A stretch of 64,000 bases of DNA. Origin: Maribacter sp. HTCC2170 (GTDB lineage: Bacteria; Bacteroidota; Bacteroidia; Flavobacteriales; Flavobacteriaceae). Positions 1-64,000 of this stretch are shown here, one piece after another (the first letter of the stretch is position 1; the number at the start of each line of letters is the position of its first letter). The DNA lies in contig NC_014472.1 in the NCBI RefSeq assembly GCF_000153165.2, positions 1,051,501 to 1,115,500 of the forward strand, written 5' to 3'. Position numbers and translations under genes: made by a program. Under the pieces are notes generated by a model, which saw only the letters and a program-made list of their open reading frames with translations, was not told where the DNA came from and searched no databases.

Positions 1-476
1 CCCTTTGCCTCAATACATAGTATTTCATTGAATTTAAGCTTTATCAGGCGTCTGTCTATGTTAATGTAAAGATCTTCACCGGTTGAAGAGCCACCCGCTG
101 TCTCCAAAGTCTGCGTCCTCTTTGCCATGGCTTTTCTTATTTTTTGCATCGAAATTTCAAAACGTTCCAAGGTTATGGGTTTCACCAAATAATCAACAAT
201 AGACTCATATTGATAGGCTTCAATGGCAAAATTTGTATCGGAAGTGGTCAATACTATTCTCGGGGATTCTTTTAGCGTCTGCACAAAATCCACTCCACTA
301 AAACCTGGCATGTGAATATCAAGAAAAACAATATCTATTATATGTTGATTTAGAAATTTCATGGCATCAATGGCATTATCGAATTCTTCGATAACATCCA
401 ACTCCGGAACTTTGGAACATAATTGCTTTACGATAGCCCTAGCGGCAGTTTCGTCATCTACGATAATACAGTTCAT
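1..476 (-). CDS. LytTR-family response regulator (3' end outside window)
   Basis: Reading the minus strand from an ATG at 476 gives an open frame that runs off the window start, about 158 residues visible. It begins MNCIIVDDETAARAIVKQL, a receiver domain with the acidic pair at residues 7-8, the phospho-acceptor Asp near residue 53 (FLDIHMPG) and the conserved Lys in LVKPI. From about residue 132 it enters a LytTR DNA-binding domain (LYINIDRRLIKL). The family binds direct repeats upstream of target genes. It starts 1 bp after the HPt gene stop, so it is the likely output of the H-NOX/kinase/HPt relay encoded just upstream. Its C-terminal half is not visible. Targets are unknown. Confidence 0.9.
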   Translation of the reverse strand, partial: MNCIIVDDETAARAIVKQLCSKVPELDVIEEFDNAIDAMKFLNQHIIDIVFLDIHMPGFSGVDFVQTLKESPRIVLTTSDTNFAIEAYQYESIVDYLVKPITLERFEISMQKIRKAMAKRTQTLETAGGSSTGEDLYINIDRRLIKLKFNEILCIEAK

Positions 477-477
477 G

Positions 478-798
478 TTAAATGGTTTTTAGGTAGGTTT
501 CTATTGTTTCCAGTATCTTTCTGAAGTCCATATCCATTTCAGTGTTTCCCTCACGCAATCGCTCTTCATAGGTGACGGCAAACTTATAGGCACCTTCCAT
601 ACTCAATATATTGAATTTGTGTTTTAGCTTATGTACAATTTCAGAGGCCGCCCTAGGTAGCTCTTGCTCAATATAACCTACATATGTATCTTTTTCAACA
701 GGAAATTCTTCCTTAACAATGGCAATGAACCTATTCTCAAAGTCGATATCATCGCCAGCCAGTTCTTTTATGTAATTTAAGTTCGGTTGTTCTTTCAT
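478..798 (-). CDS. Histidine phosphotransfer (HPt) domain protein
   Basis: A 106-residue protein consisting of a single HPt four-helix bundle. The phospho-acceptor is probably His56 in the motif IVHKLKHKFNIL, which matches the HPt pattern H-x-L-K. There is no membrane segment or second domain. It lies 1 bp downstream of the histidine kinase stop and 1 bp upstream of the LytTR regulator, so the three genes are surely co-transcribed. The kinase has no receiver domain, so the intermediate receiver feeding this HPt is probably the stand-alone receiver at 3005-3406. That wiring is inference from gene order. Confidence 0.8.
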   Translation of the reverse strand: MKEQPNLNYIKELAGDDIDFENRFIAIVKEEFPVEKDTYVGYIEQELPRAASEIVHKLKHKFNILSMEGAYKFAVTYEERLREGNTEMDMDFRKILETIETYLKTI

Positions 799-799
799 T

Positions 800-2407
800 C
801 TATTTTTTTATGGTAAAATAAAATGTGGTTCCTTCTCCTACACTACTTTCCAGCCAAATTCGGCCTTCATATAAGTCAATGATTTTTTTTACGATGGAAA
901 GGCCAATACCCGTCGAACGTCCACCACTACCAATTGATTGAAATATTTTGAAAATCTTTTCATGATACTCTTTTGGTATACCTACCCCGTTGTCCTTTAT
1001 GCTAAACTGCCAATGGTCATCGTATTCTTTGGAACTTATCTGCACGAGTCCATCTTCTCTTTCGATATTGACCACCGCGTTTGCCATTAGATTTTGAAAT
1101 AATTGATGAATTTTTGTTTTATCGGCATTGATAACTGGCAAGGTGTTCATAATTACTACATCAACATTTTCCGGTATAAAAATAATTTCCCGTATTTCAT
1201 TAATGACCGTGTTAATATCAACAGGTATATTTTCCAAGCTATCCTGATCTATGCTGGAGTATTTTAATATTCCATCAATAAGTTTATCCATTCCTGCTAT
1301 TTTCTCCTGAATCTGCTGTAGATTGAAGACTCCATTTTCATCCAACACTTCTTCATAATCTTCAGACAACCAGGTCGCCAAAGCACTTATACTTCTTAAA
1401 GGTGACTTTAAATCATGGGAAACAATATGCGCATATTCCTGTAAACCTTGATTACTGGCCTCTAACTCTTTCATCAAACGTTCTTTCTGCAGCTCTAGGT
1501 TTCGTTGCTCGGTAATATCCTCTATCATTGCCACTTGATATTCTACTTCCCCATCGTCATCTTTAACGGCATTCACCGAAGTTTTTGCAAGCAATCGGGT
1601 ACCGTCTTTTCGTACGTAACCCTTTATAATTGAGAAATTGTCAAGTTCACCCGAATTCATCAACTCCATCAACCTAATGGATTTCTCATTCTCCTCAGGA
1701 GTAGAAATGTCCTTTACACTTATATTTTTAAGTTCAGCCTCAGAATATCCTAAAAGATCTGTAAAGGTTTTATTGGCTTTTATTACTTTGCCGTCTACGG
1801 TTAGCACAACACTCAATGGCGAGTTTTCAATAATTATATTGAGCTGTCTTTTTTGTTCGGCAAGTAAATGGTTAATCTCCATTTCATGGGTTACGTCTCT
1901 TATGATTCCCTGCGCAGCAATTGGCTTTCGTTCTTTATTATATATTAAACTACTATTTATCTGCACATATTTTTCGGAACCGTCCTTAACTATAATTTTG
2001 GCCTTGTAATTCTTTAGAATACCAACCTCCAACAATGATTTAAAGGAGGTGGTCGTATATTGTAAGTAATCCTTGTGCACCAAATTGGCCAAGTTTATAT
2101 GTTCTTTCGTATGATCATAGCCCAAAAAATCTTTGGCCGAAATGTTCATATTAATTACGTTGAACTTTAGATCCATTACAACATACGGATCTATAATATT
2201 TATAAAAACCCCATCCAGCTCCGAAGTTTTCTCGCTCAACAGGTTCTCCAATTTACTATTGGTTAATTTAAGGTGATGCGTAACATCATAAAGCTCCTTG
2301 GATTTATTTTCCAAAATCTTCTCTGCCTGTATTCGCGCCTTCTTTTGTCTGTCTAGTGCCTTTTTAAGAAGTATGACTTCCTTGCTATCCATTCTGGGTG
2401 ATATCAA
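800..2407 (-). CDS. PAS-PAS sensor histidine kinase (H-NOX partner)
   Basis: A 535-residue cytoplasmic kinase with no transmembrane segment. Order: coiled coil (about 12-65), PAS (about 65-175), second PAS (about 188-300, ending in DITEQ), HisKA with the phospho-acceptor His331 in IVSHDLKSP, then HATPase_c with the N box (NLMANAVVN, about 439), G1 (DNGVGIP, about 472) and G2 (TGIGLSIVKK, about 499). Its start overlaps the H-NOX gene by 23 bp. An internal ATG at 2392 (MDSKEVILLKK) is an equally good start. The absence of a membrane anchor and the translational coupling to H-NOX indicate that H-NOX is its sensory partner, as in known H-NOX/kinase pairs of other bacteria. Confidence 0.93.
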   Translation of the reverse strand: MISPRMDSKEVILLKKALDRQKKARIQAEKILENKSKELYDVTHHLKLTNSKLENLLSEKTSELDGVFINIIDPYVVMDLKFNVINMNISAKDFLGYDHTKEHINLANLVHKDYLQYTTTSFKSLLEVGILKNYKAKIIVKDGSEKYVQINSSLIYNKERKPIAAQGIIRDVTHEMEINHLLAEQKRQLNIIIENSPLSVVLTVDGKVIKANKTFTDLLGYSEAELKNISVKDISTPEENEKSIRLMELMNSGELDNFSIIKGYVRKDGTRLLAKTSVNAVKDDDGEVEYQVAMIEDITEQRNLELQKERLMKELEASNQGLQEYAHIVSHDLKSPLRSISALATWLSEDYEEVLDENGVFNLQQIQEKIAGMDKLIDGILKYSSIDQDSLENIPVDINTVINEIREIIFIPENVDVVIMNTLPVINADKTKIHQLFQNLMANAVVNIEREDGLVQISSKEYDDHWQFSIKDNGVGIPKEYHEKIFKIFQSIGSGGRSTGIGLSIVKKIIDLYEGRIWLESSVGEGTTFYFTIKK

Positions 2408-2927
2408 ATTTAACTTCTGTACCGTCTTCCTTAATCAATTCATAGGTAATATTGGCACTCCCATTAAAATGCTCAAAGGCTTTCTCCATTAACCCATGGG
2501 CCAATCTATATAATCCCCGAGAAGATGAATAGATCATTGAGATTGAAGTATTGGTCTTATCCAAAATTTTGAAAGTGGGTAATTCAGCATCTGGATATAG
2601 CTTTTTTACATGCACATGAATATGATCTTCAATAGAATACAAAAGGTCTAAAGGTGAATCATAGCTCTTTATTACCTCAGGATGAGCCTTTCCTAAACTA
2701 GTAAAAAGATAAAGTCCGAAGGTGTAGATTAAATCATCAACTGGTATATTCACCTCTCCACTAAGCCCAGTAATTAAACTAACCATTTCATTGAAATCGT
2801 ACGTTCCCACAGATGTATAAATACCATTAGATTGTAAATTTCCTTTTTCTATGATGTTATCGACGGTCTCCAAACCAAACTTGGTCTCAACCATCTCCAA
2901 GAACTCCGTAAATACAATTCCTTTCAT
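2385..2927 (-). CDS. H-NOX haem-nitric oxide sensor protein
   Basis: A 180-residue stand-alone haem-NO-binding (HNOB) protein beginning MKGIVFTEFLEMVE. By comparison with Thermoanaerobacter H-NOX (His102, Tyr131-x-Ser-x-Arg135), the proximal haem ligand is His104 in DHIHVHVKKLYPDAELP, and the haem-propionate clamp is Y133-S-S-S-R137. The residue matching the distal Tyr140 that stabilises O2 there is Leu142 here. This predicts a NO-selective, non-O2-binding sensor. In established H-NOX systems, NO-bound H-NOX inhibits the cognate kinase. It overlaps the kinase start by 23 bp and lies 77 bp downstream of a stand-alone receiver. Confidence 0.93.
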   Translation of the reverse strand: MKGIVFTEFLEMVETKFGLETVDNIIEKGNLQSNGIYTSVGTYDFNEMVSLITGLSGEVNIPVDDLIYTFGLYLFTSLGKAHPEVIKSYDSPLDLLYSIEDHIHVHVKKLYPDAELPTFKILDKTNTSISMIYSSSRGLYRLAHGLMEKAFEHFNGSANITYELIKEDGTEVKFDITQNG

Positions 2928-3004
2928 ATGTTATAAGATTATGAATTAAAAGTAAGAAAAGTAATACGCAACTTGCAAAGTTTGTTGTGAAATGCACTTT
3001 TTTG

Positions 3005-3406
3005 TTAGGCTTTCACCAGTTCGTTGATGTCCCAATAGGCTAAGACCTTTTGTAATTTGGACTCATAATCTTCATATTTAAGTGGCTTGATGACATAACC
3101 TGCTATCCCGATTCTATAGCATTCCAATAAATCGGTTCTGTTTTCCGATGTAGTTAGGATAATGGTTGGAAGGTATTTTAGCCTGTCATCTTCCTTAAGA
3201 ATTCGAAGAAATTCTATACCACTCATTCTTGGCATATTCAAATCCAACAAAATAAAGTCAGGCAATTCGGCATCTGATTTCAAAATCCCCAAGGCCTCCT
3301 CGCCATTTTTTGCTTCAATTATATTATGTTTTAATTGCAATTTTGAAACCGTTCTTTGAAGCTTCATCGTTTCAATATTATCATCTTCAATAAATAGAAT
3401 GTTCAT
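3005..3406 (-). CDS. Stand-alone receiver (CheY/Rcp1-like) response regulator
   Basis: A 133-residue single receiver domain with no output domain. Visible active-site residues are the acidic pair Asp8-Asp9, phospho-acceptor Asp55 (FILLDLNMPRMSG), the Thr in ILTTSEN (about 85) and Lys107 in VIKPLKYED. The sequence resembles Rcp1-type receivers that pair with PAS/phytochrome-like kinases. It is the first gene of a minus-strand run leading to H-NOX, kinase, HPt and LytTR regulator. The 78-bp gap to H-NOX leaves open a separate promoter. Most plausible role: shuttle between His331 of the kinase and the HPt His, or a feedback phosphate sink. Confidence 0.88.
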   Translation of the reverse strand: MNILFIEDDNIETMKLQRTVSKLQLKHNIIEAKNGEEALGILKSDAELPDFILLDLNMPRMSGIEFLRILKEDDRLKYLPTIILTTSENRTDLLECYRIGIAGYVIKPLKYEDYESKLQKVLAYWDINELVKA

Positions 3407-3610
3407 AGGAGTGAGTATCTGGTTAACTTCAAATATTACAAATTCCTAGTCAATTTAAGGATAAGGTTAGATGAATTAAAAAAAAGTGTAGACGAATGGA
3501 ACATTCCTATAGATGAATAATTTCCAACAAAACAATGCAAAACATGTTTACACTTATAAGAAACATAGTATTAATATGCTTAAAGAGTACCGTTAAGTTA
3601 TGAGCTAAAA

Positions 3611-4234
3611 CTATCTTGAACTTCCTTTTTTTACGTAAAAAGCTACTGTCATAATCCAAAAAAGAATGCTGGCTTCTATAATTCTTTGAAACAGTCCAAT
3701 GAACTTGCTTTCAGGATTTGAGAACAATACCAGTACAAAAACCAAAGCTATTGTTCCGGAAACAAATGATGTTCTAGCAAATTTTTTGGTATCCTGCTGT
3801 TTTCTACAATAAACCCCAAGTAGAATTACACTGAAAGGGACGATCAAGTAAGTTAAAAAACCAGTTAGATTATGAATGAATTGTGAAAGACTGAATGTAT
3901 TCGGATCCATTACACAACCAATATCACAAGGAAAAACTCCAGTGACTATTGTGCCCAATCCATAAAAAATGGCAAACAGTAAAAAAAGAACTTTTATTGG
4001 CCTTGACTTGGGCAAAACAAAAGGCATCAAAAACCCAAAGATGGCAAAACAAATTCCGCTTAAAATAAACGCATATCGCAAATATTGACTATCAGGCAAA
4101 CCGTTTGCATAACTTTCACTTATATACTGGCTTATATGGCTATAACCTTCAATTTGCAAACCTCCTATAATTGCGGCAATTATGAATAAGAAGACCCCAA
4201 CACTTGCAGACCAAAAAATAAAATTGTTTTTCAT
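3611..4234 (-). CDS. DUF998-family integral membrane protein
   Basis: A 207-residue protein with about six hydrophobic segments, beginning MKNNFIFWSASVGVFLFIIAAIIGG. It has the DUF998 layout: an early Ser/Tyr-rich loop (HISQYISESYANG), a GTIVTGVFPCD loop between helices 3 and 4, and an FIHNLTGFLTYL segment. No biochemical function is established for the family. It lies 19 bp upstream of the MutS homologue on the same strand and may be co-transcribed with it. About 200 bp of AT-rich sequence without a recognisable gene separates it from the receiver gene to the left. Confidence 0.7.
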   Translation of the reverse strand: MKNNFIFWSASVGVFLFIIAAIIGGLQIEGYSHISQYISESYANGLPDSQYLRYAFILSGICFAIFGFLMPFVLPKSRPIKVLFLLFAIFYGLGTIVTGVFPCDIGCVMDPNTFSLSQFIHNLTGFLTYLIVPFSVILLGVYCRKQQDTKKFARTSFVSGTIALVFVLVLFSNPESKFIGLFQRIIEASILFWIMTVAFYVKKGSSR

Positions 4235-4253
4235 TGTTAGTTGAATTTGAGAG

Positions 4254-6023
4254 CTAGACTATATCCATTTTTTTCAATAAGAAAGAGGCATTCATATTTT
4301 GACAGATTCCTTTTTTGAATTTATAATCAAAATGCAGCTCATCATCTATAATCTCAGCATCAAAAAAGTAGTTCTTCACTTGAGGTAACTCATCGGCCGC
4401 TTCACATAAACTAAGGTCATGCGTTGCAATGATTCCCGTAGATTTTGAGACAACTAATTTTTCTACGAACTTTCTCGAACCTTTGGCTTTATCAGTACTA
4501 TTAGTGCCCTTTAGGATTTCATCCAAAACAATGAAATAGCGGTCTTTTTGAATTTCATCTACGATGAATTTCAAGCGCTTTAACTCCGAAAAGAAATACG
4601 ACTCATCGTCAGTCAAAGAATCAGCAGTTCGCATACTTGTAATTAATTTTATGGGAGCATATTCTGCTTTGGATGCGCATACCGGCAATCCCACATTTGC
4701 CATTACAATTTGCAATGACACCGTTCGTAAAAACGTGCTTTTACCCGCCATGTTGGCTCCCGTAATAATCAAAAATTGTTCAGCATCTATTTCAAAATCA
4801 TTCACAACACTTTTCTTTGGATCTAATAGTGGATGCCCAGCATCAGAAGATTTTAATGTGATATTGTTGTCCGATATTTCAGGAAATGAATATTTAGGAT
4901 GGTTGAAGGCAAAATTTCCTAAGCTATTATACGCATCAAAAAATGCTATTACATTAAACCATTCTTCAACTGCACTCGAATGTGCTTTTATCCATTTCTC
5001 TATTTGAAAACAAGTGTAAAGACTTCTGAGAAAAAAGCCGTTGCCAAAAACGAGATAAATGACATTATTGTTTTGATCAAGGCTGCTTAAGAGTCCTGAA
5101 AACTCTTTAAGGACTTTTGATGTTTTCTGATCATTAGTAATGACCCGTTCTCTCTTTTTTCTTAAAATTTGAGACTTGAATTCTGTTTCTTCAAGAATGG
5201 TCAATAGCTTATTGTACTGCTCAAAAGTGCTCTGGATTTTAGACGTATCCGAGGCCAACTTTGTGATTTTCTTTGTGAAAATCCCTACAATTCCCAATCC
5301 TATGACAAGCCATAAAATCAGTGCTAATTCTGGCAATAAATTGAGAAAATAAAGTGTAATGACTGCCAATGAAGCAACCGAAAAAACAGCTGGCACATAC
5401 TTCATTGAACCTGGGATAAATGGCGTATAGGCACCTAACCATTTCGTTATTGATTTCGTGGATGTCTCTGTCTTGGTCAAGGAGGCAACTGCCGAAAATT
5501 CCTGTCGCCATTTGGGCATCTTTCCCAACTCTTGGATTGCTTCTTGCTTTCCCAGAATATTCTCAATAGAATTCTCAAGTAATACCAATGAAAATACCTC
5601 ACTCCCCTGTTTTAAAGCTGTCCTATTTGCATACTGGTAGAATGAGCCCCGACCAAACAAATCTATATCTTGACAATAAAAATGATTGGGATTTTTGTAT
5701 TCCTCTCCATTAGATAAATGATGAAATTTTCGGTCAATTACATCAATCTCAGTCTGATTAATTTTTAAGAGTGCTTTTAACCGGTCTCTTTTATACTGTA
5801 AATCTGAATGTCTTGAGACCAAAAACACAAAAAGCACAATGGCCACGACAATAATTGCCCAAACAATCCTTGTATTTCCAAAAGCAAAATACACCCCAAG
5901 GATTGTGAAACAAAAAGCAAGAAGCCTAAGCATACTTGACGCATAGAGCTGCTTTTTGATTTTAGACAAATCGCTTTTATAAGCCGTGATTTGCTTGGTA
6001 TAGAAACTTTTAAAATCCTGCAT
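4254..6023 (-). CDS. Membrane-tethered MutS-family ATPase
   Basis: A 589-residue protein with the MutS domain V ATPase at the C-terminus: Walker A GANMAGKST (422-430), Walker B FIVLDE (497-502) followed by LKGTNS, and the ATHD switch. The N-terminal mismatch-recognition and connector domains of true MutS (about 850 residues) are absent. Instead there are hydrophobic helices at roughly 28-70 and 207-250 that look like two membrane hairpins, then a lever-like helical region. This architecture is common in Bacteroidetes and annotated as DNA mismatch repair protein MutS, but lacking domain I a mismatch-repair role is unsupported. The function is unknown. Confidence 0.85.
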   Translation of the reverse strand: MQDFKSFYTKQITAYKSDLSKIKKQLYASSMLRLLAFCFTILGVYFAFGNTRIVWAIIVVAIVLFVFLVSRHSDLQYKRDRLKALLKINQTEIDVIDRKFHHLSNGEEYKNPNHFYCQDIDLFGRGSFYQYANRTALKQGSEVFSLVLLENSIENILGKQEAIQELGKMPKWRQEFSAVASLTKTETSTKSITKWLGAYTPFIPGSMKYVPAVFSVASLAVITLYFLNLLPELALILWLVIGLGIVGIFTKKITKLASDTSKIQSTFEQYNKLLTILEETEFKSQILRKKRERVITNDQKTSKVLKEFSGLLSSLDQNNNVIYLVFGNGFFLRSLYTCFQIEKWIKAHSSAVEEWFNVIAFFDAYNSLGNFAFNHPKYSFPEISDNNITLKSSDAGHPLLDPKKSVVNDFEIDAEQFLIITGANMAGKSTFLRTVSLQIVMANVGLPVCASKAEYAPIKLITSMRTADSLTDDESYFFSELKRLKFIVDEIQKDRYFIVLDEILKGTNSTDKAKGSRKFVEKLVVSKSTGIIATHDLSLCEAADELPQVKNYFFDAEIIDDELHFDYKFKKGICQNMNASFLLKKMDIV

Positions 6024-6065
6024 TCGGGAATTGGTTTTAAAACCTATAAAGATAACTAAACCACC

Positions 6066-6539
6066 CTAAGTTTTAGCGTTGGTGTTTAGCATAGCGATCT
6101 GTCCAAGATGGTAAATATCATGTTGGGAAACGCTTCGTAAAATTGGGCCAAAAGTGTACTTCTTCCCTGGCACCAATTTATCAAGCAAATCGTCGTCAAA
6201 ACTACCTAACTGCTCCAAAATTTTGCTTTGAGTGTTACTAATTTCCTGCAACATTTGTTCCCACTCTCTTTCGTTATTAATAATACGAGGTGTCCAGTCA
6301 TTGAGTTCATCAATAATTATATCATAAACTTCATCGCCCTGTAACTTCTTGATTACAAAAATCCTCCAATTAATAATGTGTTGTAAAAGAACCGCAGTGG
6401 TCTTGTTACCATAAACCTTTTCATTTACAGATTTCCAGTTTACGGTTCTCAGTTTTTTCATAACTGAATCGCCATACCACGGTTTACCATCAAAACTCTC
6501 CGTTAAATCATTTATTATGTATTCCAGTTTGTCTCGCAT
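6066..6539 (-). CDS. DinB-superfamily protein
   Basis: A 157-residue four-helix-bundle protein of the DinB/YfiT type. The family's metal-binding His residues are visible in LLQHIINWR (about residue 49) and near the C-terminus in SQHDIYHLGQIAML. The family includes thiol-S-transferases acting with bacillithiol or mycothiol, and many members of unknown role. Flavobacteria often encode several DinB paralogues. It starts 3 bp after the stop of the MmcQ-like gene and is probably part of the same minus-strand operon. The substrate cannot be named from sequence. Confidence 0.75.
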   Translation of the reverse strand: MRDKLEYIINDLTESFDGKPWYGDSVMKKLRTVNWKSVNEKVYGNKTTAVLLQHIINWRIFVIKKLQGDEVYDIIIDELNDWTPRIINNEREWEQMLQEISNTQSKILEQLGSFDDDLLDKLVPGKKYTFGPILRSVSQHDIYHLGQIAMLNTNAKT

Positions 6540-6542
6540 AGT

Positions 6543-6902
6543 TTAATCCAGAGCGTCAAACTCTGACCTTAGTTTTTTAGTGAATTTAGACACAACCAAG
6601 TCGTAGGAATGATCAACAAGTTCTATAATCAGTTTTGGCGGAAGATTACCCAGCATAATGGTATTCCAGTGGACTTTGCTCATATGATACCCTGGTATTA
6701 TTTCTCCATCATATTCCTCTCTTAATGTAATCGCCCTTTCCGGGTCACATTTTAAATTGACCTGTGCAGGAAGGCGTTCCAAGCCAACCAACGCGAACAT
6801 TTTACCCATAACTTTAAAGACCAAGGTATGCTCATCAAAAGGAAACTCCTCAGTTATTCCTTTTTTAGATATACAATAATCCCTGAATTCCTCAATATGC
6901 AT
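6543..6902 (-). CDS. MmcQ/YjbR-family protein
   Basis: A 119-residue small protein beginning MHIEEFRDYCISKKGITEEFPFDEHTLVFKV, the typical MmcQ/YjbR opening. It continues with KMFALVGLERLP, a VNLKCDPE strand, and YHMSKVHWNTIML, the hallmark HW-N motif of the family's CyaY/double-wing-like DNA-binding-related fold. No enzymatic activity is established for the family. It sits 3 bp upstream of the DinB-like gene and 10 bp downstream of the secreted Dabb-like gene, so the three are likely one transcript. Confidence 0.8.
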   Translation of the reverse strand: MHIEEFRDYCISKKGITEEFPFDEHTLVFKVMGKMFALVGLERLPAQVNLKCDPERAITLREEYDGEIIPGYHMSKVHWNTIMLGNLPPKLIIELVDHSYDLVVSKFTKKLRSEFDALD

Positions 6903-6912
6903 GGTCTAGAAT

Positions 6913-7308
6913 TTAGATTGTTGTTGAATCATAAACAATAACCTTTGTCCATAAATGGCTAGATTCCTCAATAAACAATTTATGAGGTGCCTCATCTTGA
7001 TAATTCTTTTGAGCCTCAGCCGATTCGAAAGTAACAATCAATGAATAGGTGAAGGATCCATCAACAACATCTCTACTAGCTTTCGGAGGATATCCGATAA
7101 ACTTTGTTTTTGCGTAACCCGAATTGTTTAAAAACTTCTTGAGGGAAGTTTCGAAGGCTACACGGTCCTCCTTCTTATCTGGATTTTCCAACCAAAAATA
7201 AACGGTATGTGCAAAATTGGCATCAAATTCTTTCATGGTATTTTCTGTTTGGCCGTAACCGGCAATGGTAAAAGTTAAAATTAATACTGCGCAAAATATC
7301 TTTTTCAT
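6913..7308 (-). CDS. Secreted Dabb (stress-responsive A/B barrel) domain protein
   Basis: I start the gene at the ATG at 7308, which forms an ATGA overlap with the stop of the DUF4230 gene. An upstream in-frame ATG at 7368 would only add residues translated from within that gene. From 7308 the protein is 131 residues with a clear signal peptide (MKKIFCAVLILTFTIAGYGQ). The mature part has a Dabb-like ferredoxin fold: FAHTVYFWLENPDKKEDR, GYPPKASRDVV, YSLIVTFES, then HKLFIEESSHLW. The family includes plant stress-responsive proteins and dimeric A/B-barrel enzymes. No substrate can be inferred. Confidence 0.75.
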   Translation of the reverse strand: MKKIFCAVLILTFTIAGYGQTENTMKEFDANFAHTVYFWLENPDKKEDRVAFETSLKKFLNNSGYAKTKFIGYPPKASRDVVDGSFTYSLIVTFESAEAQKNYQDEAPHKLFIEESSHLWTKVIVYDSTTI

Positions 7309-7928
7309 AAATCCAATAGTTTCTTTTGTTTTTCGTCTATTTCCAAGGCCGAATAATCCAATCTCCATCCAATGGTCTCAACGATTTTCTCAATAAGTAA
7401 AACCGCTTCCAAAGCCTCTCGCCTTGCTGTATCCATTAATCCGCTTTCAGGAATTTTTTCCAAGATATGCTTCTTCGCCTCTTTATTCAAAGAGGTAAGG
7501 TCATTGGGTGTAAACGTATTGAATAACCCGTTCTGAATATCATAGAACTCCAATTCTGGCTCAATGGATATTACTTCTGGTTCAGGGAAATTAGATAGAA
7601 TAATCTTCTTTTTTTCGTTGTCTGCGTGCATGAATATTTTTTGAAGATCATACCCTATTTGAGCCTTTGCATTGATAACAATCAGCGCTTTCTTTTTACT
7701 GCTCACCAAACTCATAAAATGTTCTTTGGTGTTCTCATATTTATAAATTTCAGCAAAATCCCCTTCGACAGAAATCAATTTACAGACACTTTTTATTTTT
7801 TCTAAAAGCACTGTTGATTGATGCTCTGTAAGTTCCTTACTTTTCTTTTTACCGAATAAGGAAAAAAGCCAATACATAAGTATGGCACCAAGAACCAATC
7901 CCAAAAAAATCTCAACAATACTATCCAT
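7305..7928 (-). CDS. DUF4230-family membrane-anchored protein
   Basis: A 207-residue protein with one N-terminal membrane anchor (residues about 4-22) and a soluble domain matching DUF4230: KLISVEGDFAEIYKYE, KKALIVINAKAQIGYDL, then ISNFPEPEVISIEPELEFYD-like strands. The family is common in Bacteroidetes and its function is unknown. The 5' end overlaps the DUF4260 gene by 8 bp and the 3' end overlaps the Dabb gene by 4 bp, so translation is probably coupled across the three genes. Confidence 0.75.
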   Translation of the reverse strand: MDSIVEIFLGLVLGAILMYWLFSLFGKKKSKELTEHQSTVLLEKIKSVCKLISVEGDFAEIYKYENTKEHFMSLVSSKKKALIVINAKAQIGYDLQKIFMHADNEKKKIILSNFPEPEVISIEPELEFYDIQNGLFNTFTPNDLTSLNKEAKKHILEKIPESGLMDTARREALEAVLLIEKIVETIGWRLDYSALEIDEKQKKLLDL

Positions 7929-8280
7929 GCTTTTTTCCTATTTCGCCCAAGTGGGTGAATTTGAAACCCTTTTCAAATTTTAAACCATAACCAAGAGCCC
8001 TGTCCAATGAAGCATGTGAAAATAATATAATTCCAGCTAATTGGCATATCGGCATGGAAAAATACATTCCAATAAAATAAATGAGAATGGCCAACCCTTT
8101 ATGATGAAATAAATTATAGGATATAGCACCAACTTTATTTCCGAACAGATAACCGACCATACCTATATCAGGGGCCAGTATTAGCACTAAAAACCACCAC
8201 CATTGATATCCCAATAGACCAAACATGAAGATTCCAAGAACCAACATCATTACCTCCTCCAACTTTATCAATAACTTCAT
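7921..8280 (-). CDS. DUF4260-family integral membrane protein
   Basis: A 119-residue protein with about four hydrophobic helices. It has the DUF4260 signatures: EE near the N-terminus (KLEEVMMLVLGI), LAPDIGMVGYL, NLFHHKGLAI and a C-terminal HASLDRALGYGLKF motif. Conserved Asp and His residues inside or next to the helices suggest an enzyme or metal site, but no function has been established. It overlaps the cyclase stop by 1 bp (TAATG) and the DUF4230 gene by 8 bp, so it sits in the middle of a tightly packed minus-strand operon. Confidence 0.75.
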   Translation of the reverse strand: MKLLIKLEEVMMLVLGIFMFGLLGYQWWWFLVLILAPDIGMVGYLFGNKVGAISYNLFHHKGLAILIYFIGMYFSMPICQLAGIILFSHASLDRALGYGLKFEKGFKFTHLGEIGKKHG

Positions 8281-9029
8281 TATTTTTCAATTTCGTATAG
8301 AACAGGCCTACTGGGCGATGCATCATTTTCAAATGGGGCCATCTGCAAATTCAAAAAATAGGTGCCATCATCTATTTTGTTCGATACGTATATGAATTCA
8401 GTGATCGTGGCATTTTTACGCATTTTCCCACCAACATTCCAAAATGCCCTATGTGCCAAAAGTTCACCATTATCTTTCTCCCTATCAACTGAAGGCAAAT
8501 CAACTAACAAATGTTCAACACCCTTATTGACTAAAAACTGTGCAGCCTCTTCCAATAAATACGGCGGATTTGTATTTGAGTATTGTTTTGACGTTTTATC
8601 CCTAAGATTGGGCAGTGTCCTAATGATTACTGCATCTCGCTTTTTATTACCGAAGGCATACTGCAACTGTTTCTTTGATATTACGAAATCATCATGAAAT
8701 TTCTCCGGGGCAATTGTAATCACCTCAGCCAAAAAGAAATAGTTTTTTAAGTTCTTGTTCACAGAATGGAACTCTTCTGTTATATGGCCTACGCATTCGG
8801 TATGAGTACCATGGGAATGAGGATTGAACCAAATATCATTGAAATTGACAACTGCACCTTTTGAAACAGCTCCAACAAATTCACCCTCGGTATGGGGCTC
8901 AATTTTCGAATGATCAATATACCAAGCATTAACATCAGATTCTCCGCCTTTCATTGGTATTGAAATATCCAATGCCCTTGACAAATCTATAGTATGGTTT
9001 CGGTTGTTTACTTTAATCGTAGCTTTCAT
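8280..9029 (-). CDS. Cyclase-family (kynurenine formamidase-like) metalloenzyme
   Basis: A 249-residue protein of the cyclase / KynB-like hydrolase superfamily. The metal-binding signature is at about residues 73-84 as SHGTHTECVGHI. The usual form is H-x-G-T-H-x-D-x-P-x-H, so Glu replaces the usual Asp and the Pro position differs, while the His residues are kept. A C-terminal HLLVDLPSVDREKDNG region and HRAFWNVGG match the family's second active-site segment. Kynurenine formamidase activity is possible, but no other tryptophan-degradation gene is nearby. It begins after a palindromic hairpin and overlaps DUF4260. Confidence 0.75.
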   Translation of the reverse strand: MKATIKVNNRNHTIDLSRALDISIPMKGGESDVNAWYIDHSKIEPHTEGEFVGAVSKGAVVNFNDIWFNPHSHGTHTECVGHITEEFHSVNKNLKNYFFLAEVITIAPEKFHDDFVISKKQLQYAFGNKKRDAVIIRTLPNLRDKTSKQYSNTNPPYLLEEAAQFLVNKGVEHLLVDLPSVDREKDNGELLAHRAFWNVGGKMRKNATITEFIYVSNKIDDGTYFLNLQMAPFENDASPSRPVLYEIEK

Positions 9030-9036
9030 AAAAATT

Positions 9037-9059
9037 GTCTCGTCGAGCGCAGTCGAGAC
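9037..9059. repeat. Short GC-rich palindromic element (REP-like)
   Basis: A 23-bp inverted repeat with arms GTCTCG and CGAGAC and a core TCGAGCGCAGTCGA. It is markedly GC-richer than its surroundings. It lies between hemW and the cyclase gene on the transcribed strand, 8 bp upstream of the cyclase ATG. Elements with a TCGACTGCGCTCGA-type core recur in many flavobacterial genomes, but only one copy is visible here. It could equally act as a weak terminator for hemW or a hairpin in the cyclase leader. Confidence 0.45.
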
Positions 9060-9155
9060 GTTTTGTTTAAAGCGTTATTAGTTCTCAACTGGGCTCGAAC
9101 AGGCAAAAACTAAAAAATTATGAATTCTTTCTTCCTTAGGGAAAACAGCTTTATT

Positions 9156-10289
9156 TTAATCTAAATTTACCACAAAAAGATCTGAAGCAATCCCATCAAC
9201 TAAAAACTTTCCTTTTTTTGTTGCTATTAATTGATCTTCTTTGAGTACTAACAATTGCTGATCCAAATATTGCTCTGATTGCCTCGTTAGATAATTTAAA
9301 CGCTCTTTACCAAATTCCTGACTGATTCGCTGAAGTGAAACACCCCAACTGGTACGCAAACCTGTCATTATATATTCATTGTATTTGTCATTCAGGGAAA
9401 GCTCTTCAACTTCTGAAGGCAACTGTCCAGACTCAATAGATTTCAGGTACTTAGGATTGTTACTTACATTCCAGCTTCTTCTTCTTCCATCATAAGAATG
9501 AGCAGAAGGGCCAATCCCCAAATATGTTTTACCAAGCCAATATGCTGTATTGTTTTTCGAATAATACCCTGGCTTTCCAAAATTGGAAATTTCATAGCAA
9601 TCATAGCCATTAATGGTCAAAACCTCGTAAAGCATCTGAAAATGTTCTTGGGCAAGTTCTTCATCCAATGGTGACATTTTCCCCTTTTGTATAAAATTGG
9701 CCAACGCGGTTTTAGGTTCAACTGTCAGTGCATAGCTTGATATATGGGGAATATTATATGACAGGGCTTTTTCAATATTTTGCAACCACCTTTCATTGGT
9801 CATATTAGGAATTCCATAAATAAGATCTATGGAAATATTATCAAAATACTTAGTGGCTTCCGTTATGCACTCCTCTGCTTCTTTAGCATTATGGGCACGG
9901 TTCATTAGTAGCAAATCCTCTTCAAAAAAAGATTGAATGCCTATACTCAATCGGTTAATGGGGCTTTGGGACAATTCAATGATTTTGTTCATTGACAAAT
10001 CGTCTGGATTGGCCTCTAAGGTTATTTCTGGATTTTCAACAACTTCATAATTTGAATACACTGTTTTAATCAAATCATTTATTTCATTTATATCTAAAAC
10101 AGATGGGGTTCCACCCCCAAAATAAATAGTCTCTATGATTTCACCCGCTAACTTTTCCTGTCGCAGCATCAGTTCTTTTTTCAACGCAGCGACCATCTGT
10201 GCTTTCTTCTTCAAACTGGTCGAAAAATGAAAATCACAGTAGTGACATGCTTGCTTGCAAAATGGAATGTGAATATAAATTCCGGACAT
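9156..10289 (-). CDS. hemW: Radical SAM haem chaperone HemW
   Basis: A 377-residue radical SAM protein with the cluster motif at residues 10-17 (CKQACHYC) within IHIPFCKQACHYCDF and the FGGGTPS SAM-binding motif. It has the HemW-type FHFS after the third Cys, not the C-G-C of true HemN, and a HemN C-terminal domain. Family members insert haem into respiratory enzymes and are not coproporphyrinogen oxidases; the true HemN of this window is at 62546-63907. It follows ruvC by 29 bp, an arrangement frequent in Bacteroidetes. The start MSGIYIHIPFC is typical. Confidence 0.92.
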   Translation of the reverse strand: MSGIYIHIPFCKQACHYCDFHFSTSLKKKAQMVAALKKELMLRQEKLAGEIIETIYFGGGTPSVLDINEINDLIKTVYSNYEVVENPEITLEANPDDLSMNKIIELSQSPINRLSIGIQSFFEEDLLLMNRAHNAKEAEECITEATKYFDNISIDLIYGIPNMTNERWLQNIEKALSYNIPHISSYALTVEPKTALANFIQKGKMSPLDEELAQEHFQMLYEVLTINGYDCYEISNFGKPGYYSKNNTAYWLGKTYLGIGPSAHSYDGRRRSWNVSNNPKYLKSIESGQLPSEVEELSLNDKYNEYIMTGLRTSWGVSLQRISQEFGKERLNYLTRQSEQYLDQQLLVLKEDQLIATKKGKFLVDGIASDLFVVNLD

Positions 10290-10318
10290 GAGTTCAATTA
10301 TAAAGATGAAGAACTAAT

Positions 10319-10873
10319 TTACTTCTTAACTCTTGCTTGGTTCTGTTTTACAAAAGCATCCCAACCAGAATAGTTCTTACCAACTTCCACTCTTCCCTGA
10401 TTATAAAAATGACATACCGCAGCAGCTAAACCATCTGTACTATCAAGGTTTTTGGGCAAAGATTTTAAACCAAGTGTGCTTTGCAGCATTTTTGCCACTT
10501 GCTCCTTGCTGGCGTTTCCATTACCTGTAATCGCCATTTTAATTTTTTTAGGAAGATATTCAGTTATTGGTATTTCCCGAGAGAGTCCGGCCGCCATGGC
10601 AACACCTTGGGCTCTTCCCAATTTTAACATTGACTGTACATTTTTACCGAAAAAGGGTGCTTCAATGGCTATTTCATCTGGGTGATACGTATCGATCAAT
10701 TCAATGGTACGTTCAAAAATAAGTTTCAGTTTGGTATAGGGGTCTTTATATTTTTGAAGTAAAAGTTCGTTCATCTGAACAAATTTCATCTGCTTATTCA
10801 CCACTTTAATGATACCAAAACCCATGATGGTAGTTCCCGGATCAATTCCCAATATTATTTTCTCGTTGGACAA
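10319..10873 (-). CDS. ruvC: Crossover junction endodeoxyribonuclease RuvC
   Basis: A 184-residue Holliday-junction resolvase. The RNase-H-like acidic residues are visible: Asp near residue 11 in ILGIDPGTTIMGFG, Glu in IAIEAPFFGKN (about 70), and the C-terminal DSTDGLAAAVCH (about 144-153). It resolves recombination intermediates with RuvAB, which are not in this window. It lies 7 bp downstream of a small lipoprotein gene and 29 bp upstream of hemW. Length and motifs are normal for the family. Confidence 0.95.
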   Translation of the reverse strand: MSNEKIILGIDPGTTIMGFGIIKVVNKQMKFVQMNELLLQKYKDPYTKLKLIFERTIELIDTYHPDEIAIEAPFFGKNVQSMLKLGRAQGVAMAAGLSREIPITEYLPKKIKMAITGNGNASKEQVAKMLQSTLGLKSLPKNLDSTDGLAAAVCHFYNQGRVEVGKNYSGWDAFVKQNQARVKK

Positions 10874-10880
10874 GTTTCTT

Positions 10881-11366
10881 CTATTTTGAATTAAGTACTA
10901 TTGGAATTCTAAATTTAGCATTGACCGGAATCCCTCTTTTCAAAGCCGGAGCCAAAGGTGGTAAATTTTTTATGCTCTGTGATATTATGCCATCGAATTC
11001 GGGCATTTCCTTATTAATGGCCTTATCCTTTTCAATATTTGTAACCGAAATTCTTCCTTCTTGATCAATTAGAAAATCAACAAATACTGTGTTGTCAATA
11101 TCTGGATCTATTACAAACTCAAATTCACTTAATGTGGCTGAAAAATACTTGAGTAATTCGGTCTCAAAACAAACCCTTTGACTTGTTTTAGTGGTCGATT
11201 CGTCACAGGTATCAAATAGAGGATAATTATCAACATCATTCCAGTCAATAGAAAGCATCTCTTGATTGACCAATTTTTGGGTCTTTTTCTCCTTGGATTC
11301 AAACAAATCACAGGAAAAGCATGAACACAAAACCAATATGGCAATAAACTTTCGCATGAACCCCAT
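10881..11366 (-). CDS. Lipoprotein with TonB C-terminal-like domain
   Basis: A protein of up to 161 residues. The better start is probably the Met at 11357 (MRKFIAILVLCSCFSCDLF), which puts a lipobox Cys (CFSC) at about residue 16. The C-terminal part looks like a TonB carboxy-terminal or energy-transducer fold: a VFVDFLIDQEGRISVTNIEKD strand pair, SIKNLPPLAPALKRG, then a final FRIPIVLNSK strand. Such proteins lacking a transmembrane anchor are frequent in Bacteroidetes and of unknown role. It precedes ruvC by 7 bp. Confidence 0.65.
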   Translation of the reverse strand: MGFMRKFIAILVLCSCFSCDLFESKEKKTQKLVNQEMLSIDWNDVDNYPLFDTCDESTTKTSQRVCFETELLKYFSATLSEFEFVIDPDIDNTVFVDFLIDQEGRISVTNIEKDKAINKEMPEFDGIISQSIKNLPPLAPALKRGIPVNAKFRIPIVLNSK

Positions 11367-11453
11367 TTCTATTGGGGAAATTACGATTTTTTAGGGAGTA
11401 GGAACAACATAATATGGTCGATTATCTTTGAGACTTGATAACAAACTTGATAA

Positions 11454-13673
11454 TTATTCATTTATAAGTTCTATCGCCTTTTCCAACACCTCATCCCTTC
11501 CATTTTTAATACCTTGTATTGTTGGCTTACTCTCAACATCAGGTTCAATTCCGACTCTTTGTGTTTCGGTACCATCTGGATAATAGATTCCCATCCCACT
11601 AATACGCGTTGATATTCCTCCGGGCAAACTTATACTGGAAACATTCCCATCAGCACCCGCAGTAGTGCTTCCTACAATTGTTGTATTGTCTCCAACTCGC
11701 AAGGCCATACACGTGAATTCTGACTGACTTTGGGAATATTCATTAACCAATACAATTAACTTACCAGAATATGCATCATTGGATTTAGGAACTTCCAGTT
11801 CTTTAACAAAACATATTTCCCCGGGGTTATCAATATTTGCAGCGGTAAGTTTAACAAAAGGTCTTGTAGAAGAGACAAAATAGGGCCCTAATGAATAAGG
11901 GACAAAAGTATTTGGGTAATTGCGAATGTCTATAATTATACCTTTTGTGTTTCTAAACTTGGTTTTAATATTTTCAATATCCTTTTTTTCTAAAGACCTC
12001 AAAGTAATGTAACCAATATTGTCATCAATGAATTTATGACTTGGTTTTCCATCACTTACATCCCATCTAACTATGTCAAGGCTATCCTTAGGAAAAAGCT
12101 TTATCACTTCTTGTATTTTTTTATCTTCCGAAATGTACCCAATAGAAAGATTTTTTTCTCTGGAACGCAGAATATCAAGAGAAATATCCCTCATTCTTGC
12201 AGCATCATTGGATGCCGGATAGTATGGTTTCAAACTATCAATAACACTCTCCACCGCCCTTTCCTGAATATGTGTTATTACATCTCCAATTTCCAATCCG
12301 GATTCTTTTATCAACTCAGGATTGTGATAATTCGTGACAACCAATTTACCTTGAATAAACCGAACCTCAAATGGTGGATAATAATTTCCTCTTAGGTCAT
12401 TGATTTTTTGACCTCCTAATCCGATTCTAGCATGAGAATCACTAATTTCCCCTATCAACTTTAGTGTTGTCAACTCGTATTCCAACTCATTTTTGGAATC
12501 GATAAATTTTGGAATGTACTCTGTTAATACTTCATCCCAATTCTTGTCTGTCAAATGCTTATTTGGAGAGAAGTAGTTAACAATATTCCAATATTTGAAA
12601 AGTGTTAAAAGTCGAAACCCCTCATCAGGATAAGGCATTTCATAGTACGGTTTTTCATTTTTGAATTCAGGATTACCAATCCTCGGAAATGTTCCAACAT
12701 AGAAATGTTCACCTTGGAATCTATTCTGATAAATCTCTTTGAGCAGTATTTGTAATTCTGAATTCAATCCATTGCTATCTATCCAAGTTAAATCTGGTTT
12801 TTGTAAAACATTAGATGAGGCCCTCTTACTGTCTTGATGTTGAGGAAATTCACCATAATTGTTAATCCATTTTAATAGTAATTGATTCCTTTCCAAAGTT
12901 GTTTTTACTTCAAAATATTCCGGTAATACTCTAAATAATTCATAATCCCAATTATAGTTTCCTTTACCCACTTCTGGGTGATAGTACTTTAAAAACCCCC
13001 AAATCTTACCCAATAACTGGAGATTAGTCAATTTAGATTCATTGAGCATAGGAAATTGCACTTTAGAACCTAAGTCAAATTCATTGTCCAAATACCCTGT
13101 TGCAATCATTTCCTCTTTCTCTTTCATAATCTGCATATTTTGGCCGTCCATTTTAAGTGAAAAATCATCAAACCAGGCTTCGCCTTGACCTGATAATATT
13201 CCCCCAACATAAATCTGTTCAGCCCCTTCGGGATATGGAAGTGTAATTGTATATTTTTTCCAATCTTTTGTGCCTTTGATATTTTGATATTGCATGTTTT
13301 CAAACCCTCCGTTCATACCATGAAGCCCAAATTTTTCAACATCGATTCGCATCAATAATCCTGCAAACCCTCCCTCAACATTCTTAATTTTCATGTAGCC
13401 CTCAAGTTGAATGGTTTTACCAATATAATTTCCTGGTATAACATATACTAATCTACCCTCAACTCCTTTATTATCAGATATGATTTTTCCCGCAAACCTT
13501 CCTGAATGACTTACTGTATCGGTAAACACTTCATAGTCCGACCACTTGAACCAACCTTCAGACATCCCTTCTTTCGAATCAAACTGTTCAAAATCCAGAT
13601 TATACCTATTTACTATTTGTCCATGAACGGTTGAGCCAATTAATACTAACAATATGAGCGTTACAGATTTCAT
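11454..13673 (-). CDS. Secreted S41-family peptidase
   Basis: A 739-residue exported protein (signal peptide MKSVTLILLVLIGSTVHGQ). The N-terminal region (about 25-175) looks like a carbohydrate-binding or jelly-roll domain (YNLDFEQFD to WFDDFSLKMDG). The middle contains the S41 helical and PDZ-like region (ISDSHARIGLGG, GDVITHIQERAV). The C-terminal peptidase core has IDIRNYPN, then SQSEFTCMALR with the catalytic Ser, and STTAGADGNVSSISLPGG. It is the last gene of the BlaI-M56-TPR run, 27 bp after the TPR gene, so it may be the effector of that regulatory pair. Confidence 0.82.
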   Translation of the reverse strand: MKSVTLILLVLIGSTVHGQIVNRYNLDFEQFDSKEGMSEGWFKWSDYEVFTDTVSHSGRFAGKIISDNKGVEGRLVYVIPGNYIGKTIQLEGYMKIKNVEGGFAGLLMRIDVEKFGLHGMNGGFENMQYQNIKGTKDWKKYTITLPYPEGAEQIYVGGILSGQGEAWFDDFSLKMDGQNMQIMKEKEEMIATGYLDNEFDLGSKVQFPMLNESKLTNLQLLGKIWGFLKYYHPEVGKGNYNWDYELFRVLPEYFEVKTTLERNQLLLKWINNYGEFPQHQDSKRASSNVLQKPDLTWIDSNGLNSELQILLKEIYQNRFQGEHFYVGTFPRIGNPEFKNEKPYYEMPYPDEGFRLLTLFKYWNIVNYFSPNKHLTDKNWDEVLTEYIPKFIDSKNELEYELTTLKLIGEISDSHARIGLGGQKINDLRGNYYPPFEVRFIQGKLVVTNYHNPELIKESGLEIGDVITHIQERAVESVIDSLKPYYPASNDAARMRDISLDILRSREKNLSIGYISEDKKIQEVIKLFPKDSLDIVRWDVSDGKPSHKFIDDNIGYITLRSLEKKDIENIKTKFRNTKGIIIDIRNYPNTFVPYSLGPYFVSSTRPFVKLTAANIDNPGEICFVKELEVPKSNDAYSGKLIVLVNEYSQSQSEFTCMALRVGDNTTIVGSTTAGADGNVSSISLPGGISTRISGMGIYYPDGTETQRVGIEPDVESKPTIQGIKNGRDEVLEKAIELINE

Positions 13674-13700
13674 TATTTTTATTTTGCTTTTGTGGTATAA

Positions 13701-14837
13701 TCAATCCGTATTAAAATGAATTTTTTCTTTTAACTCGGTTATACGTTTTGAAACCACTACTGAAAAATATGATTTATCTTCTTCATATAATTCAAAATAC
13801 CTTTCGTAGTATTTTAATTTAACTTTTGGGTCTTTAAAATAACGATCTGCAGCAGTGCAAACTTGAAAATACCCCATTGCGCTATGGGGATACTCTTTAT
13901 GCGCAAGTCTATAATATTCAAAAGCCAACTTTAAATCGTTTCTTTCTCTTGCCAAACCTGCCAAGTAACTATACCCTTTCGCAAAAATGGGTTTTTGGAC
14001 ATCCATACCTTTTTTGATAAAAACCTCGGCACTATCCAACTGTTTGTTTTTGCGCAGTGTCTCTGCCATATTATAATAAACTTCAGGATTTTCGGGATTC
14101 ATCTCAATTAAAATTCGATGTGCTGTTTTAGCCTTTTCAAAATCCCAGTTTTTATAATGACAATAAGCCAGCTTTTCATAAACATACTTTTTTGTCTCTC
14201 CCAGTTCAAGAACACGTTCAAACCATGGTATGGCTTTTTCGTAGGCTGCATCATTAAACAGGACCAATGCCTTAAGGTTGATCAACGCCACATCATCAGG
14301 ATAAAACTCCAATCCTTTATCTATATAAAAGAGAGCCTGTTTCTTTTCTTGCTTTACGACAAAAGTTTTTCCCAATCTGAAAAGACTCCGCAAATGTGTA
14401 CTGTCCTTATCAACCGCATTCTTGTAAGCGTTAATACTACTTGCCGGTTGATCTAATTCGCTATAAATCTCACCTAGGTAATAGTAATATTCCGGGTTCT
14501 CTTTCTCAGCGCCTACCAAGTTGGAAAACAATTTTCTTGCCTCGTCAAACTCTTGTGTCTTCACTAATAGTTTTCCAAATTCAAACTGGGCAATTTGCAT
14601 TGATGGGTTCTTTTCCAATACATCCCGATATTGTGCAATGGCTTTTTCGCTATTACCAATGGCATTATAGGCCCTAGCAATTTGCAAACTGGATTTTGGA
14701 GTACCAGCCTGAGCATAATGGTTGATAGCTTTTGTATAGTTGGCTGTAGCATATAAACTATCTGCAACAGCCATTTCCGGAGTTTGGGCTTCGGTCTTAG
14801 TAATGATAAGGAGCAATAAAATCAGTGCTTTCTTCAA
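13701..14837 (-). CDS. Exported TPR-repeat protein
   Basis: A 378-residue protein with signal peptide MKKALILLLLIITKTEAQ followed by about eight tetratricopeptide repeats: A-x-ALYATANYTKAINHYAQA, then NPSMQIAQFEFGKLL, NPEYYYYLGEIYSEL, DVALINLKALVLFND, NPEVYYNMAETLRKN and so on. TPR arrays bind proteins, and nothing here suggests an enzymatic domain. It starts 9 bp after the M56-TonB gene and precedes the S41 peptidase, so it is probably a periplasmic scaffold working with the membrane protease or the secreted peptidase. Confidence 0.8.
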   Translation of the reverse strand: MKKALILLLLIITKTEAQTPEMAVADSLYATANYTKAINHYAQAGTPKSSLQIARAYNAIGNSEKAIAQYRDVLEKNPSMQIAQFEFGKLLVKTQEFDEARKLFSNLVGAEKENPEYYYYLGEIYSELDQPASSINAYKNAVDKDSTHLRSLFRLGKTFVVKQEKKQALFYIDKGLEFYPDDVALINLKALVLFNDAAYEKAIPWFERVLELGETKKYVYEKLAYCHYKNWDFEKAKTAHRILIEMNPENPEVYYNMAETLRKNKQLDSAEVFIKKGMDVQKPIFAKGYSYLAGLARERNDLKLAFEYYRLAHKEYPHSAMGYFQVCTAADRYFKDPKVKLKYYERYFELYEEDKSYFSVVVSKRITELKEKIHFNTD

Positions 14838-14846
14838 TATCTTAAA

Positions 14847-16232
14847 TTATTGTAGTTTAAATGAGATAGGTATCGAAAATGGGACATGGACCACTTTACC
14901 TTTATGTTTACCAGGTGTCATTCTAGGTAATTTGCCAATAATTCGTTTGGCTTCTTCTTCTAACAGTTCATTTGGTCCTTTAGTTTTAATGTTGTTTATC
15001 ATTCCATTTGAAGCAATAGAAAACAAGATATTTACTCTGCCTTGAATACCGAGTTCCTGCGCTTTTATTGGATAACTAAAATGCTTCTTAATATGGTTAA
15101 CTAAATTGGTATTGAAACATTCAATTTTATCATTTGCGTCTTCACATCCTGGAAATACAGGAACTTCATCGACTATTGCAAATGGAACTCCACTATATTC
15201 AATACTTCCTTCCTCACCAGAAATTCCACCAATATCTTTGGGGTATGTTTTATATATCAAAAGTGCCAATTGTCCTTTTTCCTCATCCGTCAAAGAACCT
15301 TTTGCTTCAATTTCTTCCTTTAATTTGGAAATTTTTTCAGATAATGTGACTTCACTTTCAGCAACTTCTTTCTTATCTTCATAGTTACAAGAAGTATACA
15401 ATAACATTCCTGACATTAACGGAATTAACAATAAGTACTTTAACTGCCAGACTTTTTTTGATTTTGTTTTTTGTAACATGATTATTCGTTTTTTGATTAA
15501 TGAAGTTTTAAAAAATTGATTGACAAATGATATATGTTGGGTTTGAAATACCTGCGAAAGCATCATTTGATATTGTTCCTTTTTGTTGCCTTTTGCCACC
15601 TGCGCATCAGCAATGAATTCGTGCAATTCGGAAACACGACTTTGATAGATATACACCAAGGGATTGAACCAGCAAATAATCCGCAATAATTCGAAGAACA
15701 CTAAATCCAAAGAATGCTTTTGCCTTATATGTACAAGCTCGTGTTGAATTATTTTATCATGCTCATCTTTGATTACCTGATCTCCCAGAAAAATGGATTT
15801 GAAAAATGAAAATGCCAAATTACTGTTCGCCACAACTATTTGTGTATACTCAGAAAAAAACTGGATCTCTCCGTTTTTGCGAAGTTGATATAGCTTCGCC
15901 ATTTTATATATGAATAAACCCAATCCAATTAAAACACCCAACACAAAAACACTCTCTTGCCATGATAGGGAAATAACGGATTTACTATCTGTACCCAAAG
16001 AAATTGGCTCATTCTGGATATTCCAAAGAAACTCTGGATACAAATAATATTCAATGGGAATCTCTGTTCTGAAAGCCTCTATCTTCAACCACGGCAAAAA
16101 CAAAGACAGCACATGTGTGCCGATCAAGTACAGCCTATTCCATTGAAAAAATGTCTCTCTTCTAAGAAAAAAATCATAGACAATCAGAAAAACCAATTGG
16201 AAACCAATAAACTCTATTATATACTGTATCAT
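14847..16232 (-). CDS. BlaR1-like M56 membrane metalloprotease with TonB C-terminal domain
   Basis: A 461-residue protein with about four transmembrane helices. The M56 zinc-protease motif is at about residues 173-177: IIQHELVHIRQKHSLD, with ELLRIICWFNPLVY after it. Classical BlaR1 carries an extracellular penicillin-binding sensor. Here that is replaced by a linker and a TonB-CTD-like domain (FPGCEDANDKIECF, GIQGRVNILFSIASNG, MTPGKHKGKVVHVPFSIPISF). It overlaps its BlaI partner by 4 bp. By analogy the protease would inactivate BlaI when stimulated, but the signal is unlikely to be a beta-lactam. Confidence 0.85.
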   Translation of the reverse strand: MIQYIIEFIGFQLVFLIVYDFFLRRETFFQWNRLYLIGTHVLSLFLPWLKIEAFRTEIPIEYYLYPEFLWNIQNEPISLGTDSKSVISLSWQESVFVLGVLIGLGLFIYKMAKLYQLRKNGEIQFFSEYTQIVVANSNLAFSFFKSIFLGDQVIKDEHDKIIQHELVHIRQKHSLDLVFFELLRIICWFNPLVYIYQSRVSELHEFIADAQVAKGNKKEQYQMMLSQVFQTQHISFVNQFFKTSLIKKRIIMLQKTKSKKVWQLKYLLLIPLMSGMLLYTSCNYEDKKEVAESEVTLSEKISKLKEEIEAKGSLTDEEKGQLALLIYKTYPKDIGGISGEEGSIEYSGVPFAIVDEVPVFPGCEDANDKIECFNTNLVNHIKKHFSYPIKAQELGIQGRVNILFSIASNGMINNIKTKGPNELLEEEAKRIIGKLPRMTPGKHKGKVVHVPFSIPISFKLQ

Positions 16233-16591
16233 ATTTCGTCTTTTTCGATTTCTTTCATAATAGACTCCAATTCAGAAAGATTCATATCGTTCTTTTTCAT
16301 AAAAAAAGAAACCATACTCTTGAATGACCCTTGAAAATACCCATCAACCAATTTATTTATTGATTGATTGCTATAATCCGATTTTTGCACCAACGGAAAG
16401 TACAAATACCCTTTCCCTTCTTGTTCGTGATCCACAAACCCCTTGCTTTCCAAAATTCTAACAATGGTTGAAACTGTATTATACGCCGGTTTGGGCTCAG
16501 GTAATTCATTGATAATTGATGCCACATTGCATCGTTGTAATTGCCATAAAATCTGCATTACCTCTTCCTCGGCTTTAGTCAATTGTTTCAT
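16229..16591 (-). CDS. BlaI/MecI/CopY-family transcriptional repressor
   Basis: A 120-residue penicillinase-repressor-family protein: an N-terminal winged helix (MKQLTKAEEEVMQILWQLQ, NTVSTIVRILESKGFVDHEQ) and a C-terminal dimerisation helix region. The TVSTIVR recognition helix is typical. It overlaps the M56 protease by 4 bp. The promoter region holds two nearly identical dyads that flank a TATATTTG box, as expected for autorepression. The operon it heads runs through the M56 protease, TPR protein and S41 peptidase. Confidence 0.9.
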   Translation of the reverse strand: MKQLTKAEEEVMQILWQLQRCNVASIINELPEPKPAYNTVSTIVRILESKGFVDHEQEGKGYLYFPLVQKSDYSNQSINKLVDGYFQGSFKSMVSFFMKKNDMNLSELESIMKEIEKDEI

Positions 16592-16596
16592 CTTGT

Positions 16597-16613
16597 AACT
16601 AACTTTTTAGTTG
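16597..16613. promoter_or_regulatory. Candidate BlaI operator O1
   Basis: AACTAACTTTTTAGTTG, an inverted repeat AACTAA-N4-TTAGTT. It lies 6 bp upstream of the blaI-like ATG and about 10 bp downstream of the minus-7 box, so it overlaps the likely transcription start. The same 17 bp, apart from two central positions, recurs 52 bp away, and both copies are followed by AAT. Assignment to BlaI is inference from position and symmetry. Confidence 0.65.
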
Positions 16614-16623
16614 AATCATATAA

Positions 16624-16631
16624 CAAATATA
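16624..16631 (-). promoter_or_regulatory. Minus-7 promoter box for the BlaI operon
   Basis: On the minus strand this reads TATATTTG, a perfect match to the Bacteroidetes TAnnTTTG minus-7 element. It is placed between the two AACTAA-N4-TTAGTT dyads. The matching minus-33 position (TTAG) falls inside the upstream dyad cluster, so repressor bound there would cover the minus-33 contact. The predicted start site is near 16618. Confidence 0.6.
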
Positions 16632-16648
16632 ACTATATAATTAGTTTA

Positions 16649-16665
16649 AACTAATCTTTTAGTTG
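16649..16665. promoter_or_regulatory. Candidate BlaI operator O2
   Basis: AACTAATCTTTTAGTTG, the second copy of the AACTAA-N4-TTAGTT dyad. Its left half also forms a perfect 16-bp palindrome with the preceding bases (ATTAGTTTAAACTAAT, 16640-16655), so three half-sites lie in a row. It covers the minus-33 region of the blaI promoter. A role in the oppositely oriented DUF456 gene at 16764 is possible too. Confidence 0.65.
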
Positions 16666-16763
16666 AATAATTTGCAGCGAACATAATTATGAGTCCATAT
16701 GTAACATTAACCAGCTATCTTCGTCAAACAATAAAGACCCCTAAAGGGGATTAAATAGGTTTC

Positions 16764-17279
16764 ATGGATATTGCTTTGCTCATTTTTGGGTTCATATTAA
16801 TGTTAATAGGAATATTGGGTAGTTTTCTGCCTGTTTTACCAGGCCCGACTGTTAGTTGGATTGGGCTTTTGCTCTTGTATTTGACAAAAGCAGTTCCTGA
16901 TGATTGGGTGTTTCTGGGAATCACCTTGGCAATCGCACTGACGGTCTTCGCGTTGGATTATATTATTCCCGCAGTGGGCACTAAAAAATTTGGTGGCACT
17001 AAGGCCGGAATGTTAGGTACAACAATTGGATTATTGGTGGCACTATTTTTTCCTATTCTAGGGCCTTTTGGAATCATTATTTGGCCTTTTGTTGGGGCAT
17101 TGGTTGGTGAATTAATGAATAAGGCCGACAAAAAAACAGCTACTAAAGCGGCATTTGGTTCTTTTATTGGGTTCTTAACAGGAACGTTTCTAAAATTTAT
17201 GGTGACCATAGTCTTTTTAGGCCTGTTTATCTCCAAGGCCTGGGATTATAAGGGAGTATTGTTCCCTTATTTTAACTAA
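16764..17279 (+). CDS. DUF456-family integral membrane protein
   Basis: A 171-residue protein with about five hydrophobic helices and the glycine-rich repeats of DUF456: FLPVLPGPTVSWIGLL, then GGTKAGMLGTTIGLLVALFFPILGPFG and AAFGSFIGFLTGTFLKF. These small-residue helices resemble glycine-zipper packing. Its function is not established. It is monocistronic on the plus strand, divergent from the BlaI operon and convergent with the LysR gene, whose stop lies 10 bp beyond. Confidence 0.8.
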   Translation: MDIALLIFGFILMLIGILGSFLPVLPGPTVSWIGLLLLYLTKAVPDDWVFLGITLAIALTVFALDYIIPAVGTKKFGGTKAGMLGTTIGLLVALFFPILGPFGIIIWPFVGALVGELMNKADKKTATKAAFGSFIGFLTGTFLKFMVTIVFLGLFISKAWDYKGVLFPYFN

Positions 17280-17289
17280 CAGGTCTGCG

Positions 17290-18180
17290 TTATTTTCCAG
17301 GCAAAAGCAAATCTATACAATGTTGCAAGGCGGGGTTTCGATTATCTGTTTTCCAAATAACCGACAATACAGCCCACTGTGGAATTCGCTTAAGTTCAAT
17401 AAACTTAACATCTAACTGAAATCCATATTGTAAAGAAGTTGGCACTATTGCGATTCCCATTTTGTTTTCAACCAGCTTAAAAATCGTTTGTGCGTGTACA
17501 GATTTATGAGAAATCTTTGGGGTAAAACCCGCATCTTCACAAATACTCATTACCGTATCATAATACAATGGACTATAGTCCTGTGAGAAAAGGATGAAAC
17601 TTTCATCTGAAAGTTGATGAATCCCCTTAAATGATTTATTGGTGAGTAGGTGATTTTTTGGCAATACCACGGAAAAAGTATCTTTAAAAACGGGTTGTAA
17701 TTCCAACCCTTTTGGTACTCTTGCCAAACGCACAAAACCAACATCCAATTTGTCTTTTAATACTGCATTTACTTGGGCGCTGTTCGATAATTCTTCCAAG
17801 TTCGTTTGTATGCCATCAAAGTTCTTCTTCAATTCGACCAAAAGGTCTGGAATTACATTTTGCATGGCAGAACCCAAAAAACCAATTCGTATTTCACCAA
17901 GACTTCCTTCGCCAATAAGTTTTAATTGCTTTTTGGTCACTTCCAAATGGTTTAAAATGAATTCTAGCTCCGATTTTAAGTATTCCCCAGCCGGAGTAAG
18001 CGAAACCTTTTTTTTATTCCTGACAAACAGATTGGTATCTAAAATCTCTTCCATTTGTTTAATCTGCCTACTCAATCCTGGCTGTGAAATAAAGAGCTTC
18101 TCTGCCGCCTTTCTGAAATGCAATTCTTCAGCTACTGCCAAAAAATAATTAAAATGTCGTAATTCCAATTGATAACCCAT
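17290..18180 (-). CDS. LysR-family transcriptional regulator (probable hut regulator)
   Basis: A 296-residue protein if started at the ATG at 18180 (MGYQLELRHFNYFLAVAEELHF), the normal LysR opening. An in-frame ATG at 18231 would add 17 unusual residues. The helix-turn-helix is HFRKAAEKLFISQPGLSRQIKQMEE (about 19-43), followed by a periplasmic-binding-like effector domain of the CatR/CbbR/BenM type (GEIRIGFLGSAMQNVIPDLL). It is transcribed divergently from hutH with a 78-bp gap containing a LysR-type dyad. The inducer is probably urocanate or another histidine-pathway intermediate; this is inference. Confidence 0.88.
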   Translation of the reverse strand: MGYQLELRHFNYFLAVAEELHFRKAAEKLFISQPGLSRQIKQMEEILDTNLFVRNKKKVSLTPAGEYLKSELEFILNHLEVTKKQLKLIGEGSLGEIRIGFLGSAMQNVIPDLLVELKKNFDGIQTNLEELSNSAQVNAVLKDKLDVGFVRLARVPKGLELQPVFKDTFSVVLPKNHLLTNKSFKGIHQLSDESFILFSQDYSPLYYDTVMSICEDAGFTPKISHKSVHAQTIFKLVENKMGIAIVPTSLQYGFQLDVKFIELKRIPQWAVLSVIWKTDNRNPALQHCIDLLLPGK

Positions 18181-18207
18181 GGTTATTGATTGTTGATTTA
18201 ATTGGTA

Positions 18208-18221
18208 TTGGTAATTATCAA
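18208..18221. promoter_or_regulatory. Candidate LysR operator in the lysR-hutH intergenic region
   Basis: TTGGTAATTATCAA, a 14-bp inverted repeat with one mismatched pair, which fits the T-N11-A LysR-box pattern. It lies 28 bp from the LysR ATG and 38 bp from the hutH ATG. A TAAATTTA minus-7-like box for hutH follows at 18232-18239. Confidence 0.5.
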
Positions 18222-18258
18222 ACTTATGCATTAAATTTATTTCACAAAAACATTTTCA

Positions 18259-19839
18259 ATGATTTCAGTGCCTAAAACATTCAAGTTCGGTGAAGATTGG
18301 CTTACCTCAAGTACGGCGGTTGCCTTAGCAAATGGCAAAACCAGCATTGAACTTTCCGAATCTTCAAGAAAAAAAGTTAGGGCAAGCTGCCAAGTTGTAC
18401 ACAACATTGTTGAGCAGGGGCATCCGGTTTATGGAATAAACACAGGTTTTGGGCCACTCTGTACAACCAAGATTTCAAAAGAAGAGACACAAATACTCCA
18501 GTCTAATATTTTACAAAGCCATAGTGTGGGGGTAGGAAAACCTATTGCCAAGGAAATCGCCAAACTAATGCTCATCTTGAAATTACACTCTTTGGCAAAA
18601 GGCTTTTCTGGTATTTCTGAAGCAACCTTAGACCGCATTATTTGGCATATTGAGAATAACGCGATACCTGTGGTGCCATCTCAAGGTTCTGTTGGAGCCT
18701 CCGGTGATTTGGCTCCTTTATCACATTTGTTTTTACCTTTAATTGGACTGGGGAAAGTAGAATTTCAGGGAGAAATAATCAATGCTGCCGAATTATTCAA
18801 AAAAACTGGACTCACGCCTCTTGAACTAGGTCCTAAAGAAGGTTTGGCGCTTATAAACGGTACTCAGTTTATTGCAGCCCACGCAGTAAAAGTGGTAGAG
18901 AAATTACACTATTGCCTTTCACAAGCAGATATTATAGGCGCAATGATGATTGAAGGACTGCAAGGATCAATTAAGCCATTTTACAATGAACTGCATGCCT
19001 TACGACCCTTTAAAGGAAATATACACGTTGCCAAACGGATTAAAAGACTATTGAAAGGTTCACAAATAATGGAAGATCATGCCGATTGTGAACGTGTTCA
19101 AGACCCTTATTCCCTGCGCTGTATGCCCCAAGTGCATGGAGCTTCACGTAATGCATGGCTACATTTGAAAGAATTGTTGGAAGTTGAACTGAATTCAGTA
19201 ACCGACAATCCAATTATCATTGATGAAGATTTGACCATTAGTGGTGGCAGTTTTCATGGACAACCCTTGGCAATGGCATTGGATTATGCTTGTTTGGCCG
19301 CTTCTGAAGTCGGCAATATTTCTGACCGAAGAATTTATTTGGCACTAGAGGGGAATAGCCCTGGTGTACCTAAACTCCTGATGGAAGATACCGGAATCAA
19401 TTCCGGCTATATGATTCTTCAATATACGACGGCGGCATTAGCCAGTGAGAACAAAGGGCTTTGTTTTCCGTCAAGTGCTGACAGCATTCCCACTTCTTTG
19501 GGTCAGGAAGACCATGTGAGTATGGGTTCTATTGGAGGTCGCAAAGCTTTGCAGGTAATTGAAAATGTAGAGAAAATACTGGCTATTGAATTGTTAACCG
19601 CTTCTCAGGCATTTGAGTTCAGAAAACCCATGAAATCGGGACTTCTTTTAGATGAAGTTCATAAAGTAGTTAGAACAAAAGTCGCTTTTGCCGATAAAGA
19701 CAGGGTATTCGCTAATGATATCGAGATTGGCATAGAAATGATTCGCAACAGAACCATTATCAATGTCATCAATAAAACCAAGAAAGAAAAAAAGATATCA
19801 TTCAAAACGCCCTACTCAAACGAATTTGAAGTATTTTAA
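18259..19839 (+). CDS. hutH: Histidine ammonia-lyase
   Basis: A 526-residue enzyme that removes ammonia from L-histidine to give trans-urocanate, the first step of histidine degradation. The MIO cofactor-forming triad Ala147-Ser148-Gly149 is seen in GSVGASGDLAPLSH. Other active-site signatures are the YGINTGFG tyrosine loop (about 58-65), NGTQ (about 199) and QEDHVSMGS (about 418). It is slightly longer than the usual 505-510 residues. It heads the hutH-hutI-hutU run and is divergent from a LysR regulator. Confidence 0.95.
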   Translation: MISVPKTFKFGEDWLTSSTAVALANGKTSIELSESSRKKVRASCQVVHNIVEQGHPVYGINTGFGPLCTTKISKEETQILQSNILQSHSVGVGKPIAKEIAKLMLILKLHSLAKGFSGISEATLDRIIWHIENNAIPVVPSQGSVGASGDLAPLSHLFLPLIGLGKVEFQGEIINAAELFKKTGLTPLELGPKEGLALINGTQFIAAHAVKVVEKLHYCLSQADIIGAMMIEGLQGSIKPFYNELHALRPFKGNIHVAKRIKRLLKGSQIMEDHADCERVQDPYSLRCMPQVHGASRNAWLHLKELLEVELNSVTDNPIIIDEDLTISGGSFHGQPLAMALDYACLAASEVGNISDRRIYLALEGNSPGVPKLLMEDTGINSGYMILQYTTAALASENKGLCFPSSADSIPTSLGQEDHVSMGSIGGRKALQVIENVEKILAIELLTASQAFEFRKPMKSGLLLDEVHKVVRTKVAFADKDRVFANDIEIGIEMIRNRTIINVINKTKKEKKISFKTPYSNEFEVF

Positions 19840-19901
19840 AACTAAATTTTTTCGCTATTTTCTCCTAAGAGGAAAATCATCTCATAATTAAGTCAATTAG
19901 C

Positions 19902-21149
19902 ATGAAACTAATAGGTCCTTTTAAACAAATAATTCCCATGACCGGCCTTTCACTGAAAGGTGCAATCAAAGATTCACAATTAACAATTATAAAAGATGGT
20001 GGGATTTTAGTCCAAGACGGTCATATACATTCAATTGGCACCTATGAAGAATTGCTGCGATCAGCTGAATTACATAATGTTGAAATACATAAACTTAATG
20101 GAGACCACACCTGCTTACCTGGTTTTGTAGATGCACATACCCATATTTGTTTTGGCGGATCTAGGGCCAATGATTATGCCATGCGAAATTCAGGTAAAAC
20201 TTATCTAGAAATATCAAAAGCTGGTGGCGGAATTTGGGATACAGTTACCCAAACAAGAAAGGCTACAAAGGAAGAATTAATTAAGGGCATAGTTAAGAGA
20301 GCCAAAAGACACTTATCTAACGGAGTGACAACTATTGAAGTTAAGAGCGGTTACGGACTTTCCATTCCCGAAGAGCTAAAAATGCTTTACGCGATTAAAG
20401 AAGCCAATGCATCACTTTCTACAGATTTGATCAGTACGTGTTTAGCGGCTCATATGTTCCCCAAGGATTACGAAGGAAGTCCATCGGACTATTTAGCAGA
20501 AATGGCTTCTGAACTACTTCCAAAATTAAAGACTGAAAATTTAGCCACTAGAGTAGATGCTTTTATCGAAGAAGGAGCCTTCACTGCTGAATTAATTGAG
20601 CCCTATTTTAAAAAAGCACATGAATTAGGGTTTGATATTACGGTTCATGCTGATCAATTTTCTACTGGAGGGAGTAAAGTTGCGGTAAATTTCATGGCAA
20701 TAAGTGCCGACCACTTGGAAGCAAGTACGAATGCTGAAATTTCATTATTGGCAAAAAGTGATGTCATTTCAATAGCCTTACCTGGTGCATCTTTAGGCCT
20801 TGGCTGTGCTTTTACTCCTGCCCGAAAAATACTTGATCAAGGTGGAGCATTGGCCATTGCAAGTGACCACAACCCTGGTTCTGCACCAATGGGAGACTTA
20901 TTGACCCAAGCTGCAATTTTAGGAACGTTCCAAAAATTGAGTAATGCAGAGGTATTAGCTGGAATAACTTTTCGGGCGGCAGCAGTCTTAAATCTAAAGG
21001 AAAGAGGGCAATTGAACCCTGGTTTTTTAGCCGATCTAAGTATTTTCCACACAAACGACTATAAAGAAATATTATACAATCAGGGTAATTTTAAACCGTG
21101 CATGGTTTGGAAAAAAGGAGAACTGGTATATAACAAACATAAGCACTAA
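19902..21149 (+). CDS. hutI: Imidazolonepropionase
   Basis: A 415-residue amidohydrolase converting 4-imidazolone-5-propionate to N-formimidoyl-L-glutamate, the third step of the Hut pathway. It has the metal-binding DAHTHICFGGSRANDY (about 75-90), the EVKSGYGLS segment, the HADQFS motif (about 248) and the ASDHNPGSAP loop (about 325). The length fits the family. It lies 62 bp after hutH and 6 bp before hutU, so they should be co-transcribed. Confidence 0.95.
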   Translation: MKLIGPFKQIIPMTGLSLKGAIKDSQLTIIKDGGILVQDGHIHSIGTYEELLRSAELHNVEIHKLNGDHTCLPGFVDAHTHICFGGSRANDYAMRNSGKTYLEISKAGGGIWDTVTQTRKATKEELIKGIVKRAKRHLSNGVTTIEVKSGYGLSIPEELKMLYAIKEANASLSTDLISTCLAAHMFPKDYEGSPSDYLAEMASELLPKLKTENLATRVDAFIEEGAFTAELIEPYFKKAHELGFDITVHADQFSTGGSKVAVNFMAISADHLEASTNAEISLLAKSDVISIALPGASLGLGCAFTPARKILDQGGALAIASDHNPGSAPMGDLLTQAAILGTFQKLSNAEVLAGITFRAAAVLNLKERGQLNPGFLADLSIFHTNDYKEILYNQGNFKPCMVWKKGELVYNKHKH

Positions 21150-21155
21150 ATCCAG

Positions 21156-23174
21156 ATGCAAACAAATAGTGAAATGAATTTCAAATCCCAAATTCTTCAA
21201 GGTATTCCAAATGAACTTCCTCCAAAAAGGGAGCGTTCCGTATCTGTTAGCCATGCCCCCAACCGAAAGGACATTCTTTCTTTGGAAGAAAAAAAATTGG
21301 CCATTCGCAATGCCTTAAGATATTTCCCAAAACAATGGCATTCAGAGCTAGCTAAAGAGTTTGCACAAGAACTTAAAGATTACGGCCGAATTTATATGTA
21401 CAGATTCAATCCCGAATATGATATATATGCCAGGCCTATTGATGCGTATCCTGCGAAAACTCCTCAAGCGTCAAGTATCATGTTGATGATCCAAAATAAT
21501 TTGGACCCGGCAGTTGCACAACATCCCGAGGAATTGATTACCTATGGAGGTAACGGAGCGGTTTTCCAGAACTGGGCCCAGTACCTGTTGACCATGAAAT
21601 ATTTGGGAACTATGACCGAGGAGCAGACCTTGCATATTTATTCTGGTCATCCAATGGGACTTTTTCCTTCTTCAAAAGAAGCTCCAAGAGTTGTAGTCAC
21701 TAATGGGATGATGATTCCTAATTATTCACAACCTGATGATTGGGAAAAATACAATGCCTTAGGAGTCACCCAATACGGTCAAATGACTGCAGGTTCCTAT
21801 ATGTATATTGGACCACAAGGTATTGTTCATGGCACAACCATAACAGCCATGAATGCTTTCAGAAAAGTATTGAAGCAGGATGAAACACCGAAAGGTAAAA
21901 TATTCCTAACCTCAGGATTGGGAGGAATGAGCGGTGCACAACCCAAGGCTGGAAACATTGCTGGTTGCATTACTATTTGCGCAGAAGTGAATCTAGTTGC
22001 AGCAAAAAAAAGACATGAACAAGGATGGGTCGATGAATTAATCACCAGCATTGATGAATTAGTATCGAGAACCAACCGAGCTGTTCAAAACAATGAAGTT
22101 GTTTCTTTAGCTTATGTGGGTAATATTGTGGAGGTCTGGGAACGCTTTGATACTGAAAATATATTCATTCATCTGGGCTCTGATCAAACGTCATTACACA
22201 ATCCTTGGGCAGGTGGATATTATCCTGTTGGATTGGATTTTGAAGAATCAAATGATTTAATGGGCAATGACCCCAAAGCTTTCAAGGAAAAGGTTCAAGA
22301 ATCATTGCGCAGACAAGTAAATTCCATTAACAAGCACACTGCCAAAGGAACATATTTTTTTGATTACGGTAATGCCTTTCTTTTAGAATCATCAAGGGCG
22401 GGGGCTGATGTAATGGCAAAGAATAATATCGACTTTAAATACCCTTCTTACGTTCAAGATATTTTAGGGCCAATGTGTTTCGACTATGGTTTCGGACCTT
22501 TTCGTTGGGTGTGCACATCGGGGAAGTCAGAGGATTTACAAAAGACCGATGCTATTGCTCTCGAAGTAATGAAGGAGATAAAGAAGGAAGCCCCAGAAGA
22601 AATTCAACAACAAATGCAGGACAACATCACCTGGATTCAGGAAGCAGAACAAAATAAATTAGTCGTTGGGTCGCAAGCAAGAATATTATACGCAGATGCC
22701 GAAGGAAGATCTAAAATAGCGGAAGCCTTTAATCAAGCAGTCAAAAAGGGTGGAATTACGGCTCCGGTAGTTCTTGGGCGCGACCATCATGATGTTAGTG
22801 GCACTGACTCACCCTTTAGGGAGACCAGTAATATATATGATGGCAGCAAGTTCACTGCCGATATGGCCATACACAATGTGATAGGTGATAGTTTTCGCGG
22901 TGCCACATGGGTATCCATTCACAATGGCGGAGGTGTTGGCTGGGGAGAAGTCATAAATGGCGGATTTGGTATGGTTCTAGATGGCTCAGCAGAGGCTTCA
23001 AAGCGATTGAAAAATATGCTTTTTTATGATGTGAACAATGGCATTTCACGAAGAAGTTGGGCAAGAAACAATGAGTCAATATTTGCCATAAAACGCGAAA
23101 TGGAACGAACTCCTGAATTATCGGTTACATTACCTAATATAGTTGAAGATGGACTGCTAGAAGATTTGTTCTAA
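21156..23174 (+). CDS. hutU: Urocanate hydratase, long form
   Basis: A 672-residue NAD-dependent enzyme that converts urocanate to imidazolonepropionate. Diagnostic segments are YGGNGAVFQNWAQYL, SGHPMGLFPS, GLGGMSGAQPKAGN and the Cys-containing GPMCFDYGFGPFRWVC (active-site region). It is about 110-120 residues longer than the 550-560-residue proteobacterial enzyme and resembles the long eukaryote-like subfamily found in Bacteroidetes. The 3' end overlaps the convergent TIM-barrel gene by 4 bp. ATG at 21156 or the second Met (21174) are both possible starts. Confidence 0.93.
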   Translation: MQTNSEMNFKSQILQGIPNELPPKRERSVSVSHAPNRKDILSLEEKKLAIRNALRYFPKQWHSELAKEFAQELKDYGRIYMYRFNPEYDIYARPIDAYPAKTPQASSIMLMIQNNLDPAVAQHPEELITYGGNGAVFQNWAQYLLTMKYLGTMTEEQTLHIYSGHPMGLFPSSKEAPRVVVTNGMMIPNYSQPDDWEKYNALGVTQYGQMTAGSYMYIGPQGIVHGTTITAMNAFRKVLKQDETPKGKIFLTSGLGGMSGAQPKAGNIAGCITICAEVNLVAAKKRHEQGWVDELITSIDELVSRTNRAVQNNEVVSLAYVGNIVEVWERFDTENIFIHLGSDQTSLHNPWAGGYYPVGLDFEESNDLMGNDPKAFKEKVQESLRRQVNSINKHTAKGTYFFDYGNAFLLESSRAGADVMAKNNIDFKYPSYVQDILGPMCFDYGFGPFRWVCTSGKSEDLQKTDAIALEVMKEIKKEAPEEIQQQMQDNITWIQEAEQNKLVVGSQARILYADAEGRSKIAEAFNQAVKKGGITAPVVLGRDHHDVSGTDSPFRETSNIYDGSKFTADMAIHNVIGDSFRGATWVSIHNGGGVGWGEVINGGFGMVLDGSAEASKRLKNMLFYDVNNGISRRSWARNNESIFAIKREMERTPELSVTLPNIVEDGLLEDLF

Positions 23175-24004
23175 ATAGACTCCCGTTCTTTTGCCTCCCA
23201 GGCTTCAAGAATTTCCTTTTTTATGAATTGATTAATCTCCCATTGATTTTCTAAAGGAATTGTAGTGTCTTTGTGATATAAACTATATGGGTGTGGACCA
23301 TATTCCGGTGTTATGGTAATAGATGAACTTCTATTGTTTTTAGCATTTTGAAGCATTGCAACCCACCACTTTTTGAACTGATCAAGTTCAAGAGTATAAT
23401 TACTATCCCTTGGATCTATTACCTGTGCACTCTGCGAAGACCCTACCCTAGCATGAATATGATGTGTATGGGCAATAGCTTTTTTGACCGCTTCTTCTTG
23501 ATTTTCCAATAACGTTTCAGCTACGCAGCACCAATGCGAAAAATCAGCAGTGAGTTTAAGAAACGGCAACTCCTTTAAATAAGCATGGCAAGAATGGGCT
23601 GCAAAAGAAAACCTTGAGCGATGTGTTTCATGGGTTATTTTCACTCCAACTTCGTCTTCTATTTTCCCTGCTATAATAAGCAGTTCCTTATTCTGTTCAA
23701 AGGAGAAAAAATCCATTCCTGTGTGCGAATTAATAAGAAGTGGACTTGCTTCGGCCAAATTATATAAATGTGTTCGGTACTTTTCTTTATGGGCTTTAAA
23801 GCCTATTTCCTTAGTTTCCCAATGTTGTCCAATGAATTTTAAATCAAAGTCCTTGAGTAGGTCTAGTATTTTATTTCTTGCCTTTTTCTCCAAGGGCAAA
23901 TCTATTTCAATACCATCATAACCATTCTTTTTCACCAAATCTAAAAAAATGGGCCATTCGATATCTGTACTTCCCCAACGAGGGTATATAAATTTTATTT
24001 GCAC
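23171..24004 (-). CDS. Sugar phosphate isomerase/epimerase-like TIM-barrel protein
   Basis: A 277-residue protein of the AP-endonuclease-2-like TIM-barrel family. The expected metal-binding acidic and His residues are present: GYDGIEIDLP, QHWETK, INSHTGMDFFS, ITHETHRSRFSF, TADFSHWC, HIHARVGSSQ and TPEYGPHPY. It overlaps the hutU stop tail to tail by 4 bp and lies 8 bp after the PhyH dioxygenase gene on the same strand, so the two form a small operon. The substrate is not predictable. Its insertion between hutHIU and hutG does not by itself make it a histidine-pathway enzyme. Confidence 0.8.
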   Translation of the reverse strand: MQIKFIYPRWGSTDIEWPIFLDLVKKNGYDGIEIDLPLEKKARNKILDLLKDFDLKFIGQHWETKEIGFKAHKEKYRTHLYNLAEASPLLINSHTGMDFFSFEQNKELLIIAGKIEDEVGVKITHETHRSRFSFAAHSCHAYLKELPFLKLTADFSHWCCVAETLLENQEEAVKKAIAHTHHIHARVGSSQSAQVIDPRDSNYTLELDQFKKWWVAMLQNAKNNRSSSITITPEYGPHPYSLYHKDTTIPLENQWEINQFIKKEILEAWEAKERESI

Positions 24005-24012
24005 TTATTTCT

Positions 24013-24753
24013 TTATTTCTGTCTAACTTTTCTCGCTCCTGTATGGTCGATTCCTTGCTTGCGCTCCAAAGCAATCATTTCTTCAGGCCTAAAATTAAGG
24101 ATTAAAGCTCTTCTTTGATTCTTAGTTGTATTCCCTTTACTGAAATGCAATGTAAATCCATCATGAAATGAACATCCACCCATATTTAAAGGGACGCAAA
24201 TTGCATTATTTTCTGAAGGCTCACAATACAATGCACCACCATTTGGTAATGCCTTATGTGGCAAGATGGTTAAATCCTTTTCTTTAGGTACAAACCACAT
24301 ACAACCATTCTCCTCGCAAACATCATCTAAAGCAATCCAACAACTAACAGATCTTTTATCCGGCAATTCAATCCAATAGGCCGCATCTTGATGCCATGGA
24401 GTTTGTGTATCTGTAAATGGCGCTTTATTGATCAACATATCAAAATCCAATTCCATGTCTTGCCCTAATAACTCTTTTGCATATTTAGTGGCCACCTCAT
24501 AAGCCTTACTATTCAACAAATCTGGCTCTAAAATACTCGGCCTCATTATCTGAGTGATTTTTTCAACCGTCGCTCCTTGCGTATTACCGCCTGATAAATC
24601 ACTCCTCAAACCAGTGGTACGTTCCTTGTCTCCTAACAACATATCATATATTGTTCTTAACCTTTCAACTTCTGTAACTGGAATCAGTTGCTCTAAATAT
24701 GCAAAACCATCTCTTACAAACTTATTTTTCATGGATTTCATTTTTTGTTTCAC
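24013..24753 (-). CDS. Phytanoyl-CoA dioxygenase (PhyH) family protein
   Basis: A protein of up to 246 residues from the Fe(II)/2-oxoglutarate-dependent PhyH family. The facial triad is visible: His and Asp in TPWHQDAAYW (about 122-125) and the distal His in SFHDGFTLHFSKGN (about 195-203), followed by the oxoglutarate-binding Arg in RRALILNFRP. Three Met codons occur within the first eight residues; the third (MKNKFVRDGFAYLEQLI, 24732) looks most like homologues. It is co-transcribed with the isomerase-like gene and divergent from an AraC regulator 68 bp away. The substrate is unknown. Confidence 0.82.
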   Translation of the reverse strand: MKQKMKSMKNKFVRDGFAYLEQLIPVTEVERLRTIYDMLLGDKERTTGLRSDLSGGNTQGATVEKITQIMRPSILEPDLLNSKAYEVATKYAKELLGQDMELDFDMLINKAPFTDTQTPWHQDAAYWIELPDKRSVSCWIALDDVCEENGCMWFVPKEKDLTILPHKALPNGGALYCEPSENNAICVPLNMGGCSFHDGFTLHFSKGNTTKNQRRALILNFRPEEMIALERKQGIDHTGARKVRQK

Positions 24754-24821
24754 AAGTATAAGACCATTTCAACTCCAAAATCTTTCAAATTTGTTGTACC
24801 TTACTTTTTTATACAAATACA

Positions 24822-25688
24822 ATGCATAAGCAAACAAATGAGCGAATAGTTTTTAAACTGGATGAACTTGGTATTCCTAGGTGTCTTCAATTTGGGCATT
24901 ATAAATATAACCATGTGAAGCCTGCCTTAAAAAACCATGTTCATCCTAAAATCATTGAAATTTGTTATTTTCTTAAAGGTGTTCAATGCTACCAAATTGG
25001 TCAGAAAATCTTCGAACTAAAAGGCAATGACATTTTAATAATCGCACCAGACACCTTACACAGCACAGGAATGTATCCTGAAGATAAGGGTGAGCTATAT
25101 TGGATTCAGGTGTCATTAGAACAAAAAAAGGGAGCACTTTGTTATCTGCCTGAGAACCAATCAGACTTTTTACTTCAAAAACTAAGCGGTAGTGCCCATT
25201 CTATATTCAAAGGGTCCTTTAAACTAAAGTCAATATTAATGCGATTGGAAAAGGAGCTGTTCAAACCCAAAGATATAATGACAGAATTGAATACGAATCA
25301 GCTTATTCTTCAATTATTGCTCGAAACCCAAGCCGCTTCAGAAAACAAACAGGAACCCGCCCCCAAATATCGACTACAGCAAATCGACAGTTTTATAAAT
25401 GACCAAATGGAAAGACCAATATTTGTAGATGAATTAGCATCCTTGATTAACTTATCGGTTCCTTATTTTAAGGCTTGGTTCAAAAAGCAGCAAGGTTTAC
25501 CTCCCAAAGAATATATTAACCGTTTGAAAATAGAAAGAGCTAAAGCGGATCTTTTAATTAAACCCTCAATCACCCAAGTTGCTTTTGACCTTGGTTATGG
25601 CTCATCTCAATATTTTTCCACCTCTTTTAAAAAGTATACGGGTATTACGCCAAAATCATATATTGCAATAACAAAACAATTAAATTGA
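24822..25688 (+). CDS. AraC-family transcriptional regulator
   Basis: A 288-residue protein with an N-terminal cupin-type effector domain (HVHPKIIEICYFLKG, GNDILIIAPDTLHSTG) and two C-terminal helix-turn-helix motifs (FVDELASLINLSVPYFKAWFKKQQG and ITQVAFDLGYGSSQYFSTSFKKYTG). The domain order is that of sugar- or small-ligand-responsive AraC activators. It is divergent from the PhyH/isomerase pair and 10 bp upstream of hutG on its own strand, so it probably controls the divergent pair and may be read through into hutG. Confidence 0.9.
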   Translation: MHKQTNERIVFKLDELGIPRCLQFGHYKYNHVKPALKNHVHPKIIEICYFLKGVQCYQIGQKIFELKGNDILIIAPDTLHSTGMYPEDKGELYWIQVSLEQKKGALCYLPENQSDFLLQKLSGSAHSIFKGSFKLKSILMRLEKELFKPKDIMTELNTNQLILQLLLETQAASENKQEPAPKYRLQQIDSFINDQMERPIFVDELASLINLSVPYFKAWFKKQQGLPPKEYINRLKIERAKADLLIKPSITQVAFDLGYGSSQYFSTSFKKYTGITPKSYIAITKQLN

Positions 25689-25698
25689 ACAACAACAC

Positions 25699-26646
25699 AT
25701 GAGCTACAATAAAGCCCCTAAGATTGAGTTTTGGACAGGTAGAAAATCTGAAGAGGAATTGTATCTACATGAAAAAGTTGAATTTTCTGATTCTATTACC
25801 AAAAAAGAGGGAATTACAGCCCTATTAGGATACCTATGTGATGAAGGTGTAAAACGGAACCAAGGCAGGGAAGGCGCTGTTGCTGGGGCAGATGCCATTA
25901 GAGCTCAGCTTGCAAAAATGCCAAATCATTTAGAAAAAAACGCCAGCTTAATTGATTATGGAGATATCACTTGCATTGATGGAAATATGGAAGAAAGCCA
26001 AGCAGTATTGGCACAAAAAGTTACTGAATTATTAAAGTATAAGGCACTACCGATTTTACTCGGAGGCGGGCACGATATTGCCTATGGTCATTATAACGGG
26101 ATTAGAGAATATCTTGGCATCCAAAAGTCTATCGGAATCATAAATTTTGATGCCCATTTTGATTTACGATCCAACAAGAATGGCAATAATTCGGGAACTC
26201 CTTTTTTTCAGATCGCTGAGGATTGTCAAAAATCAAACACCTCTTTCAATTATCTCTGTTTAGGTATACGAAAAGATGCGAATGACAAGAATTTATTCAG
26301 AACTGCAAAAAAACTTGGTGTTGGTTTTATTGAAAACAAGAAATTTTCGATGGATAATGCTAAAAGCATCGCAGACGAGTTACTGGATTTTCTAGGAAAG
26401 GTAGACCATGTGTATGTAACTATTGATTTAGATGGGTTTTCATCGGCCTATGCGCCGGGAGTAAGTGCCCCATCACCTATGGGATTCTCACCAAAAATAG
26501 TACTCGAATCACTTGAATTAATCTTGAAATCAGATAAATTGATTTCTATGGATATTGCTGAAATGAATCCGAAATACGACATTGACAATCAAACAGCCAA
26601 ACTAGGTGCTTCACTTATTCATTATGTGATGCACAGCAAATTTTGA
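25699..26646 (+). CDS. hutG: Formimidoylglutamase (ureohydrolase family)
   Basis: A 315-residue arginase-superfamily enzyme. The dinuclear Mn site residues are visible: His in LGGGHDIAYGHY (about 123), DAHFD in IINFDAHFDLR (about 150-154) and TIDLDGFSSAYAPG (about 243). In this context the substrate is most likely N-formimidoyl-L-glutamate, giving glutamate and formamide as the last Hut step. Agmatinase-like alternatives are less likely, because hutH, hutI and hutU are the close neighbours and no other formimidoylglutamate enzyme is present. It is separated from hutHIU by a minus-strand gene pair. Confidence 0.88.
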   Translation: MSYNKAPKIEFWTGRKSEEELYLHEKVEFSDSITKKEGITALLGYLCDEGVKRNQGREGAVAGADAIRAQLAKMPNHLEKNASLIDYGDITCIDGNMEESQAVLAQKVTELLKYKALPILLGGGHDIAYGHYNGIREYLGIQKSIGIINFDAHFDLRSNKNGNNSGTPFFQIAEDCQKSNTSFNYLCLGIRKDANDKNLFRTAKKLGVGFIENKKFSMDNAKSIADELLDFLGKVDHVYVTIDLDGFSSAYAPGVSAPSPMGFSPKIVLESLELILKSDKLISMDIAEMNPKYDIDNQTAKLGASLIHYVMHSKF

Positions 26647-26647
26647 T

Positions 26648-26983
26648 ATGGAACAGATAATACTTGGCACGAAACCTTCCTTTCTAATTGAATTACACAA
26701 TGATTCTTTTGAAATTCATGAAAACGGAAATGAAAACCAAATATTTGAATATGCTTTTGTGGATTCCCTGAGGGTTTCTAAACGAATCAATTGGTTAGTA
26801 ACTGTTCTAAGTTTTATCACTGAATTTTTATTAAATAGTAGTGGCAATGTTTATAAAGAAAGGGATGTCTTAAGATTCAATTATCAAGGCAAGCCTCAAA
26901 AATATTCTCTAAAAGATTGTGATATTAAATTGGCACTACAAACCATTAACAGAATCAATGATATTATTAGAACTGTCAAATAA
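26648..26983 (+). CDS. Hypothetical protein, PH-like
   Basis: A 111-residue protein beginning 1 bp after the hutG stop, so it is almost certainly co-transcribed. I do not recognise a family. It has short beta-strand-like segments (SFLIELHNDSFEIHENG, YAFVDSLRVSKRINW), one moderately hydrophobic stretch (WLVTVLSFITEFLL, about 47-60) and an amphipathic C-terminal helix ending in INRINDIIRTVK. The pattern is compatible with a small membrane-associated or PH-like domain, but this is only a guess. No catalytic residues stand out. Confidence 0.5.
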   Translation: MEQIILGTKPSFLIELHNDSFEIHENGNENQIFEYAFVDSLRVSKRINWLVTVLSFITEFLLNSSGNVYKERDVLRFNYQGKPQKYSLKDCDIKLALQTINRINDIIRTVK

Positions 26984-27037
26984 TTCTATCCTTTGTACTA
27001 TTTCAAAAGCCTCATTCTTCCATTGTAATTAAAAAGA

Positions 27038-28192
27038 TTACAACCAAGATTGATAATACGAGCCATCATCAATATCCAAAGCTAACTGGGTCAATTGCAA
27101 CGGTTTAAAGGTATCGACCATTACAGCTAATTCCTCAGTTTTGGCTTTACCTATACTCGCTTCATATGTTCCGGGATGAGGACCATGCGGTATACCGGCA
27201 GGATGGAGTGATATATACCCTTTGTCTATATTATTCCTACTCATGAAATCCCCGTCAACATAATACAACACCTCATCAGAATCAATATTTGAGTGGTTAT
27301 ACGGCGCAGGGATAGCCTCTGGGTGATAATCATACATTCGAGGCACGAACGAGCAGACGACAAAAGTGTTTGTTTCAAAAGTTTGGTGCACTGGTGGTGG
27401 CTGATGAACCCGCCCTGTTATTGGTTCAAAATTGTGGATTGAAAATCCATAGGGGAAATTATATCCGTCCCAACCAACAATATCAAAAGGGTGCGAAGCA
27501 TAAACCATATGGTGTAACTGCCCCTGCTTTTTTACTTTCATAACGAATTCTCCAACTTCATCGTGGGTTTGCAAATTCTGAGGCAACTTAAAATCCCGTT
27601 CACAAAAAGGAGAATGTTCCAAATGTTGCCCAAACCAATTTCGATAACGTTTGGGAGTATATATAGGGCTGTATGATTCGGTGATTAAAAGTCGATTATC
27701 TTCTGTATCAAATTCAATCTGATAAATCATTCCACGAGGAATCAAAAGATAATCACCATATTCAAATGGAATTTCACCCAACATAGTCTTTAATGTTCCT
27801 GATCCTCTATGTATAAAAAGTAATTCATCAGCGTCGGCATTTTTATAAAAATATGAGGTCAATGATTTTCTCGGTGCTGCGAGTGCCACATTAACATCAG
27901 AATTAAAAAGAACAATTTTTCGGCTTTCCAAATAATCGTCTTCCGGCTGAACCTGAAAGCCTATTAACAATCTAGACTTTATATTGTGCGGCACAGCAGC
28001 TTTTGGAGAAACATCTATGCTATCTGCAACCTCCTTTACCATGGTTGGTCTTTGTAGATGGTACATTAAAGACGACATACCATCAAACCCGATGGTACCA
28101 AACAATTGTTCGTGGTGTAAAGATCCATCTTCCTTTTTAAAAACTGTATGTCTTTTCTGTGGAAGCTTCCCTAGTTTATGGTATAATGGCAT
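27038..28192 (-). CDS. hmgA: Homogentisate 1,2-dioxygenase family protein
   Basis: A 384-residue double-cupin Fe(II) dioxygenase. It starts MPLYHKLGKLPQKRHTVFK, typical of the Bacteroidetes form (shorter than the 430-445-residue animal and proteobacterial enzyme). It has the cupin DYLLIPRGMIYQIEF, the FHNFEPITGRVHQPPPVHQTF-like active-site segment (SIHNFEP at about 258, then the loop HQPPPVHQTF) and the C-terminal HPAGIPHGPHPGTYE, which carries the iron-binding His residues. It would open the ring of homogentisate in tyrosine/phenylalanine breakdown. No hpd or fah gene is adjacent, so the substrate is inferred from family only. Confidence 0.82.
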   Translation of the reverse strand: MPLYHKLGKLPQKRHTVFKKEDGSLHHEQLFGTIGFDGMSSLMYHLQRPTMVKEVADSIDVSPKAAVPHNIKSRLLIGFQVQPEDDYLESRKIVLFNSDVNVALAAPRKSLTSYFYKNADADELLFIHRGSGTLKTMLGEIPFEYGDYLLIPRGMIYQIEFDTEDNRLLITESYSPIYTPKRYRNWFGQHLEHSPFCERDFKLPQNLQTHDEVGEFVMKVKKQGQLHHMVYASHPFDIVGWDGYNFPYGFSIHNFEPITGRVHQPPPVHQTFETNTFVVCSFVPRMYDYHPEAIPAPYNHSNIDSDEVLYYVDGDFMSRNNIDKGYISLHPAGIPHGPHPGTYEASIGKAKTEELAVMVDTFKPLQLTQLALDIDDGSYYQSWL

Positions 28193-28312
28193 ACTCGTAT
28201 TTTTACATTATCATCAATAAAAATACGATAAAGCCCCTTTTCAATAAAATTAAATCAAGTATAAATAGGCTGCAATGATAATCTATCAATATTCACGATT
28301 GCAAATTGGCGC

Positions 28313-28346
28313 ATAAAAAAAAGCCTCCCAGTTTTGGAAAGCCTTT
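28313..28346 (-). terminator. Rho-independent terminator of candidate small RNA
   Basis: On the minus strand there is an 11-bp stem (AAAGGCTTTCC / GGGAGGCTTTT, counting G-U pairs) with loop AAAACT, running into eight T residues (28322-28315). It could terminate the small transcript that starts near 28410, or readthrough from the NDH-2 gene, whose stop is at 28470. Confidence 0.7.
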
Positions 28347-28410
28347 CATTGGTATATGCCCGAAGGACATTTTCACCATGACCCCAACACAAGATTGAAG
28401 CCCAACACAA
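28315..28410 (-). ncRNA. Candidate structured small RNA, about 96 nt
   Basis: No coding frame is plausible here. A TATATTTG minus-7 box (28416-28423, minus strand) would start a transcript near 28410. It would fold a central irregular hairpin (28347-28380) capped by a C-UUCG-G tetraloop, with CAU, GGU, AUG and CC paired segments, and end at the strong terminator at 28313-28346. Signal-recognition-particle RNA was considered, but the conserved GGAA-loop motif is missing. Alternatives are a leader or attenuator of hmgA (start 120 bp downstream) or the 3' tail of the NDH-2 transcript. Confidence 0.45.
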
Positions 28411-28469
28411 CACTACAAATATACAAAGGTTTTTGTTATTTGAATTAGTTCTTTGGTCAATTCTAATAA

Positions 28470-29747
28470 CTATTCTTTACCCCTATATGGACGAACAATC
28501 AATCTGGCCGCCTTATCAAAATTTATGTAATTATATGCCCAGTTAAAAAAGACAATTACCCTGTTCCTAAATCCCACTAAAGCCATTAAATGAACAAACA
28601 TCCAAATAAACCAAGCGAAGAATCCTCCAAATTTTGCGTTTTTTAAATCCACAACCGCCTTATTTCTGCCGACGGTTGCCATAGTACCTTTATCATAGTA
28701 TTTAAAAGGCACCATATTTTTATCCTTTACCAGATTCTTTAGGTTTTTTGCCAAATGTTCTCCCTGTTGAATTGCTGGTTGAGCAACTTGAGGATGTCCT
28801 TTAGGGTAGGTTTCAGTTTCCATATAGGCAATATCCCCAATGGCGAAAACATTTTTATAACCTTCAACCTGACTAAACGCATTCACTTTAAATCTATTTA
28901 ATCGATTCTCCAGTACTTCACCATTAAATCCATCTATTGCTGCACCAGTAACCCCCGCTGTCCAAATAAAATTCTTTGTTCTAATGGTTTCCTTATTTTT
29001 CAAAACCATGGTTTCTCCGTCATAATCCTGAACTATGGTATTCAAATGAACATTTACCCCTAGCCTATCTAAAAACTTAATCGCTTTTCTAGAAGCTGTC
29101 TCACTCATAGGAGGTAATACTCTTGCCGCCCCTTCGAATAAATGAATCTGCATTTCAGAAATATTCAGATGCTTATAATCTTTAGGAAAAACATTGTTCT
29201 TGAGTTCGGCGAAAGCCCCTGCAAGCTCAACTCCCGTTGGTCCTGCTCCAATAATACAAAAATTCAAAAGAGACCTCCGCTCATTCTCATCTTCGCAATC
29301 ATCAGCTTTTTCAAAATTCTGGAGCATTAAACTTCTAATATTCAATGCTTGGGGCACATTCTTCATGGACATTGCGTATTTCTCAATATTATTGTTACCG
29401 AAGAAATTGGTTTTTGTACCGGTAGCCATGACTAGGTAATCATATGACAAACTCCCAATAGAAGTTTCTATTAATTGTTTCGAAGGATTTATTTGCTCCA
29501 CCGTAGACCATCGAAAATGGAAGTTGTCCAAATTTTTTAAAACCTTTCTTAATGGGTAAGCAATCGAGTCCGGGTCAAGACCACTTGTAGAAACTTGATA
29601 TAACAAAGGTTGAAATGTATGGTAGTTATGTTTATCTATCAATACAAGTTGAACATCAAGATTCTTCAGTTTTTTTGCTAGGGATATCCCAGCAAAACCA
29701 CCACCGATAATTACAATCCTCTTTTTATTGGTCTGGGGTATATTCAT
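28470..29747 (-). CDS. ndh: Type II NADH dehydrogenase (NDH-2)
   Basis: A 425-residue FAD-dependent membrane-associated NADH:quinone oxidoreductase. The FAD-binding Rossmann motif is at the N-terminus (RIVIIGGGFAGISLAKKL), with the HNYHTFQPLLYQVSTSGL segment, the NADH-binding fold FCIIGAGPTGVELAGAFAE (about 163-181) and the FAD site NVFAIGDIAY (about 299). A hydrophobic C-terminal hairpin (FFAWFIWMFVHLMALVGF) is the membrane anchor. It transfers electrons to menaquinone without proton pumping. It appears monocistronic, with a structured RNA and terminator 60-150 bp downstream. Confidence 0.92.
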   Translation of the reverse strand: MNIPQTNKKRIVIIGGGFAGISLAKKLKNLDVQLVLIDKHNYHTFQPLLYQVSTSGLDPDSIAYPLRKVLKNLDNFHFRWSTVEQINPSKQLIETSIGSLSYDYLVMATGTKTNFFGNNNIEKYAMSMKNVPQALNIRSLMLQNFEKADDCEDENERRSLLNFCIIGAGPTGVELAGAFAELKNNVFPKDYKHLNISEMQIHLFEGAARVLPPMSETASRKAIKFLDRLGVNVHLNTIVQDYDGETMVLKNKETIRTKNFIWTAGVTGAAIDGFNGEVLENRLNRFKVNAFSQVEGYKNVFAIGDIAYMETETYPKGHPQVAQPAIQQGEHLAKNLKNLVKDKNMVPFKYYDKGTMATVGRNKAVVDLKNAKFGGFFAWFIWMFVHLMALVGFRNRVIVFFNWAYNYINFDKAARLIVRPYRGKE

Positions 29748-29961
29748 ATGATCGTTTTTGTAAAATTAATTCATATATAACGGTTCTATGATACATTTAG
29801 ACGGTTATCACAACGAATCTTTAAAAAGTTCAAAAACACATAATTAGGACAAGCCGTTCATCGGATCCACTTTTAACGAATTATCTTACAATTAGTCGTG
29901 AAACACACAAAGTTTCTTACTTGGTTTTTACTTTTATTACACCCAACCATCAATAACAACT

Positions 29962-31173
29962 ATGCTAAGAATTAGTTTAAAATCGATTTCTGCCCTAGTC
30001 TTCATGTCAGTCATACTAGCATGTACCAAAGATGATATTGAATTAATTGAAGGCCCAGATATGATCATTAATGTTCAACAACCCCCTTTATCCGATTCAA
30101 ATAAGACTGTTCCAACTTCAGATTTTGAAAAATCTATTCTTTGGATTGAAAATATGCAATCAAACAATGGTTTATTGGAAAGTTCTGAAAACACCGATTT
30201 TGTTTCTTTATATGATAACTCATTGGCTGCTCTAGTATTTATAGAACTAAAACAACTTGATCGAGCCGAACGAATATTTGATTTTTTTCAAGGCAAAATT
30301 AATAGCGAATTGCTAAATAATAATGGTGGGTTTTACCAATTTAGAAATTCTTTAGGAGAAAACGGAAGTCGTACCTGGATGGGTGATAATGCATGGCTGT
30401 TAATAGCACTGAACAAATATCACGAAATCACAGAAAACAACAAATACCAACAGATGGCATATGAGCTTGACGAATGGTTAAGAAGTTTACAAGATTCGGA
30501 TGGCGGACTTTGGGGAGGTTATAATGAAAACGGTACTGTTATACCAAAAGTTACTGAAGGGATGATAACAGCATTCAACGCGGTTAAAGGATATGATGAT
30601 TTTCATAAGAACATCTTGGTCTTCTTAGAGAACAATCGTTGGGATACAACAAACAAATTTCTTGTCGCATGGCCAGAAAACCCTGAATATAATCATGCCC
30701 TGGATTTACATTCATTGGGTGGGTTAATCCTAAAAGGGTATTCACCCGAAAACCTAATGCAAGCTGAGCGGTTTTTAAATACACAAATATCAACAGTTAA
30801 TGGATTAGAAATTTCAGGCTACTGTTTTGACGAAGATAAAGACGTAGTATGGTTAGAGGGTACTGCTCAAATGGCAACAGCCCACAAGTTTTTGAACAAC
30901 AACTCAATTGCAGAGGAATTATTGATAGAACTCGAAAAATCCTTTATAAACAGTGCTTTAATATCAAATGCCAAAGGTATACCGTATACTACAAATAATG
31001 GAACCAACTTTGGTTCAGAGATGCTCTGGAACCATGCGGATTTAGCTCCCACCCTTTCAGCAACAGCATGGTACATATTTGCCAAAAAGGGATTTAATCC
31101 ATTAGGTCTAAATGAAGAGAAGGAAATTCCTTCAGCAGAAAAATTCTGGATTGCCGAAACAAGTATCAATTAA
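29962..31173 (+). CDS. Lipoprotein with (alpha/alpha)6 six-hairpin-like fold
   Basis: A 403-residue exported lipoprotein (lipobox SVILAC, Cys near residue 21). The mature part has recurring helical-hairpin motifs with conserved Trp, Gly and Asp: FVSLYDNSLAALVF, RTWMGDNAWLLIALNKY, DSDGGLWGGYNENG, VWLEGTAQMATAH and LWNHADLAPTLSATAWYIF. This pattern resembles six-hairpin glycosidases or terpenoid-cyclase-like toroids. I cannot name the substrate. Acidic residues such as Asp in MGDNAW and Glu in LEGTAQ could be catalytic. It is monocistronic, with 214 bp upstream and no clear regulatory site. Confidence 0.65.
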   Translation: MLRISLKSISALVFMSVILACTKDDIELIEGPDMIINVQQPPLSDSNKTVPTSDFEKSILWIENMQSNNGLLESSENTDFVSLYDNSLAALVFIELKQLDRAERIFDFFQGKINSELLNNNGGFYQFRNSLGENGSRTWMGDNAWLLIALNKYHEITENNKYQQMAYELDEWLRSLQDSDGGLWGGYNENGTVIPKVTEGMITAFNAVKGYDDFHKNILVFLENNRWDTTNKFLVAWPENPEYNHALDLHSLGGLILKGYSPENLMQAERFLNTQISTVNGLEISGYCFDEDKDVVWLEGTAQMATAHKFLNNNSIAEELLIELEKSFINSALISNAKGIPYTTNNGTNFGSEMLWNHADLAPTLSATAWYIFAKKGFNPLGLNEEKEIPSAEKFWIAETSIN

Positions 31174-31218
31174 ACTATTGAATTTTCTAAATCCTTTTGA
31201 AATCTTACATAAGGCATA

Positions 31219-32121
31219 CTAGTCGGCCACAACATTTTTGGTGACCTTAGTTGATCTTGTGGGTTTACTCATTCCCAATTCAGGAATTACCAGCAAAGGA
31301 ATCTGGGTATGAAAAGCCATACGCTTGACCACTGGTTCACGGGTCATCTTTTCCATATAACTATGTTGGAAATTTAACATGGCCAAAAGATGAATATCAA
31401 GTTCCTGGGTAAACACCTCCAAAGTTTTGGACACAGAAGTCAATTCGGATACCGTATGAACATAATGCTCTACTCCATCAAGATACTTTCGAAGCATATT
31501 TAGATTGAACATTTGGATCTCAGTCAAGGCCTTGATTTCATACTGTACATGTACAATACGAATTGCTGCTTTGAACGATTTGGCCAAATCAATCATTGGC
31601 TGAAGTTCTGAAAGTGAATAAAACCTATTAAAGTCGGTCGCAAATGCAATTTCTGAAGGACTCCTGTAGATGAAATTATGGGGAATTGCCAATACAGGAC
31701 AATTTTTTACTGACTTAATAATCCGAACCGTATTGCTGCCCATAAAAACCTCATCGAGACCAGATGCCCCTTTGGTTCCAGTAATAATCAAATCTATACC
31801 AATACGCTCAACAATATCCTTAATCTCATCAACCAACAAACTGAAAGATGAAATGGTCTTAAATTCATGACCATTGAAATTATACTCCTTTTTTATTTTA
31901 CTTAGCAGATTTTTTAACCCGCGTTCTGAATTGTTTTTTGCGCCTTCTTCAAGATTTCCATTACTCAAAGAAGTTGCCATAAACCTACTATTCGCAATTG
32001 CCGGCGTATAGGTATTCAATAAATGAAAAATACATTCTTCATCCTTGAACAATTCAATGGCATACCTGGTTGCATTCCATGCATTCTCTGAAAAGTCCGT
32101 AGGCAACAATATATTCTTCAT
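31219..32121 (-). CDS. Tandem universal stress protein (UspA family)
   Basis: A 300-residue protein with two Usp domains. The first (about 1-150) begins MKNILLPTDFSENAWNATRYAIEL and has the nucleotide-binding-type G-x2-G-x9-G signature in ITGTKGASGLDEVFMGSNTVRI. The second (about 155-285) is more degenerate. Double-domain Usp proteins are common in Bacteroidetes near anaerobic genes. It is preceded by a Fnr-type palindrome with the 23-nt spacing to a TAATTTTA box, which implies low-oxygen induction. It lies 147 bp downstream of the Fnr-like regulator gene. Confidence 0.88.
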   Translation of the reverse strand: MKNILLPTDFSENAWNATRYAIELFKDEECIFHLLNTYTPAIANSRFMATSLSNGNLEEGAKNNSERGLKNLLSKIKKEYNFNGHEFKTISSFSLLVDEIKDIVERIGIDLIITGTKGASGLDEVFMGSNTVRIIKSVKNCPVLAIPHNFIYRSPSEIAFATDFNRFYSLSELQPMIDLAKSFKAAIRIVHVQYEIKALTEIQMFNLNMLRKYLDGVEHYVHTVSELTSVSKTLEVFTQELDIHLLAMLNFQHSYMEKMTREPVVKRMAFHTQIPLLVIPELGMSKPTRSTKVTKNVVAD

Positions 32122-32143
32122 TCCAATTTTATTTTTAACGGGA

Positions 32144-32186
32144 TAAAATTATTGGAACGCTTTCACGGAAACTATGACTTATATCA
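32144..32186 (-). promoter_or_regulatory. Fnr-type site plus minus-7 box for usp
   Basis: TGATATAAGTCA on the minus strand (32186-32175), then exactly 23 nt, then TAATTTTA (32151-32144), matching TAnnTTTG at 7 of 8 positions. The usp ATG follows 22 bp downstream. The same layout recurs at five other sites in this window. Confidence 0.7.
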
Positions 32187-32268
32187 GTTTTTGAATTTTA
32201 GTAAAACGCTATAATATATGGTAATTGAGAATAAAGTCAGACTAAGTTGCAATACGAAAGTTAGTAGT

Positions 32269-32970
32269 TTAAAAACCTTCTATAAGATCTTGGAGCATTT
32301 TTTCATCGATCACACCAATTTTTTTACCAGAGGTTTTAATCATGCCTTTTTTCTTGAATTCAGAAATTATGCGAATAGCAGACTCAGTAGCAGTACCAAC
32401 AACATTGGCAATATCCTCTCGGGAAAGGGTTAAATTCAAAAATCCTTGATTATCCTCTCCATAATTGCTCCTTAAATAAAGAAAAGCTTCAGCAATTCGT
32501 TGCTTCACGGTTTTTTGTGACATGTTCACAATAACATCATCAGCTTCTTTAAGATCATGCGCCATATGACGCAATACTTCCACCGCAAAATCAGGATTTT
32601 GATTTAAGGTATGAACAATACTATCCTTTGGAATAAAACAAACCTCCATGTCACTTACTGCAACTGCACTTAGATTGGTAGACTCCTCAGCAATTACGGA
32701 GCGTTGCCCCATTACCTCACCTTTACTGGCCAGTTTAACAATCTGATCTTTCCCATTTGCACTCAATTTAGAGAGTTTTGACACCCCGTCCCGAACACAG
32801 AACACACCATCAAGTTTGTCGCCTTCTTCAAATAGGGCTTCTCCTTTTTTTACTTTTTTGGTAATTTTAGAATCTGATACTTTTTTCAATTCCGTTTTAC
32901 TCATTGCTCGCAAAGAATTGAATTGTCGAATAATACAATTCTCACATCTAGATTGTTCTCCCTGCTCCAT
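32269..32970 (-). CDS. Crp/Fnr-family regulator (Fnr-like)
   Basis: A 233-residue protein with a cyclic-nucleotide-binding-like domain and a C-terminal winged helix (TLSREDIANVVGTATESAIRIISEFKKKG, about 181-209). Cys9, Cys12 and Cys111 align, at a constant offset of 11, with E. coli FNR cluster ligands Cys20, Cys23 and Cys122. The position of Cys29 is Asn18, and an extra Cys58 is present. In the recognition helix Glu196 and Arg200 match FNR Glu209 and Arg213, consistent with TGA/TCA half-site recognition. It is divergent from ccoI across a Fnr-type palindrome and is the best candidate for the activator acting throughout this region. Confidence 0.88.
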   Translation of the reverse strand: MEQGEQSRCENCIIRQFNSLRAMSKTELKKVSDSKITKKVKKGEALFEEGDKLDGVFCVRDGVSKLSKLSANGKDQIVKLASKGEVMGQRSVIAEESTNLSAVAVSDMEVCFIPKDSIVHTLNQNPDFAVEVLRHMAHDLKEADDVIVNMSQKTVKQRIAEAFLYLRSNYGEDNQGFLNLTLSREDIANVVGTATESAIRIISEFKKKGMIKTSGKKIGVIDEKMLQDLIEGF

Positions 32971-33021
32971 ATGGTATTTAATTAATGCTCACTGAATAAT
33001 TCAATAAAAATATCGAAAAGA

Positions 33022-33064
33022 TGACAAATATCATATATATCTTTGGCAAAGTTACAAATATTTG
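33022..33064 (+). promoter_or_regulatory. Fnr-type site plus minus-7 box for ccoI
   Basis: TGACAAATATCA (33022-33033), exactly 23 nt, then AATATTTG (33057-33064), 7 of 8 to TAnnTTTG. The ccoI ATG is at 33087. The site is equidistant from the divergent fnr-like ATG (52 bp), but in that direction the base 23 nt away does not start a convincing box, so autoregulation is less certain. A second TATCTTTG box at 33038 is also present. Confidence 0.7.
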
Positions 33065-33086
33065 CGGCAGGTATAAGTAAATGTAA

Positions 33087-35462
33087 ATGGATAAAGTCAA
33101 CTGTTATCATTGTGGTGACGATTGTGGCAATAGACCTATTGAACATGATGGGCGAAATTTCTGTTGCAATGGCTGCAAAACAGTTTATGATATTTTTTCA
33201 TCAAATGACCTTTCCTATTACTATGATTTACAGTCTTTCGCAGGAGCTACCCCGACCGCCGTTGAGGGTAAGTATGACTTCCTGAAAGAAAATACTATTG
33301 TTGAGAGGCTATTAGAGTTTAAGGAGGATAAACTAAATATTGTAAATCTGTACATACCTCATATTCATTGTAGTTCTTGTATTTGGATTTTGGAAAACCT
33401 GAACAAATTAAATGCCGCGATAAGCAGTTCACAAGTAGATTTTCCTAAAAAGACAGTTCGTATCGTATTTAATCCCGAAGTATTAGACTTGAAAGGGTTG
33501 GTGATTCTTTTGGCAAGAATCGGTTATGAACCTTACATTTCCCTTGACGATTATGACAAGGGTGCTAAAGAAGTAAATCGCAGTTTAATCTATAAATTAG
33601 GTGTTGCAGGATTTGCTTTCGGAAATGTCATGTTCTTATCATTTCCTGAGTATTTCGAGGTAAATGAATTCTGGTTAGAACAATATAAAGGGGTTTTTAG
33701 ATGGCTAATGTTCATTTTCTCTTTACCTGTTGTATTCTATGCAGGTCAAGATTATCTTATTTCTGCATATAAAAGCGTAAGGACTGGAATTTTAAATATT
33801 GATGTACCCATTTCTTTAGGCATCTTGGTATTGTTTATCAGGAGCACCCTTGAAATTATCTTTGATTGGGGCACTGGTTTTTTCGATAGCCTAACGGGGT
33901 TAATATTTTTTCTTTTGCTGGGAAAATTCTTCCAGCAAAAAACATATTCATTTTTATCATTCGAACGTGATTACAAGTCATACTTTCCAATTGCCATTAC
34001 TCGCATAAATACGGAGCATAACGAAGAAACTGCCCAGGTCTATGACATTAAAAAAGGGGATAGATTACTGATTCGCAATGAAGAGTTGATTCCTGTAGAT
34101 GGCATATTGATCAATGGCAGAGCTCAAATCGATTATAGTTTTGTTACGGGTGAATCTGAGCCTGTTTTTAAGGAATCTGGAGACAAAATATATGCTGGCG
34201 GCAAACAACTTGATGGTGCGATTGAAATGGATGTCCTCAAAACAGTTTCACAAAGTTATCTAACCCAATTATGGAGTAATACGGTTTTTGAAGACGATAG
34301 ATCAAGTAGATTTCAAACACTAACCGACAGTATTGGCAAAAGATTCACATTGGCCGTTTTAACCATTGCTTTTGTTTCAACAGCACTTTGGCTTTACATT
34401 GACAGTAGCATGGCAATGAATGTATTTACTGCGGTATTGATTATTGCATGCCCTTGTGCCATTGCTCTGGCAGCACCTTTTACATTAGGCAACATGTTAC
34501 GGATTTTCGGATGTAAAAAATTCTACTTAAAAGATACCCAGACTATTGAACAACTGGCCCAAATTGATACTGCTATTTTTGACAAAACCGGCACCATTAC
34601 CACAACCCAAAAAAGCAGTGCAACTTATGAAGGGATGCGACTTACGTTAGAGGAAGAATCCTTATTAAAAAACACATTAAGAGCCTCGAACCATCCATTA
34701 AGTCGTACTCTATACGATATGTTGGCGACCCATAATATAGTACCCCTTGATGATTATCATGAACATTTGGGAAAGGGCTTGGAAGGTAAAAAAGATGACG
34801 ATCATATTAAGGTAGGTTCCGCCGAATTTGTAGGCAACAAAACTGATATTGATTCTCAAAAGACATCTGTCCACATAAGTAACAATGATAACTACAAAGG
34901 CCGTTTCGTATTCCACAATCACTACCGTAAAGGCCTAAAGGAAGTATTTAGTAAATTGGATACCGAATTTCATTTAGCCATATTATCCGGGGATAATGAA
35001 GGTGAAAAAAACCGATTGGAAAAAATAATACCGAAGCTCACCCCCATGTATTTCAATCAAAAACCCGATGATAAGCTGAGTTTCATAAAAACGTTACAAG
35101 AACAGGGTAAAAAAGTGATGATGGTAGGTGATGGGTTAAATGACGCAGGAGCATTGGCACAAAGTAATGTAGGCATAGCCATATCAGAAAACGTGAATGT
35201 CTTTTCACCCGCCTGTGATGGCATTCTCGATGCATCAAAGTTTAAACAATTATACGATTACATCAATGCTTCCAAAAAGGCGATGAAAATTATTAAGTTA
35301 AGTTTTTTACTATCATTTTTATATAATGTAATTGGTTTGTATTTTGCGGTTACGGGACAGTTAGAGCCTGTAATTGCAGCAATTTTAATGCCCTTAAGTT
35401 CTATAAGTGTGGTTGGGTTCACTACTTTTGCAACAAACCTATTGGGGAAAAAATTAAAATAG
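33087..35462 (+). CDS. ccoI: Copper-transporting P-type ATPase for cbb3 assembly (CcoI/FixI)
   Basis: A 791-residue P1B-type ATPase. The N-terminus has a Cys-rich region (CYHCGDDCGNRPIEHDG, then FCCNGCKTVYDIF) typical of FixI and a heavy-metal domain HIHCSSCIWILE. It has about eight transmembrane helices, the CPC ion site in IIACPCAIALAAPF, the phosphorylated Asp in FDKTGTITT, and MVGDGLNDAGAL. It exports copper needed for cbb3 oxidase assembly. It is the first gene of the cluster, under its own Fnr-type promoter, and is followed 73 bp later by ccoS with a second Fnr-type site between. Confidence 0.94.
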   Translation: MDKVNCYHCGDDCGNRPIEHDGRNFCCNGCKTVYDIFSSNDLSYYYDLQSFAGATPTAVEGKYDFLKENTIVERLLEFKEDKLNIVNLYIPHIHCSSCIWILENLNKLNAAISSSQVDFPKKTVRIVFNPEVLDLKGLVILLARIGYEPYISLDDYDKGAKEVNRSLIYKLGVAGFAFGNVMFLSFPEYFEVNEFWLEQYKGVFRWLMFIFSLPVVFYAGQDYLISAYKSVRTGILNIDVPISLGILVLFIRSTLEIIFDWGTGFFDSLTGLIFFLLLGKFFQQKTYSFLSFERDYKSYFPIAITRINTEHNEETAQVYDIKKGDRLLIRNEELIPVDGILINGRAQIDYSFVTGESEPVFKESGDKIYAGGKQLDGAIEMDVLKTVSQSYLTQLWSNTVFEDDRSSRFQTLTDSIGKRFTLAVLTIAFVSTALWLYIDSSMAMNVFTAVLIIACPCAIALAAPFTLGNMLRIFGCKKFYLKDTQTIEQLAQIDTAIFDKTGTITTTQKSSATYEGMRLTLEEESLLKNTLRASNHPLSRTLYDMLATHNIVPLDDYHEHLGKGLEGKKDDDHIKVGSAEFVGNKTDIDSQKTSVHISNNDNYKGRFVFHNHYRKGLKEVFSKLDTEFHLAILSGDNEGEKNRLEKIIPKLTPMYFNQKPDDKLSFIKTLQEQGKKVMMVGDGLNDAGALAQSNVGIAISENVNVFSPACDGILDASKFKQLYDYINASKKAMKIIKLSFLLSFLYNVIGLYFAVTGQLEPVIAAILMPLSSISVVGFTTFATNLLGKKLK

Positions 35463-35472
35463 TTTTAAAAAC

Positions 35473-35515
35473 TGACAAAAGTCATTTTATGTACTTTTTC
35501 AGCAATGTAGTTTTA
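35473..35515 (+). promoter_or_regulatory. Fnr-type site plus minus-7 box for ccoS-NO-Q-P operon
   Basis: TGACAAAAGTCA (35473-35484), exactly 23 nt, then TAGTTTTA (35508-35515), 7 of 8 to TAnnTTTG. The ccoS ATG is at 35536. This gives the oxidase structural genes an internal promoter separate from ccoI. Confidence 0.72.
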
Positions 35516-35535
35516 CGGCGAAATTCAGGTAAGGT

Positions 35536-35766
35536 ATGAGTGTCATATATGTGTTATTGACTATTAGCATCATTGTTGCTATAATCTTTTTCACTGCGTT
35601 TATTATTTCTGTCAGGAGTGGGCAGTACGATGATTCGTATACCCCTTCTGTGCGCATGCTGTTTGAAGATGAGTTGGTAAAACCCAGCAGTTCTTTAGAC
35701 AATGATAGTACAACTGAGAAATTTGAAAATAAATCAATCCAACTAAATAAAAGTCAAAAATTGTAA
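35536..35766 (+). CDS. ccoS: cbb3 oxidase maturation protein CcoS
   Basis: A 76-residue single-span membrane protein: MSVIYVLLTISIIVAIIFFTAFIISVRSGQYDDSYTPSVRMLFEDE. The hydrophobic helix followed by SGQYDD and a short acidic tail is diagnostic for CcoS, which is needed for cofactor insertion into the cbb3 oxidase. The tail is somewhat longer than in Proteobacteria (30 polar residues). It starts 51 bp after the Fnr-type palindrome and ends 2 bp before ccoNO. Confidence 0.9.
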   Translation: MSVIYVLLTISIIVAIIFFTAFIISVRSGQYDDSYTPSVRMLFEDELVKPSSSLDNDSTTEKFENKSIQLNKSQKL

Positions 35767-35768
35767 TT

Positions 35769-37961
35769 ATGGAAGTACAACAGTTTTATTACGATAATAA
35801 AATCGTAAAAAAATTCATTTACGCTACAATGCTTTGGGGTATTGTTGGTATGTCCGTGGGTCTAATATTGGCCTTCATGTTTCTTTTTCCGAACATGACC
35901 GATGGCATATCTTGGTTAAGTTTTGGTCGTTTAAGACCCTTGCACACTAATGCGGTTATCTTCGCTTTCGTAGGTAACGCCATGTTTGCCGGTGTTTACT
36001 ATTCGACACAGCGATTATTAAAAGCCAGAATGTTCAATGATACATTGAGCAACATTAATTTCTGGGGATGGCAATTGATTATAGTTGCCGCAGCGCTTAC
36101 ACTTCCCTTAGGGTACACTACTTCCAAGGAATACGCTGAGCTGGAATGGCCGATTGATATCGCCATAACACTCATTTGGGTAGTATTTGCGTGGAACTTT
36201 ATCGGAACTTTATTAAAGAGAAGACAACGTCATTTGTACGTTGCCATTTGGTTCTACCTTGCGACTATCGTCACTGTTGCAGTACTTCACATATTTAATA
36301 GTTTAGAGTTACCGGTTAGTGCTTTGAAAAGTTACTCTGTGTATGCAGGTGTACAAGATGCCCTTGTACAGTGGTGGTATGGGCATAATGCAGTGGCATT
36401 TTTCTTGACTACACCTTTCTTAGGCTTAATGTATTACTACGTTCCTAAGGCTGCCAATAGACCTGTTTACTCCTACAGATTGTCCATTGTTCACTTCTGG
36501 TCATTAATATTCATCTATATCTGGGCAGGACCTCACCATTTATTGTATTCTTCATTACCAGACTGGGCCCAAAATTTAGGTGTTGCCTTTTCAGTAATGT
36601 TAATTGCGCCTTCTTGGGGTGGTATGATCAACGGATTGTTAACACTTCGTGGTGCATGGGATAAGGTTAGAACAGACCCAACATTGAAATTCATGGTTGT
36701 TGCAATTACCGGTTATGGCATGGCAACATTTGAAGGCCCAATGCTTTCCCTTAAAAACGTAAACGCAATTGCACATTTTAGTGACTGGATTATAGCACAC
36801 GTTCACGTTGGTGCCTTAGCCTGGAACGGTTTCTTAACCTTTGGTATGATTTATTGGTTGGTGCCAAAAATGTTTAAAACAAGGTTGTTTTCTACACCAA
36901 TGGCAAACTTCCATTTCTGGATAGGGACTTTGGGTATAATACTTTATGCTCTGCCGATGTACGTGGCCGGTTTCACACAGGCCCTGATGTGGAAAGAATT
37001 TAATCCTGATGGAACATTGGCTTATGGTAACTTCTTGGAAACAGTCAATGAAATTATTCCAATGTTCTGGATGCGTGCCATTGGTGGTAGTCTATACATC
37101 ATAGGTGCCCTTGTAATGGTCTACAACATTGTGGTTACGATTAAAAATGGAAGTAAAGTTGAGGACGAATTGGCAGAAGCAGCAGCTTTGACCAGAGTTT
37201 CAAAAAGCAGAACGGCCGGAGAAACTTTCCATACCTGGCTTGAACGTAAGCCTATCCAATTAACGATTTTAGCAACTATTGCCATCCTAATTGGTGGTAT
37301 TGTACAGATTGTACCTACAATTTTGGTTAAATCAAACATACCTACTATTACAAGTGTTAAACCATATACACCATTAGAATTGGAAGGTCGAGACTTGTAC
37401 ATTCGCGAAGGTTGTGTAGGTTGCCATTCTCAAATGGTACGTCCGTTTAGAAGTGAGGTAGAACGTTATGGTGAATATGCCAAAGCGGGAGAATTCGTTT
37501 ATGACCATCCATTCCTATGGGGTAGTAAACGTACTGGTCCAGACTTGTTACGCGTTGGAGGCAAATATTCAGACAGCTGGCATTTTAACCATATGTATGA
37601 CCCACAGAGTACTTCTTCAGGATCAATTATGCCTGCATATCAATGGTTGATTCTTGACGAACATGATCGCAGCAATATACAAGGCAAAATGCAAGCTATG
37701 GTTAGTTTAGGTGTTCCTTATACCGATGAGGATATCTCTAATGCCAATACTTCTATTGAAGAACAAGCAGCAAGCATTGTTGAAAGACTAAAGGAAGATC
37801 CAGATTTAAAAAGATCTTTTGAAGAAAATGAATCAACGGTTGGCGCAAATTATGTTCCAATGAAAGACCGTGAAATTGTTGCCATGATAGCATATCTTCA
37901 ACGATTGGGCACCGACATAAAGGTGAAGGAAACAGGAGAACTTTTATCAGAAAATAAGTAA
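35769..37961 (+). CDS. ccoNO: cbb3 cytochrome c oxidase, fused subunits I/II (CcoN-CcoO)
   Basis: A 730-residue fusion. The CcoN part (about 1-490, 12 or more helices) has the haem and CuB ligand His residues in RPLHTNAVIFAF, WWYGHNAVAFFLT, WAGPHHLLYSSLP and DWIIAHVHVGALAWNG. The CcoO part (about 495-730) has a transmembrane anchor and a single haem c site, EGCVGCHSQMVRPF. The fusion is normal in Bacteroidetes; Proteobacteria encode the two separately. It is the catalytic core of the high-affinity terminal oxidase. It is followed 5 bp later by ccoQ. Confidence 0.96.
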   Translation: MEVQQFYYDNKIVKKFIYATMLWGIVGMSVGLILAFMFLFPNMTDGISWLSFGRLRPLHTNAVIFAFVGNAMFAGVYYSTQRLLKARMFNDTLSNINFWGWQLIIVAAALTLPLGYTTSKEYAELEWPIDIAITLIWVVFAWNFIGTLLKRRQRHLYVAIWFYLATIVTVAVLHIFNSLELPVSALKSYSVYAGVQDALVQWWYGHNAVAFFLTTPFLGLMYYYVPKAANRPVYSYRLSIVHFWSLIFIYIWAGPHHLLYSSLPDWAQNLGVAFSVMLIAPSWGGMINGLLTLRGAWDKVRTDPTLKFMVVAITGYGMATFEGPMLSLKNVNAIAHFSDWIIAHVHVGALAWNGFLTFGMIYWLVPKMFKTRLFSTPMANFHFWIGTLGIILYALPMYVAGFTQALMWKEFNPDGTLAYGNFLETVNEIIPMFWMRAIGGSLYIIGALVMVYNIVVTIKNGSKVEDELAEAAALTRVSKSRTAGETFHTWLERKPIQLTILATIAILIGGIVQIVPTILVKSNIPTITSVKPYTPLELEGRDLYIREGCVGCHSQMVRPFRSEVERYGEYAKAGEFVYDHPFLWGSKRTGPDLLRVGGKYSDSWHFNHMYDPQSTSSGSIMPAYQWLILDEHDRSNIQGKMQAMVSLGVPYTDEDISNANTSIEEQAASIVERLKEDPDLKRSFEENESTVGANYVPMKDREIVAMIAYLQRLGTDIKVKETGELLSENK

Positions 37962-37966
37962 ATATC

Positions 37967-38161
37967 ATGTTGAAATTCGTAAAAAACCATATGGAAAGTA
38001 TAGAGGGCATCGCCACCTATCCCATGATTTCGTTGCTTATATTCTTTGTCTTTTTCGCACTACTTTTTTGGTGGGTTTTCACTGCTAAAAAAGAATATAT
38101 CAAAGAAGTAAGTAATATTCCCTTAGAAGATAACAACCAAAATATTAAACAAGAATTATGA
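37967..38161 (+). CDS. ccoQ: cbb3 oxidase subunit CcoQ
   Basis: A 64-residue single-span protein, MLKFVKNHMESIEGIATYPMISLLIFFVFFALLFWWVFTAKKEYI. The one helix, the aromatic end (FWWVF) and a polar tail are what is expected for CcoQ/FixQ, which stabilises the oxidase complex. It lies 5 bp after ccoNO and overlaps the ccoP start by 4 bp (ATGA). Sequence conservation of this subunit is low, so identity rests largely on position and shape. Confidence 0.85.
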   Translation: MLKFVKNHMESIEGIATYPMISLLIFFVFFALLFWWVFTAKKEYIKEVSNIPLEDNNQNIKQEL

Positions 38162-39033
38162 AAAATTTATCACCCTGGTGGATAAGAATCCCCGTAATCT
38201 TCTTCATCGTATTCGGATTGATGGAGTACTTTATAGACTCTGGTGAAAAACCAGCTATTATCGAATACCCGATTACACAGTTCTTTATGCTGATGGTCTT
38301 ATTAATTCTAATTGCTATAGAATTAGTATTAAAATCCATAGAGAATATCATGTTCCAAACCCTTAGTGAAGATGCAAAAGAGCGTTATCTTGAAGCAAAA
38401 TCTTCGAATGAATGGGCGTGGGGCAATAAAGTTTGGAATAAACTTACGGGCAACAAACCTATTGAAAAAGAAGGTGAGATTATTTTGGATCACAATTATG
38501 ATGGCATTAAAGAACTTGATAACGAATTACCGCCATGGTGGGTTTGGATGTTCTACGCCACAATTATATTTGGTGTGGTTTACTTGGTTCGTTTTCATAT
38601 TGCAGGGGATTATGATCAAGCCTTGGAGTATGAGCAAGAAGTTGCTGCGGCCACCCTTGCCATAGAGGAATACAAAAAAACAGCCAAAGATCTTGTTGAC
38701 GTCAATACAGTTGAAATATTGACCGATGCCGCTGACCTCAGTGCTGGTAAAACTATATACGAAACAACCTGCGTGGCTTGTCACATGGCTGACGGTGGTG
38801 GTGGCATTGGACCAAACCTTACAGATGAAAACTGGATATTAGGTGGTGGCATCAAAAATGTTTTTAACACAGTTGCGGAAGGTGGTCGAGATGGAAAAGG
38901 TATGGTAGCCTGGAAACAAACACTTAAACCAATTGAAATTGCTCAAGTGTCAAGTTATTTGCTAACATTCCAAGGAACAACTCCTGCCAATCCAAAAGCA
39001 CCGGAAGGTGATGTTTGGGCAGAAGAGAACTAA
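38158..39033 (+). CDS. ccoP: cbb3 oxidase cytochrome c subunit CcoP, mono-haem
   Basis: A 291-residue protein with two N-terminal helices (about 8-26 and 40-60), a third helix (about 127-146) after the PPWWVWMFYATI motif, and one cytochrome c domain with a single haem site at residues 205-209 (CVACH). CcoP of Proteobacteria has two haem c sites; only one is present here. It passes electrons from soluble cytochrome c to CcoO. It overlaps ccoQ by 4 bp. A weak hairpin follows before ccoG. Confidence 0.93.
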   Translation: MKNLSPWWIRIPVIFFIVFGLMEYFIDSGEKPAIIEYPITQFFMLMVLLILIAIELVLKSIENIMFQTLSEDAKERYLEAKSSNEWAWGNKVWNKLTGNKPIEKEGEIILDHNYDGIKELDNELPPWWVWMFYATIIFGVVYLVRFHIAGDYDQALEYEQEVAAATLAIEEYKKTAKDLVDVNTVEILTDAADLSAGKTIYETTCVACHMADGGGGIGPNLTDENWILGGGIKNVFNTVAEGGRDGKGMVAWKQTLKPIEIAQVSSYLLTFQGTTPANPKAPEGDVWAEEN

Positions 39034-39044
39034 CCTTTTGAAAA

Positions 39045-39067
39045 GCAACCGATTTTGTCAAGGTTGC
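39045..39067 (+). terminator. Weak hairpin between ccoP and ccoG
   Basis: Inverted repeat GCAACC (39045-39050) and GGTTGC (39062-39067) with an 11-nt loop, followed by ATTTTAT. The stem is short and the T-run imperfect, so it is more likely a partial attenuator or mRNA-stabilising stem than a full terminator. Confidence 0.3.
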
Positions 39068-39109
39068 ATTTTATGAACACCAATCTTTTTCTTTAAAAGA
39101 GATTAAGCA

Positions 39110-40528
39110 ATGGCACAAGACAGTGATAATTTCAGGGATTCAATAGGCACGATTAGCGAAGAAGGTAAACGTGCCTGGGTTTTCCCAAAAAAACCCAGTG
39201 GTAAATTTTATAAATACAGAAAGTATGTCAGCTATTTTTTATTGGCTTTTCTGATTCTTTCCCCTTTTATAAAAATCAATGGCAACCAGTTTTTAATGTT
39301 CAATGTTTTGGAACGTCGTTTCAATATATTCGGTTTTCCATTTTGGCCACAGGATTTTCACCTGTTCGTTGTTTCAATGATTATTGGGGTCATTTTCATT
39401 GCGTTATTTACAGTGGCATTTGGCCGTATATTCTGTGGATGGATGTGCCCTCAAACCATTTTTATGGAAATGGTCTTCCGAAGAATCGAATTTTGGATTG
39501 ATGGTGACCGTGGAGCACAAAGACGGTTGGATAAGCAAGAATGGAACGCCGAGAAAATTAGAAAAAGACTGCTGAAATGGTTTGTTTTCTTTTTGATATC
39601 ATTTATAATAGCCAATGTGTTTCTTGCTTACTTAATCGGAAGCGACAGACTAATTCAATATATTACCGATGGCCCATTGCAACATGTAAGTACATTGGTC
39701 TCGCTATTGATTTTTACCGCTGTTTTCTATTTTGTTTTTGCTTGGTTCAGAGAACAAGTATGTATCATAGCTTGTCCTTATGGAAGGATGCAGGGCGTTT
39801 TATTGGACAACAAATCAATTATCGTAGCCTATGATCACAAGCGAGGAGAAGGAGAAAGCGGCAGGAAGAAAATCCGTAAAAATGAGGATCGCGATGCACT
39901 AGGACATGGCGATTGCATAGATTGTAAACAATGTGTTCATGTTTGCCCTACTAATATTGATATTCGTAACGGAACTCAATTGGAATGTATTAATTGTACC
40001 GCCTGTATAGATGAGTGTGATGCGATAATGGAGAAAATAGACAAACCTAAAGGTTTGATCCGTTATGCCAGTGAGGATGAGATTACCAAGAAAGAGAAGT
40101 TTAAATTCACGCCTCGTCTAAAAGGATACACTGCCGTATTGGTCATCTTAACAGGTATTCTTATCGGCATGCTTTTCTTACGTAATGATTTGGAGGCCAA
40201 TATTCTTAGGCTGCCAGGTCAGCTTTACGAACGCAAAGAAGGTAACATAATCAGTAATGTATACACTTATAAATTGATTAATAAAACAACAAAGGAAATT
40301 CCCGATGTAAGCTTTAAACTTATCTCACATGAAGGCACCATTGAATTGGTAACCCATGAGAACTTTATCGTCCCAGCTCAAAATTTGGCAGAAGGCACCT
40401 TGTTTATAGAAATAAACAACTCAGTCTTAAATGGCGATAAAGACAAGTTAAAGATCGGAGTATATAGCGGTGAAAAATTAATCGAAACCACCACGGCAAG
40501 ATTTTTGGCGCCAAGAAATTATAATTAG
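39110..40528 (+). CDS. ccoG: cbb3 oxidase accessory ferredoxin CcoG
   Basis: A 472-residue membrane protein with about five helices. It has the FCGWMCPQTIFME motif and two 4Fe-4S binding groups in CIDCKQCVHVCPTNIDIRNG and CINCTACIDECDAIM. An immunoglobulin-like C-terminal domain follows a final helix (about 340-358). CcoG reduces Cu(II) to Cu(I) for oxidase assembly. It is 76 bp downstream of ccoP and 27 bp upstream of ccoH. Confidence 0.93.
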   Translation: MAQDSDNFRDSIGTISEEGKRAWVFPKKPSGKFYKYRKYVSYFLLAFLILSPFIKINGNQFLMFNVLERRFNIFGFPFWPQDFHLFVVSMIIGVIFIALFTVAFGRIFCGWMCPQTIFMEMVFRRIEFWIDGDRGAQRRLDKQEWNAEKIRKRLLKWFVFFLISFIIANVFLAYLIGSDRLIQYITDGPLQHVSTLVSLLIFTAVFYFVFAWFREQVCIIACPYGRMQGVLLDNKSIIVAYDHKRGEGESGRKKIRKNEDRDALGHGDCIDCKQCVHVCPTNIDIRNGTQLECINCTACIDECDAIMEKIDKPKGLIRYASEDEITKKEKFKFTPRLKGYTAVLVILTGILIGMLFLRNDLEANILRLPGQLYERKEGNIISNVYTYKLINKTTKEIPDVSFKLISHEGTIELVTHENFIVPAQNLAEGTLFIEINNSVLNGDKDKLKIGVYSGEKLIETTTARFLAPRNYN

Positions 40529-40555
40529 AAATATTTCTAGTTAAAAAACAGTATT

Positions 40556-41002
40556 ATGAAGATCAATTGGGGAACAGGTATAGTTTTGGCATTTATCGCC
40601 TTCATTGGGTTTATTCTATTCTTTGTGGTAAAAATGAGTATTGACACCAAAGCAAATCACGATTTAGTCACTGAGGAGTATTACAAAGAAGAATTAGCCT
40701 ACCAAAAAGAGATAGATGCAGAAAACAATGCCAAAAAATTATCCTCCAACCTTAAGATTCAAAAAAGTCTGGGAGGATTAATGGTTCAATTCCCGGATAA
40801 TATCAATCCAGAAAAAATAAAAGGTAAAGTGTCCCTTTACAGGCCATCCAATAAACACTTGGATTTTGACTTACCCATAAGTTTATCCAATTCACATTTG
40901 CTCATACCTGACAAACGTTTGTTGGATGGTCGCTGGGACATTAAAATTGAATGGGAATATCTTGAAAAACCCTATTTATTTAAAAAAAGCATAACCTATT
41001 AA
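40556..41002 (+). CDS. ccoH: FixH/CcoH family protein
   Basis: A 148-residue protein with one N-terminal transmembrane helix (WGTGIVLAFIAFIGFILFFVV, about 4-25) and the FixH signature VTEEYYKEELAYQKEIDAENNA. A small beta-rich extracytoplasmic domain ends in WDIKIEWEY. It is needed for stability and assembly of the cbb3 complex. It lies between ccoG and the SafE-like gene with gaps of 27 and 3 bp. Confidence 0.88.
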   Translation: MKINWGTGIVLAFIAFIGFILFFVVKMSIDTKANHDLVTEEYYKEELAYQKEIDAENNAKKLSSNLKIQKSLGGLMVQFPDNINPEKIKGKVSLYRPSNKHLDFDLPISLSNSHLLIPDKRLLDGRWDIKIEWEYLEKPYLFKKSITY

Positions 41003-41005
41003 CAC

Positions 41006-41710
41006 ATGTTACTATCAGCAATAGCTTTAGGCCTAATGGGAAGTTTACACTGCGTTGGCATGTGTGGACCCATCGCCTTTATGCTTCCTGTTGATAGAAC
41101 CAATAATTTCAAAAAATTATTTCAGATACTTACTTACCATTTTGGGCGTCTGATGGCCTACGGAATTATCGGACTGCTTTTTGGGCTTTTAGGTAAAGGG
41201 CTGTATGTTTTTGGCATACAACAAAAGCTCTCAATCATCATTGGTGTTTTAATGATTGTTATTGCACTTGTGCCTTATAAAACCTTTGGCAAATACAATC
41301 TCTCTAAACCGGTTTTCAGGATTATATCAAAACTAAAAAGTAAGTTAGGCAAGGAGCTCCAAAAGAAAACTCCAGATACGTTCCTCACCATAGGTTTCCT
41401 AAACGGTTTTCTCCCATGTGGTTTAGTGTATATGGCTCTTTTTGGAGCTGTAGCCATGGGGAATGCAGCGGAAGGTAGTTTATATATGATTCTTTTTGGG
41501 CTCGGCACCATTCCTTTAATGACCACGGCAATTTATATGAGTGGTTTTTTGAAAAGTTCGGCAAAAAGAAGAATTCAACAATTAATTCCAGTTTTTGTAG
41601 TGGTAATAGGAGTACTTTTCATTCTTCGAGGAATGGGACTGGGTATTCCTTACATTTCTCCAAAACCAGTAATAGAGATGGCGTCAAGTACTATGGAGTG
41701 CCATCCTTGA
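41006..41710 (+). CDS. TauE/SafE-type membrane protein of cbb3 cluster
   Basis: A 234-residue protein with six hydrophobic helices. It has two Cys-containing motifs, LHCVGMCGPIAF (about 15-26) and GFLPCGLVYMALFGA (about 134-148), typical of the sulfite-exporter TauE/SafE or CcdA/DsbD-like group. Members of this group at the end of cbb3 clusters are thought to take part in copper or thiol handling during assembly; the exact role is not settled. It starts 3 bp after ccoH and is the last gene of the run. Confidence 0.82.
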   Translation: MLLSAIALGLMGSLHCVGMCGPIAFMLPVDRTNNFKKLFQILTYHFGRLMAYGIIGLLFGLLGKGLYVFGIQQKLSIIIGVLMIVIALVPYKTFGKYNLSKPVFRIISKLKSKLGKELQKKTPDTFLTIGFLNGFLPCGLVYMALFGAVAMGNAAEGSLYMILFGLGTIPLMTTAIYMSGFLKSSAKRRIQQLIPVFVVVIGVLFILRGMGLGIPYISPKPVIEMASSTMECHP

Positions 41711-41740
41711 AATTTTGTAATGCTTGGTTTTTGTTCATTT

Positions 41741-41756
41741 ATCAAGAATGCTTGAT
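41741..41756. promoter_or_regulatory. Perfect dyad upstream of the CoA-transferase gene
   Basis: ATCAAGAATGCTTGAT, 6-bp perfect arms and a 4-bp spacer, 74 bp upstream of the ATG at 41830. It does not match the Fnr-type sites (half-site order inverted) and has no T-run, so an operator for another regulator is more likely than a terminator. Confidence 0.35.
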
Positions 41757-41829
41757 TGGTATTCTTACTTGGCCATGGATAAAAATCAAATAAATAAAAA
41801 AAGGATTTTTAAATTTATAATAAAATAGC

Positions 41830-43116
41830 ATGGACAATTCATTCAAAAAAGTTTCAATTGAAGAAGCAATCTCAATTGTAAAATCTGGTGATCGCATTTT
41901 TGTTCAAGGAGCAGCGATGACTCCAAATACCCTGGTAAATGCATTATGTGAACAAAGATATAAAGAACTCGAGGATGTTGAAGTGGTATCAATCCACACC
42001 GATGGAGAAGTTAAATATGCAATCCCCCCATACAGCCAGGCATTTAAAATCAACAGTTGTTTTGTAGGAGGAAACGTTAGAAAAGCGGTTAACACGAACC
42101 AAGGAGATTATATTCCAATCTTTTTAAGCGAAATAGGCCTTTTGTTCCGAAGAAATGTTCTTCCCCTTGATGTTGCAATTGTACAAGTTTCCCCACCGGA
42201 CCGTCACGGATTTTGTTCTTTGGGAGTTTCAGTGGACGTTGTTCTACCAGCGATTCAAACGGCCAAAAAAGTTATTGCCCAGGTTAACCCTCATGTTCCA
42301 AGAACACATGGAGATGGTATTATTCATGTACGTAATATTGACTTCGCGATAGATGTAGACGACCCCATACATACGTATAACCCAACAGAACTCACAGAAA
42401 CAGATGAACTAATAGGTAGACATGTTGCAGAATTGATTGAAGATGGGGCTACTTTACAATTGGGAATTGGTAATATCCCAAATGCTGTATTGAACAATTT
42501 GGGTAATCATAAGCGATTGGGTGTACATACTGAAATGTTTTCGGACGGACTTTTACCATTGGTAGAAAAAGGTATCGTTACGGGAGAGGATAAAATTATG
42601 AATGTAAGAAAGATTGTAACTTCTTTCGCAGCTGGGTCCCAAGATTTATATGATTTTATCAATGACAATCCACTGGTACAGTTTAAAGAAGCTGCCTATA
42701 CAAATGATACCGCGGTAATCAGAAGAAACCCTAAAGTAACCGCCATTAACAGTGCAATAGAAATAGACCTTACAGGACAAATTTGTGCCGATAGCATCGG
42801 CTACAGACATTTTTCCGGTGTAGGTGGTCAAATGGACTTTATTAGAGGCGCAAGGCTTTCTGAAGGAGGTAAACCAATCTTTGCACTATCTTCGCAAACC
42901 GGTAGGGGAGTTTCGAAAATAACCTCTCATTTGCGGGAAGGTGCAGGTGTTACAACCACAAGGGCTCACGTTAACTATATTGCAACTGAGTATGGAGTGG
43001 TGAGTCTGTTTGGTAAAAACCTCCACCAACGGGCAAAAGCATTAATTTCTATAGCACATCCCGACCACCGAGAGGCCTTGGAAAAAGCAGCGTATGAAAG
43101 GTTCGGAAGACCATAA
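41830..43116 (+). CDS. Acetyl-CoA hydrolase/transferase family protein
   Basis: A 428-residue CoA-transferase of the 4-hydroxybutyrate / acetate CoA-transferase group. N-terminal Rossmann-like region SGDRIFVQGAAMTPNTLVNAL, QVSPPDRHGFCSLGVSVD, the glycine-rich LQLGIGNIPNAVL, HTEMFSDGLLPLVEKG, and the C-terminal GVGGQMDFIRGARLSEGGK. The catalytic Glu is expected in the region around HTEMFSD. It probably moves CoA between acetate and another acyl-CoA. It lies 1 bp upstream of a truncated haemoglobin gene, which is an unusual pairing. Confidence 0.88.
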   Translation: MDNSFKKVSIEEAISIVKSGDRIFVQGAAMTPNTLVNALCEQRYKELEDVEVVSIHTDGEVKYAIPPYSQAFKINSCFVGGNVRKAVNTNQGDYIPIFLSEIGLLFRRNVLPLDVAIVQVSPPDRHGFCSLGVSVDVVLPAIQTAKKVIAQVNPHVPRTHGDGIIHVRNIDFAIDVDDPIHTYNPTELTETDELIGRHVAELIEDGATLQLGIGNIPNAVLNNLGNHKRLGVHTEMFSDGLLPLVEKGIVTGEDKIMNVRKIVTSFAAGSQDLYDFINDNPLVQFKEAAYTNDTAVIRRNPKVTAINSAIEIDLTGQICADSIGYRHFSGVGGQMDFIRGARLSEGGKPIFALSSQTGRGVSKITSHLREGAGVTTTRAHVNYIATEYGVVSLFGKNLHQRAKALISIAHPDHREALEKAAYERFGRP

Positions 43117-43117
43117 T

Positions 43118-43516
43118 ATGAAGAAAAAACATGACATTGGAAATAGGGCTGATATCACATTGTTGGTAGAAACCTTCTACACAAAGATTAGGGCCGATGA
43201 AGTTTTGGGTCCTATTTTTAATGGCATTATAAAAGACTGGGGTAGTCACTTGACTCTACTCATCGATTTTTGGGAAACACAACTTTTGTTGATTCGAAAA
43301 TATCATGGAAACCCAATTCTTGCCCATCAGGAGGTCGATGAGAAAATGAGCCATGAAATTAACCCGGAACATTTTGGTTTATGGCTAAACCTATGGTTTG
43401 AGACCTTGGATGAACTATTCGAAGGAGAGACAGTCTGGGTAGCAAAAAATCGTGCTCAGAAAATGTCGACAATGCTTTACATGAAGATGTACGAAAACAG
43501 AACTCAAAATTCCTAA
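43118..43516 (+). CDS. Group III truncated haemoglobin
   Basis: I start at ATG 43118 (MKKKHDIGNRADITLLVETFYTKIR), 1 bp after the preceding stop. The in-frame ATG at 43094 lies inside the CoA-transferase gene. The 132-residue protein has the short group III fold: VLGPIFNGIIKDWGSHL, FWETQLL, then the proximal-His region NPILAHQEVDEKM and EHFGLWLNLWFETLDELFEG. Such globins bind NO/O2, and NO detoxification is plausible beside the nap and nos operons. It is convergent with the NrfD-like gene, stops 3 bp apart. Confidence 0.88.
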   Translation: MKKKHDIGNRADITLLVETFYTKIRADEVLGPIFNGIIKDWGSHLTLLIDFWETQLLLIRKYHGNPILAHQEVDEKMSHEINPEHFGLWLNLWFETLDELFEGETVWVAKNRAQKMSTMLYMKMYENRTQNS

Positions 43517-43519
43517 ACA

Positions 43520-44746
43520 TCAAGATTCTTTTTTCCGAAATCTAAGTGCTCCTGTTTCAATTTTAATCGCTGTTTTTGCAAGCATTGTGAACACAAAAGC
43601 TCCTAGAGCCCAAATACCCAATGTTACGCCAATCTCAATTCCCGTGGGTGTATATTCTGCAATTTTTCCATAAGGTCCTGGAATAAAACCAGGAACAATC
43701 AAACCAAACCCTTTTTCAATCCATATGGCCACAAATAAAATAAAGCAAGCAAAATATAGTATTTTCGAGTTATTGCGAAGTTTATGGAATGTCAGGATTA
43801 CGGTTGCCAGAACATTTAAGGAAATGGATGTCCATATCCAAGGCAATAAAGCTGTTTTACCATCCAATCCAAAGAAAAGATAATAGGCACTTTCACTATG
43901 ATGTGTTGGTGCATAAAATTCTTTGAAAAGTTCAGAAATCAACATTATTAAATTTATTTGGGCCGCCACCGTAACTACCATGGCAATTTTTCTCAAGGTT
44001 TTGTTCTTGATTTTGAACGCAGTAAAAGTTCGTATAACAGCCAACACTAAAATTATCAGAGCTGGGCCGGCTGCGAATGCAGAAGCCAAAAAACGTGGTC
44101 CAAGAAGTGCATTGTTCCAAAATGGGCGAGCCTGTAATCCCTGATAAAGGAATGCCGTCACCAAATGAATTGCCACCGCCCAAAAAACAGATAAAAGAGC
44201 TCCGGGAATATAAACTTTTGAATTTGACTTTTTCCCTTGGTAATGTTTGAACAATATGTAAAATGGAATACTGATATTCAAAAATAGATAACCATTTAGT
44301 ACCAGCACATCCCAGGTGAGCATTGAGTTAGGAAAATTAAAGACTCCTATCCCAGGTATCATATGCCACAATACGGAAGGTCCTCCCATATCTGCAACCA
44401 CAAAGGCCAAACACATAATGAGTGCGGCAACCGCTATTCCTTCTCCTATAAGTACGGCCTGCTTAAAATCAATATCTTTTAAGACATAGGTAGGCATTAC
44501 CAACATAACGGCCGCAGCGGCCACTCCAACCAAAAATGTAAAATTAGAAATATAGAGACCCCAACTAACTCTATCGGTCATCCCAGTAACACTTAAACCC
44601 TGATCCAATTGAACGGAATAACAATACATTCCGACCAACATAACAAAAGTTAAAAAAGCCATCCAGATATGGTATTTTTTAGAACCATGGGTAATGACAT
44701 CCAAACTGTCTTTAACTAAACTACCAAAAACTCTAAGTCGACTCAT
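43520..44746 (-). CDS. NrfD/PsrC-family quinol-binding membrane subunit
   Basis: A 408-residue integral membrane protein with about ten helices and NrfD features: MTDRVSWGLYISNFTFLVGVAAAAVML, GPSVLWHMIPGIGVFNFPNSMLTWDVLVLNGYLFLN, and LLGPRFLASAFAAGPALI. It would oxidise menaquinol and pass electrons to the NrfC-like iron-sulfur protein encoded just upstream. It is the last gene of the nap operon, 35 bp after the ferredoxin gene. It stands in for NapC or NapGH, neither of which is present. The name NrfD is by family only; no nrfA is seen. Confidence 0.88.
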   Translation of the reverse strand: MSRLRVFGSLVKDSLDVITHGSKKYHIWMAFLTFVMLVGMYCYSVQLDQGLSVTGMTDRVSWGLYISNFTFLVGVAAAAVMLVMPTYVLKDIDFKQAVLIGEGIAVAALIMCLAFVVADMGGPSVLWHMIPGIGVFNFPNSMLTWDVLVLNGYLFLNISIPFYILFKHYQGKKSNSKVYIPGALLSVFWAVAIHLVTAFLYQGLQARPFWNNALLGPRFLASAFAAGPALIILVLAVIRTFTAFKIKNKTLRKIAMVVTVAAQINLIMLISELFKEFYAPTHHSESAYYLFFGLDGKTALLPWIWTSISLNVLATVILTFHKLRNNSKILYFACFILFVAIWIEKGFGLIVPGFIPGPYGKIAEYTPTGIEIGVTLGIWALGAFVFTMLAKTAIKIETGALRFRKKES

Positions 44747-44781
44747 TCTATATTTTGTTACCTCTTACTGTTTAATCGCTT

Positions 44782-45903
44782 TTAATCCATGAAATACCAG
44801 AACTTTGGTTCTGTTCCCAAATCTTCTTTAAGCCTAAATACTTTTTTATTCTCAAGTACCCATCTTATTGTACTATTTGGGTCTAACAGATTTCCAAAAA
44901 TACGTGCTCCGGTAGGACATGCATCTACACAGGCTGGATTTTGACCTGCTCTGGAACGCTGGACACAAAAAGTACATTTTTCCATCACCCCTTTTTTACG
45001 CATCCGATTACCTAAGTAATGCTGGTTCTTGTTCACTTCTTCCTCAGGCACTTCCGGTCTGCTCCAATTAAAACGCCGACCATCATAGGGACAAGCTGCC
45101 ATACAGTAGCGACAACCTACACACCAATCATAATCAATAACCACCAAGCCGTCGTCCTCTCGCCAAGTTGCTTGTACGGGGCAAACATCTACACAGGGAG
45201 GGTTGTCACAATGAAAACATTGTGTGCCCATATAAAAATGGCCTTCTGCAGGAACCTCATGATAATAATTATCATCCGCTTCATTAAAATTAAAGCCCTT
45301 TCCATCTTTCATTTCATGAATACGGATGTATTCCATTTGTGAGCTTCTATCTTGGTTGTTTTCTTCAACACAGGCACTCACACAATCCATATACCCCTGG
45401 CATTTAGAGATGTTGAAAGCATACCCAAAAAGCACATCTTCTTCTGCATTCTGGGAGGACATACTTATTGTTTTTCCTGTGCGCAACTGGTACGAACGAA
45501 CCAATCTCTCAACCGTTGATCCCTTCTCCTCATCGGACATTAATTTATAGTTGCCCTTAAATTGTTCTTCCCAATCTATTTGAGCTTTTTCCTTGGTTTC
45601 CTCCCCTGCAATCATACTACATGATGTAGAAACCGCTCCAGCACCTATCATTAAACTAGCCGTAAGTTTTTTAAAAGCCGACCTTCTATCCATTTTTACA
45701 TCAAAGACTTGCTCAAAACCATCTTTAGTTCTCTCTTCCCCAATAGAAGCATCAACCGCCGCTTGCAAGAATTTTTCTTCGTTCATTGGCTCTTGATGGC
45801 TATTACAAGTACCTGAGGTTTTTCCACATCCACAAGAACCTGGTGATTCCTTTTTTGTGCCACCGAGGTTTAGTGAAAACCATTTTTTATTATTATCGTT
45901 CAT
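44782..45903 (-). CDS. NrfC/DmsB-type four-cluster ferredoxin subunit
   Basis: A 373-residue protein with a Cys-rich N-terminus (CGCGKTSGTC), a Tat-like motif DRRSAFKKLTASLMIGAG (about 71-88) followed by a potential lipidation Cys, and four 4Fe-4S groups: CQGYMDCVSACVEEN, CFHCDNPPCVDVCP, CVGCRYCMAACPYDG and CTFCVQRSRAGQNPACVDACP. It links the NrfD-like quinol site to the periplasmic cytochromes. The Tat motif is internal, not N-terminal, which is typical of this subfamily in Bacteroidetes respiratory complexes. It lies 38 bp after the tetrahaem cytochrome gene. Confidence 0.87.
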   Translation of the reverse strand: MNDNNKKWFSLNLGGTKKESPGSCGCGKTSGTCNSHQEPMNEEKFLQAAVDASIGEERTKDGFEQVFDVKMDRRSAFKKLTASLMIGAGAVSTSCSMIAGEETKEKAQIDWEEQFKGNYKLMSDEEKGSTVERLVRSYQLRTGKTISMSSQNAEEDVLFGYAFNISKCQGYMDCVSACVEENNQDRSSQMEYIRIHEMKDGKGFNFNEADDNYYHEVPAEGHFYMGTQCFHCDNPPCVDVCPVQATWREDDGLVVIDYDWCVGCRYCMAACPYDGRRFNWSRPEVPEEEVNKNQHYLGNRMRKKGVMEKCTFCVQRSRAGQNPACVDACPTGARIFGNLLDPNSTIRWVLENKKVFRLKEDLGTEPKFWYFMD

Positions 45904-45941
45904 ATCTTTACATTAGTATGATAACCACTTTGGCCTTTTAA

Positions 45942-46571
45942 CTACTTTCTTTCTTTAATTTTTTGAGTGTTGAATCGTGCAGGCCATCTAGACTCAAAAT
46001 GTGGTTTATGAGGGTTATGGCAATTCACGCAGGTCATCGAAACCCTTGGTGGTGCCCATCCTCCAACTTTTTTACCATGTCCGCCCCCTATCCAATCATC
46101 AAATTGTTTGGTATGGCATTGCATACATGTTTGGTAACTTCTATTAAAATCAATGGATGCTCCCGTAAGACTTGCTAGCTCATCCATATTTTTTCCATCA
46201 TGACACGTTATGCAATTCATGGTATTCGAATCGGCATGTGACAAATCAATGTCCCAATGTGCCTTCTTTGCTGTTCCGCTTTGCATTTGTTCCAAAGGTT
46301 TAGAATGGCACTCGGTGCATGCATAGGATTTTATTTGGCTCTTATGTTCTGGTATCAGGAATGTATGGTCATCTTTAGTAACTTCGATAGTTTTTATATC
46401 CATAATATAATCCTCAGAAGAAATTGAGGTTCCGTCATAATCTTTACTTTCAGCCTCTATCTTATCCGTAATGCTATGATACTCTCCTTCTTTATGTTTG
46501 CATGAAGAAAAAGCACCGCTGAAAAGGAATAGGCAACTTAAAATGTATAGTATTTGATACGTGTTCTTCAT
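45942..46571 (-). CDS. Tetrahaem c-type cytochrome lipoprotein of nap operon
   Basis: A 209-residue lipoprotein (lipobox SSC, Cys24) with four CxxCH haem sites at about 85, 120, 149 and 181 (CTECH, CITCH, CMQCH, CVNCH). It contains extra His residues in spacers (AHWDIDLSHAD, GGGHGKKVGG) suitable as distal ligands. The composition resembles the periplasmic-facing domain of NapC/NrfH-type or c3-like cytochromes but lacks the transmembrane anchor. Likely role: electron transfer from the NrfC/NrfD-like pair to NapB. It overlaps the napB stop by 1 bp. Confidence 0.85.
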   Translation of the reverse strand: MKNTYQILYILSCLFLFSGAFSSCKHKEGEYHSITDKIEAESKDYDGTSISSEDYIMDIKTIEVTKDDHTFLIPEHKSQIKSYACTECHSKPLEQMQSGTAKKAHWDIDLSHADSNTMNCITCHDGKNMDELASLTGASIDFNRSYQTCMQCHTKQFDDWIGGGHGKKVGGWAPPRVSMTCVNCHNPHKPHFESRWPARFNTQKIKERK

Positions 46572-47254
46572 TATTTTTTAGCTCTTAAAAATACACCGAC
46601 GTCCGTGTTCTTTTTATTATTAAGTACATGACATTGCCTACAATTTATTCGTTCAGGGTGAGTAACCCGAATTTCTTTCGGAGCACTTGGTCCTGCATGA
46701 CATGATAAACAATTCTCATGCATTTGTATCTGATGAGGAATCACTGGAGGGCTCCCAACCAAAGCATTGTTAATCCCAACTTCAGGTGCCGAAACCTGCG
46801 CATAGAATCCACTTTTGAATAATGTTTGTGTATTCTGGACTACGTGACATTGTCTACAATTGACCATTTCGGGATGGGGAACAACTGGAGCGTAAGCATT
46901 GAATTTTTCAGTAAATCCACCGTTCTGATGACATTTCAAACAAGCATTTCCACCCACATTTAGCTCATCAATTACGGCATGGGGAATGCTTGGTGGTGCT
47001 CCATGATATGCCCTATTGTCATAATATGTGGTCAATGTTCTTTGATGATCTTTATCCATTGGCATATTGGCGTAATCCAAGGCGTACTCGGAACGTTGAA
47101 AAACACCAGTTTCCGATGGGATTATCGAAGTGGGGTTATTGTTCTCAATAGGGATATAGGCTTCCTCCAGCCCTGATTGATAACTATAGTTCCATATGGC
47201 AATAAATGCAATGAAAAGAATTACGAACAATGAAATGACAGCTAATCTCTTCAT
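46571..47254 (-). CDS. napB: NapB-type cytochrome with duplicated dihaem unit (four haems)
   Basis: A 227-residue membrane-anchored cytochrome (helix about 4-24). The C-terminal half is a normal NapB: PPVIPHQIQMHENCLSCHAG and ERINCRQCH (sites at 182 and 205). The middle repeats the same pattern: PPSIPHAVIDEL, CLKCH at 105 and VNCRQCH at 133. NapB usually has two haems and about 150 residues, so this looks like an in-gene duplication giving four haems. It donates electrons to NapA. It lies 2 bp downstream of napA. Confidence 0.87.
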   Translation of the reverse strand: MKRLAVISLFVILFIAFIAIWNYSYQSGLEEAYIPIENNNPTSIIPSETGVFQRSEYALDYANMPMDKDHQRTLTTYYDNRAYHGAPPSIPHAVIDELNVGGNACLKCHQNGGFTEKFNAYAPVVPHPEMVNCRQCHVVQNTQTLFKSGFYAQVSAPEVGINNALVGSPPVIPHQIQMHENCLSCHAGPSAPKEIRVTHPERINCRQCHVLNNKKNTDVGVFLRAKK

Positions 47255-47256
47255 AG

Positions 47257-49584
47257 CTATGCTTTTTCAATTTTAACAGCACACTTTTTAAAATCGGGCT
47301 CTTTTGAGATTGGACAAAAAGAGTCTAAAGTGACATCGTTGATCATCATATTCTCATCAAAAAATGGAACAAAAACTTGCCCTTTGGTTGGTAATCCTCT
47401 TTCGTTTATTGAAGCAGGTAATACACAAGAACCCCTTCGAGAAACTACCTTTATTTTTTCTCCATTTCTAATGCCCATTGCTCGAGCATCATCGGGGTGG
47501 AATTCAGCATAGGCGCTTGGCATTGCCTTGTGCAGCACGGGAATTCTACGAGTCATTGATCCGGTATGCCAATGTTCAATTACTCGTCCAGTATTTAACC
47601 AGAATGGGTATTCTTCATCAGGGATTTCGGGTGCAGGTTCATATGGACGCTGCCAAATAATGGCCTTACCATCTGGTTTACCGTAAAATTCAAAATCTTC
47701 ACCATTTTTACATGCAGGATCGTATTTGGCGTTGAAACGCCATTGGGTGGATTTGCCCTCTACATAAGGCCAAATTACACCTGATTCCTTTTTAAGTACT
47801 TCTAACGGAGCCATACCATGTTTTGCCCCTTCGTGGAACTGACGGTATTCATTATAAATTTCTTCAACATGGTTCTCTTCACTATAAGGAAACAAATCCC
47901 CATAACCCATTCTTTTAGCAACTTCAATAGTCATCCAGGCATCTGGAGTAGTTTCTCCGGGGCCTTCCACCATTTTATTCCAATGTTGGGTTCTGCGCTC
48001 AGAATTTCCGTATAATCCATCTTTTTCAATATGCCAAGAAGCTGGTAAGATTACATCCGCTACATCCGATGTTGGCGTTGGAAACACATCAGAAACCACA
48101 ACAAAACAGGATTCTTTTTCCATCGCGGGGCGATATCTACTCGTCTTGGGTAAAGAAACCAAAGGGTTTGTGACCTGGGTCCATATAAATTTAATTTCAC
48201 CACGGTCTACCGCCCTAAACATTTCTGTTGTATGGTAGGTCGGTTTTGAAGGAATACGTTCGTAGGGTACTTTCCATATTTTGGCTGCCAAACGACGATG
48301 CTTCTCGTTCATCACCACTCCTTTAGGTAATTTATGTGTAAAAGTCCCTACTTCCCTTGCCGTACCACATGCAGAAGGCTGACCGGTCAATGAAAATGGG
48401 CCATTACCCGGTTGTGAAATTTTACCGGTAAGTAAATGAATATTATATACTAAATTATTCATCCACGTACCTCTAGTGTGTTGATTCATTCCCATGCACC
48501 AATAAGAAACCACTTTCTTATTTGGGTCACCATATATAGCAGCTAAATATTTTATGTCCTTTACGGAAACTTTCGAATACTTCGCGACTTTTTCTGGCGT
48601 GTAGTCTTCTAAAAAATTCTTATACGCTTCAAAATCTATTTTTTCGGGCTTGTCATTAAATTTGAATTTGTCTTCAAGGCCATACCCTATATTAGTAAGT
48701 CCTTTGCTAAAATTACAGTGCTTTTCTACAAACGATTTATTTACCCATCCATTATTAATGATTTCATAGCAAATAGCATTGGCAACAGCCAAATCTGTTT
48801 GAGGCTCAAATAAAATAGACCTATTCGAAACTGTACTTGATCGAGTTGTTCTTGTAGCAAAATCAATGATTTTGGCCCCTCTTCGATTTTTTTGCTCTAA
48901 CATTCTAGAGAATAGTACAGGATGCATTTCGGCCATGTTATTACCCCATGTAATAAAATAGTCAGCATATTCTATATCCTCGTAACAGCCCATGGGCTCA
49001 TCAGCACCAAAAGTGGTTAAAAAACCGGTCACTGCACTGGCCATGCATAAACGAGCATTACAATCCAAGTTATTGGTTCCTATAGCACCCTTCATAAGCT
49101 TTGATGCGACATAACCTTCCGGAATTGTTGACTGTCCAGAGGTATACATGGCGACAGAATCTTTACCATGATTTTCAATGGTCTCCTTCATTTTATCAGC
49201 TACAATATCCAAAGCTTCCCCAATTGGTGTTTTGACATATGTCCCGTTTTTCTTTACCAAGGCATGTGTTAACCTGTCTTTTGCCTGAATACACATGGTC
49301 TGGTGATACCCTTTAACACAAAGTAAACCTTTGTTAACGGCACTATTAGGATCCCCTTTAACCGCCACGGCTTTTCCATGCTCAACGCCGACCAAAATTC
49401 CACAACCAACCCCACAAAAACGACAAGGTCCTTTTTTCCAGTCTAGATTACCTCCTTTTGGAATATTCACTTCCTGCTCAGAAGCGAAAATAATCCCCGG
49501 AAACATAGTAGCTGCAGCCGTCATCGCAGCAGCAGTAGCCATTTTTTTAATAAAACTTCGTCTATTAGTAAGAGAGGTATACAT
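47257..49584 (-). CDS. napA: Periplasmic nitrate reductase catalytic subunit NapA
   Basis: A 775-residue molybdopterin enzyme when started at ATG 49584, 4 bp after the napD stop; an in-frame ATG at 49611 would lie inside napD. It opens with a Tat signal (MYTSLTNRRSFIKKMA), has a 4Fe-4S site of Cys54, Cys57, Cys61 and Cys89 (CRFCGVGC, GLLCVKGYH), the Mo-ligand Cys180 (CNARLCMASAV), and MGMNQHTRGTW and GNGPFSLTGQPSACGT segments. It reduces nitrate to nitrite in the periplasm. Confidence 0.95.
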   Translation of the reverse strand: MYTSLTNRRSFIKKMATAAAMTAAATMFPGIIFASEQEVNIPKGGNLDWKKGPCRFCGVGCGILVGVEHGKAVAVKGDPNSAVNKGLLCVKGYHQTMCIQAKDRLTHALVKKNGTYVKTPIGEALDIVADKMKETIENHGKDSVAMYTSGQSTIPEGYVASKLMKGAIGTNNLDCNARLCMASAVTGFLTTFGADEPMGCYEDIEYADYFITWGNNMAEMHPVLFSRMLEQKNRRGAKIIDFATRTTRSSTVSNRSILFEPQTDLAVANAICYEIINNGWVNKSFVEKHCNFSKGLTNIGYGLEDKFKFNDKPEKIDFEAYKNFLEDYTPEKVAKYSKVSVKDIKYLAAIYGDPNKKVVSYWCMGMNQHTRGTWMNNLVYNIHLLTGKISQPGNGPFSLTGQPSACGTAREVGTFTHKLPKGVVMNEKHRRLAAKIWKVPYERIPSKPTYHTTEMFRAVDRGEIKFIWTQVTNPLVSLPKTSRYRPAMEKESCFVVVSDVFPTPTSDVADVILPASWHIEKDGLYGNSERRTQHWNKMVEGPGETTPDAWMTIEVAKRMGYGDLFPYSEENHVEEIYNEYRQFHEGAKHGMAPLEVLKKESGVIWPYVEGKSTQWRFNAKYDPACKNGEDFEFYGKPDGKAIIWQRPYEPAPEIPDEEYPFWLNTGRVIEHWHTGSMTRRIPVLHKAMPSAYAEFHPDDARAMGIRNGEKIKVVSRRGSCVLPASINERGLPTKGQVFVPFFDENMMINDVTLDSFCPISKEPDFKKCAVKIEKA

Positions 49585-49588
49585 AATG

Positions 49589-49828
49589 TTAATCTTTATT
49601 TGGTGTATCAAATCCTGAAACCATTGCTAGTAGTTTTAAGCTTTGAATGGTCTCGATTTTTTCCTTTAAAATATTTTCTTCTATGTCAGTTTCTGTATCC
49701 GTAATCACAATGAGGAGATTTTCATTTTCAGCAGGAATAACTTCACAGTTCTCCATTAAAGATAACTTGTCATAAAGTTCGCTTTTTTTTCCCTCTTGTG
49801 GATGTGCTAAATAGCTTATTATGGGCAT
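49589..49828 (-). CDS. napD: NapD-like maturation chaperone
   Basis: A 79-residue protein with the NapD ferredoxin-like fold: MPIISYLAHPQEGKKSELYDKL, NCEVIPAENENLLIVITDTE, then LKEKIETIQSLKLLAMVSGFD. NapD binds the Tat signal peptide of NapA and prevents early export. Sequence similarity is low, and identity rests on fold pattern and position 4 bp upstream of napA. It is the first gene of the nap operon, 30 bp from the minus-7 box of a Fnr-type promoter. Confidence 0.8.
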   Translation of the reverse strand: MPIISYLAHPQEGKKSELYDKLSLMENCEVIPAENENLLIVITDTETDIEENILKEKIETIQSLKLLAMVSGFDTPNKD

Positions 49829-49857
49829 ATTATAGTTTTCTATAGATACAAAAAAGA

Positions 49858-49900
49858 TAAAAATATCTTTTTATCCAAATTGGAATCATGACATTTGTCA
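49858..49900 (-). promoter_or_regulatory. Fnr-type site plus minus-7 box for nap operon
   Basis: TGACAAATGTCA on the minus strand (49900-49889), a perfect 5-bp-arm dyad extended by ATGACA/TGTCAT symmetry, exactly 23 nt, then TATTTTTA (49865-49858), 7 of 8 to TAnnTTTG. The napD ATG is 30 bp downstream. Confidence 0.75.
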
Positions 49901-49950
49901 TAAATCAAATTTAAGAAGAACAGCAAGTTTGAGAAGAAACAGTGTCTTGT

Positions 49951-49964
49951 GTAACAAATGTTAC
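49951..49964. promoter_or_regulatory. Second dyad upstream of the nap promoter
   Basis: GTAACAAATGTTAC, 6-bp perfect arms with a 2-bp spacer, the same architecture as the Fnr-type sites but with GTAACA half-sites. It lies 51 bp upstream of the Fnr-type site and is not followed by a minus-7 box at 23 nt in either direction. It is a candidate for a different Crp/Fnr-family protein or another nitrate/NO-related regulator. Confidence 0.4.
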
Positions 49965-50169
49965 ATAACTTATTAACTTTAAGTTGATTAGAACTGAAAA
50001 GATAATACAGCTAGTTTTTAAACATTTTACTTTATTATTGAAATATAGAATCAATCTAAGTAGTACAGCAATGATTATAGGGGCAAAAGTATAGTTCGGA
50101 TTAAAAACAATAGATTCTGTTGGAACAGTTTAATTCAGTAAAATATTGTTCTCTTTAAGGAAAATCATA

Positions 50170-51375
50170 CTACTTTTTTATTTTCAAACTGTGTTGTAGT
50201 ATGAATGTCATCCCAAAAAAAATGGCCAAGCTTCCTAGGGCCAGGACTTCAAAATAACCTCCAAAAAGTGATTCTCTTTGCCATGCCATTATTCCCTTGG
50301 CGAAAATCAAGAATTCAGTCAACAAAAAACCTGCCAGGTAAAGGTAGTAAGCCCTTCTTGATATTTTAAGCAATTTAAAATAGTTAAGAAACAATAGCAG
50401 GCCAATTGTAACCACGCCTAAAAAAGTCCAATGCAAATATCCAATGGTAAAATCTGTAATTGTCGCAGCTAAATTGGCAAAATAAGGGAACGCTGTTATA
50501 AGCTGTAGCATAATCTTTATGGTAAATAAAACACCAATTGTCAACAGTAAGTTTCTCTGGAACGAAGAAAGGATCTTAAATAGCCTTTTCCTTATCCTTT
50601 TTACAAAGAGTAACAGAACGGCAAACCCAACTATTTGAAACGTTGCACCAAAGCCTCCGATATAATAAAAGGCCATATGAGGTTCTATCCATAAAGTTGA
50701 AAGAAAAAATGAAAGCAGAATACCTAGATTAGTCCAAAGAAAAAAACGATTAAAAGTTACTTTCGGAATCTCAATTTCATTCTTTTCGAAAACATATACC
50801 AAAATACCAAAAAGCGCAAAAATCATCCAACCATTATATTGAAAATGAAGGTAGAAATAAATGGATAGTCGATACCAAATAGATTCTGCACCCAAAGTGT
50901 TCATTATAACGCCCAAAATCCATGGGCCCAAGCTTGATAAAACCATATACCACAAGGCTAACTTTATACACTTGTACGAATTGGTTTTCTTAAATAAAGA
51001 AGGTGCGTATTTCATGAAAAACCAAGTAAACCAATAAGAAGCAAATAGAAACAGTGTGGAGAAAATGATAGAGTAAAGGGCATATCCCTGAAAAGGAAAA
51101 GTAAGCAACATTCCTACAAGGGTAAGTTGTGTAAACCAAAAGATAAGTTTGTATTTCCCGTCAAGTTCTTGCTTTTCTAGAAATAACTTATATAACAATG
51201 TGGTCAAGCCCATATACACCCATCCCAAAAGCGCGATATGCGAATGTGTATGAACAATAAACTTATAGGTGGCGGGTATTTCAATTGAATGAAAGGATCT
51301 TAGCACCACACCAAGAACAGCAGCTATAATAAAATAGCCCAAGGATAGATTGATATGGCTTTTTAGATTCATCAT
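50170..51375 (-). CDS. Twelve-helix His-rich membrane protein of nos operon, function unknown
   Basis: A 401-residue protein with about twelve hydrophobic helices and conserved-looking intramembrane His residues: FIVHTHSHIALLGWVYMG (about 40-57), YLHFQYNGWMIFALFG (about 175-190) and YLHWTFLGVV (about 312). The H-x-H in an early helix and H-x4-GW in a middle one recall the haem-copper oxidase/NorB superfamily, but the full set of six ligand His is not evident. It is the last gene of the nos operon, 29 bp after nosY. I do not know its function; a haem- or copper-handling role is plausible. Confidence 0.6.
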   Translation of the reverse strand: MMNLKSHINLSLGYFIIAAVLGVVLRSFHSIEIPATYKFIVHTHSHIALLGWVYMGLTTLLYKLFLEKQELDGKYKLIFWFTQLTLVGMLLTFPFQGYALYSIIFSTLFLFASYWFTWFFMKYAPSLFKKTNSYKCIKLALWYMVLSSLGPWILGVIMNTLGAESIWYRLSIYFYLHFQYNGWMIFALFGILVYVFEKNEIEIPKVTFNRFFLWTNLGILLSFFLSTLWIEPHMAFYYIGGFGATFQIVGFAVLLLFVKRIRKRLFKILSSFQRNLLLTIGVLFTIKIMLQLITAFPYFANLAATITDFTIGYLHWTFLGVVTIGLLLFLNYFKLLKISRRAYYLYLAGFLLTEFLIFAKGIMAWQRESLFGGYFEVLALGSLAIFFGMTFILQHSLKIKK

Positions 51376-51404
51376 TCTTAAAACGACAATTATAAGAATA
51401 AAAT

Positions 51405-52187
51405 CTAAAAGTCCTTCCTCTTAGATTTATAGGCTAATCTCCAAATAGGAAGTACAGTCCAAAACAACAACATGACAATTGAAATCATTAAACCCAAATT
51501 GGTTCCAAAAAACGATTTAAATACAGCTCCTGTATAGCCCAAAAGAGCAGAAATATCAAGCTTTAACAAAATAAGTGTACGAGACAAATCTATTGGGTTG
51601 AGCATTGTCGCAACCAAAGAGAAAGAATCTAAAGGGTACTCCTCAAATATGATAAGTGATAATAAAAAGAGTCCATCATAGATAACAGCAAGAAATAACC
51701 ATAATAAAACTGCGTATCCAAATCCCTTAATTTTGTTTTCATTAGACAAGGCTATATTAAAAGCCAAGGCCGTAAAAATTAAGGTCAAAAACGCACCAGT
51801 TATCAATAAGAGTGAAAAATCCCAAATAGCATCGCTTCGGAACAATCCGTAAAGAATAAATGGTATTCCCAATCCCAATACCAAGCTCATCATTAATGAA
51901 CCGGCAACACCAAGGTACTGCCCTAAAAAGATTGAAGTACGTTTCAATGGCTGTGCCAGAAGTAATTCTGTAAATTCTTTGGAATTGTAGAAATACATTA
52001 CACCAAAAATGGTACTTATCAAGGGCACCAGTACAATGATAACATTCATCAAGGTAATTACAGCTTTAGCAAGGTCATTATTCAAAAACAAAAGGACAAA
52101 GCCCAGTGCCAAATAGAATAAAAAATACACATAACTCCAGCGACTACGCATTAAATCGTAAAAACTATATTTAAGAATCTTAAGCAT
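51405..52187 (-). CDS. nosY: ABC transporter permease NosY
   Basis: A 260-residue membrane protein with six helices, starting MLKILKYSFYDLMRSRWSYVYFLFYLALGF. The early YYFYNSKEFTELLLAQPLKR-type loop (FYNSKEFTELLLAQP, about 66-80) is the typical coupling segment of NosY-like permeases. With NosF and NosD it forms the transporter needed for assembly of the copper centre of NosZ. Its start overlaps nosF by 8 bp. Confidence 0.9.
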   Translation of the reverse strand: MLKILKYSFYDLMRSRWSYVYFLFYLALGFVLLFLNNDLAKAVITLMNVIIVLVPLISTIFGVMYFYNSKEFTELLLAQPLKRTSIFLGQYLGVAGSLMMSLVLGLGIPFILYGLFRSDAIWDFSLLLITGAFLTLIFTALAFNIALSNENKIKGFGYAVLLWLFLAVIYDGLFLLSLIIFEEYPLDSFSLVATMLNPIDLSRTLILLKLDISALLGYTGAVFKSFFGTNLGLMISIVMLLFWTVLPIWRLAYKSKRKDF

Positions 52188-52890
52188 TTGCAGTCTGGGT
52201 TGATATGGCCGCTATGGCATGTTCAAAATCGGTTTGCTTGGTCTTTGTCATCAAATCTTCAATACTACCTTTAAAATAAATATTACCTTCTAATAGGTAT
52301 ACAATCTCATCAGCCATTTCTTCTACAAATTGCATAATATGAGTGGTAATTAAGATAGTCTTGTCGTTATTCTTTTCTTTAAGAATCAGTTCTTTTAATT
52401 TAATAAGTGATGCTGGATCCAAACCGGTTGTTGGCTCATCCAGAATAATTAAAGGGCTATCGAACATAAAGGTTAAAACAATATTCACCTTTTGCTTCGT
52501 ACCCCCAGAAAGAGTTCCCAATTTTTTGTCCAAAAAAGGCTCTAAACCAAAAAGAGCTATCAACTCAGTTTCATTACTATTCTTTTCGCGCAAGTCTTTG
52601 ATCATGCGTATCAATTCCTTAACCTTAAGGTTTCCAGGAAAATTGGCTATTTGAGGCAAATAATCAATTTCTTGGCGGTACTTCCAATTCTTTTTTATTG
52701 ATTCTGCAAGAACAGAAATATTCCCTTTGTTGGGTACAACCATTCCTAAAATACTTTTTATCAATGTGGTCTTTCCTGAGCCATTAGGGCCAAGAACGGC
52801 AAAAATGCCACCTCCTGTTATATCTAGGTCCAAATTGGACAATACTTGGTTTTTACCAAATTTTTTATGTAGATCTTCTATTCTTATCAT
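52180..52890 (-). CDS. nosF: ABC transporter ATP-binding protein NosF
   Basis: A 236-residue ATPase: Walker A GPNGSGKTT (about 35-43), Q-loop YLPQIANFPGNL, signature LSGGTKQKVN (about 128), Walker B LIILDEPTTGLD (about 149) and switch His in ITTHIM. It energises the NosDFY complex that supplies sulfur- or copper-related material for the CuZ site. Its start overlaps the nosD stop by 4 bp and its end overlaps nosY by 8 bp. Confidence 0.92.
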   Translation of the reverse strand: MIRIEDLHKKFGKNQVLSNLDLDITGGGIFAVLGPNGSGKTTLIKSILGMVVPNKGNISVLAESIKKNWKYRQEIDYLPQIANFPGNLKVKELIRMIKDLREKNSNETELIALFGLEPFLDKKLGTLSGGTKQKVNIVLTFMFDSPLIILDEPTTGLDPASLIKLKELILKEKNNDKTILITTHIMQFVEEMADEIVYLLEGNIYFKGSIEDLMTKTKQTDFEHAIAAISTQTANA

Positions 52891-54125
52891 TCTGATGTTT
52901 TCATTAACGGCATGGCATCCAATAAGTTATCTGGCGTAAAAACTGGTGATACTTTTTCTGAGAAATCAATTATGTCCATAAACAAACTACGCAACAGGAC
53001 AATTGTCTCTGGAGTACGGTTTACAATGTATGAAAACAATTTTACAGGACGGTAGGGCACATCACCAATCCCATCCTTGTCCAGGTCATATCCCGTATAG
53101 TTGCTCCAATAATTTTTTTCGAAGACATTATCATTCAATTTGCTATTATAGGAAATATCAAAAGAATTATATAGGAAGTTATTATTCTTAAAAGAATTGG
53201 TATAACAAGCTCCACGGACTTTTACCGCCCAACCATTTCTAACAAAACCATTGTTTTCATAAACTATCCTATTAGAACCTTCTATATTGATGCCTATTGT
53301 GTTCTCTTCAAATGTATTGCCCCTAATCTCAGCATCATTGATTTCTTTTAACAGCAAACCAAAAGAAGCTGTTCCCCAATTTTTCTTGAATACATTATTG
53401 AGCATTTTTATCTTCTTTGAGAACATTACTGCCACTCCTGCCCCATTGTTTTCAAATAAATTGTTCTCATATACATCATCATTTGAAAACATGAAATGCA
53501 GCCCATAACGAACATTGTTTGAGCTGGTATTATTCTTGATTGTGATATCATCGGAAAATTCAAGATAAATACCATCACGAACATGCTGAACAATGTTCTG
53601 CTCTACTTCAATGTTTTGACAATACCATAATTGAATACCATTGCCAGAATTGTACTCCTCGACCGCATCACCTATAATGTTATTGTGAAAGACTCTGCCA
53701 TCCTTTGATTTCTCAAGATAAATACCAAAGAATAATTTCTCCAAGACCACATTTTGTATAAGGAAATTTTTGCTTTTAACCACCCGTATAGCCGCATAAT
53801 CACTGGTATAACTTGTACCTACATTAATGATAAAAAGCCCATCAATCGTTACATTATCAGAAACAATTGTAATGATTTCACCTTGGTCTTCACCATCAAT
53901 TATAGGGTAATTAACTCCTATAACAGTCAATGGTTTGTCTATGACAATATTAAATTCTTTGTACGTTCCCTTTTTAACTAATATTGTGTCAAAATCAGCA
54001 GCTAAGGCCACCCCGTTTTTAATTGTTTTAACTTCACAATCAATACAAACTTCAATGGTTTTACCCCATAAGGTAATGCCAATGAAGAAAACAAATACGG
54101 TTATTAATTGTTTTGACTTAATCAT
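52887..54125 (-). CDS. nosD: Periplasmic copper-maturation protein NosD
   Basis: A 412-residue exported protein (signal MIKSKQLITVFVFFIGITLWG) made of right-handed parallel beta-helix repeats (CASH/NosD type): NVTIDGLFIIN, NIEVEQNIVQHVRDGIYLEFSDD, ITIKNNTSSNNVRYGLHFMFSND, and GNTFEENTIGINIEGSNR. It ends with a short C-terminal helix. It works with NosFY to mature NosZ. It overlaps the cupin gene by 1 bp and nosF by 4 bp. Confidence 0.93.
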   Translation of the reverse strand: MIKSKQLITVFVFFIGITLWGKTIEVCIDCEVKTIKNGVALAADFDTILVKKGTYKEFNIVIDKPLTVIGVNYPIIDGEDQGEIITIVSDNVTIDGLFIINVGTSYTSDYAAIRVVKSKNFLIQNVVLEKLFFGIYLEKSKDGRVFHNNIIGDAVEEYNSGNGIQLWYCQNIEVEQNIVQHVRDGIYLEFSDDITIKNNTSSNNVRYGLHFMFSNDDVYENNLFENNGAGVAVMFSKKIKMLNNVFKKNWGTASFGLLLKEINDAEIRGNTFEENTIGINIEGSNRIVYENNGFVRNGWAVKVRGACYTNSFKNNNFLYNSFDISYNSKLNDNVFEKNYWSNYTGYDLDKDGIGDVPYRPVKLFSYIVNRTPETIVLLRSLFMDIIDFSEKVSPVFTPDNLLDAMPLMKTSE

Positions 54126-54418
54126 TATCTAATAATCAAGAACTTAGAATTTTCATTCGCCTTTACCGAATGGGGAACCTCCTTTGGAAAATCAAATAGT
54201 TGTTCGCTTGTTAATTGAAAGGATTTACCGTTGATATTAAACTGAATATCACCATCCAAAACAACTAATTGTGCATTGGTAGGAGAAGTATGCTCTGGAA
54301 AGTTAGCTCCTTTTTCCAAACTTATACTTAGTATTTCAAAGACATCATTTTTTACAACTTTCTCAACTTGAAGCCCTTCATGTTTCTGAACTGCAATTTT
54401 ATTGTTTGTTTCGTACAT
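54125..54418 (-). CDS. Small cupin-domain protein in nos operon
   Basis: A 97-residue single-domain cupin: VFEILSISLEKGANFPEHTSPTNAQLVVLDGDIQF, then FPKEVPHSVKANENSKFLIIR. The metal-binding His residues are partly present (HTSPTNAQ and PHSV). Such cupins are seen in denitrification clusters of Bacteroidetes but have no established function. It overlaps the nosD start by 1 bp and is separated from nosL by an 86-bp gap with a large inverted repeat. Confidence 0.72.
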   Translation of the reverse strand: MYETNNKIAVQKHEGLQVEKVVKNDVFEILSISLEKGANFPEHTSPTNAQLVVLDGDIQFNINGKSFQLTSEQLFDFPKEVPHSVKANENSKFLIIR

Positions 54419-54439
54419 ATTCCAATTTGTTTAAATAAA

Positions 54440-54484
54440 AATGGTTAACAGAAATAACAAAGCATAATTTGCCTGTAAACCATT
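54440..54484 (-). terminator. Hairpin between nosL and cupin gene
   Basis: On the minus strand AATGGTTTACAG pairs with CTGTTAACCATT (12 bp, one mismatch, 21-nt loop) and is followed by TTTATTT. A second AATGGTTAA copy just upstream can pair with the same 3' arm, so two alternative stems are possible. This could attenuate transcription between nosL and the cupin-nosDFY part or protect a processed 3' end. Confidence 0.35.
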
Positions 54485-54504
54485 AACCATTAAAATACAA
54501 TATT

Positions 54505-54951
54505 TTATTGCACCTTGAACTTAGTCAACAACTCATTCCAAGAATACAACTTCCCTTTATTTTCTGCTTCAATACTTTCAGCCTCTGTTCTAGTTGTAAA
54601 AGCTGATAAGTACTCACCCATAGGACTAGGGATATCCTTACTTATTAAAAAGGTTGCCTTTTTAGCATCTATTAATTCCCCAGGAACCTGAAAGTCATTC
54701 GCCAAGAAAAGCTCGACCGAAGACACATCAATATCTTTTAAATGGTTCACCATACACTCAATCGCATCAAATTTAAAGGCCTTCCCTTTTTTTGTCACAA
54801 TTTCAGCTGCATGCTGTCTATCAACAATGGTCATTGAACAAAAGTGACAACCATCTGAACCATATACTATAGGATCAGGTTTAATTGAACAGCCCATGAA
54901 TACAAAACCAATTGACAGCACCAAAATATTAATGAATGATTTCATTTTCAT
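54505..54951 (-). CDS. nosL: Copper chaperone lipoprotein NosL
   Basis: A 148-residue lipoprotein (lipobox FMGC, Cys20 region). It has the NosL motif GCHFCSMTIVDRQHAAEIVTK, in which Cys and Met residues bind Cu(I), and a C-terminal domain with FKFDAIECMVNHL. It delivers copper to NosZ. It is 9 bp downstream of a four-helix membrane protein gene. A hairpin follows its stop. Confidence 0.92.
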   Translation of the reverse strand: MKMKSFINILVLSIGFVFMGCSIKPDPIVYGSDGCHFCSMTIVDRQHAAEIVTKKGKAFKFDAIECMVNHLKDIDVSSVELFLANDFQVPGELIDAKKATFLISKDIPSPMGEYLSAFTTRTEAESIEAENKGKLYSWNELLTKFKVQ

Positions 54952-54960
54952 ACTGTTGAG

Positions 54961-55542
54961 TTATTTTCCTTTTTTCCCTACAAAGAATGCAATGAATGAT
55001 AATAACATACCAACACCCATAAAATATGCACCTAATTGTGGGTATGAATGAGCCCTGAAATTAAGAATATCCTTTGAACCAAACAATGGTGGTTGAAAGC
55101 CCATTACAGAACCATCGGGATTGGTGAATTTCATTATTGCTTTCGGATCTAAGTCATGACCATAATCATGTTCCCATAAATAAAAATCATACAAACCTGC
55201 GGCACTTAAAACGGCCATTAATATGAACCAATACAAATACCATTTATAATTTGCCTTAAATGCAATTAATAAACCTATGATTGTGGTTGTAATAATTCCA
55301 ATCGGGAAAATTTTGAATTCTGGAATAGCGTCTGGAATATATTTCATTCCCACATAGTGGTTCATTAAATTGATATTCTTGATGTCATGAGGGTTGGCAT
55401 CAGCAAAATCATTTATGTAAATATCCATGCCCAAAGGTGTAGGATATTGAGGAGCTTCTAAAGTAATGTTCCAAAGGGGAAACACGAAAAGCATTAATGG
55501 GAGTAAAACACCCAAAAACATTAAAATGCGCGATTTTTTCAT
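54961..55542 (-). CDS. Four-helix membrane protein of nos operon, function unknown
   Basis: A 193-residue protein with four hydrophobic helices (about 5-25, 80-97, 102-120, 170-190) and a conserved-looking extracytoplasmic loop rich in His, Asp, Tyr: YDFYLWEHDYGHDLDPKAIMKF, FRAHSYPQLGAYF. Homologues occur between nosZ and nosL in many Bacteroidetes nos clusters, but no function has been assigned to them. His and Met residues in the loops may suit copper binding. It is separated from nosZ by a 90-bp gap with a strong hairpin. Confidence 0.6.
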   Translation of the reverse strand: MKKSRILMFLGVLLPLMLFVFPLWNITLEAPQYPTPLGMDIYINDFADANPHDIKNINLMNHYVGMKYIPDAIPEFKIFPIGIITTTIIGLLIAFKANYKWYLYWFILMAVLSAAGLYDFYLWEHDYGHDLDPKAIMKFTNPDGSVMGFQPPLFGSKDILNFRAHSYPQLGAYFMGVGMLLSFIAFFVGKKGK

Positions 55543-55566
55543 TTTGAATTGGGAATTATGCTTATA

Positions 55567-55599
55567 AAAAGCGGGCTGTTACAAAGCCAACCCGCTTTT
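55567..55599 (-). terminator. Intrinsic terminator or attenuator just after nosZ
   Basis: On the minus strand AAAAGCGGG pairs with CCCGCTTTT (9 bp) around a 15-nt loop that contains GGCT, able to compete for AGCC, and runs into TTTTTATAAG. It begins 33 bp after the nosZ stop, inside the operon. It probably lowers expression of the downstream assembly genes relative to nosZ or stabilises the nosZ mRNA. Confidence 0.65.
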
Positions 55600-55632
55600 A
55601 AGTTTGAAATAAAATAATCTACAAAGGTGTTT

Positions 55633-57588
55633 TTATTCACCTAATGACCAAGAAAGGTCAATATTTGAATTAGCAGGAGACACCCTTATATAACCCTGCA
55701 TTTCTTGGTGTAATGCTGAACAAAAATCTGTACAATAGAACGGCCATACACCAACTTGTTTAGGTTCCCAAACAAAAGACTCAGTTTGTCCAGGCATAAT
55801 CAAAAGTTCAGATGTATTGGCCCCAATAACACTTACACCATGGGGAACATCATAATCTTGTTCTAAGTTCGTAACGTGAAAGTAGACCTTGTCACCAACT
55901 TTTACTCCTTCAATATTATCTGGGTTAAAGTGGCTACGAATCATTGTCATATAAATATGCACTTCTTTACCATTACGTACTACCTTAACATCATTATCAT
56001 TGGTAGTGGCATATTCATGCTTATTATCTTCAAGATTGAAGATCTTCTTTGAATTAGCCTTCACAATATCAGCCGCTATACCAGCTGCATAGTGAGGTTC
56101 ACCTATGGTTGGGAAATCTAACAACAACTCCATCTTCTCACCAGTGATATCATAAAGTTGGGCTGATTGAGTTACTTCAGGACCTGTAGGTAAATAACGG
56201 TCTTTAGTTATCTTGTTCATAGCCAAAACGTATTTACCAAAAGGCTTTCTGGAGTTACCTCCAGGAATCATTAAGTGACCTACTGAGTAATATGTTGGCT
56301 TTCTATCAATAACTTCCCATGTACCTAATTTCCACTTAACAACTTCAGAAGAAATAAAGAATGTGGTATACGCATTCCCCTGTCCGTCAAATTCTGTATG
56401 TAAAGGCCCAAGACCTGGTTGACTTACTGTACCAGCAAGAACATCTTCGAACTTCAAAATTGGAATTCCGTATGCTTCTCCATCGAATTTTTCATTTTCT
56501 ATGGCAGATATCATTTTAGTAAATGAATGAACAGTTAAATCGGCAGATAATTTACCATTACCCACAATGTACTCACCAGATGGATCAACATCACAACCGT
56601 GAGGGGATTTAGGAGTAGGCAAGAAATAAACTGCTCCAGGAACTTCGGAGGGATCAACAACCAATACCTCTTTTTTCATAGTAGAAGTAGCAGTATGTGT
56701 ATGCTCGTCATATACGTTATGTGCATAATTTGAAGGCATTTTTTTACCTCCACCATTGTTCACATATTCTTCGATTTTCTTCCAGTTAACAGCAGCGATA
56801 AAATCTTTATCATTCTGAGAGGCATTAACTTCTAACAAAGTATTTGCTTCCTCAGTATTATATGTTGTAAAGAAGAACCATCCGTGAGATGCTCCTCTAC
56901 CAGGGTGAGAAAGATCATAATCAAAACCAGGCATCAACAGCTGGAATTTAATATCCATGCCGCCATCTTCTGGATCTACACTAATGAAAGATAAAGCTCC
57001 TTTAAAGTTTCCTTTATAATCTTTGATAGACATATCTCTTTGAGGAACAGGAACTGAGAAACGAGTACCAGCCACAACATATTCAGTGTTTTCAGTCACA
57101 AAAGAAGAACTGTGATTACCTGCACTATTAGGCACTTCAATGATTTCTGTTGTTTCAAAAGTAGTTAAATCAATTTTTGCAATACGAGGAGTATTGTTAC
57201 CATTGATAAACACGTAACGACCATCTAATTCACCATTTGTTTGAGAAATATCAGGGTGGTGAGAATCATCCCAAGGTACAAAACCATGCGATGTATTCAA
57301 CATTGGCTTTGTTTCCTCATTATAGCCATAAGCTTTTTCAGCATCCTGTGAAAATACAGGAATCACCTTAAATAAACGACCAGATGGAAGTCCATAAACA
57401 GATAACTGTCCACTAAATCCACCAGAGATGAAAGCATAGTACTCATCGTGTTCTCCGGGTGCAACATACACTTTCTCTGCTGCTCCTGAAGATAAAGCAC
57501 CGTTGGTAGTCTTGGCTTTAGGTTGGCAGCTAGTTAACACCATCGCCAGTCCTAAAAAGGCAAGTATTGAATATTTGATTTTTTTCAT
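55633..57588 (-). CDS. nosZ: Nitrous oxide reductase NosZ, clade II type
   Basis: A 651-residue periplasmic copper enzyme that reduces N2O to N2. It has a Sec/lipoprotein signal (MKKIKYSILAFLGLAMVLTSC), not a Tat signal, which is the hallmark of clade II. The seven-bladed propeller with CuZ His ligands includes DDSHHPDISQTNG (about 107) and PKSPHGCDVDPSG; the C-terminal cupredoxin CuA site is WPFYCTDFCSALHQEM (about 609-624). It is third in the operon after cytochrome c and fasciclin genes and followed by a terminator. Confidence 0.96.
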   Translation of the reverse strand: MKKIKYSILAFLGLAMVLTSCQPKAKTTNGALSSGAAEKVYVAPGEHDEYYAFISGGFSGQLSVYGLPSGRLFKVIPVFSQDAEKAYGYNEETKPMLNTSHGFVPWDDSHHPDISQTNGELDGRYVFINGNNTPRIAKIDLTTFETTEIIEVPNSAGNHSSSFVTENTEYVVAGTRFSVPVPQRDMSIKDYKGNFKGALSFISVDPEDGGMDIKFQLLMPGFDYDLSHPGRGASHGWFFFTTYNTEEANTLLEVNASQNDKDFIAAVNWKKIEEYVNNGGGKKMPSNYAHNVYDEHTHTATSTMKKEVLVVDPSEVPGAVYFLPTPKSPHGCDVDPSGEYIVGNGKLSADLTVHSFTKMISAIENEKFDGEAYGIPILKFEDVLAGTVSQPGLGPLHTEFDGQGNAYTTFFISSEVVKWKLGTWEVIDRKPTYYSVGHLMIPGGNSRKPFGKYVLAMNKITKDRYLPTGPEVTQSAQLYDITGEKMELLLDFPTIGEPHYAAGIAADIVKANSKKIFNLEDNKHEYATTNDNDVKVVRNGKEVHIYMTMIRSHFNPDNIEGVKVGDKVYFHVTNLEQDYDVPHGVSVIGANTSELLIMPGQTESFVWEPKQVGVWPFYCTDFCSALHQEMQGYIRVSPANSNIDLSWSLGE

Positions 57589-57620
57589 TTTATTTAATTT
57601 ACTTATTTATCTAGTTGTTA

Positions 57621-58202
57621 TTATTCTGAAGGAGGCAACATTACTTTATCGATAACATGTACGATTCCATTTCCAGCTTTCACACTACCTAATATCTTAG
57701 CACCACCAACATATACATCGTCACCTTTTACCTCAACCATAACATTTTGGTTATTGGCCTGACCTAATTTTTTGAATTTCTTCAAAAAGTCTTTACTATA
57801 GTTTCCTGGGGTAACATGATATTTCAAAATATTTGCAAGATCGCCTTTGTTCTCAGGCTTTAATAAAGTGGCAACTGTACCCTCTGGAAGAGCGTCAAAA
57901 GCTGCATTTGTCGGTGCAAAAACCATTAAAGGTCCTGCATTCACCAAAGCATTTTCAAGCTCAGCTGCTTGTACTGCTGCTACCAGAGTAGTGTGATCAG
58001 GAGAACCTATTGCAATGTTTAAAATATTAGGGGTAGAACCATCATCTTCAATAAAGGCTTGACCTTGTTTTTTTACTTCTTTGGTTGCTGCCTCAGAAGT
58101 AGCTGCTGTCGTTTCTGACTTATTCTCATTTTTACAACCGACAAATAATATCAGCATAAAAAATGAACTTAAAATCATTCTTAATTTGGTTGTTGTTTTC
58201 AT
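57621..58202 (-). CDS. Fasciclin-domain lipoprotein of nos operon
   Basis: A 193-residue lipoprotein (lipobox FVGC, Cys22) with one fasciclin (FAS1) domain: HTTLVAAVQAAELENALVNAGPLMVFAPTNAAFDALP, KYHVTPGNYS, and a C-terminal VKAGNGIVHVIDKVMLPP. FAS1 domains mediate adhesion or protein interaction. Its place between the cytochrome c and nosZ suggests a periplasmic accessory or scaffold role. A FAS1 gene in this position is known from some Bacteroidetes nos clusters, but its purpose is undefined. Confidence 0.85.
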   Translation of the reverse strand: MKTTTKLRMILSSFFMLILFVGCKNENKSETTAATSEAATKEVKKQGQAFIEDDGSTPNILNIAIGSPDHTTLVAAVQAAELENALVNAGPLMVFAPTNAAFDALPEGTVATLLKPENKGDLANILKYHVTPGNYSKDFLKKFKKLGQANNQNVMVEVKGDDVYVGGAKILGSVKAGNGIVHVIDKVMLPPSE

Positions 58203-58213
58203 ATTATTGTTAA

Positions 58214-58717
58214 TTATAAGGTTCTAAAATACTCAAGTACAGCCCTTGCATCTTCTTCCGAAAGTCCTTGATTGGCCATTGGCGAACCATTGAACTCCAT
58301 TAACAATTCTTTAGCAAGGGGATCTTCTTGCACCATTTTATCAGGATTAAGAATCATGTTCATTACCCACTCAGGAGTTCTTCTTTCCAAAATACCATCA
58401 GGCGCAGGCCCAATGAATTTTTTTCCAATTCTATGACAAGCTAGGCACATTTGATCATAGACTTCTTTTCCTTTAGCTGCCATGGCATCATCAATGGCAT
58501 CTTCCAATGTTAAAGATGTTACAGGACCAACTCCCTTTGTAGTTAAATCAACTCGCTCAGAAGCTTTAGTCTCAGTAGCTGCCGAAGTTTCTACTTTTTT
58601 CTCTGTAGTTGCTTTTCGTTTTACACTAAAACCCTCCTTTTTCTTTTCTTCTTTACCACCACAACTTACGAGGAGCAGAGAGAAAAGGAGCACAACACTT
58701 TTAAATAATAGTTTCAT
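58214..58717 (-). CDS. Mono-haem cytochrome c lipoprotein of nos operon
   Basis: A 167-residue lipoprotein (lipobox VSCG near residue 19) with a long charged linker (KKEGFSVKRKATTEKK...) and a class I cytochrome c domain, haem site CLACHRIGKKFIGPAP (about 92-96) with a distal Met likely in DKMVQEDP or GSPMANQG. It is the first gene of the nos operon and is the probable electron donor to the CuA site of NosZ. The promoter has a perfect TATTTTTG box and a Fnr-type site. Confidence 0.88.
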   Translation of the reverse strand: MKLLFKSVVLLFSLLLVSCGGKEEKKKEGFSVKRKATTEKKVETSAATETKASERVDLTTKGVGPVTSLTLEDAIDDAMAAKGKEVYDQMCLACHRIGKKFIGPAPDGILERRTPEWVMNMILNPDKMVQEDPLAKELLMEFNGSPMANQGLSEEDARAVLEYFRTL

Positions 58718-58743
58718 TCTGGTATATTTATTGAATTATAGGG

Positions 58744-58786
58744 CAAAAATATGGGCGGCAATTTGCCTAAAATATGATATAAGTCA
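58744..58786 (-). promoter_or_regulatory. Fnr-type site plus minus-7 box for nos operon
   Basis: TGACTTATATCA on the minus strand (58786-58775), exactly 23 nt, then TATTTTTG (58751-58744), 8 of 8 to TAnnTTTG. The nos operon ATG is at 58717. The same palindrome serves the divergent rrf2-like gene. Confidence 0.78.
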
Positions 58787-58794
58787 TATTTAGG
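58766..58794. promoter_or_regulatory. Composite dyad between nos operon and rrf2-like gene
   Basis: Outer arms CCTAAA (58766-58771) and TTTAGG (58789-58794) enclose inner arms TATGA (58773-58777) and TCATA (58784-58788). The inner dyad is the Fnr-type site. The outer arms are 6-bp perfect with one extra base on the left. This could be a second operator, for example for the Rrf2-like protein, overlapping the Fnr site. Confidence 0.5.
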
Positions 58795-58817
58795 ATAAAA
58801 ATGTCTTTTTAATTTTA
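58775..58817 (+). promoter_or_regulatory. Fnr-type site plus minus-7 box for rrf2-like gene
   Basis: Reading rightward from the shared palindrome (58775-58786), exactly 23 nt, then TAATTTTA (58810-58817), 7 of 8 to TAnnTTTG. The rrf2-like ATG is at 58841. One site with symmetric spacing can therefore serve both directions. Confidence 0.68.
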
Positions 58818-58840
58818 TTTTTTCAAAAAATAATCATTAA

Positions 58841-59272
58841 ATGTTCTCGAACTCCTCTAAATATGCCTTAAAGGCCGTATTGTATTTAGCCGTCAATTCA
58901 AGCGAATCGAACAAAATATTAGCAAAAAACATTAGTGAACCTATTAATGTACCTCAAGCGTATTTGGCAAAACTGTTGCAAGAACTTTCAAGATACAATA
59001 TCGTCTCGTCAACTAGAGGCCCAAATGGCGGGTTTTACCTTAGCGGCCAGAATAAGAAAACCACATTAATTGAGATTGTAAATGTAATTGACGGCGATAA
59101 CAGACTAAACTCCTGTTTATTGAGCTTACAAAATTGTGATAATGAAAAACCCTGCCCACTTCATGAATTTGCCGCACCTTTTAGAACTGATCTTTTGAAA
59201 AACCTTGAGAACAGCTCCATCGAGGATTTGGCCTTAAGTGTCAAAAAAGGCAATTCATTTCTTCCCTTATAA
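58841..59272 (+). CDS. Rrf2-family regulator, NsrR/IscR-like with three Cys
   Basis: A 143-residue protein with an N-terminal winged helix (SSKYALKAVLYLAVNSSE, VPQAYLAKLLQELSRYNIVSSTRGPNGGFYL) and three C-terminal Cys, C92, C99 and C105 (SCLLSLQNC, NEKPCPLHEF), spaced C-x6-C-x5-C. NsrR uses C-x4-C-x5-C and IscR C-x5-C-x5-C for their iron-sulfur clusters, so cluster binding is likely. Being divergent from the nos operon, it is a good candidate for a NO- or redox-sensing repressor of it. It is 67 bp upstream of the next plus-strand gene. Confidence 0.87.
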   Translation: MFSNSSKYALKAVLYLAVNSSESNKILAKNISEPINVPQAYLAKLLQELSRYNIVSSTRGPNGGFYLSGQNKKTTLIEIVNVIDGDNRLNSCLLSLQNCDNEKPCPLHEFAAPFRTDLLKNLENSSIEDLALSVKKGNSFLPL

Positions 59273-59339
59273 AATCTTATTCTTTAGCTAAAATGCGTAA
59301 CTTTCTGTTATAATATTATTATACATAATTCGACGAGTT

Positions 59340-60731
59340 ATGGGTCAAAATAAAACTAGAAGGTCCTTTTTAAAAAAGGCAACATTAAGCACCGCTGCAT
59401 TAACGTCTGCACCATATATTTTTGGATCGTCTTATGAACAGAAAATTCTTCTGAAAAAAAAGTATGATTTAGACGATTATTCGCAAAATGACCAAATAAA
59501 TTTAGGGTTGATTGGGTCAGGCATTCAGGGTATTTATGATACGACTGCAGCCCTGAAAGTAAATGGTGTTAAATTGGTTGCGGTATGTGATTTATACCTG
59601 GGGCGACTAGATCGAGCCAAAGAACTCTGGGGCAATGATATATGGACCACAAGAGACTATAGACAACTTTTAAACAGAAAAGATATTGATGCGGTTATAG
59701 TGGCAACACCAGATCACTGGCACAAGAAAATAACAATTGATACAATGAAAGCGGGTAAAGCCGTTTATTGTGAAAAGCCAATGGTTCAGAATTTTACCGA
59801 AGGCCATGATATAATAAAAATACAGAAGCAAACTGGGATGCTTTGTCAAGTAGGTAGCCAAGGAATGTCTTCATTGGGTAATGAGAAGGCCAAACAATTA
59901 TATCAAGACGGTGCCATAGGTGACCTAGTCATGCTTGATATGTTCAATGACCGTTATTCAGCAGAAGGAGCATGGCAGTACCCTATTCCACCCGATGCTA
60001 ATCCTGAAACAGTTGATTACGATACTTTTTTAGGAAGAGCACCAAAAACACCTTTTGATATGACCCGATTCTTTAGGTGGAGGAATTATAAAGATTATGG
60101 TACGGGCGTAGCTGGAGACCTCTTTGTGCACGCTTTTTCAACACTGAATCATGTTATTAGTTCTCATGGACCAAACAGGGCAATGGCAACAGGAGGTCTG
60201 CGTTATTGGAAAGATGGGCGCGATGTGCCCGATGTGAGCATAACCCTATATGATTATCCCAAGACCGATACGCACGCGGCTTTCAATGCTGTTTTTCGCA
60301 TAAATTTTATCGCTGGAAGTGGTGGTGGTGGTGGATTTAAGTTAATTGGCACAGAGGGCGAAATGCATGTGGGTCAGAATTCTGTGAAATTGGTGCGTTC
60401 TAAATTGGGAATGGTACCCGGAGGATATTCTATGATCGCATATACTGAGGATACACAGGAACAAATCAAACGCAATTATGCAGCACAAAATTTGGAAACA
60501 AGGTCTTCGGCACTTAATATAGGCGAGACTACTTGGGAAGCACCAAAAGATTATAAAGGTGGTCACTACGACCATTTTTATAATTTCTTCCAAAGCATAC
60601 GTGCTAAAAAAACAGTTAGACAAGATCCAACATTTGGATTAAGAGCTGCGGGAGCAGCATTGTTGGCCAATGAGAGTTATTATCAAAGCAAGGCAATAGG
60701 TTGGAACCCTACTACTATGAAATTATTGTAA
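59340..60731 (+). CDS. Tat-exported Gfo/Idh/MocA-family oxidoreductase
   Basis: A 463-residue protein with Tat signal (NKTRRSFLKKATLSTAAL), a Rossmann fold (INLGLIGSGIQGIYDTTAALKVNG, about 56-79) and the family motifs VIVATPDHWHKK and VYCEKPM. These are consistent with NAD(P)-dependent glycoside or polyol oxidation outside the cytoplasm, as in the Gfo/Idh/MocA enzymes that Bacteroidetes export. It lies 9 bp upstream of a PIG-L deacetylase, suggesting a joint role in processing an amino- or acetyl-sugar. The substrate is unknown. Confidence 0.87.
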   Translation: MGQNKTRRSFLKKATLSTAALTSAPYIFGSSYEQKILLKKKYDLDDYSQNDQINLGLIGSGIQGIYDTTAALKVNGVKLVAVCDLYLGRLDRAKELWGNDIWTTRDYRQLLNRKDIDAVIVATPDHWHKKITIDTMKAGKAVYCEKPMVQNFTEGHDIIKIQKQTGMLCQVGSQGMSSLGNEKAKQLYQDGAIGDLVMLDMFNDRYSAEGAWQYPIPPDANPETVDYDTFLGRAPKTPFDMTRFFRWRNYKDYGTGVAGDLFVHAFSTLNHVISSHGPNRAMATGGLRYWKDGRDVPDVSITLYDYPKTDTHAAFNAVFRINFIAGSGGGGGFKLIGTEGEMHVGQNSVKLVRSKLGMVPGGYSMIAYTEDTQEQIKRNYAAQNLETRSSALNIGETTWEAPKDYKGGHYDHFYNFFQSIRAKKTVRQDPTFGLRAAGAALLANESYYQSKAIGWNPTTMKLL

Positions 60732-60740
60732 ACCCTAATT

Positions 60741-61619
60741 ATGAAAAGAACAGTCTTTTTCCTTTGTCTTCTACTTTTATCTTTTATCAACTACTCCCAG
60801 TCGAACCCCCTTAATATTGTGGTCATCGGAGCACATCCTGATGATTGTGATATCGACGCTGGAGGTACAGCAATATTGTTCTCAAAAATGGGCCATAGGG
60901 TTAAATTTGTTTCACTTACAAATGGTGATGCAGGTCACTATGCCATGGGTGGCGGCGAACTTGCCAAGGTGCGGATTGCCGAAGCGAAAGAAGCCGGAAA
61001 ACGATTTGGCGTTGAATATGTTGTTCTTGACAATCATGATGGTGAATTAATGCCAACTTTGGAAAATCGATTAAAAGTCATTCGAGAAATAAGAAAATGG
61101 AAAGCCGATATTGTTATTGCCCCAAGACCAAATGACTACCACCCCGACCACAGATACACTGGTATTTTGGTGCAAGATGCGGCCTTTATGGTCATAGTTC
61201 CTAACATAGCCCCTGAGGTTCCTGCTCTTAAAAAAAACCCTGTTTTCTTATACTCAGAGGATAAATTTCAAAGGCCAAATTCATTTAAACCGGATATTGC
61301 AATAAACATTGATAGTGTTTTTAACCAAAAAATATATGCCATGTCTGCACATGAATCGCAATTTTTTGAATGGTTACCTTGGCTTTCGGGCAATATGAAG
61401 AATGTACCTAAAGACGAAAAAGACCGCTTAAAAATGCTTGCCAAATGGCGTTATAAACCTTTGAGTGAAACAACCAAAGAATGTTTGAAAAAATGGTATG
61501 GTGAAAAAAAAGCATCAATGACCAAGTATGCAGAAATATTTGAAATATGTGAATATGGGTCCCAACCAACAGAAGATGAGATACATGAATTATTTCCTAT
61601 GCTCTTAAAAAAGGACTAG
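60741..61619 (+). CDS. Secreted PIG-L family deacetylase
   Basis: A 292-residue exported protein (signal MKRTVFFLCLLLLSFINYSQS). The zinc-binding motif AHPDDCDIDAGG (about 32-43) and the downstream His pair in NDYHPDHRYTG (about 132-142) are those of LmbE/PIG-L N-acetylglucosamine deacetylases. It follows the Gfo/Idh/MocA gene by 9 bp. Its likely substrate is an N-acetylated sugar or conjugate. No other sugar-utilisation genes or SusCD pair are nearby, so the pathway is not defined. Confidence 0.87.
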   Translation: MKRTVFFLCLLLLSFINYSQSNPLNIVVIGAHPDDCDIDAGGTAILFSKMGHRVKFVSLTNGDAGHYAMGGGELAKVRIAEAKEAGKRFGVEYVVLDNHDGELMPTLENRLKVIREIRKWKADIVIAPRPNDYHPDHRYTGILVQDAAFMVIVPNIAPEVPALKKNPVFLYSEDKFQRPNSFKPDIAINIDSVFNQKIYAMSAHESQFFEWLPWLSGNMKNVPKDEKDRLKMLAKWRYKPLSETTKECLKKWYGEKKASMTKYAEIFEICEYGSQPTEDEIHELFPMLLKKD

Positions 61620-61628
61620 ATAAATGAC

Positions 61629-61658
61629 AAAAAAAGGGAAGCCAATAACTGGCTTCCC
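61629..61658 (-). terminator. Intrinsic terminator of hemN-usp operon
   Basis: Perfect 8-bp stem GGGAAGCC / GGCTTCCC (61636-61643 and 61651-61658) with a 7-nt loop. On the minus strand it is followed by seven T residues (61635-61629). It lies 34 bp after the usp stop. The plus-strand PIG-L gene ends just before it, and only weak T content follows in that direction. Confidence 0.9.
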
Positions 61659-61692
61659 TACTAAACATCAATTTAACATAAATAATTGACAA

Positions 61693-62514
61693 CTAAATCC
61701 TGAATGTTACCACTGGCACATTGGAGTGGTTCGCAATATCTTCACCTATACTGCCCATGAAAAAGTGAGACAAGCCTTTTCGGCCATGCGTAGGTATTCC
61801 AATAATATCGGCACTTATATTTTCACCATAATTAAGTATACCTTTCTCTATATTGTAATCGTTAAAAATCTCAACAGATATTCCTGCTCCGGCCTTACCC
61901 AAGAATTTTGAAATTCTTTCATATGCATCCTTTGTGCTGAGAAAATCATCACCCGGAGTGTTTATATAAACCAATTTCAGTTCGGCGGACAACATTTCTG
62001 CAAACTGCTTTGCCTTCTGGAAAGCTTCAAGACTTTCATCCTTGAATCCACAAGCAAATAAGAAGGTATCAACTTTGAAATCAACATGTTCTTTCTTTAT
62101 TACCAATACCGGTATCTCGGCATTGCGAACAACTCTTTCAGCATTTGAACCAACAAAAATTTCCTTTAAACCGTCGGTGCCATGAGAACCCATGACTATC
62201 ATATCTGCATTGTTCTTTTTAGCAACATCGTTTACTTCGCTAAAAACTTTAAAATGCTTTACTACAGGAGTAATATTTATTCCCTCTAAATAGGTCTTTT
62301 TCAAAAACTTATTAAATCTTTTCTCGGCCAACTTTATCAAGAAAACTGTTTGTTCAGGATGAAAACCTTCTGAAGAAGTAATCATCGCCTGGTTCAATTC
62401 CAACATATGTAGAACCAAAATTTCAGCATTATGCTTTTTTGCCAATGAAGCTGCAACCTGCAAGGCATAATCCGATTGCTCCGAAAAATCAACTGGTACA
62501 ACTATTTTTTTCAT
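61693..62514 (-). CDS. Tandem universal stress protein (UspA family)
   Basis: A 273-residue protein with two Usp domains: MKKIVVPVDFSEQSDYALQVAASLAKKHNAEILVLHML and IVMGSHGTDGLKEIFVGSNAERVVRN in the first, then FLFACGFKDES and IIGIPTHGRKGLSHFFMGSIGEDIANHS in the second. Both domains keep the G-x2-G-x9-G[S/T] nucleotide-binding pattern. It lies 31 bp after hemN and ends just before a strong terminator, so it shares the Fnr-type promoter of hemN. A paralogue is encoded at 31219-32121. Confidence 0.9.
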   Translation of the reverse strand: MKKIVVPVDFSEQSDYALQVAASLAKKHNAEILVLHMLELNQAMITSSEGFHPEQTVFLIKLAEKRFNKFLKKTYLEGINITPVVKHFKVFSEVNDVAKKNNADMIVMGSHGTDGLKEIFVGSNAERVVRNAEIPVLVIKKEHVDFKVDTFLFACGFKDESLEAFQKAKQFAEMLSAELKLVYINTPGDDFLSTKDAYERISKFLGKAGAGISVEIFNDYNIEKGILNYGENISADIIGIPTHGRKGLSHFFMGSIGEDIANHSNVPVVTFRI

Positions 62515-62545
62515 AATGTTTAGTTTTAAAAATTAGTCCAAAAAT

Positions 62546-63907
62546 TCAAATCGTCATCGAGAACAACCTTGTTTCTGGTTCTTTTCGATGTAATAGAACG
62601 TCAAAAGCCATACAAATATTACGTATAAAAGGTTGGCCTTTTGGTGTGACCTTCAATTCATTAAGTCCTATATCTACTAGTCCGTCCAACTCCATTTCAT
62701 GTAATTTGCCCATTACAATTGGTAGTTCTGGAAAACGTTCACCTTCTTTTTCCCAAGAAGTCCTGAAGCGGCACATCAAATTCAATATATGCTGGCGAAT
62801 TTTTTGATCCTCCTTAGTTAAAATATGTCCTCTATAAATAGGAATAACACCATTATCAACTAAATGCTTATACTCCTCAATGCTTTTTACATTTTGGGCA
62901 AAACTGTACCAGCTGTCACTAATACTTGATGCGCCCAAACCTACCATCAATTTTGTTTTAGAGGCTGTATACCCCATAAAGTTCCGGTGTAACTCCCCAG
63001 AAATCATTGACTGGTACAAACTGTCACTTTCCAGCGCAAAATGATCCATGCCTATTTCCTCATAGCCCACTTTTGATAAAAGTTCTTTTCCTTTCTCATA
63101 CTGGATTCTTTTCTCATCGGCAGAAGGCAAATCTTCATCTTTAAAACCACGCTGTCCATTACCTTTTAACCATGGTACATGGGCATAACTATAAAAAGCC
63201 AGACGATCTGGCATTAATGCTTTTGTCTTTAAAATTGTTTCTTCAACATGTTCCAAAGTTTGATGTGGCAGTCCAAAGATTATATCGTGGCCTATTGATT
63301 CATATCCAATTTCTCGAGCGGCCTGAGTTACTTTTTTCACATTTTCAAAAGGCTGAACTCGGTGAATTGATTTTTGCACTTTTTCATTATAATCCTGCAC
63401 CCCATAACTTACTCTTCTAAACCCTACATCGTATAATGTCTGTAGATGTTCTTTTGTCGTATTGTTAGGGTGGCCCTCAAAACTAAATTCATATTCCCTT
63501 GACCTCTCAGCCAATCTAAAAATTCCGTCAATGAGCATCTTTAGGTTTTCAGGAGAGAAAAAAGTGGGAGTACCCCCACCTAAGTGCAACTCTTTTATTA
63601 TGGGCTTTGAGCCAAAAAGATTGCAGTATAATTTCCACTCTTTCAGCAGTGAATCTATATATGGGGTTTCTACTGTATGCTGTTTGGTAATTCGTTTGTG
63701 GCAGCCACAAAATGTACACAAACTCTCACAAAATGGTAGATGTATATAAATACTTATCCCCTCTTTTTCATTGCTTTCATCAAAACTCTTTTTGAGAGAG
63801 GTCTTCCATTTTGCGCCAGAAAATGTTTCCAAATTCCAATAGGGCACAGTAGGGTAACTAGTATATCTAGGACCTGGTATATTATATTTTTGCACTAGGT
63901 TGCTCAT
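62546..63907 (-). CDS. hemN: Oxygen-independent coproporphyrinogen III oxidase
   Basis: A 453-residue radical SAM enzyme when started at ATG 63907 (MSNLVQKYNIPGPRYTSYPT), the standard HemN opening. An in-frame ATG at 63964 would begin inside the promoter. The cluster motif is IYIHLPFCESLCTFCGCHKR; the C-x3-C-x2-C-G-C form separates true HemN from HemW. LGGGTPTFF and the HemN C-terminal domain follow. It makes protoporphyrinogen IX without oxygen, matching the anaerobic genes here. Confidence 0.95.
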   Translation of the reverse strand: MSNLVQKYNIPGPRYTSYPTVPYWNLETFSGAKWKTSLKKSFDESNEKEGISIYIHLPFCESLCTFCGCHKRITKQHTVETPYIDSLLKEWKLYCNLFGSKPIIKELHLGGGTPTFFSPENLKMLIDGIFRLAERSREYEFSFEGHPNNTTKEHLQTLYDVGFRRVSYGVQDYNEKVQKSIHRVQPFENVKKVTQAAREIGYESIGHDIIFGLPHQTLEHVEETILKTKALMPDRLAFYSYAHVPWLKGNGQRGFKDEDLPSADEKRIQYEKGKELLSKVGYEEIGMDHFALESDSLYQSMISGELHRNFMGYTASKTKLMVGLGASSISDSWYSFAQNVKSIEEYKHLVDNGVIPIYRGHILTKEDQKIRQHILNLMCRFRTSWEKEGERFPELPIVMGKLHEMELDGLVDIGLNELKVTPKGQPFIRNICMAFDVLLHRKEPETRLFSMTI

Positions 63908-63927
63908 AGGCACATTTACAATCGTCA

Positions 63928-63970
63928 CAAACATACGACGGCTAAGCCTTGAATAATATGACAATTGTCA
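63928..63970 (-). promoter_or_regulatory. Fnr-type site plus minus-7 box for hemN-usp operon
   Basis: TGACAATTGTCA on the minus strand (63970-63959), a perfect 12-bp palindrome, exactly 23 nt, then TATGTTTG (63935-63928), 8 of 8 to TAnnTTTG. The hemN ATG is at 63907, which supports that start over the upstream one at 63964. Confidence 0.78.
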
Positions 63971-64000
63971 GTTTAGCCTCGCAACGCCCATTATCAAAAG

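Follow-up and report, generated by a model that had tools for sequence, protein, structure and literature searches.

The window, by which we refer to the whole 64-kb stretch of Maribacter sp. HTCC2170 DNA that was analysed, carries genes for a universal stress protein, an Fnr-like regulator and proteins of the cco, nap, nos, rrf2 and hemN types, next to which dyads of the form TGAY-N4-RTCA and boxes resembling TAnnTTTG are found. These features are listed below, where box scores refer to the six specified letters of TAnnTTTG and +1 is the predicted start of transcription.

31219-32121, minus strand: usp, universal stress protein (PF00582; ATG at 32121)
32144-32151, minus strand: box TAATTTTA, 5/6, 23 nt from the dyad; predicted +1 at 32139
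32175-32186, minus strand: dyad TGATATAAGTCA (read on the minus strand), serving usp
32269-32970, minus strand: Fnr-like regulator, 233 aa (C9/C12/C58/C111; recognition residues E196 and R200)
33022-33033, plus strand: dyad TGACAAATATCA, between fnr and ccoI
33057-33064, plus strand: box AATATTTG, 5/6; predicted +1 at 33069
33087-35462, plus strand: ccoI-type heavy-metal P-type ATPase
35473-35484, plus strand: dyad TGACAAAAGTCA, before ccoS
35508-35515, plus strand: box TAGTTTTA, 5/6; predicted +1 at 35520
35536-35766, plus strand: ccoS (FixS; PF03597)
at 35769: fused ccoNO, next after ccoS
at 38158, after ccoNO: ccoP-like gene (CcoP match below its cut-off)
47257-49611, after the napD-like ORF: napA
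49589-49828, minus strand: napD-like ORF (weak match, E 0.00098, 19.6 bits against a cut-off of 28)
49858-49865, minus strand: box TATTTTTA, 5/6; predicted +1 at 49853
49889-49900, minus strand: dyad TGACAAATGTCA (read on the minus strand), before napD-napA
49924-49931, plus strand: box CAAGTTTG, 5/6, 23 nt away on the other side of dyad 49889 (an eighth direction)
55633-57588, minus strand: nosZ, in the gene run headed by the cytochrome c gene
58214-58717, minus strand: cytochrome c gene, first of the nos run (ATG at 58717)
58744-58751, minus strand: box TATTTTTG, 6/6; predicted +1 at 58739
58775-58786, both directions: dyad common to the nos operon (minus) and rrf2 (plus)
58810-58817, plus strand: box TAATTTTA, 5/6; predicted +1 at 58822
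58841, plus strand: ATG of rrf2
62546-63907, minus strand: hemN, oxygen-independent coproporphyrinogen III oxidase (ATG at 63907)
63928-63935, minus strand: box TATGTTTG, 6/6; predicted +1 at 63923
63959-63970, minus strand: dyad TGACAATTGTCA, before hemN

The gene identities proposed in the initial annotation were borne out for Usp, the ccoI-type P-ATPase, FixS/CcoS, HemN, Rrf2 and the nos operon (cytochrome c, fasciclin and NosZ), while for NapD only the weak match listed above was obtained. The start of hemN was placed at the ATG at 63907; the longer TTG frame (62546-63964), which was used for the domain scan, would run into the dyad. The six dyads of that annotation were all correctly located, and the distance between dyad and box is exactly 23 nt in each of its seven directions. 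The box score given along with this spacing (7 or 8 of 8) includes the two unspecified positions; if these are left out, the boxes score 5/6 in five of these directions and 6/6 in two. No gene lies downstream of the box at 49924 on the plus strand, which is probably due to chance. No box for the fnr gene itself was found on the fnr side of dyad 33022, and the other four dyads in the window (7673, 34748, 55157, and 60926) had no box of at least 5/6 on either side at spacers of 15-32. A box of at least 5/6 was present at spacer 23 in 8 of the 19 dyad directions in the window with room for one, compared with a maximum of 2 of the 19 at any other spacer from 3 to 59. If boxes are taken to occur at the average rate of the window, the binomial probability of this result is P = 9e-12; with the higher box rate near five of the dyads it is P = 3e-10. 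Correction for 57 spacers brings these values to 5e-10 and 2e-8, respectively.

The regulon had been described as local to this region, but this description does not hold: the genome has 60 sites in which the dyad is exact and the box has no more than one mismatch, and 52 of these are located outside the window and 8 within it. When both elements were required to be exact, 16 of 33 dyad-box pairs in the genome were observed at spacer 23, whereas the remaining 17 were spread over the 30 other spacers from 8 to 38, with at most two at any of them; the reversed control yielded 7 in all. With up to one mismatch, spacer 23 gave 72 matches versus 9 for the reversed pattern. Of these 72 matches, 59 were checked, and 3 of the 59 lie within an ORF of at least 150 aa. 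The 52 exact-dyad sites located outside the window were represented by 47, of which 43 are followed within 400 nt by the start of an ATG ORF of 70 aa or more, the median distance from box to ORF start being 36 nt for such sites. At box position -5, 33 of the 60 exact-dyad sites have G, 26 have A, and one has C. The genes of this set include those for cbb3 oxidase, N-oxide reduction, HemN, pyruvate:ferredoxin-type oxidoreductases and pyruvate-phosphate dikinase, and also universal stress proteins, Hsp20, an S30AE ribosome-associated protein and sulfur-metabolism-like genes. In this genome, genes for respiration and stress that have a dyad exactly 23 letters ahead of a box number in the dozens.

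The same arrangement was observed in relatives, for which the best 80 of 569 loci were compared. In these best 80 of 569 loci, 297 of the 606 dyad directions had a box at spacer 23, while spacers 22 and 24 accounted for four each. A dyad occurs at the place between fnr and ccoI in 69 of these 80 loci and is absent from it in 11; 4 of the 69 lack a box, and in 51 boxes are present on both sides. In the relatives listed, the fnr orthologue is also followed by a dyad with a box, as for the usp dyad, the gene at that place having no annotation. Because the sites were picked by dyad pattern and box, the information content of these two elements is not independent evidence, which is provided only by the variable letters of the spacer; from the ninth base on these carry 0.02-0.59 bits, whereas the length of the spacer is constant. 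A secondary count of 47 at spacer 45 (best 80 of 569 loci) is not regarded as a promoter signal, as 39 of the 47 had a further box at spacer 23, and the match was TAGGTATG at the apparent start codon of ccoS in four of six rows. Separately, spacer 9 gave 25 matches in these best 80 of 569 loci; in six rows, the match was a T-rich stretch that lies towards fnr in Maribacter.

In a scan of 149 genomes of the class, 533 matches were obtained at spacer 23 against 16 for the reversed control. The initial annotation had named equal counts in shuffled genomes as evidence against its claim; with the reversed pattern and other spacers serving as controls in place of shuffled genomes, such equality was seen neither here nor in the genome of HTCC2170. 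However, spacers 24-26 gave 267 matches in the class and spacers 20-22 gave 207 (474 together), i.e., a mean of 79 for each of the six neighbouring spacers, versus 118 in all, or about 20 each, for their reversed controls, which indicates that a part of the class signal reflects general co-occurrence of dyad and box or a looser spacing. These neighbouring counts, the possibility that dyads and boxes both prefer intergenic DNA, and the lack of independence of orthologous loci are what could be said for the view that the arrangement is due to chance or to common ancestry of AT-rich upstream DNA. This view is nevertheless exceedingly improbable, since the distance is common to unrelated operons of one genome, the letters of the spacer vary while its length stays, and both the reversed and the neighbouring-spacer controls are far lower. 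Chance as such is rejected, being contradicted by the spacing spectrum: the fixed distance far exceeds chance expectation in the window, throughout the genome, and across the class (149 genomes).

The distance also has a bearing upon promoter geometry. According to a study of Flavobacterium psychrophilum promoters, a TAnnTTTG box recognised by sigma-A, like the one seen here, occupies positions -12 to -5 relative to mapped starts, and oxygen limitation strongly induces the cbb3 oxidase (PMC9723704); the terms Fnr, Crp and palindrom do not occur in the main text of that study. A 23-nt spacer combined with the box position described there predicts a dyad centre at -41.5, in agreement with what had been proposed initially. 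In the class II Crp/FNR promoters of E. coli, the dyad is centred at -41.5, the position predicted here, and occupies the place of the -35 element. The sites described here resemble these promoters in that the spacing to the -10/-7 element is fixed, the 12-bp core ending 23 nt ahead of the T at -12, but they differ from them in having the Bacteroidota TAnnTTTG/A element downstream instead of TATAAT. The FNR operator is TTGAT-N4-ATCAA; here the core TGAY-N4-RTCA, to which binding is presumed, is kept, but 52 of the 55 sites that could be read at the outer base (-48) have either A (30) or C (22) there, 2 have G and one has T. Based upon these observations, the composite (A/C)TGAY-N4-RTCA(T) - 23 nt - TAnnTTT(G/A) is very probably a class II activator promoter of Bacteroidota. 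A dimer of a Crp/Fnr-family protein would bind the dyad centred at -41.5, beside RNA polymerase, and would replace a -33 element, while sigma-A would recognise the box at -12 to -5. What was observed is the geometry, its excess, its conservation, the nature of the genes and the correlation with the regulators; activation, oxygen sensing, the start sites and the identity of the bound protein are inferred. A site that touches the polymerase region can repress as well, and boxes of 5/6 or 6/6 might serve sigma-A unaided, so that the bound protein could be a repressor or could merely aid a promoter able to work alone. We consider this very unlikely, as repression needs no distance fixed to one nucleotide of the kind observed both genome-wide and among the best 80 of 569 loci, and positions -33 to -30 show only a T bias (29-31 of 60 sites) and no conserved G, which suggests that no strong -33 element is present in place of an activator.

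The likeliest activator at the window sites would be the Fnr-like protein encoded at 32269-32970, with low oxygen as the presumed signal. This protein contains a cNMP-binding-type domain and a Crp-type HTH. Its residues C9, C12, C58, and C111 are invariant (C58 in 30 of 30 sequences; the cysteine pattern in 80 of 80 of the best 80 of 569 loci), and all 30 retain E196 and R200 in the recognition helix. The cluster cysteines of E. coli FNR are at positions 20, 23, 29, and 122. C9, C12, and C111 align with three of these canonical positions, but the position of Cys29 is occupied by N18, so that the canonical set of four is incomplete and oxygen sensing via the canonical cluster is not a given. 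The NCBIfam Fnr model scored 105.8 bits, below its cut-off of 228, and judged from its sequence the protein is not a canonical FNR. It shares its Crp/Fnr domains, C9/C12/C111 and the E and R of the helix with the FNR type regulator of PDB 5cvr, 5e44, and 9qlt (which we take to be from A. fischeri), but differs from it in N18 at the C29 position, the invariant C58, and an Ile that aligns with Ser in the helix. An AlphaFold prediction for the Fnr-like protein was of poor quality (mean pLDDT 59.2, pTM 0.41, 30 close sequences). HcpR of Bacteroides/Porphyromonas is another regulator of the Crp family, for which a recognition sequence is described in the promoter of hcp in one species of Bacteroidota (PMC13370916); it differs in being heme-binding and concerned with nitrosative stress.

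The initial annotation regarded the Fnr-like gene as the obvious candidate, and it remains favoured; the certainty does not carry over, as a fusion of a receiver domain with a Crp-type protein tracks the motif as well. The 124 genomes (of 149) with an Fnr-like protein average 4.19 matches versus 0.56 in the 25 without it (P = 6e-10, kinship ignored). It is a serious alternative, at somewhat less than even chances, that another member of the Crp/Fnr family accounts for all or part of the binding to the dyads, the foremost candidate being the receiver-CNB-HTH fusion encoded at 3494097-3495146 of the genome, in which case a phosphorelay signal would act instead of, or besides, oxygen; this reading overlaps with the promoter geometry proposed above and the two are not exclusive. 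The helix of the fusion (GMATETLIR) has an E and R identical to those of the Fnr-like protein, and its gene sits amid composite sites at 3492758, 3494027, and 3496485. With strong Fnr matches defined by our own cut-off (E <= 1e-40), which was set after viewing the match list, mean composite counts were 7.17 for a strong match plus the fusion (29 genomes), 3.68 for a strong match only (31), 3.60 for the fusion plus a weaker match only (45), 1.84 for a weaker match only (19) and 0.56 for neither regulator (25). On the other hand, the genomes with a strong match but no fusion keep their excess (P = 6e-9 versus neither), and the dyad kept beside fnr in 69 of the 80 loci compared above, 51 of them with boxes on both sides, fits an fnr-linked circuit. 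Three Crp paralogues (2859961, 2875366, and 3609906) are less likely binders, as their TSRVxVxR helices lack the glutamate, and a weak match at 1774371 appears, by reading its sequence, to resemble a GntR-type protein. A broader proposal, which we advance only tentatively and consider rather doubtful, is that one rigid code, (A/C)TGAY-N4-RTCA-N23-TAnnTTTR, is used across Bacteroidota and is read by both the Fnr-like protein, with C9, C12, C58, and C111 in place of the canonical four cysteines in a putative cluster, and the receiver-Crp response regulator.

Bacteroidota promoters are unlike the textbook type, and the action of activators on them is little described in the literature searched; no description of a 23-nt dyad-box spacing was seen in the part of the open-licence PMC literature that was covered. 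Here the class II Crp/Fnr geometry looks to have been fitted to these unusual promoters. With a spacing rule exact to a single nucleotide, it would be possible to read low-oxygen and denitrification promoters and their start sites from sequence in Bacteroidota, a phylum abundant in the sea and the gut, and such a rule yields start sites and mutants that are directly testable. The results also bring to light a subfamily of Fnr-like proteins whose cysteine set is altered, and a second regulator that may use the same code. If the proposal of two sensors is true, redox and phosphorelay signals would converge on the same promoters throughout the class.

In the window, all six of the TGAY-N4-RTCA dyads described in the initial annotation are present, and the distance of exactly 23 nt that it claimed between dyad and TAnnTTTG box was confirmed in all seven directions concerned (a direction being one side of a dyad), with two of the boxes matching 6/6 and five matching 5/6 of the specified letters. 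An eighth box at exactly 23 nt was found in the direction 49889(+), which faces no gene. For the remaining four dyads in the window (7673, 34748, 55157, and 60926), no box matching at least 5/6 letters was present at spacers of 15–32 nt on either side. The sites and the genes downstream of them are as follows.

Dyad 32175: usp
Dyad 33022, between fnr and ccoI: a ccoI-type P-ATPase gene
Dyad 35473: ccoS, with a fused ccoNO, a ccoP-like gene (below cut-off) and ccoG
Dyad 49889: a NapD-like ORF (sub-threshold in Pfam), with NapA behind
Dyad 58775: rrf2, and nos-side genes with a cytochrome c gene, fasciclin, NosZ, NosL, and NosD downstream
Dyad 63959: hemN, for which the fitting ATG is at 63907, 20 nt past its box (a longer frame with a TTG start would overlap the dyad)

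Boxes matching at least 5/6 letters occur at 1.03% of window positions. At spacer 23 they are present in 8/19 dyad directions, and at each of the other spacers between 3 and 59 in 2 at most. Based upon the window-wide rate, the probability of this by chance is 9e-12 (5e-10 when multiplied by 57 spacers), and with the higher local rate of 1.64% near five of the dyads it is 3e-10 (2e-8).

Among the NCBIfam matches listed for five ORFs at 43520-49828, NapA is joined by a DsrP-like membrane subunit and, just below cut-off, a DsrO-like Fe-S subunit, and two further ORFs have weak matches to multihaem cytochromes; no match over cut-off to NapB, NapG, or NapH was seen in these five, and the set perhaps represents another quinol-oxidising module. 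The nos region also encodes a 401-aa protein (50170-51375, -) that matches COX1 only weakly, below cut-off (E 0.0019), and has no NCBIfam match.

The genome is a single contig of 3.87 Mb, of which the window makes up 64 kb, and in it the reversed pattern and other spacers served as controls. An exact dyad with an exact box at spacers of 8–38 nt was matched 33 times, 16 of them at spacer 23; the other 17 were spread over the remaining 30 spacers with a maximum of 2 at any one, and the reversed pattern gave 7 matches over the same range. When up to one mismatch was allowed at spacer 23, there were 72 matches vs. 9 for the reversed pattern. The exact dyad is retained in 60 of these 72 (55 distinct dyads), and because only 8/60 lie in the window, the composite set (dyad, 23-nt spacer and box) is genome-wide, though dense in the window. 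The proposed "local" regulon was thus too narrow in scope, 52/60 exact-dyad sites being located elsewhere. Numbered from the predicted start, the exact-dyad sites have G (33), A (26), or C (1) at -5, T at -35 in 51/60, only a T bias from -33 to -30, and, in the 55 that are readable, A (30), C (22), G (2), or T (1) at -48. Among the 59 of the 72 matches with sequence in the pieces used, three are inside an ORF that is 150 aa or longer. Outside the window, an ORF starts within 400 nt downstream in 43/47 exact-dyad sites (47 of the 52 having sequence), at a median distance from the box of 36 nt.

Pfam was used to classify 40 of the ORFs that come first downstream of a site outside the window, 37 of the 43 from exact-dyad sites and three from inexact-dyad sites; 5/40 had no Pfam family. 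The three from inexact-dyad sites are RseC (2573904), an EF-G-like GTPase (2852512), and a Crp paralogue (2876031). The gene content behind the exact dyads is as expected for a low-oxygen set. It includes three universal stress proteins, Hsp20, and an S30AE ribosome-associated protein; two pyruvate:ferredoxin-type oxidoreductases, a ferredoxin, and pyruvate-phosphate dikinase; a flavin reductase, a cytochrome c, a molybdopterin oxidoreductase, and a sulfite-oxidase-like molybdoenzyme; a pyridine-nucleotide-disulphide-type oxidoreductase that weakly matches flavocytochrome c sulfide dehydrogenase; and PPK2, two rhodanese proteins, DeoC, a CBS protein, and two DoxX-type proteins (one below cut-off). 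Less obvious members are TonB, an MlaE permease, a two-component-propeller-type protein, a FadL-type channel, a glyoxalase, PepSY, and DUF families.

The same spacing is seen in relatives. A query with the window's Fnr-like protein provided 80 loci, the best of 569; most carry the names of Flavobacteriaceae genera in their titles, and the nearest are titled Maribacter (94% identity). In these 80 loci, boxes matching at least 5/6 letters were found at spacer 23 in 297/606 dyad directions, with 4 at spacer 22, 4 at 24, and 1–12 at each other spacer from 5 to 45 except 9 (25 boxes) and 45 (47 boxes). A dyad lies upstream of fnr in 69 of the 80; of these dyads, 51/69 have two boxes, one on each side, 14/69 have a single one, facing away from fnr, and 4/69 have none. 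In the window, dyad 33022 lacks the fnr-side box present in those 51 loci and, boxed on the ccoI side only (33022-33064), groups with the 14. In the box away from fnr, -12 is C in 54 loci, G in 9, A in 6 and T in 0/69, and the A at -11 is constant in the 69. In 65 and 51 boxed sites, the spacer letters carry up to 2.0 bits in the first eight positions and 0.02–0.59 bits from the ninth base on, and therefore what is conserved in this part is the length and not the sequence. Across 149 genomes of the class (Bacteroidia, judging by the names of the relatives), the exact composite occurs 533 times at spacer 23, in 121 genomes (reversed control 16), vs. 267 times at spacers 24–26 together (control 59) and 207 times at spacers 20–22 together (control 59). 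These six neighbouring spacers average 79 each, and hence spacer 23 is about sevenfold enriched; these neighbours also exceed their own controls, which we attribute jointly to dyad and box generally occurring together in upstream DNA and to some looseness of the spacing.

Five genes in the genome encode a Crp-type HTH over the Pfam cut-off, and the recognition-helix Glu and Arg of FNR are common to two of them.

Window 32269-32970 (-): Fnr-like protein, 233 aa
Genome 3494097-3495146 (L035:1495-2544, -): receiver-CNB-HTH fusion, with a response-regulator receiver, a Crp-type sensor and an HTH

The first of these falls below the cut-off of the NCBIfam Fnr model and is Fnr-like, kept apart from FNR proper. 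Its C9, C12, C58, and C111 are invariant in 30/30 proteins (itself and those 29 homologues from the class, L141-L169, 35–52% identical, for which the best matches supplied a locus), and 80/80 of the loci described above (best 80 of 569) conform to the pattern. In the alignment with the FNR structure 9qlt, cysteines lie opposite C9, C12, and C111, and N18 is opposite the third N-terminal cysteine; the N18-equivalent position is S in 26/30 proteins, and position 21 is Cys in 17/30 and R in the window's protein. Unlike E. coli FNR, the Bacteroidota Fnr-like proteins have no Cys at the C29 position and, judged from their sequences, an altered cluster ligation is possible.

The initial annotation regarded the gene at 32269 as the obvious regulator, which assigned this role too firmly, as the fusion has the same helix residues and also tracks the composites. 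An Fnr-like protein (E ≤1e-10) was found in 124/149 genomes, with a mean of 4.19 composites vs. 0.56 in the 25 without one (P = 6e-10 by a statistic that ignores phylogeny), the latter being much like the 0.53 per genome that a neighbouring spacer averages. The fusion (E ≤1e-60) was found in 74/149. Mean composites were 7.17 with a strong Fnr match plus fusion (n=29), 3.68 with strong Fnr only (n=31), 3.60 with fusion plus a weaker Fnr match (n=45), 1.84 with a weaker match only (n=19), and 0.56 with neither (n=25). Such near-additive means suggest that the Fnr-like protein and the fusion both read the same code, but they could equally be a product of phylogeny.

In E. coli, Crp/FNR activators of class II promoters are centred at -41.5, and there too 23 nt separate the core dyad from the T at -12. 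For F. psychrophilum, PMC9723704 locates the sigma-A box between -12 and -5 of mapped start sites, and with a 23-nt spacer the dyad would therefore lie at -47 to -36, centred at -41.5. The same paper reports strong induction of the cbb3 oxidase by oxygen limitation, and its main text mentions neither Fnr nor Crp. A Crp/FNR-type activator at the dyad would activate directly, in class II fashion. The dyad-box geometry first claimed for the window was right, and there is strong support for a real promoter architecture that is probably a variant of the known class II type.
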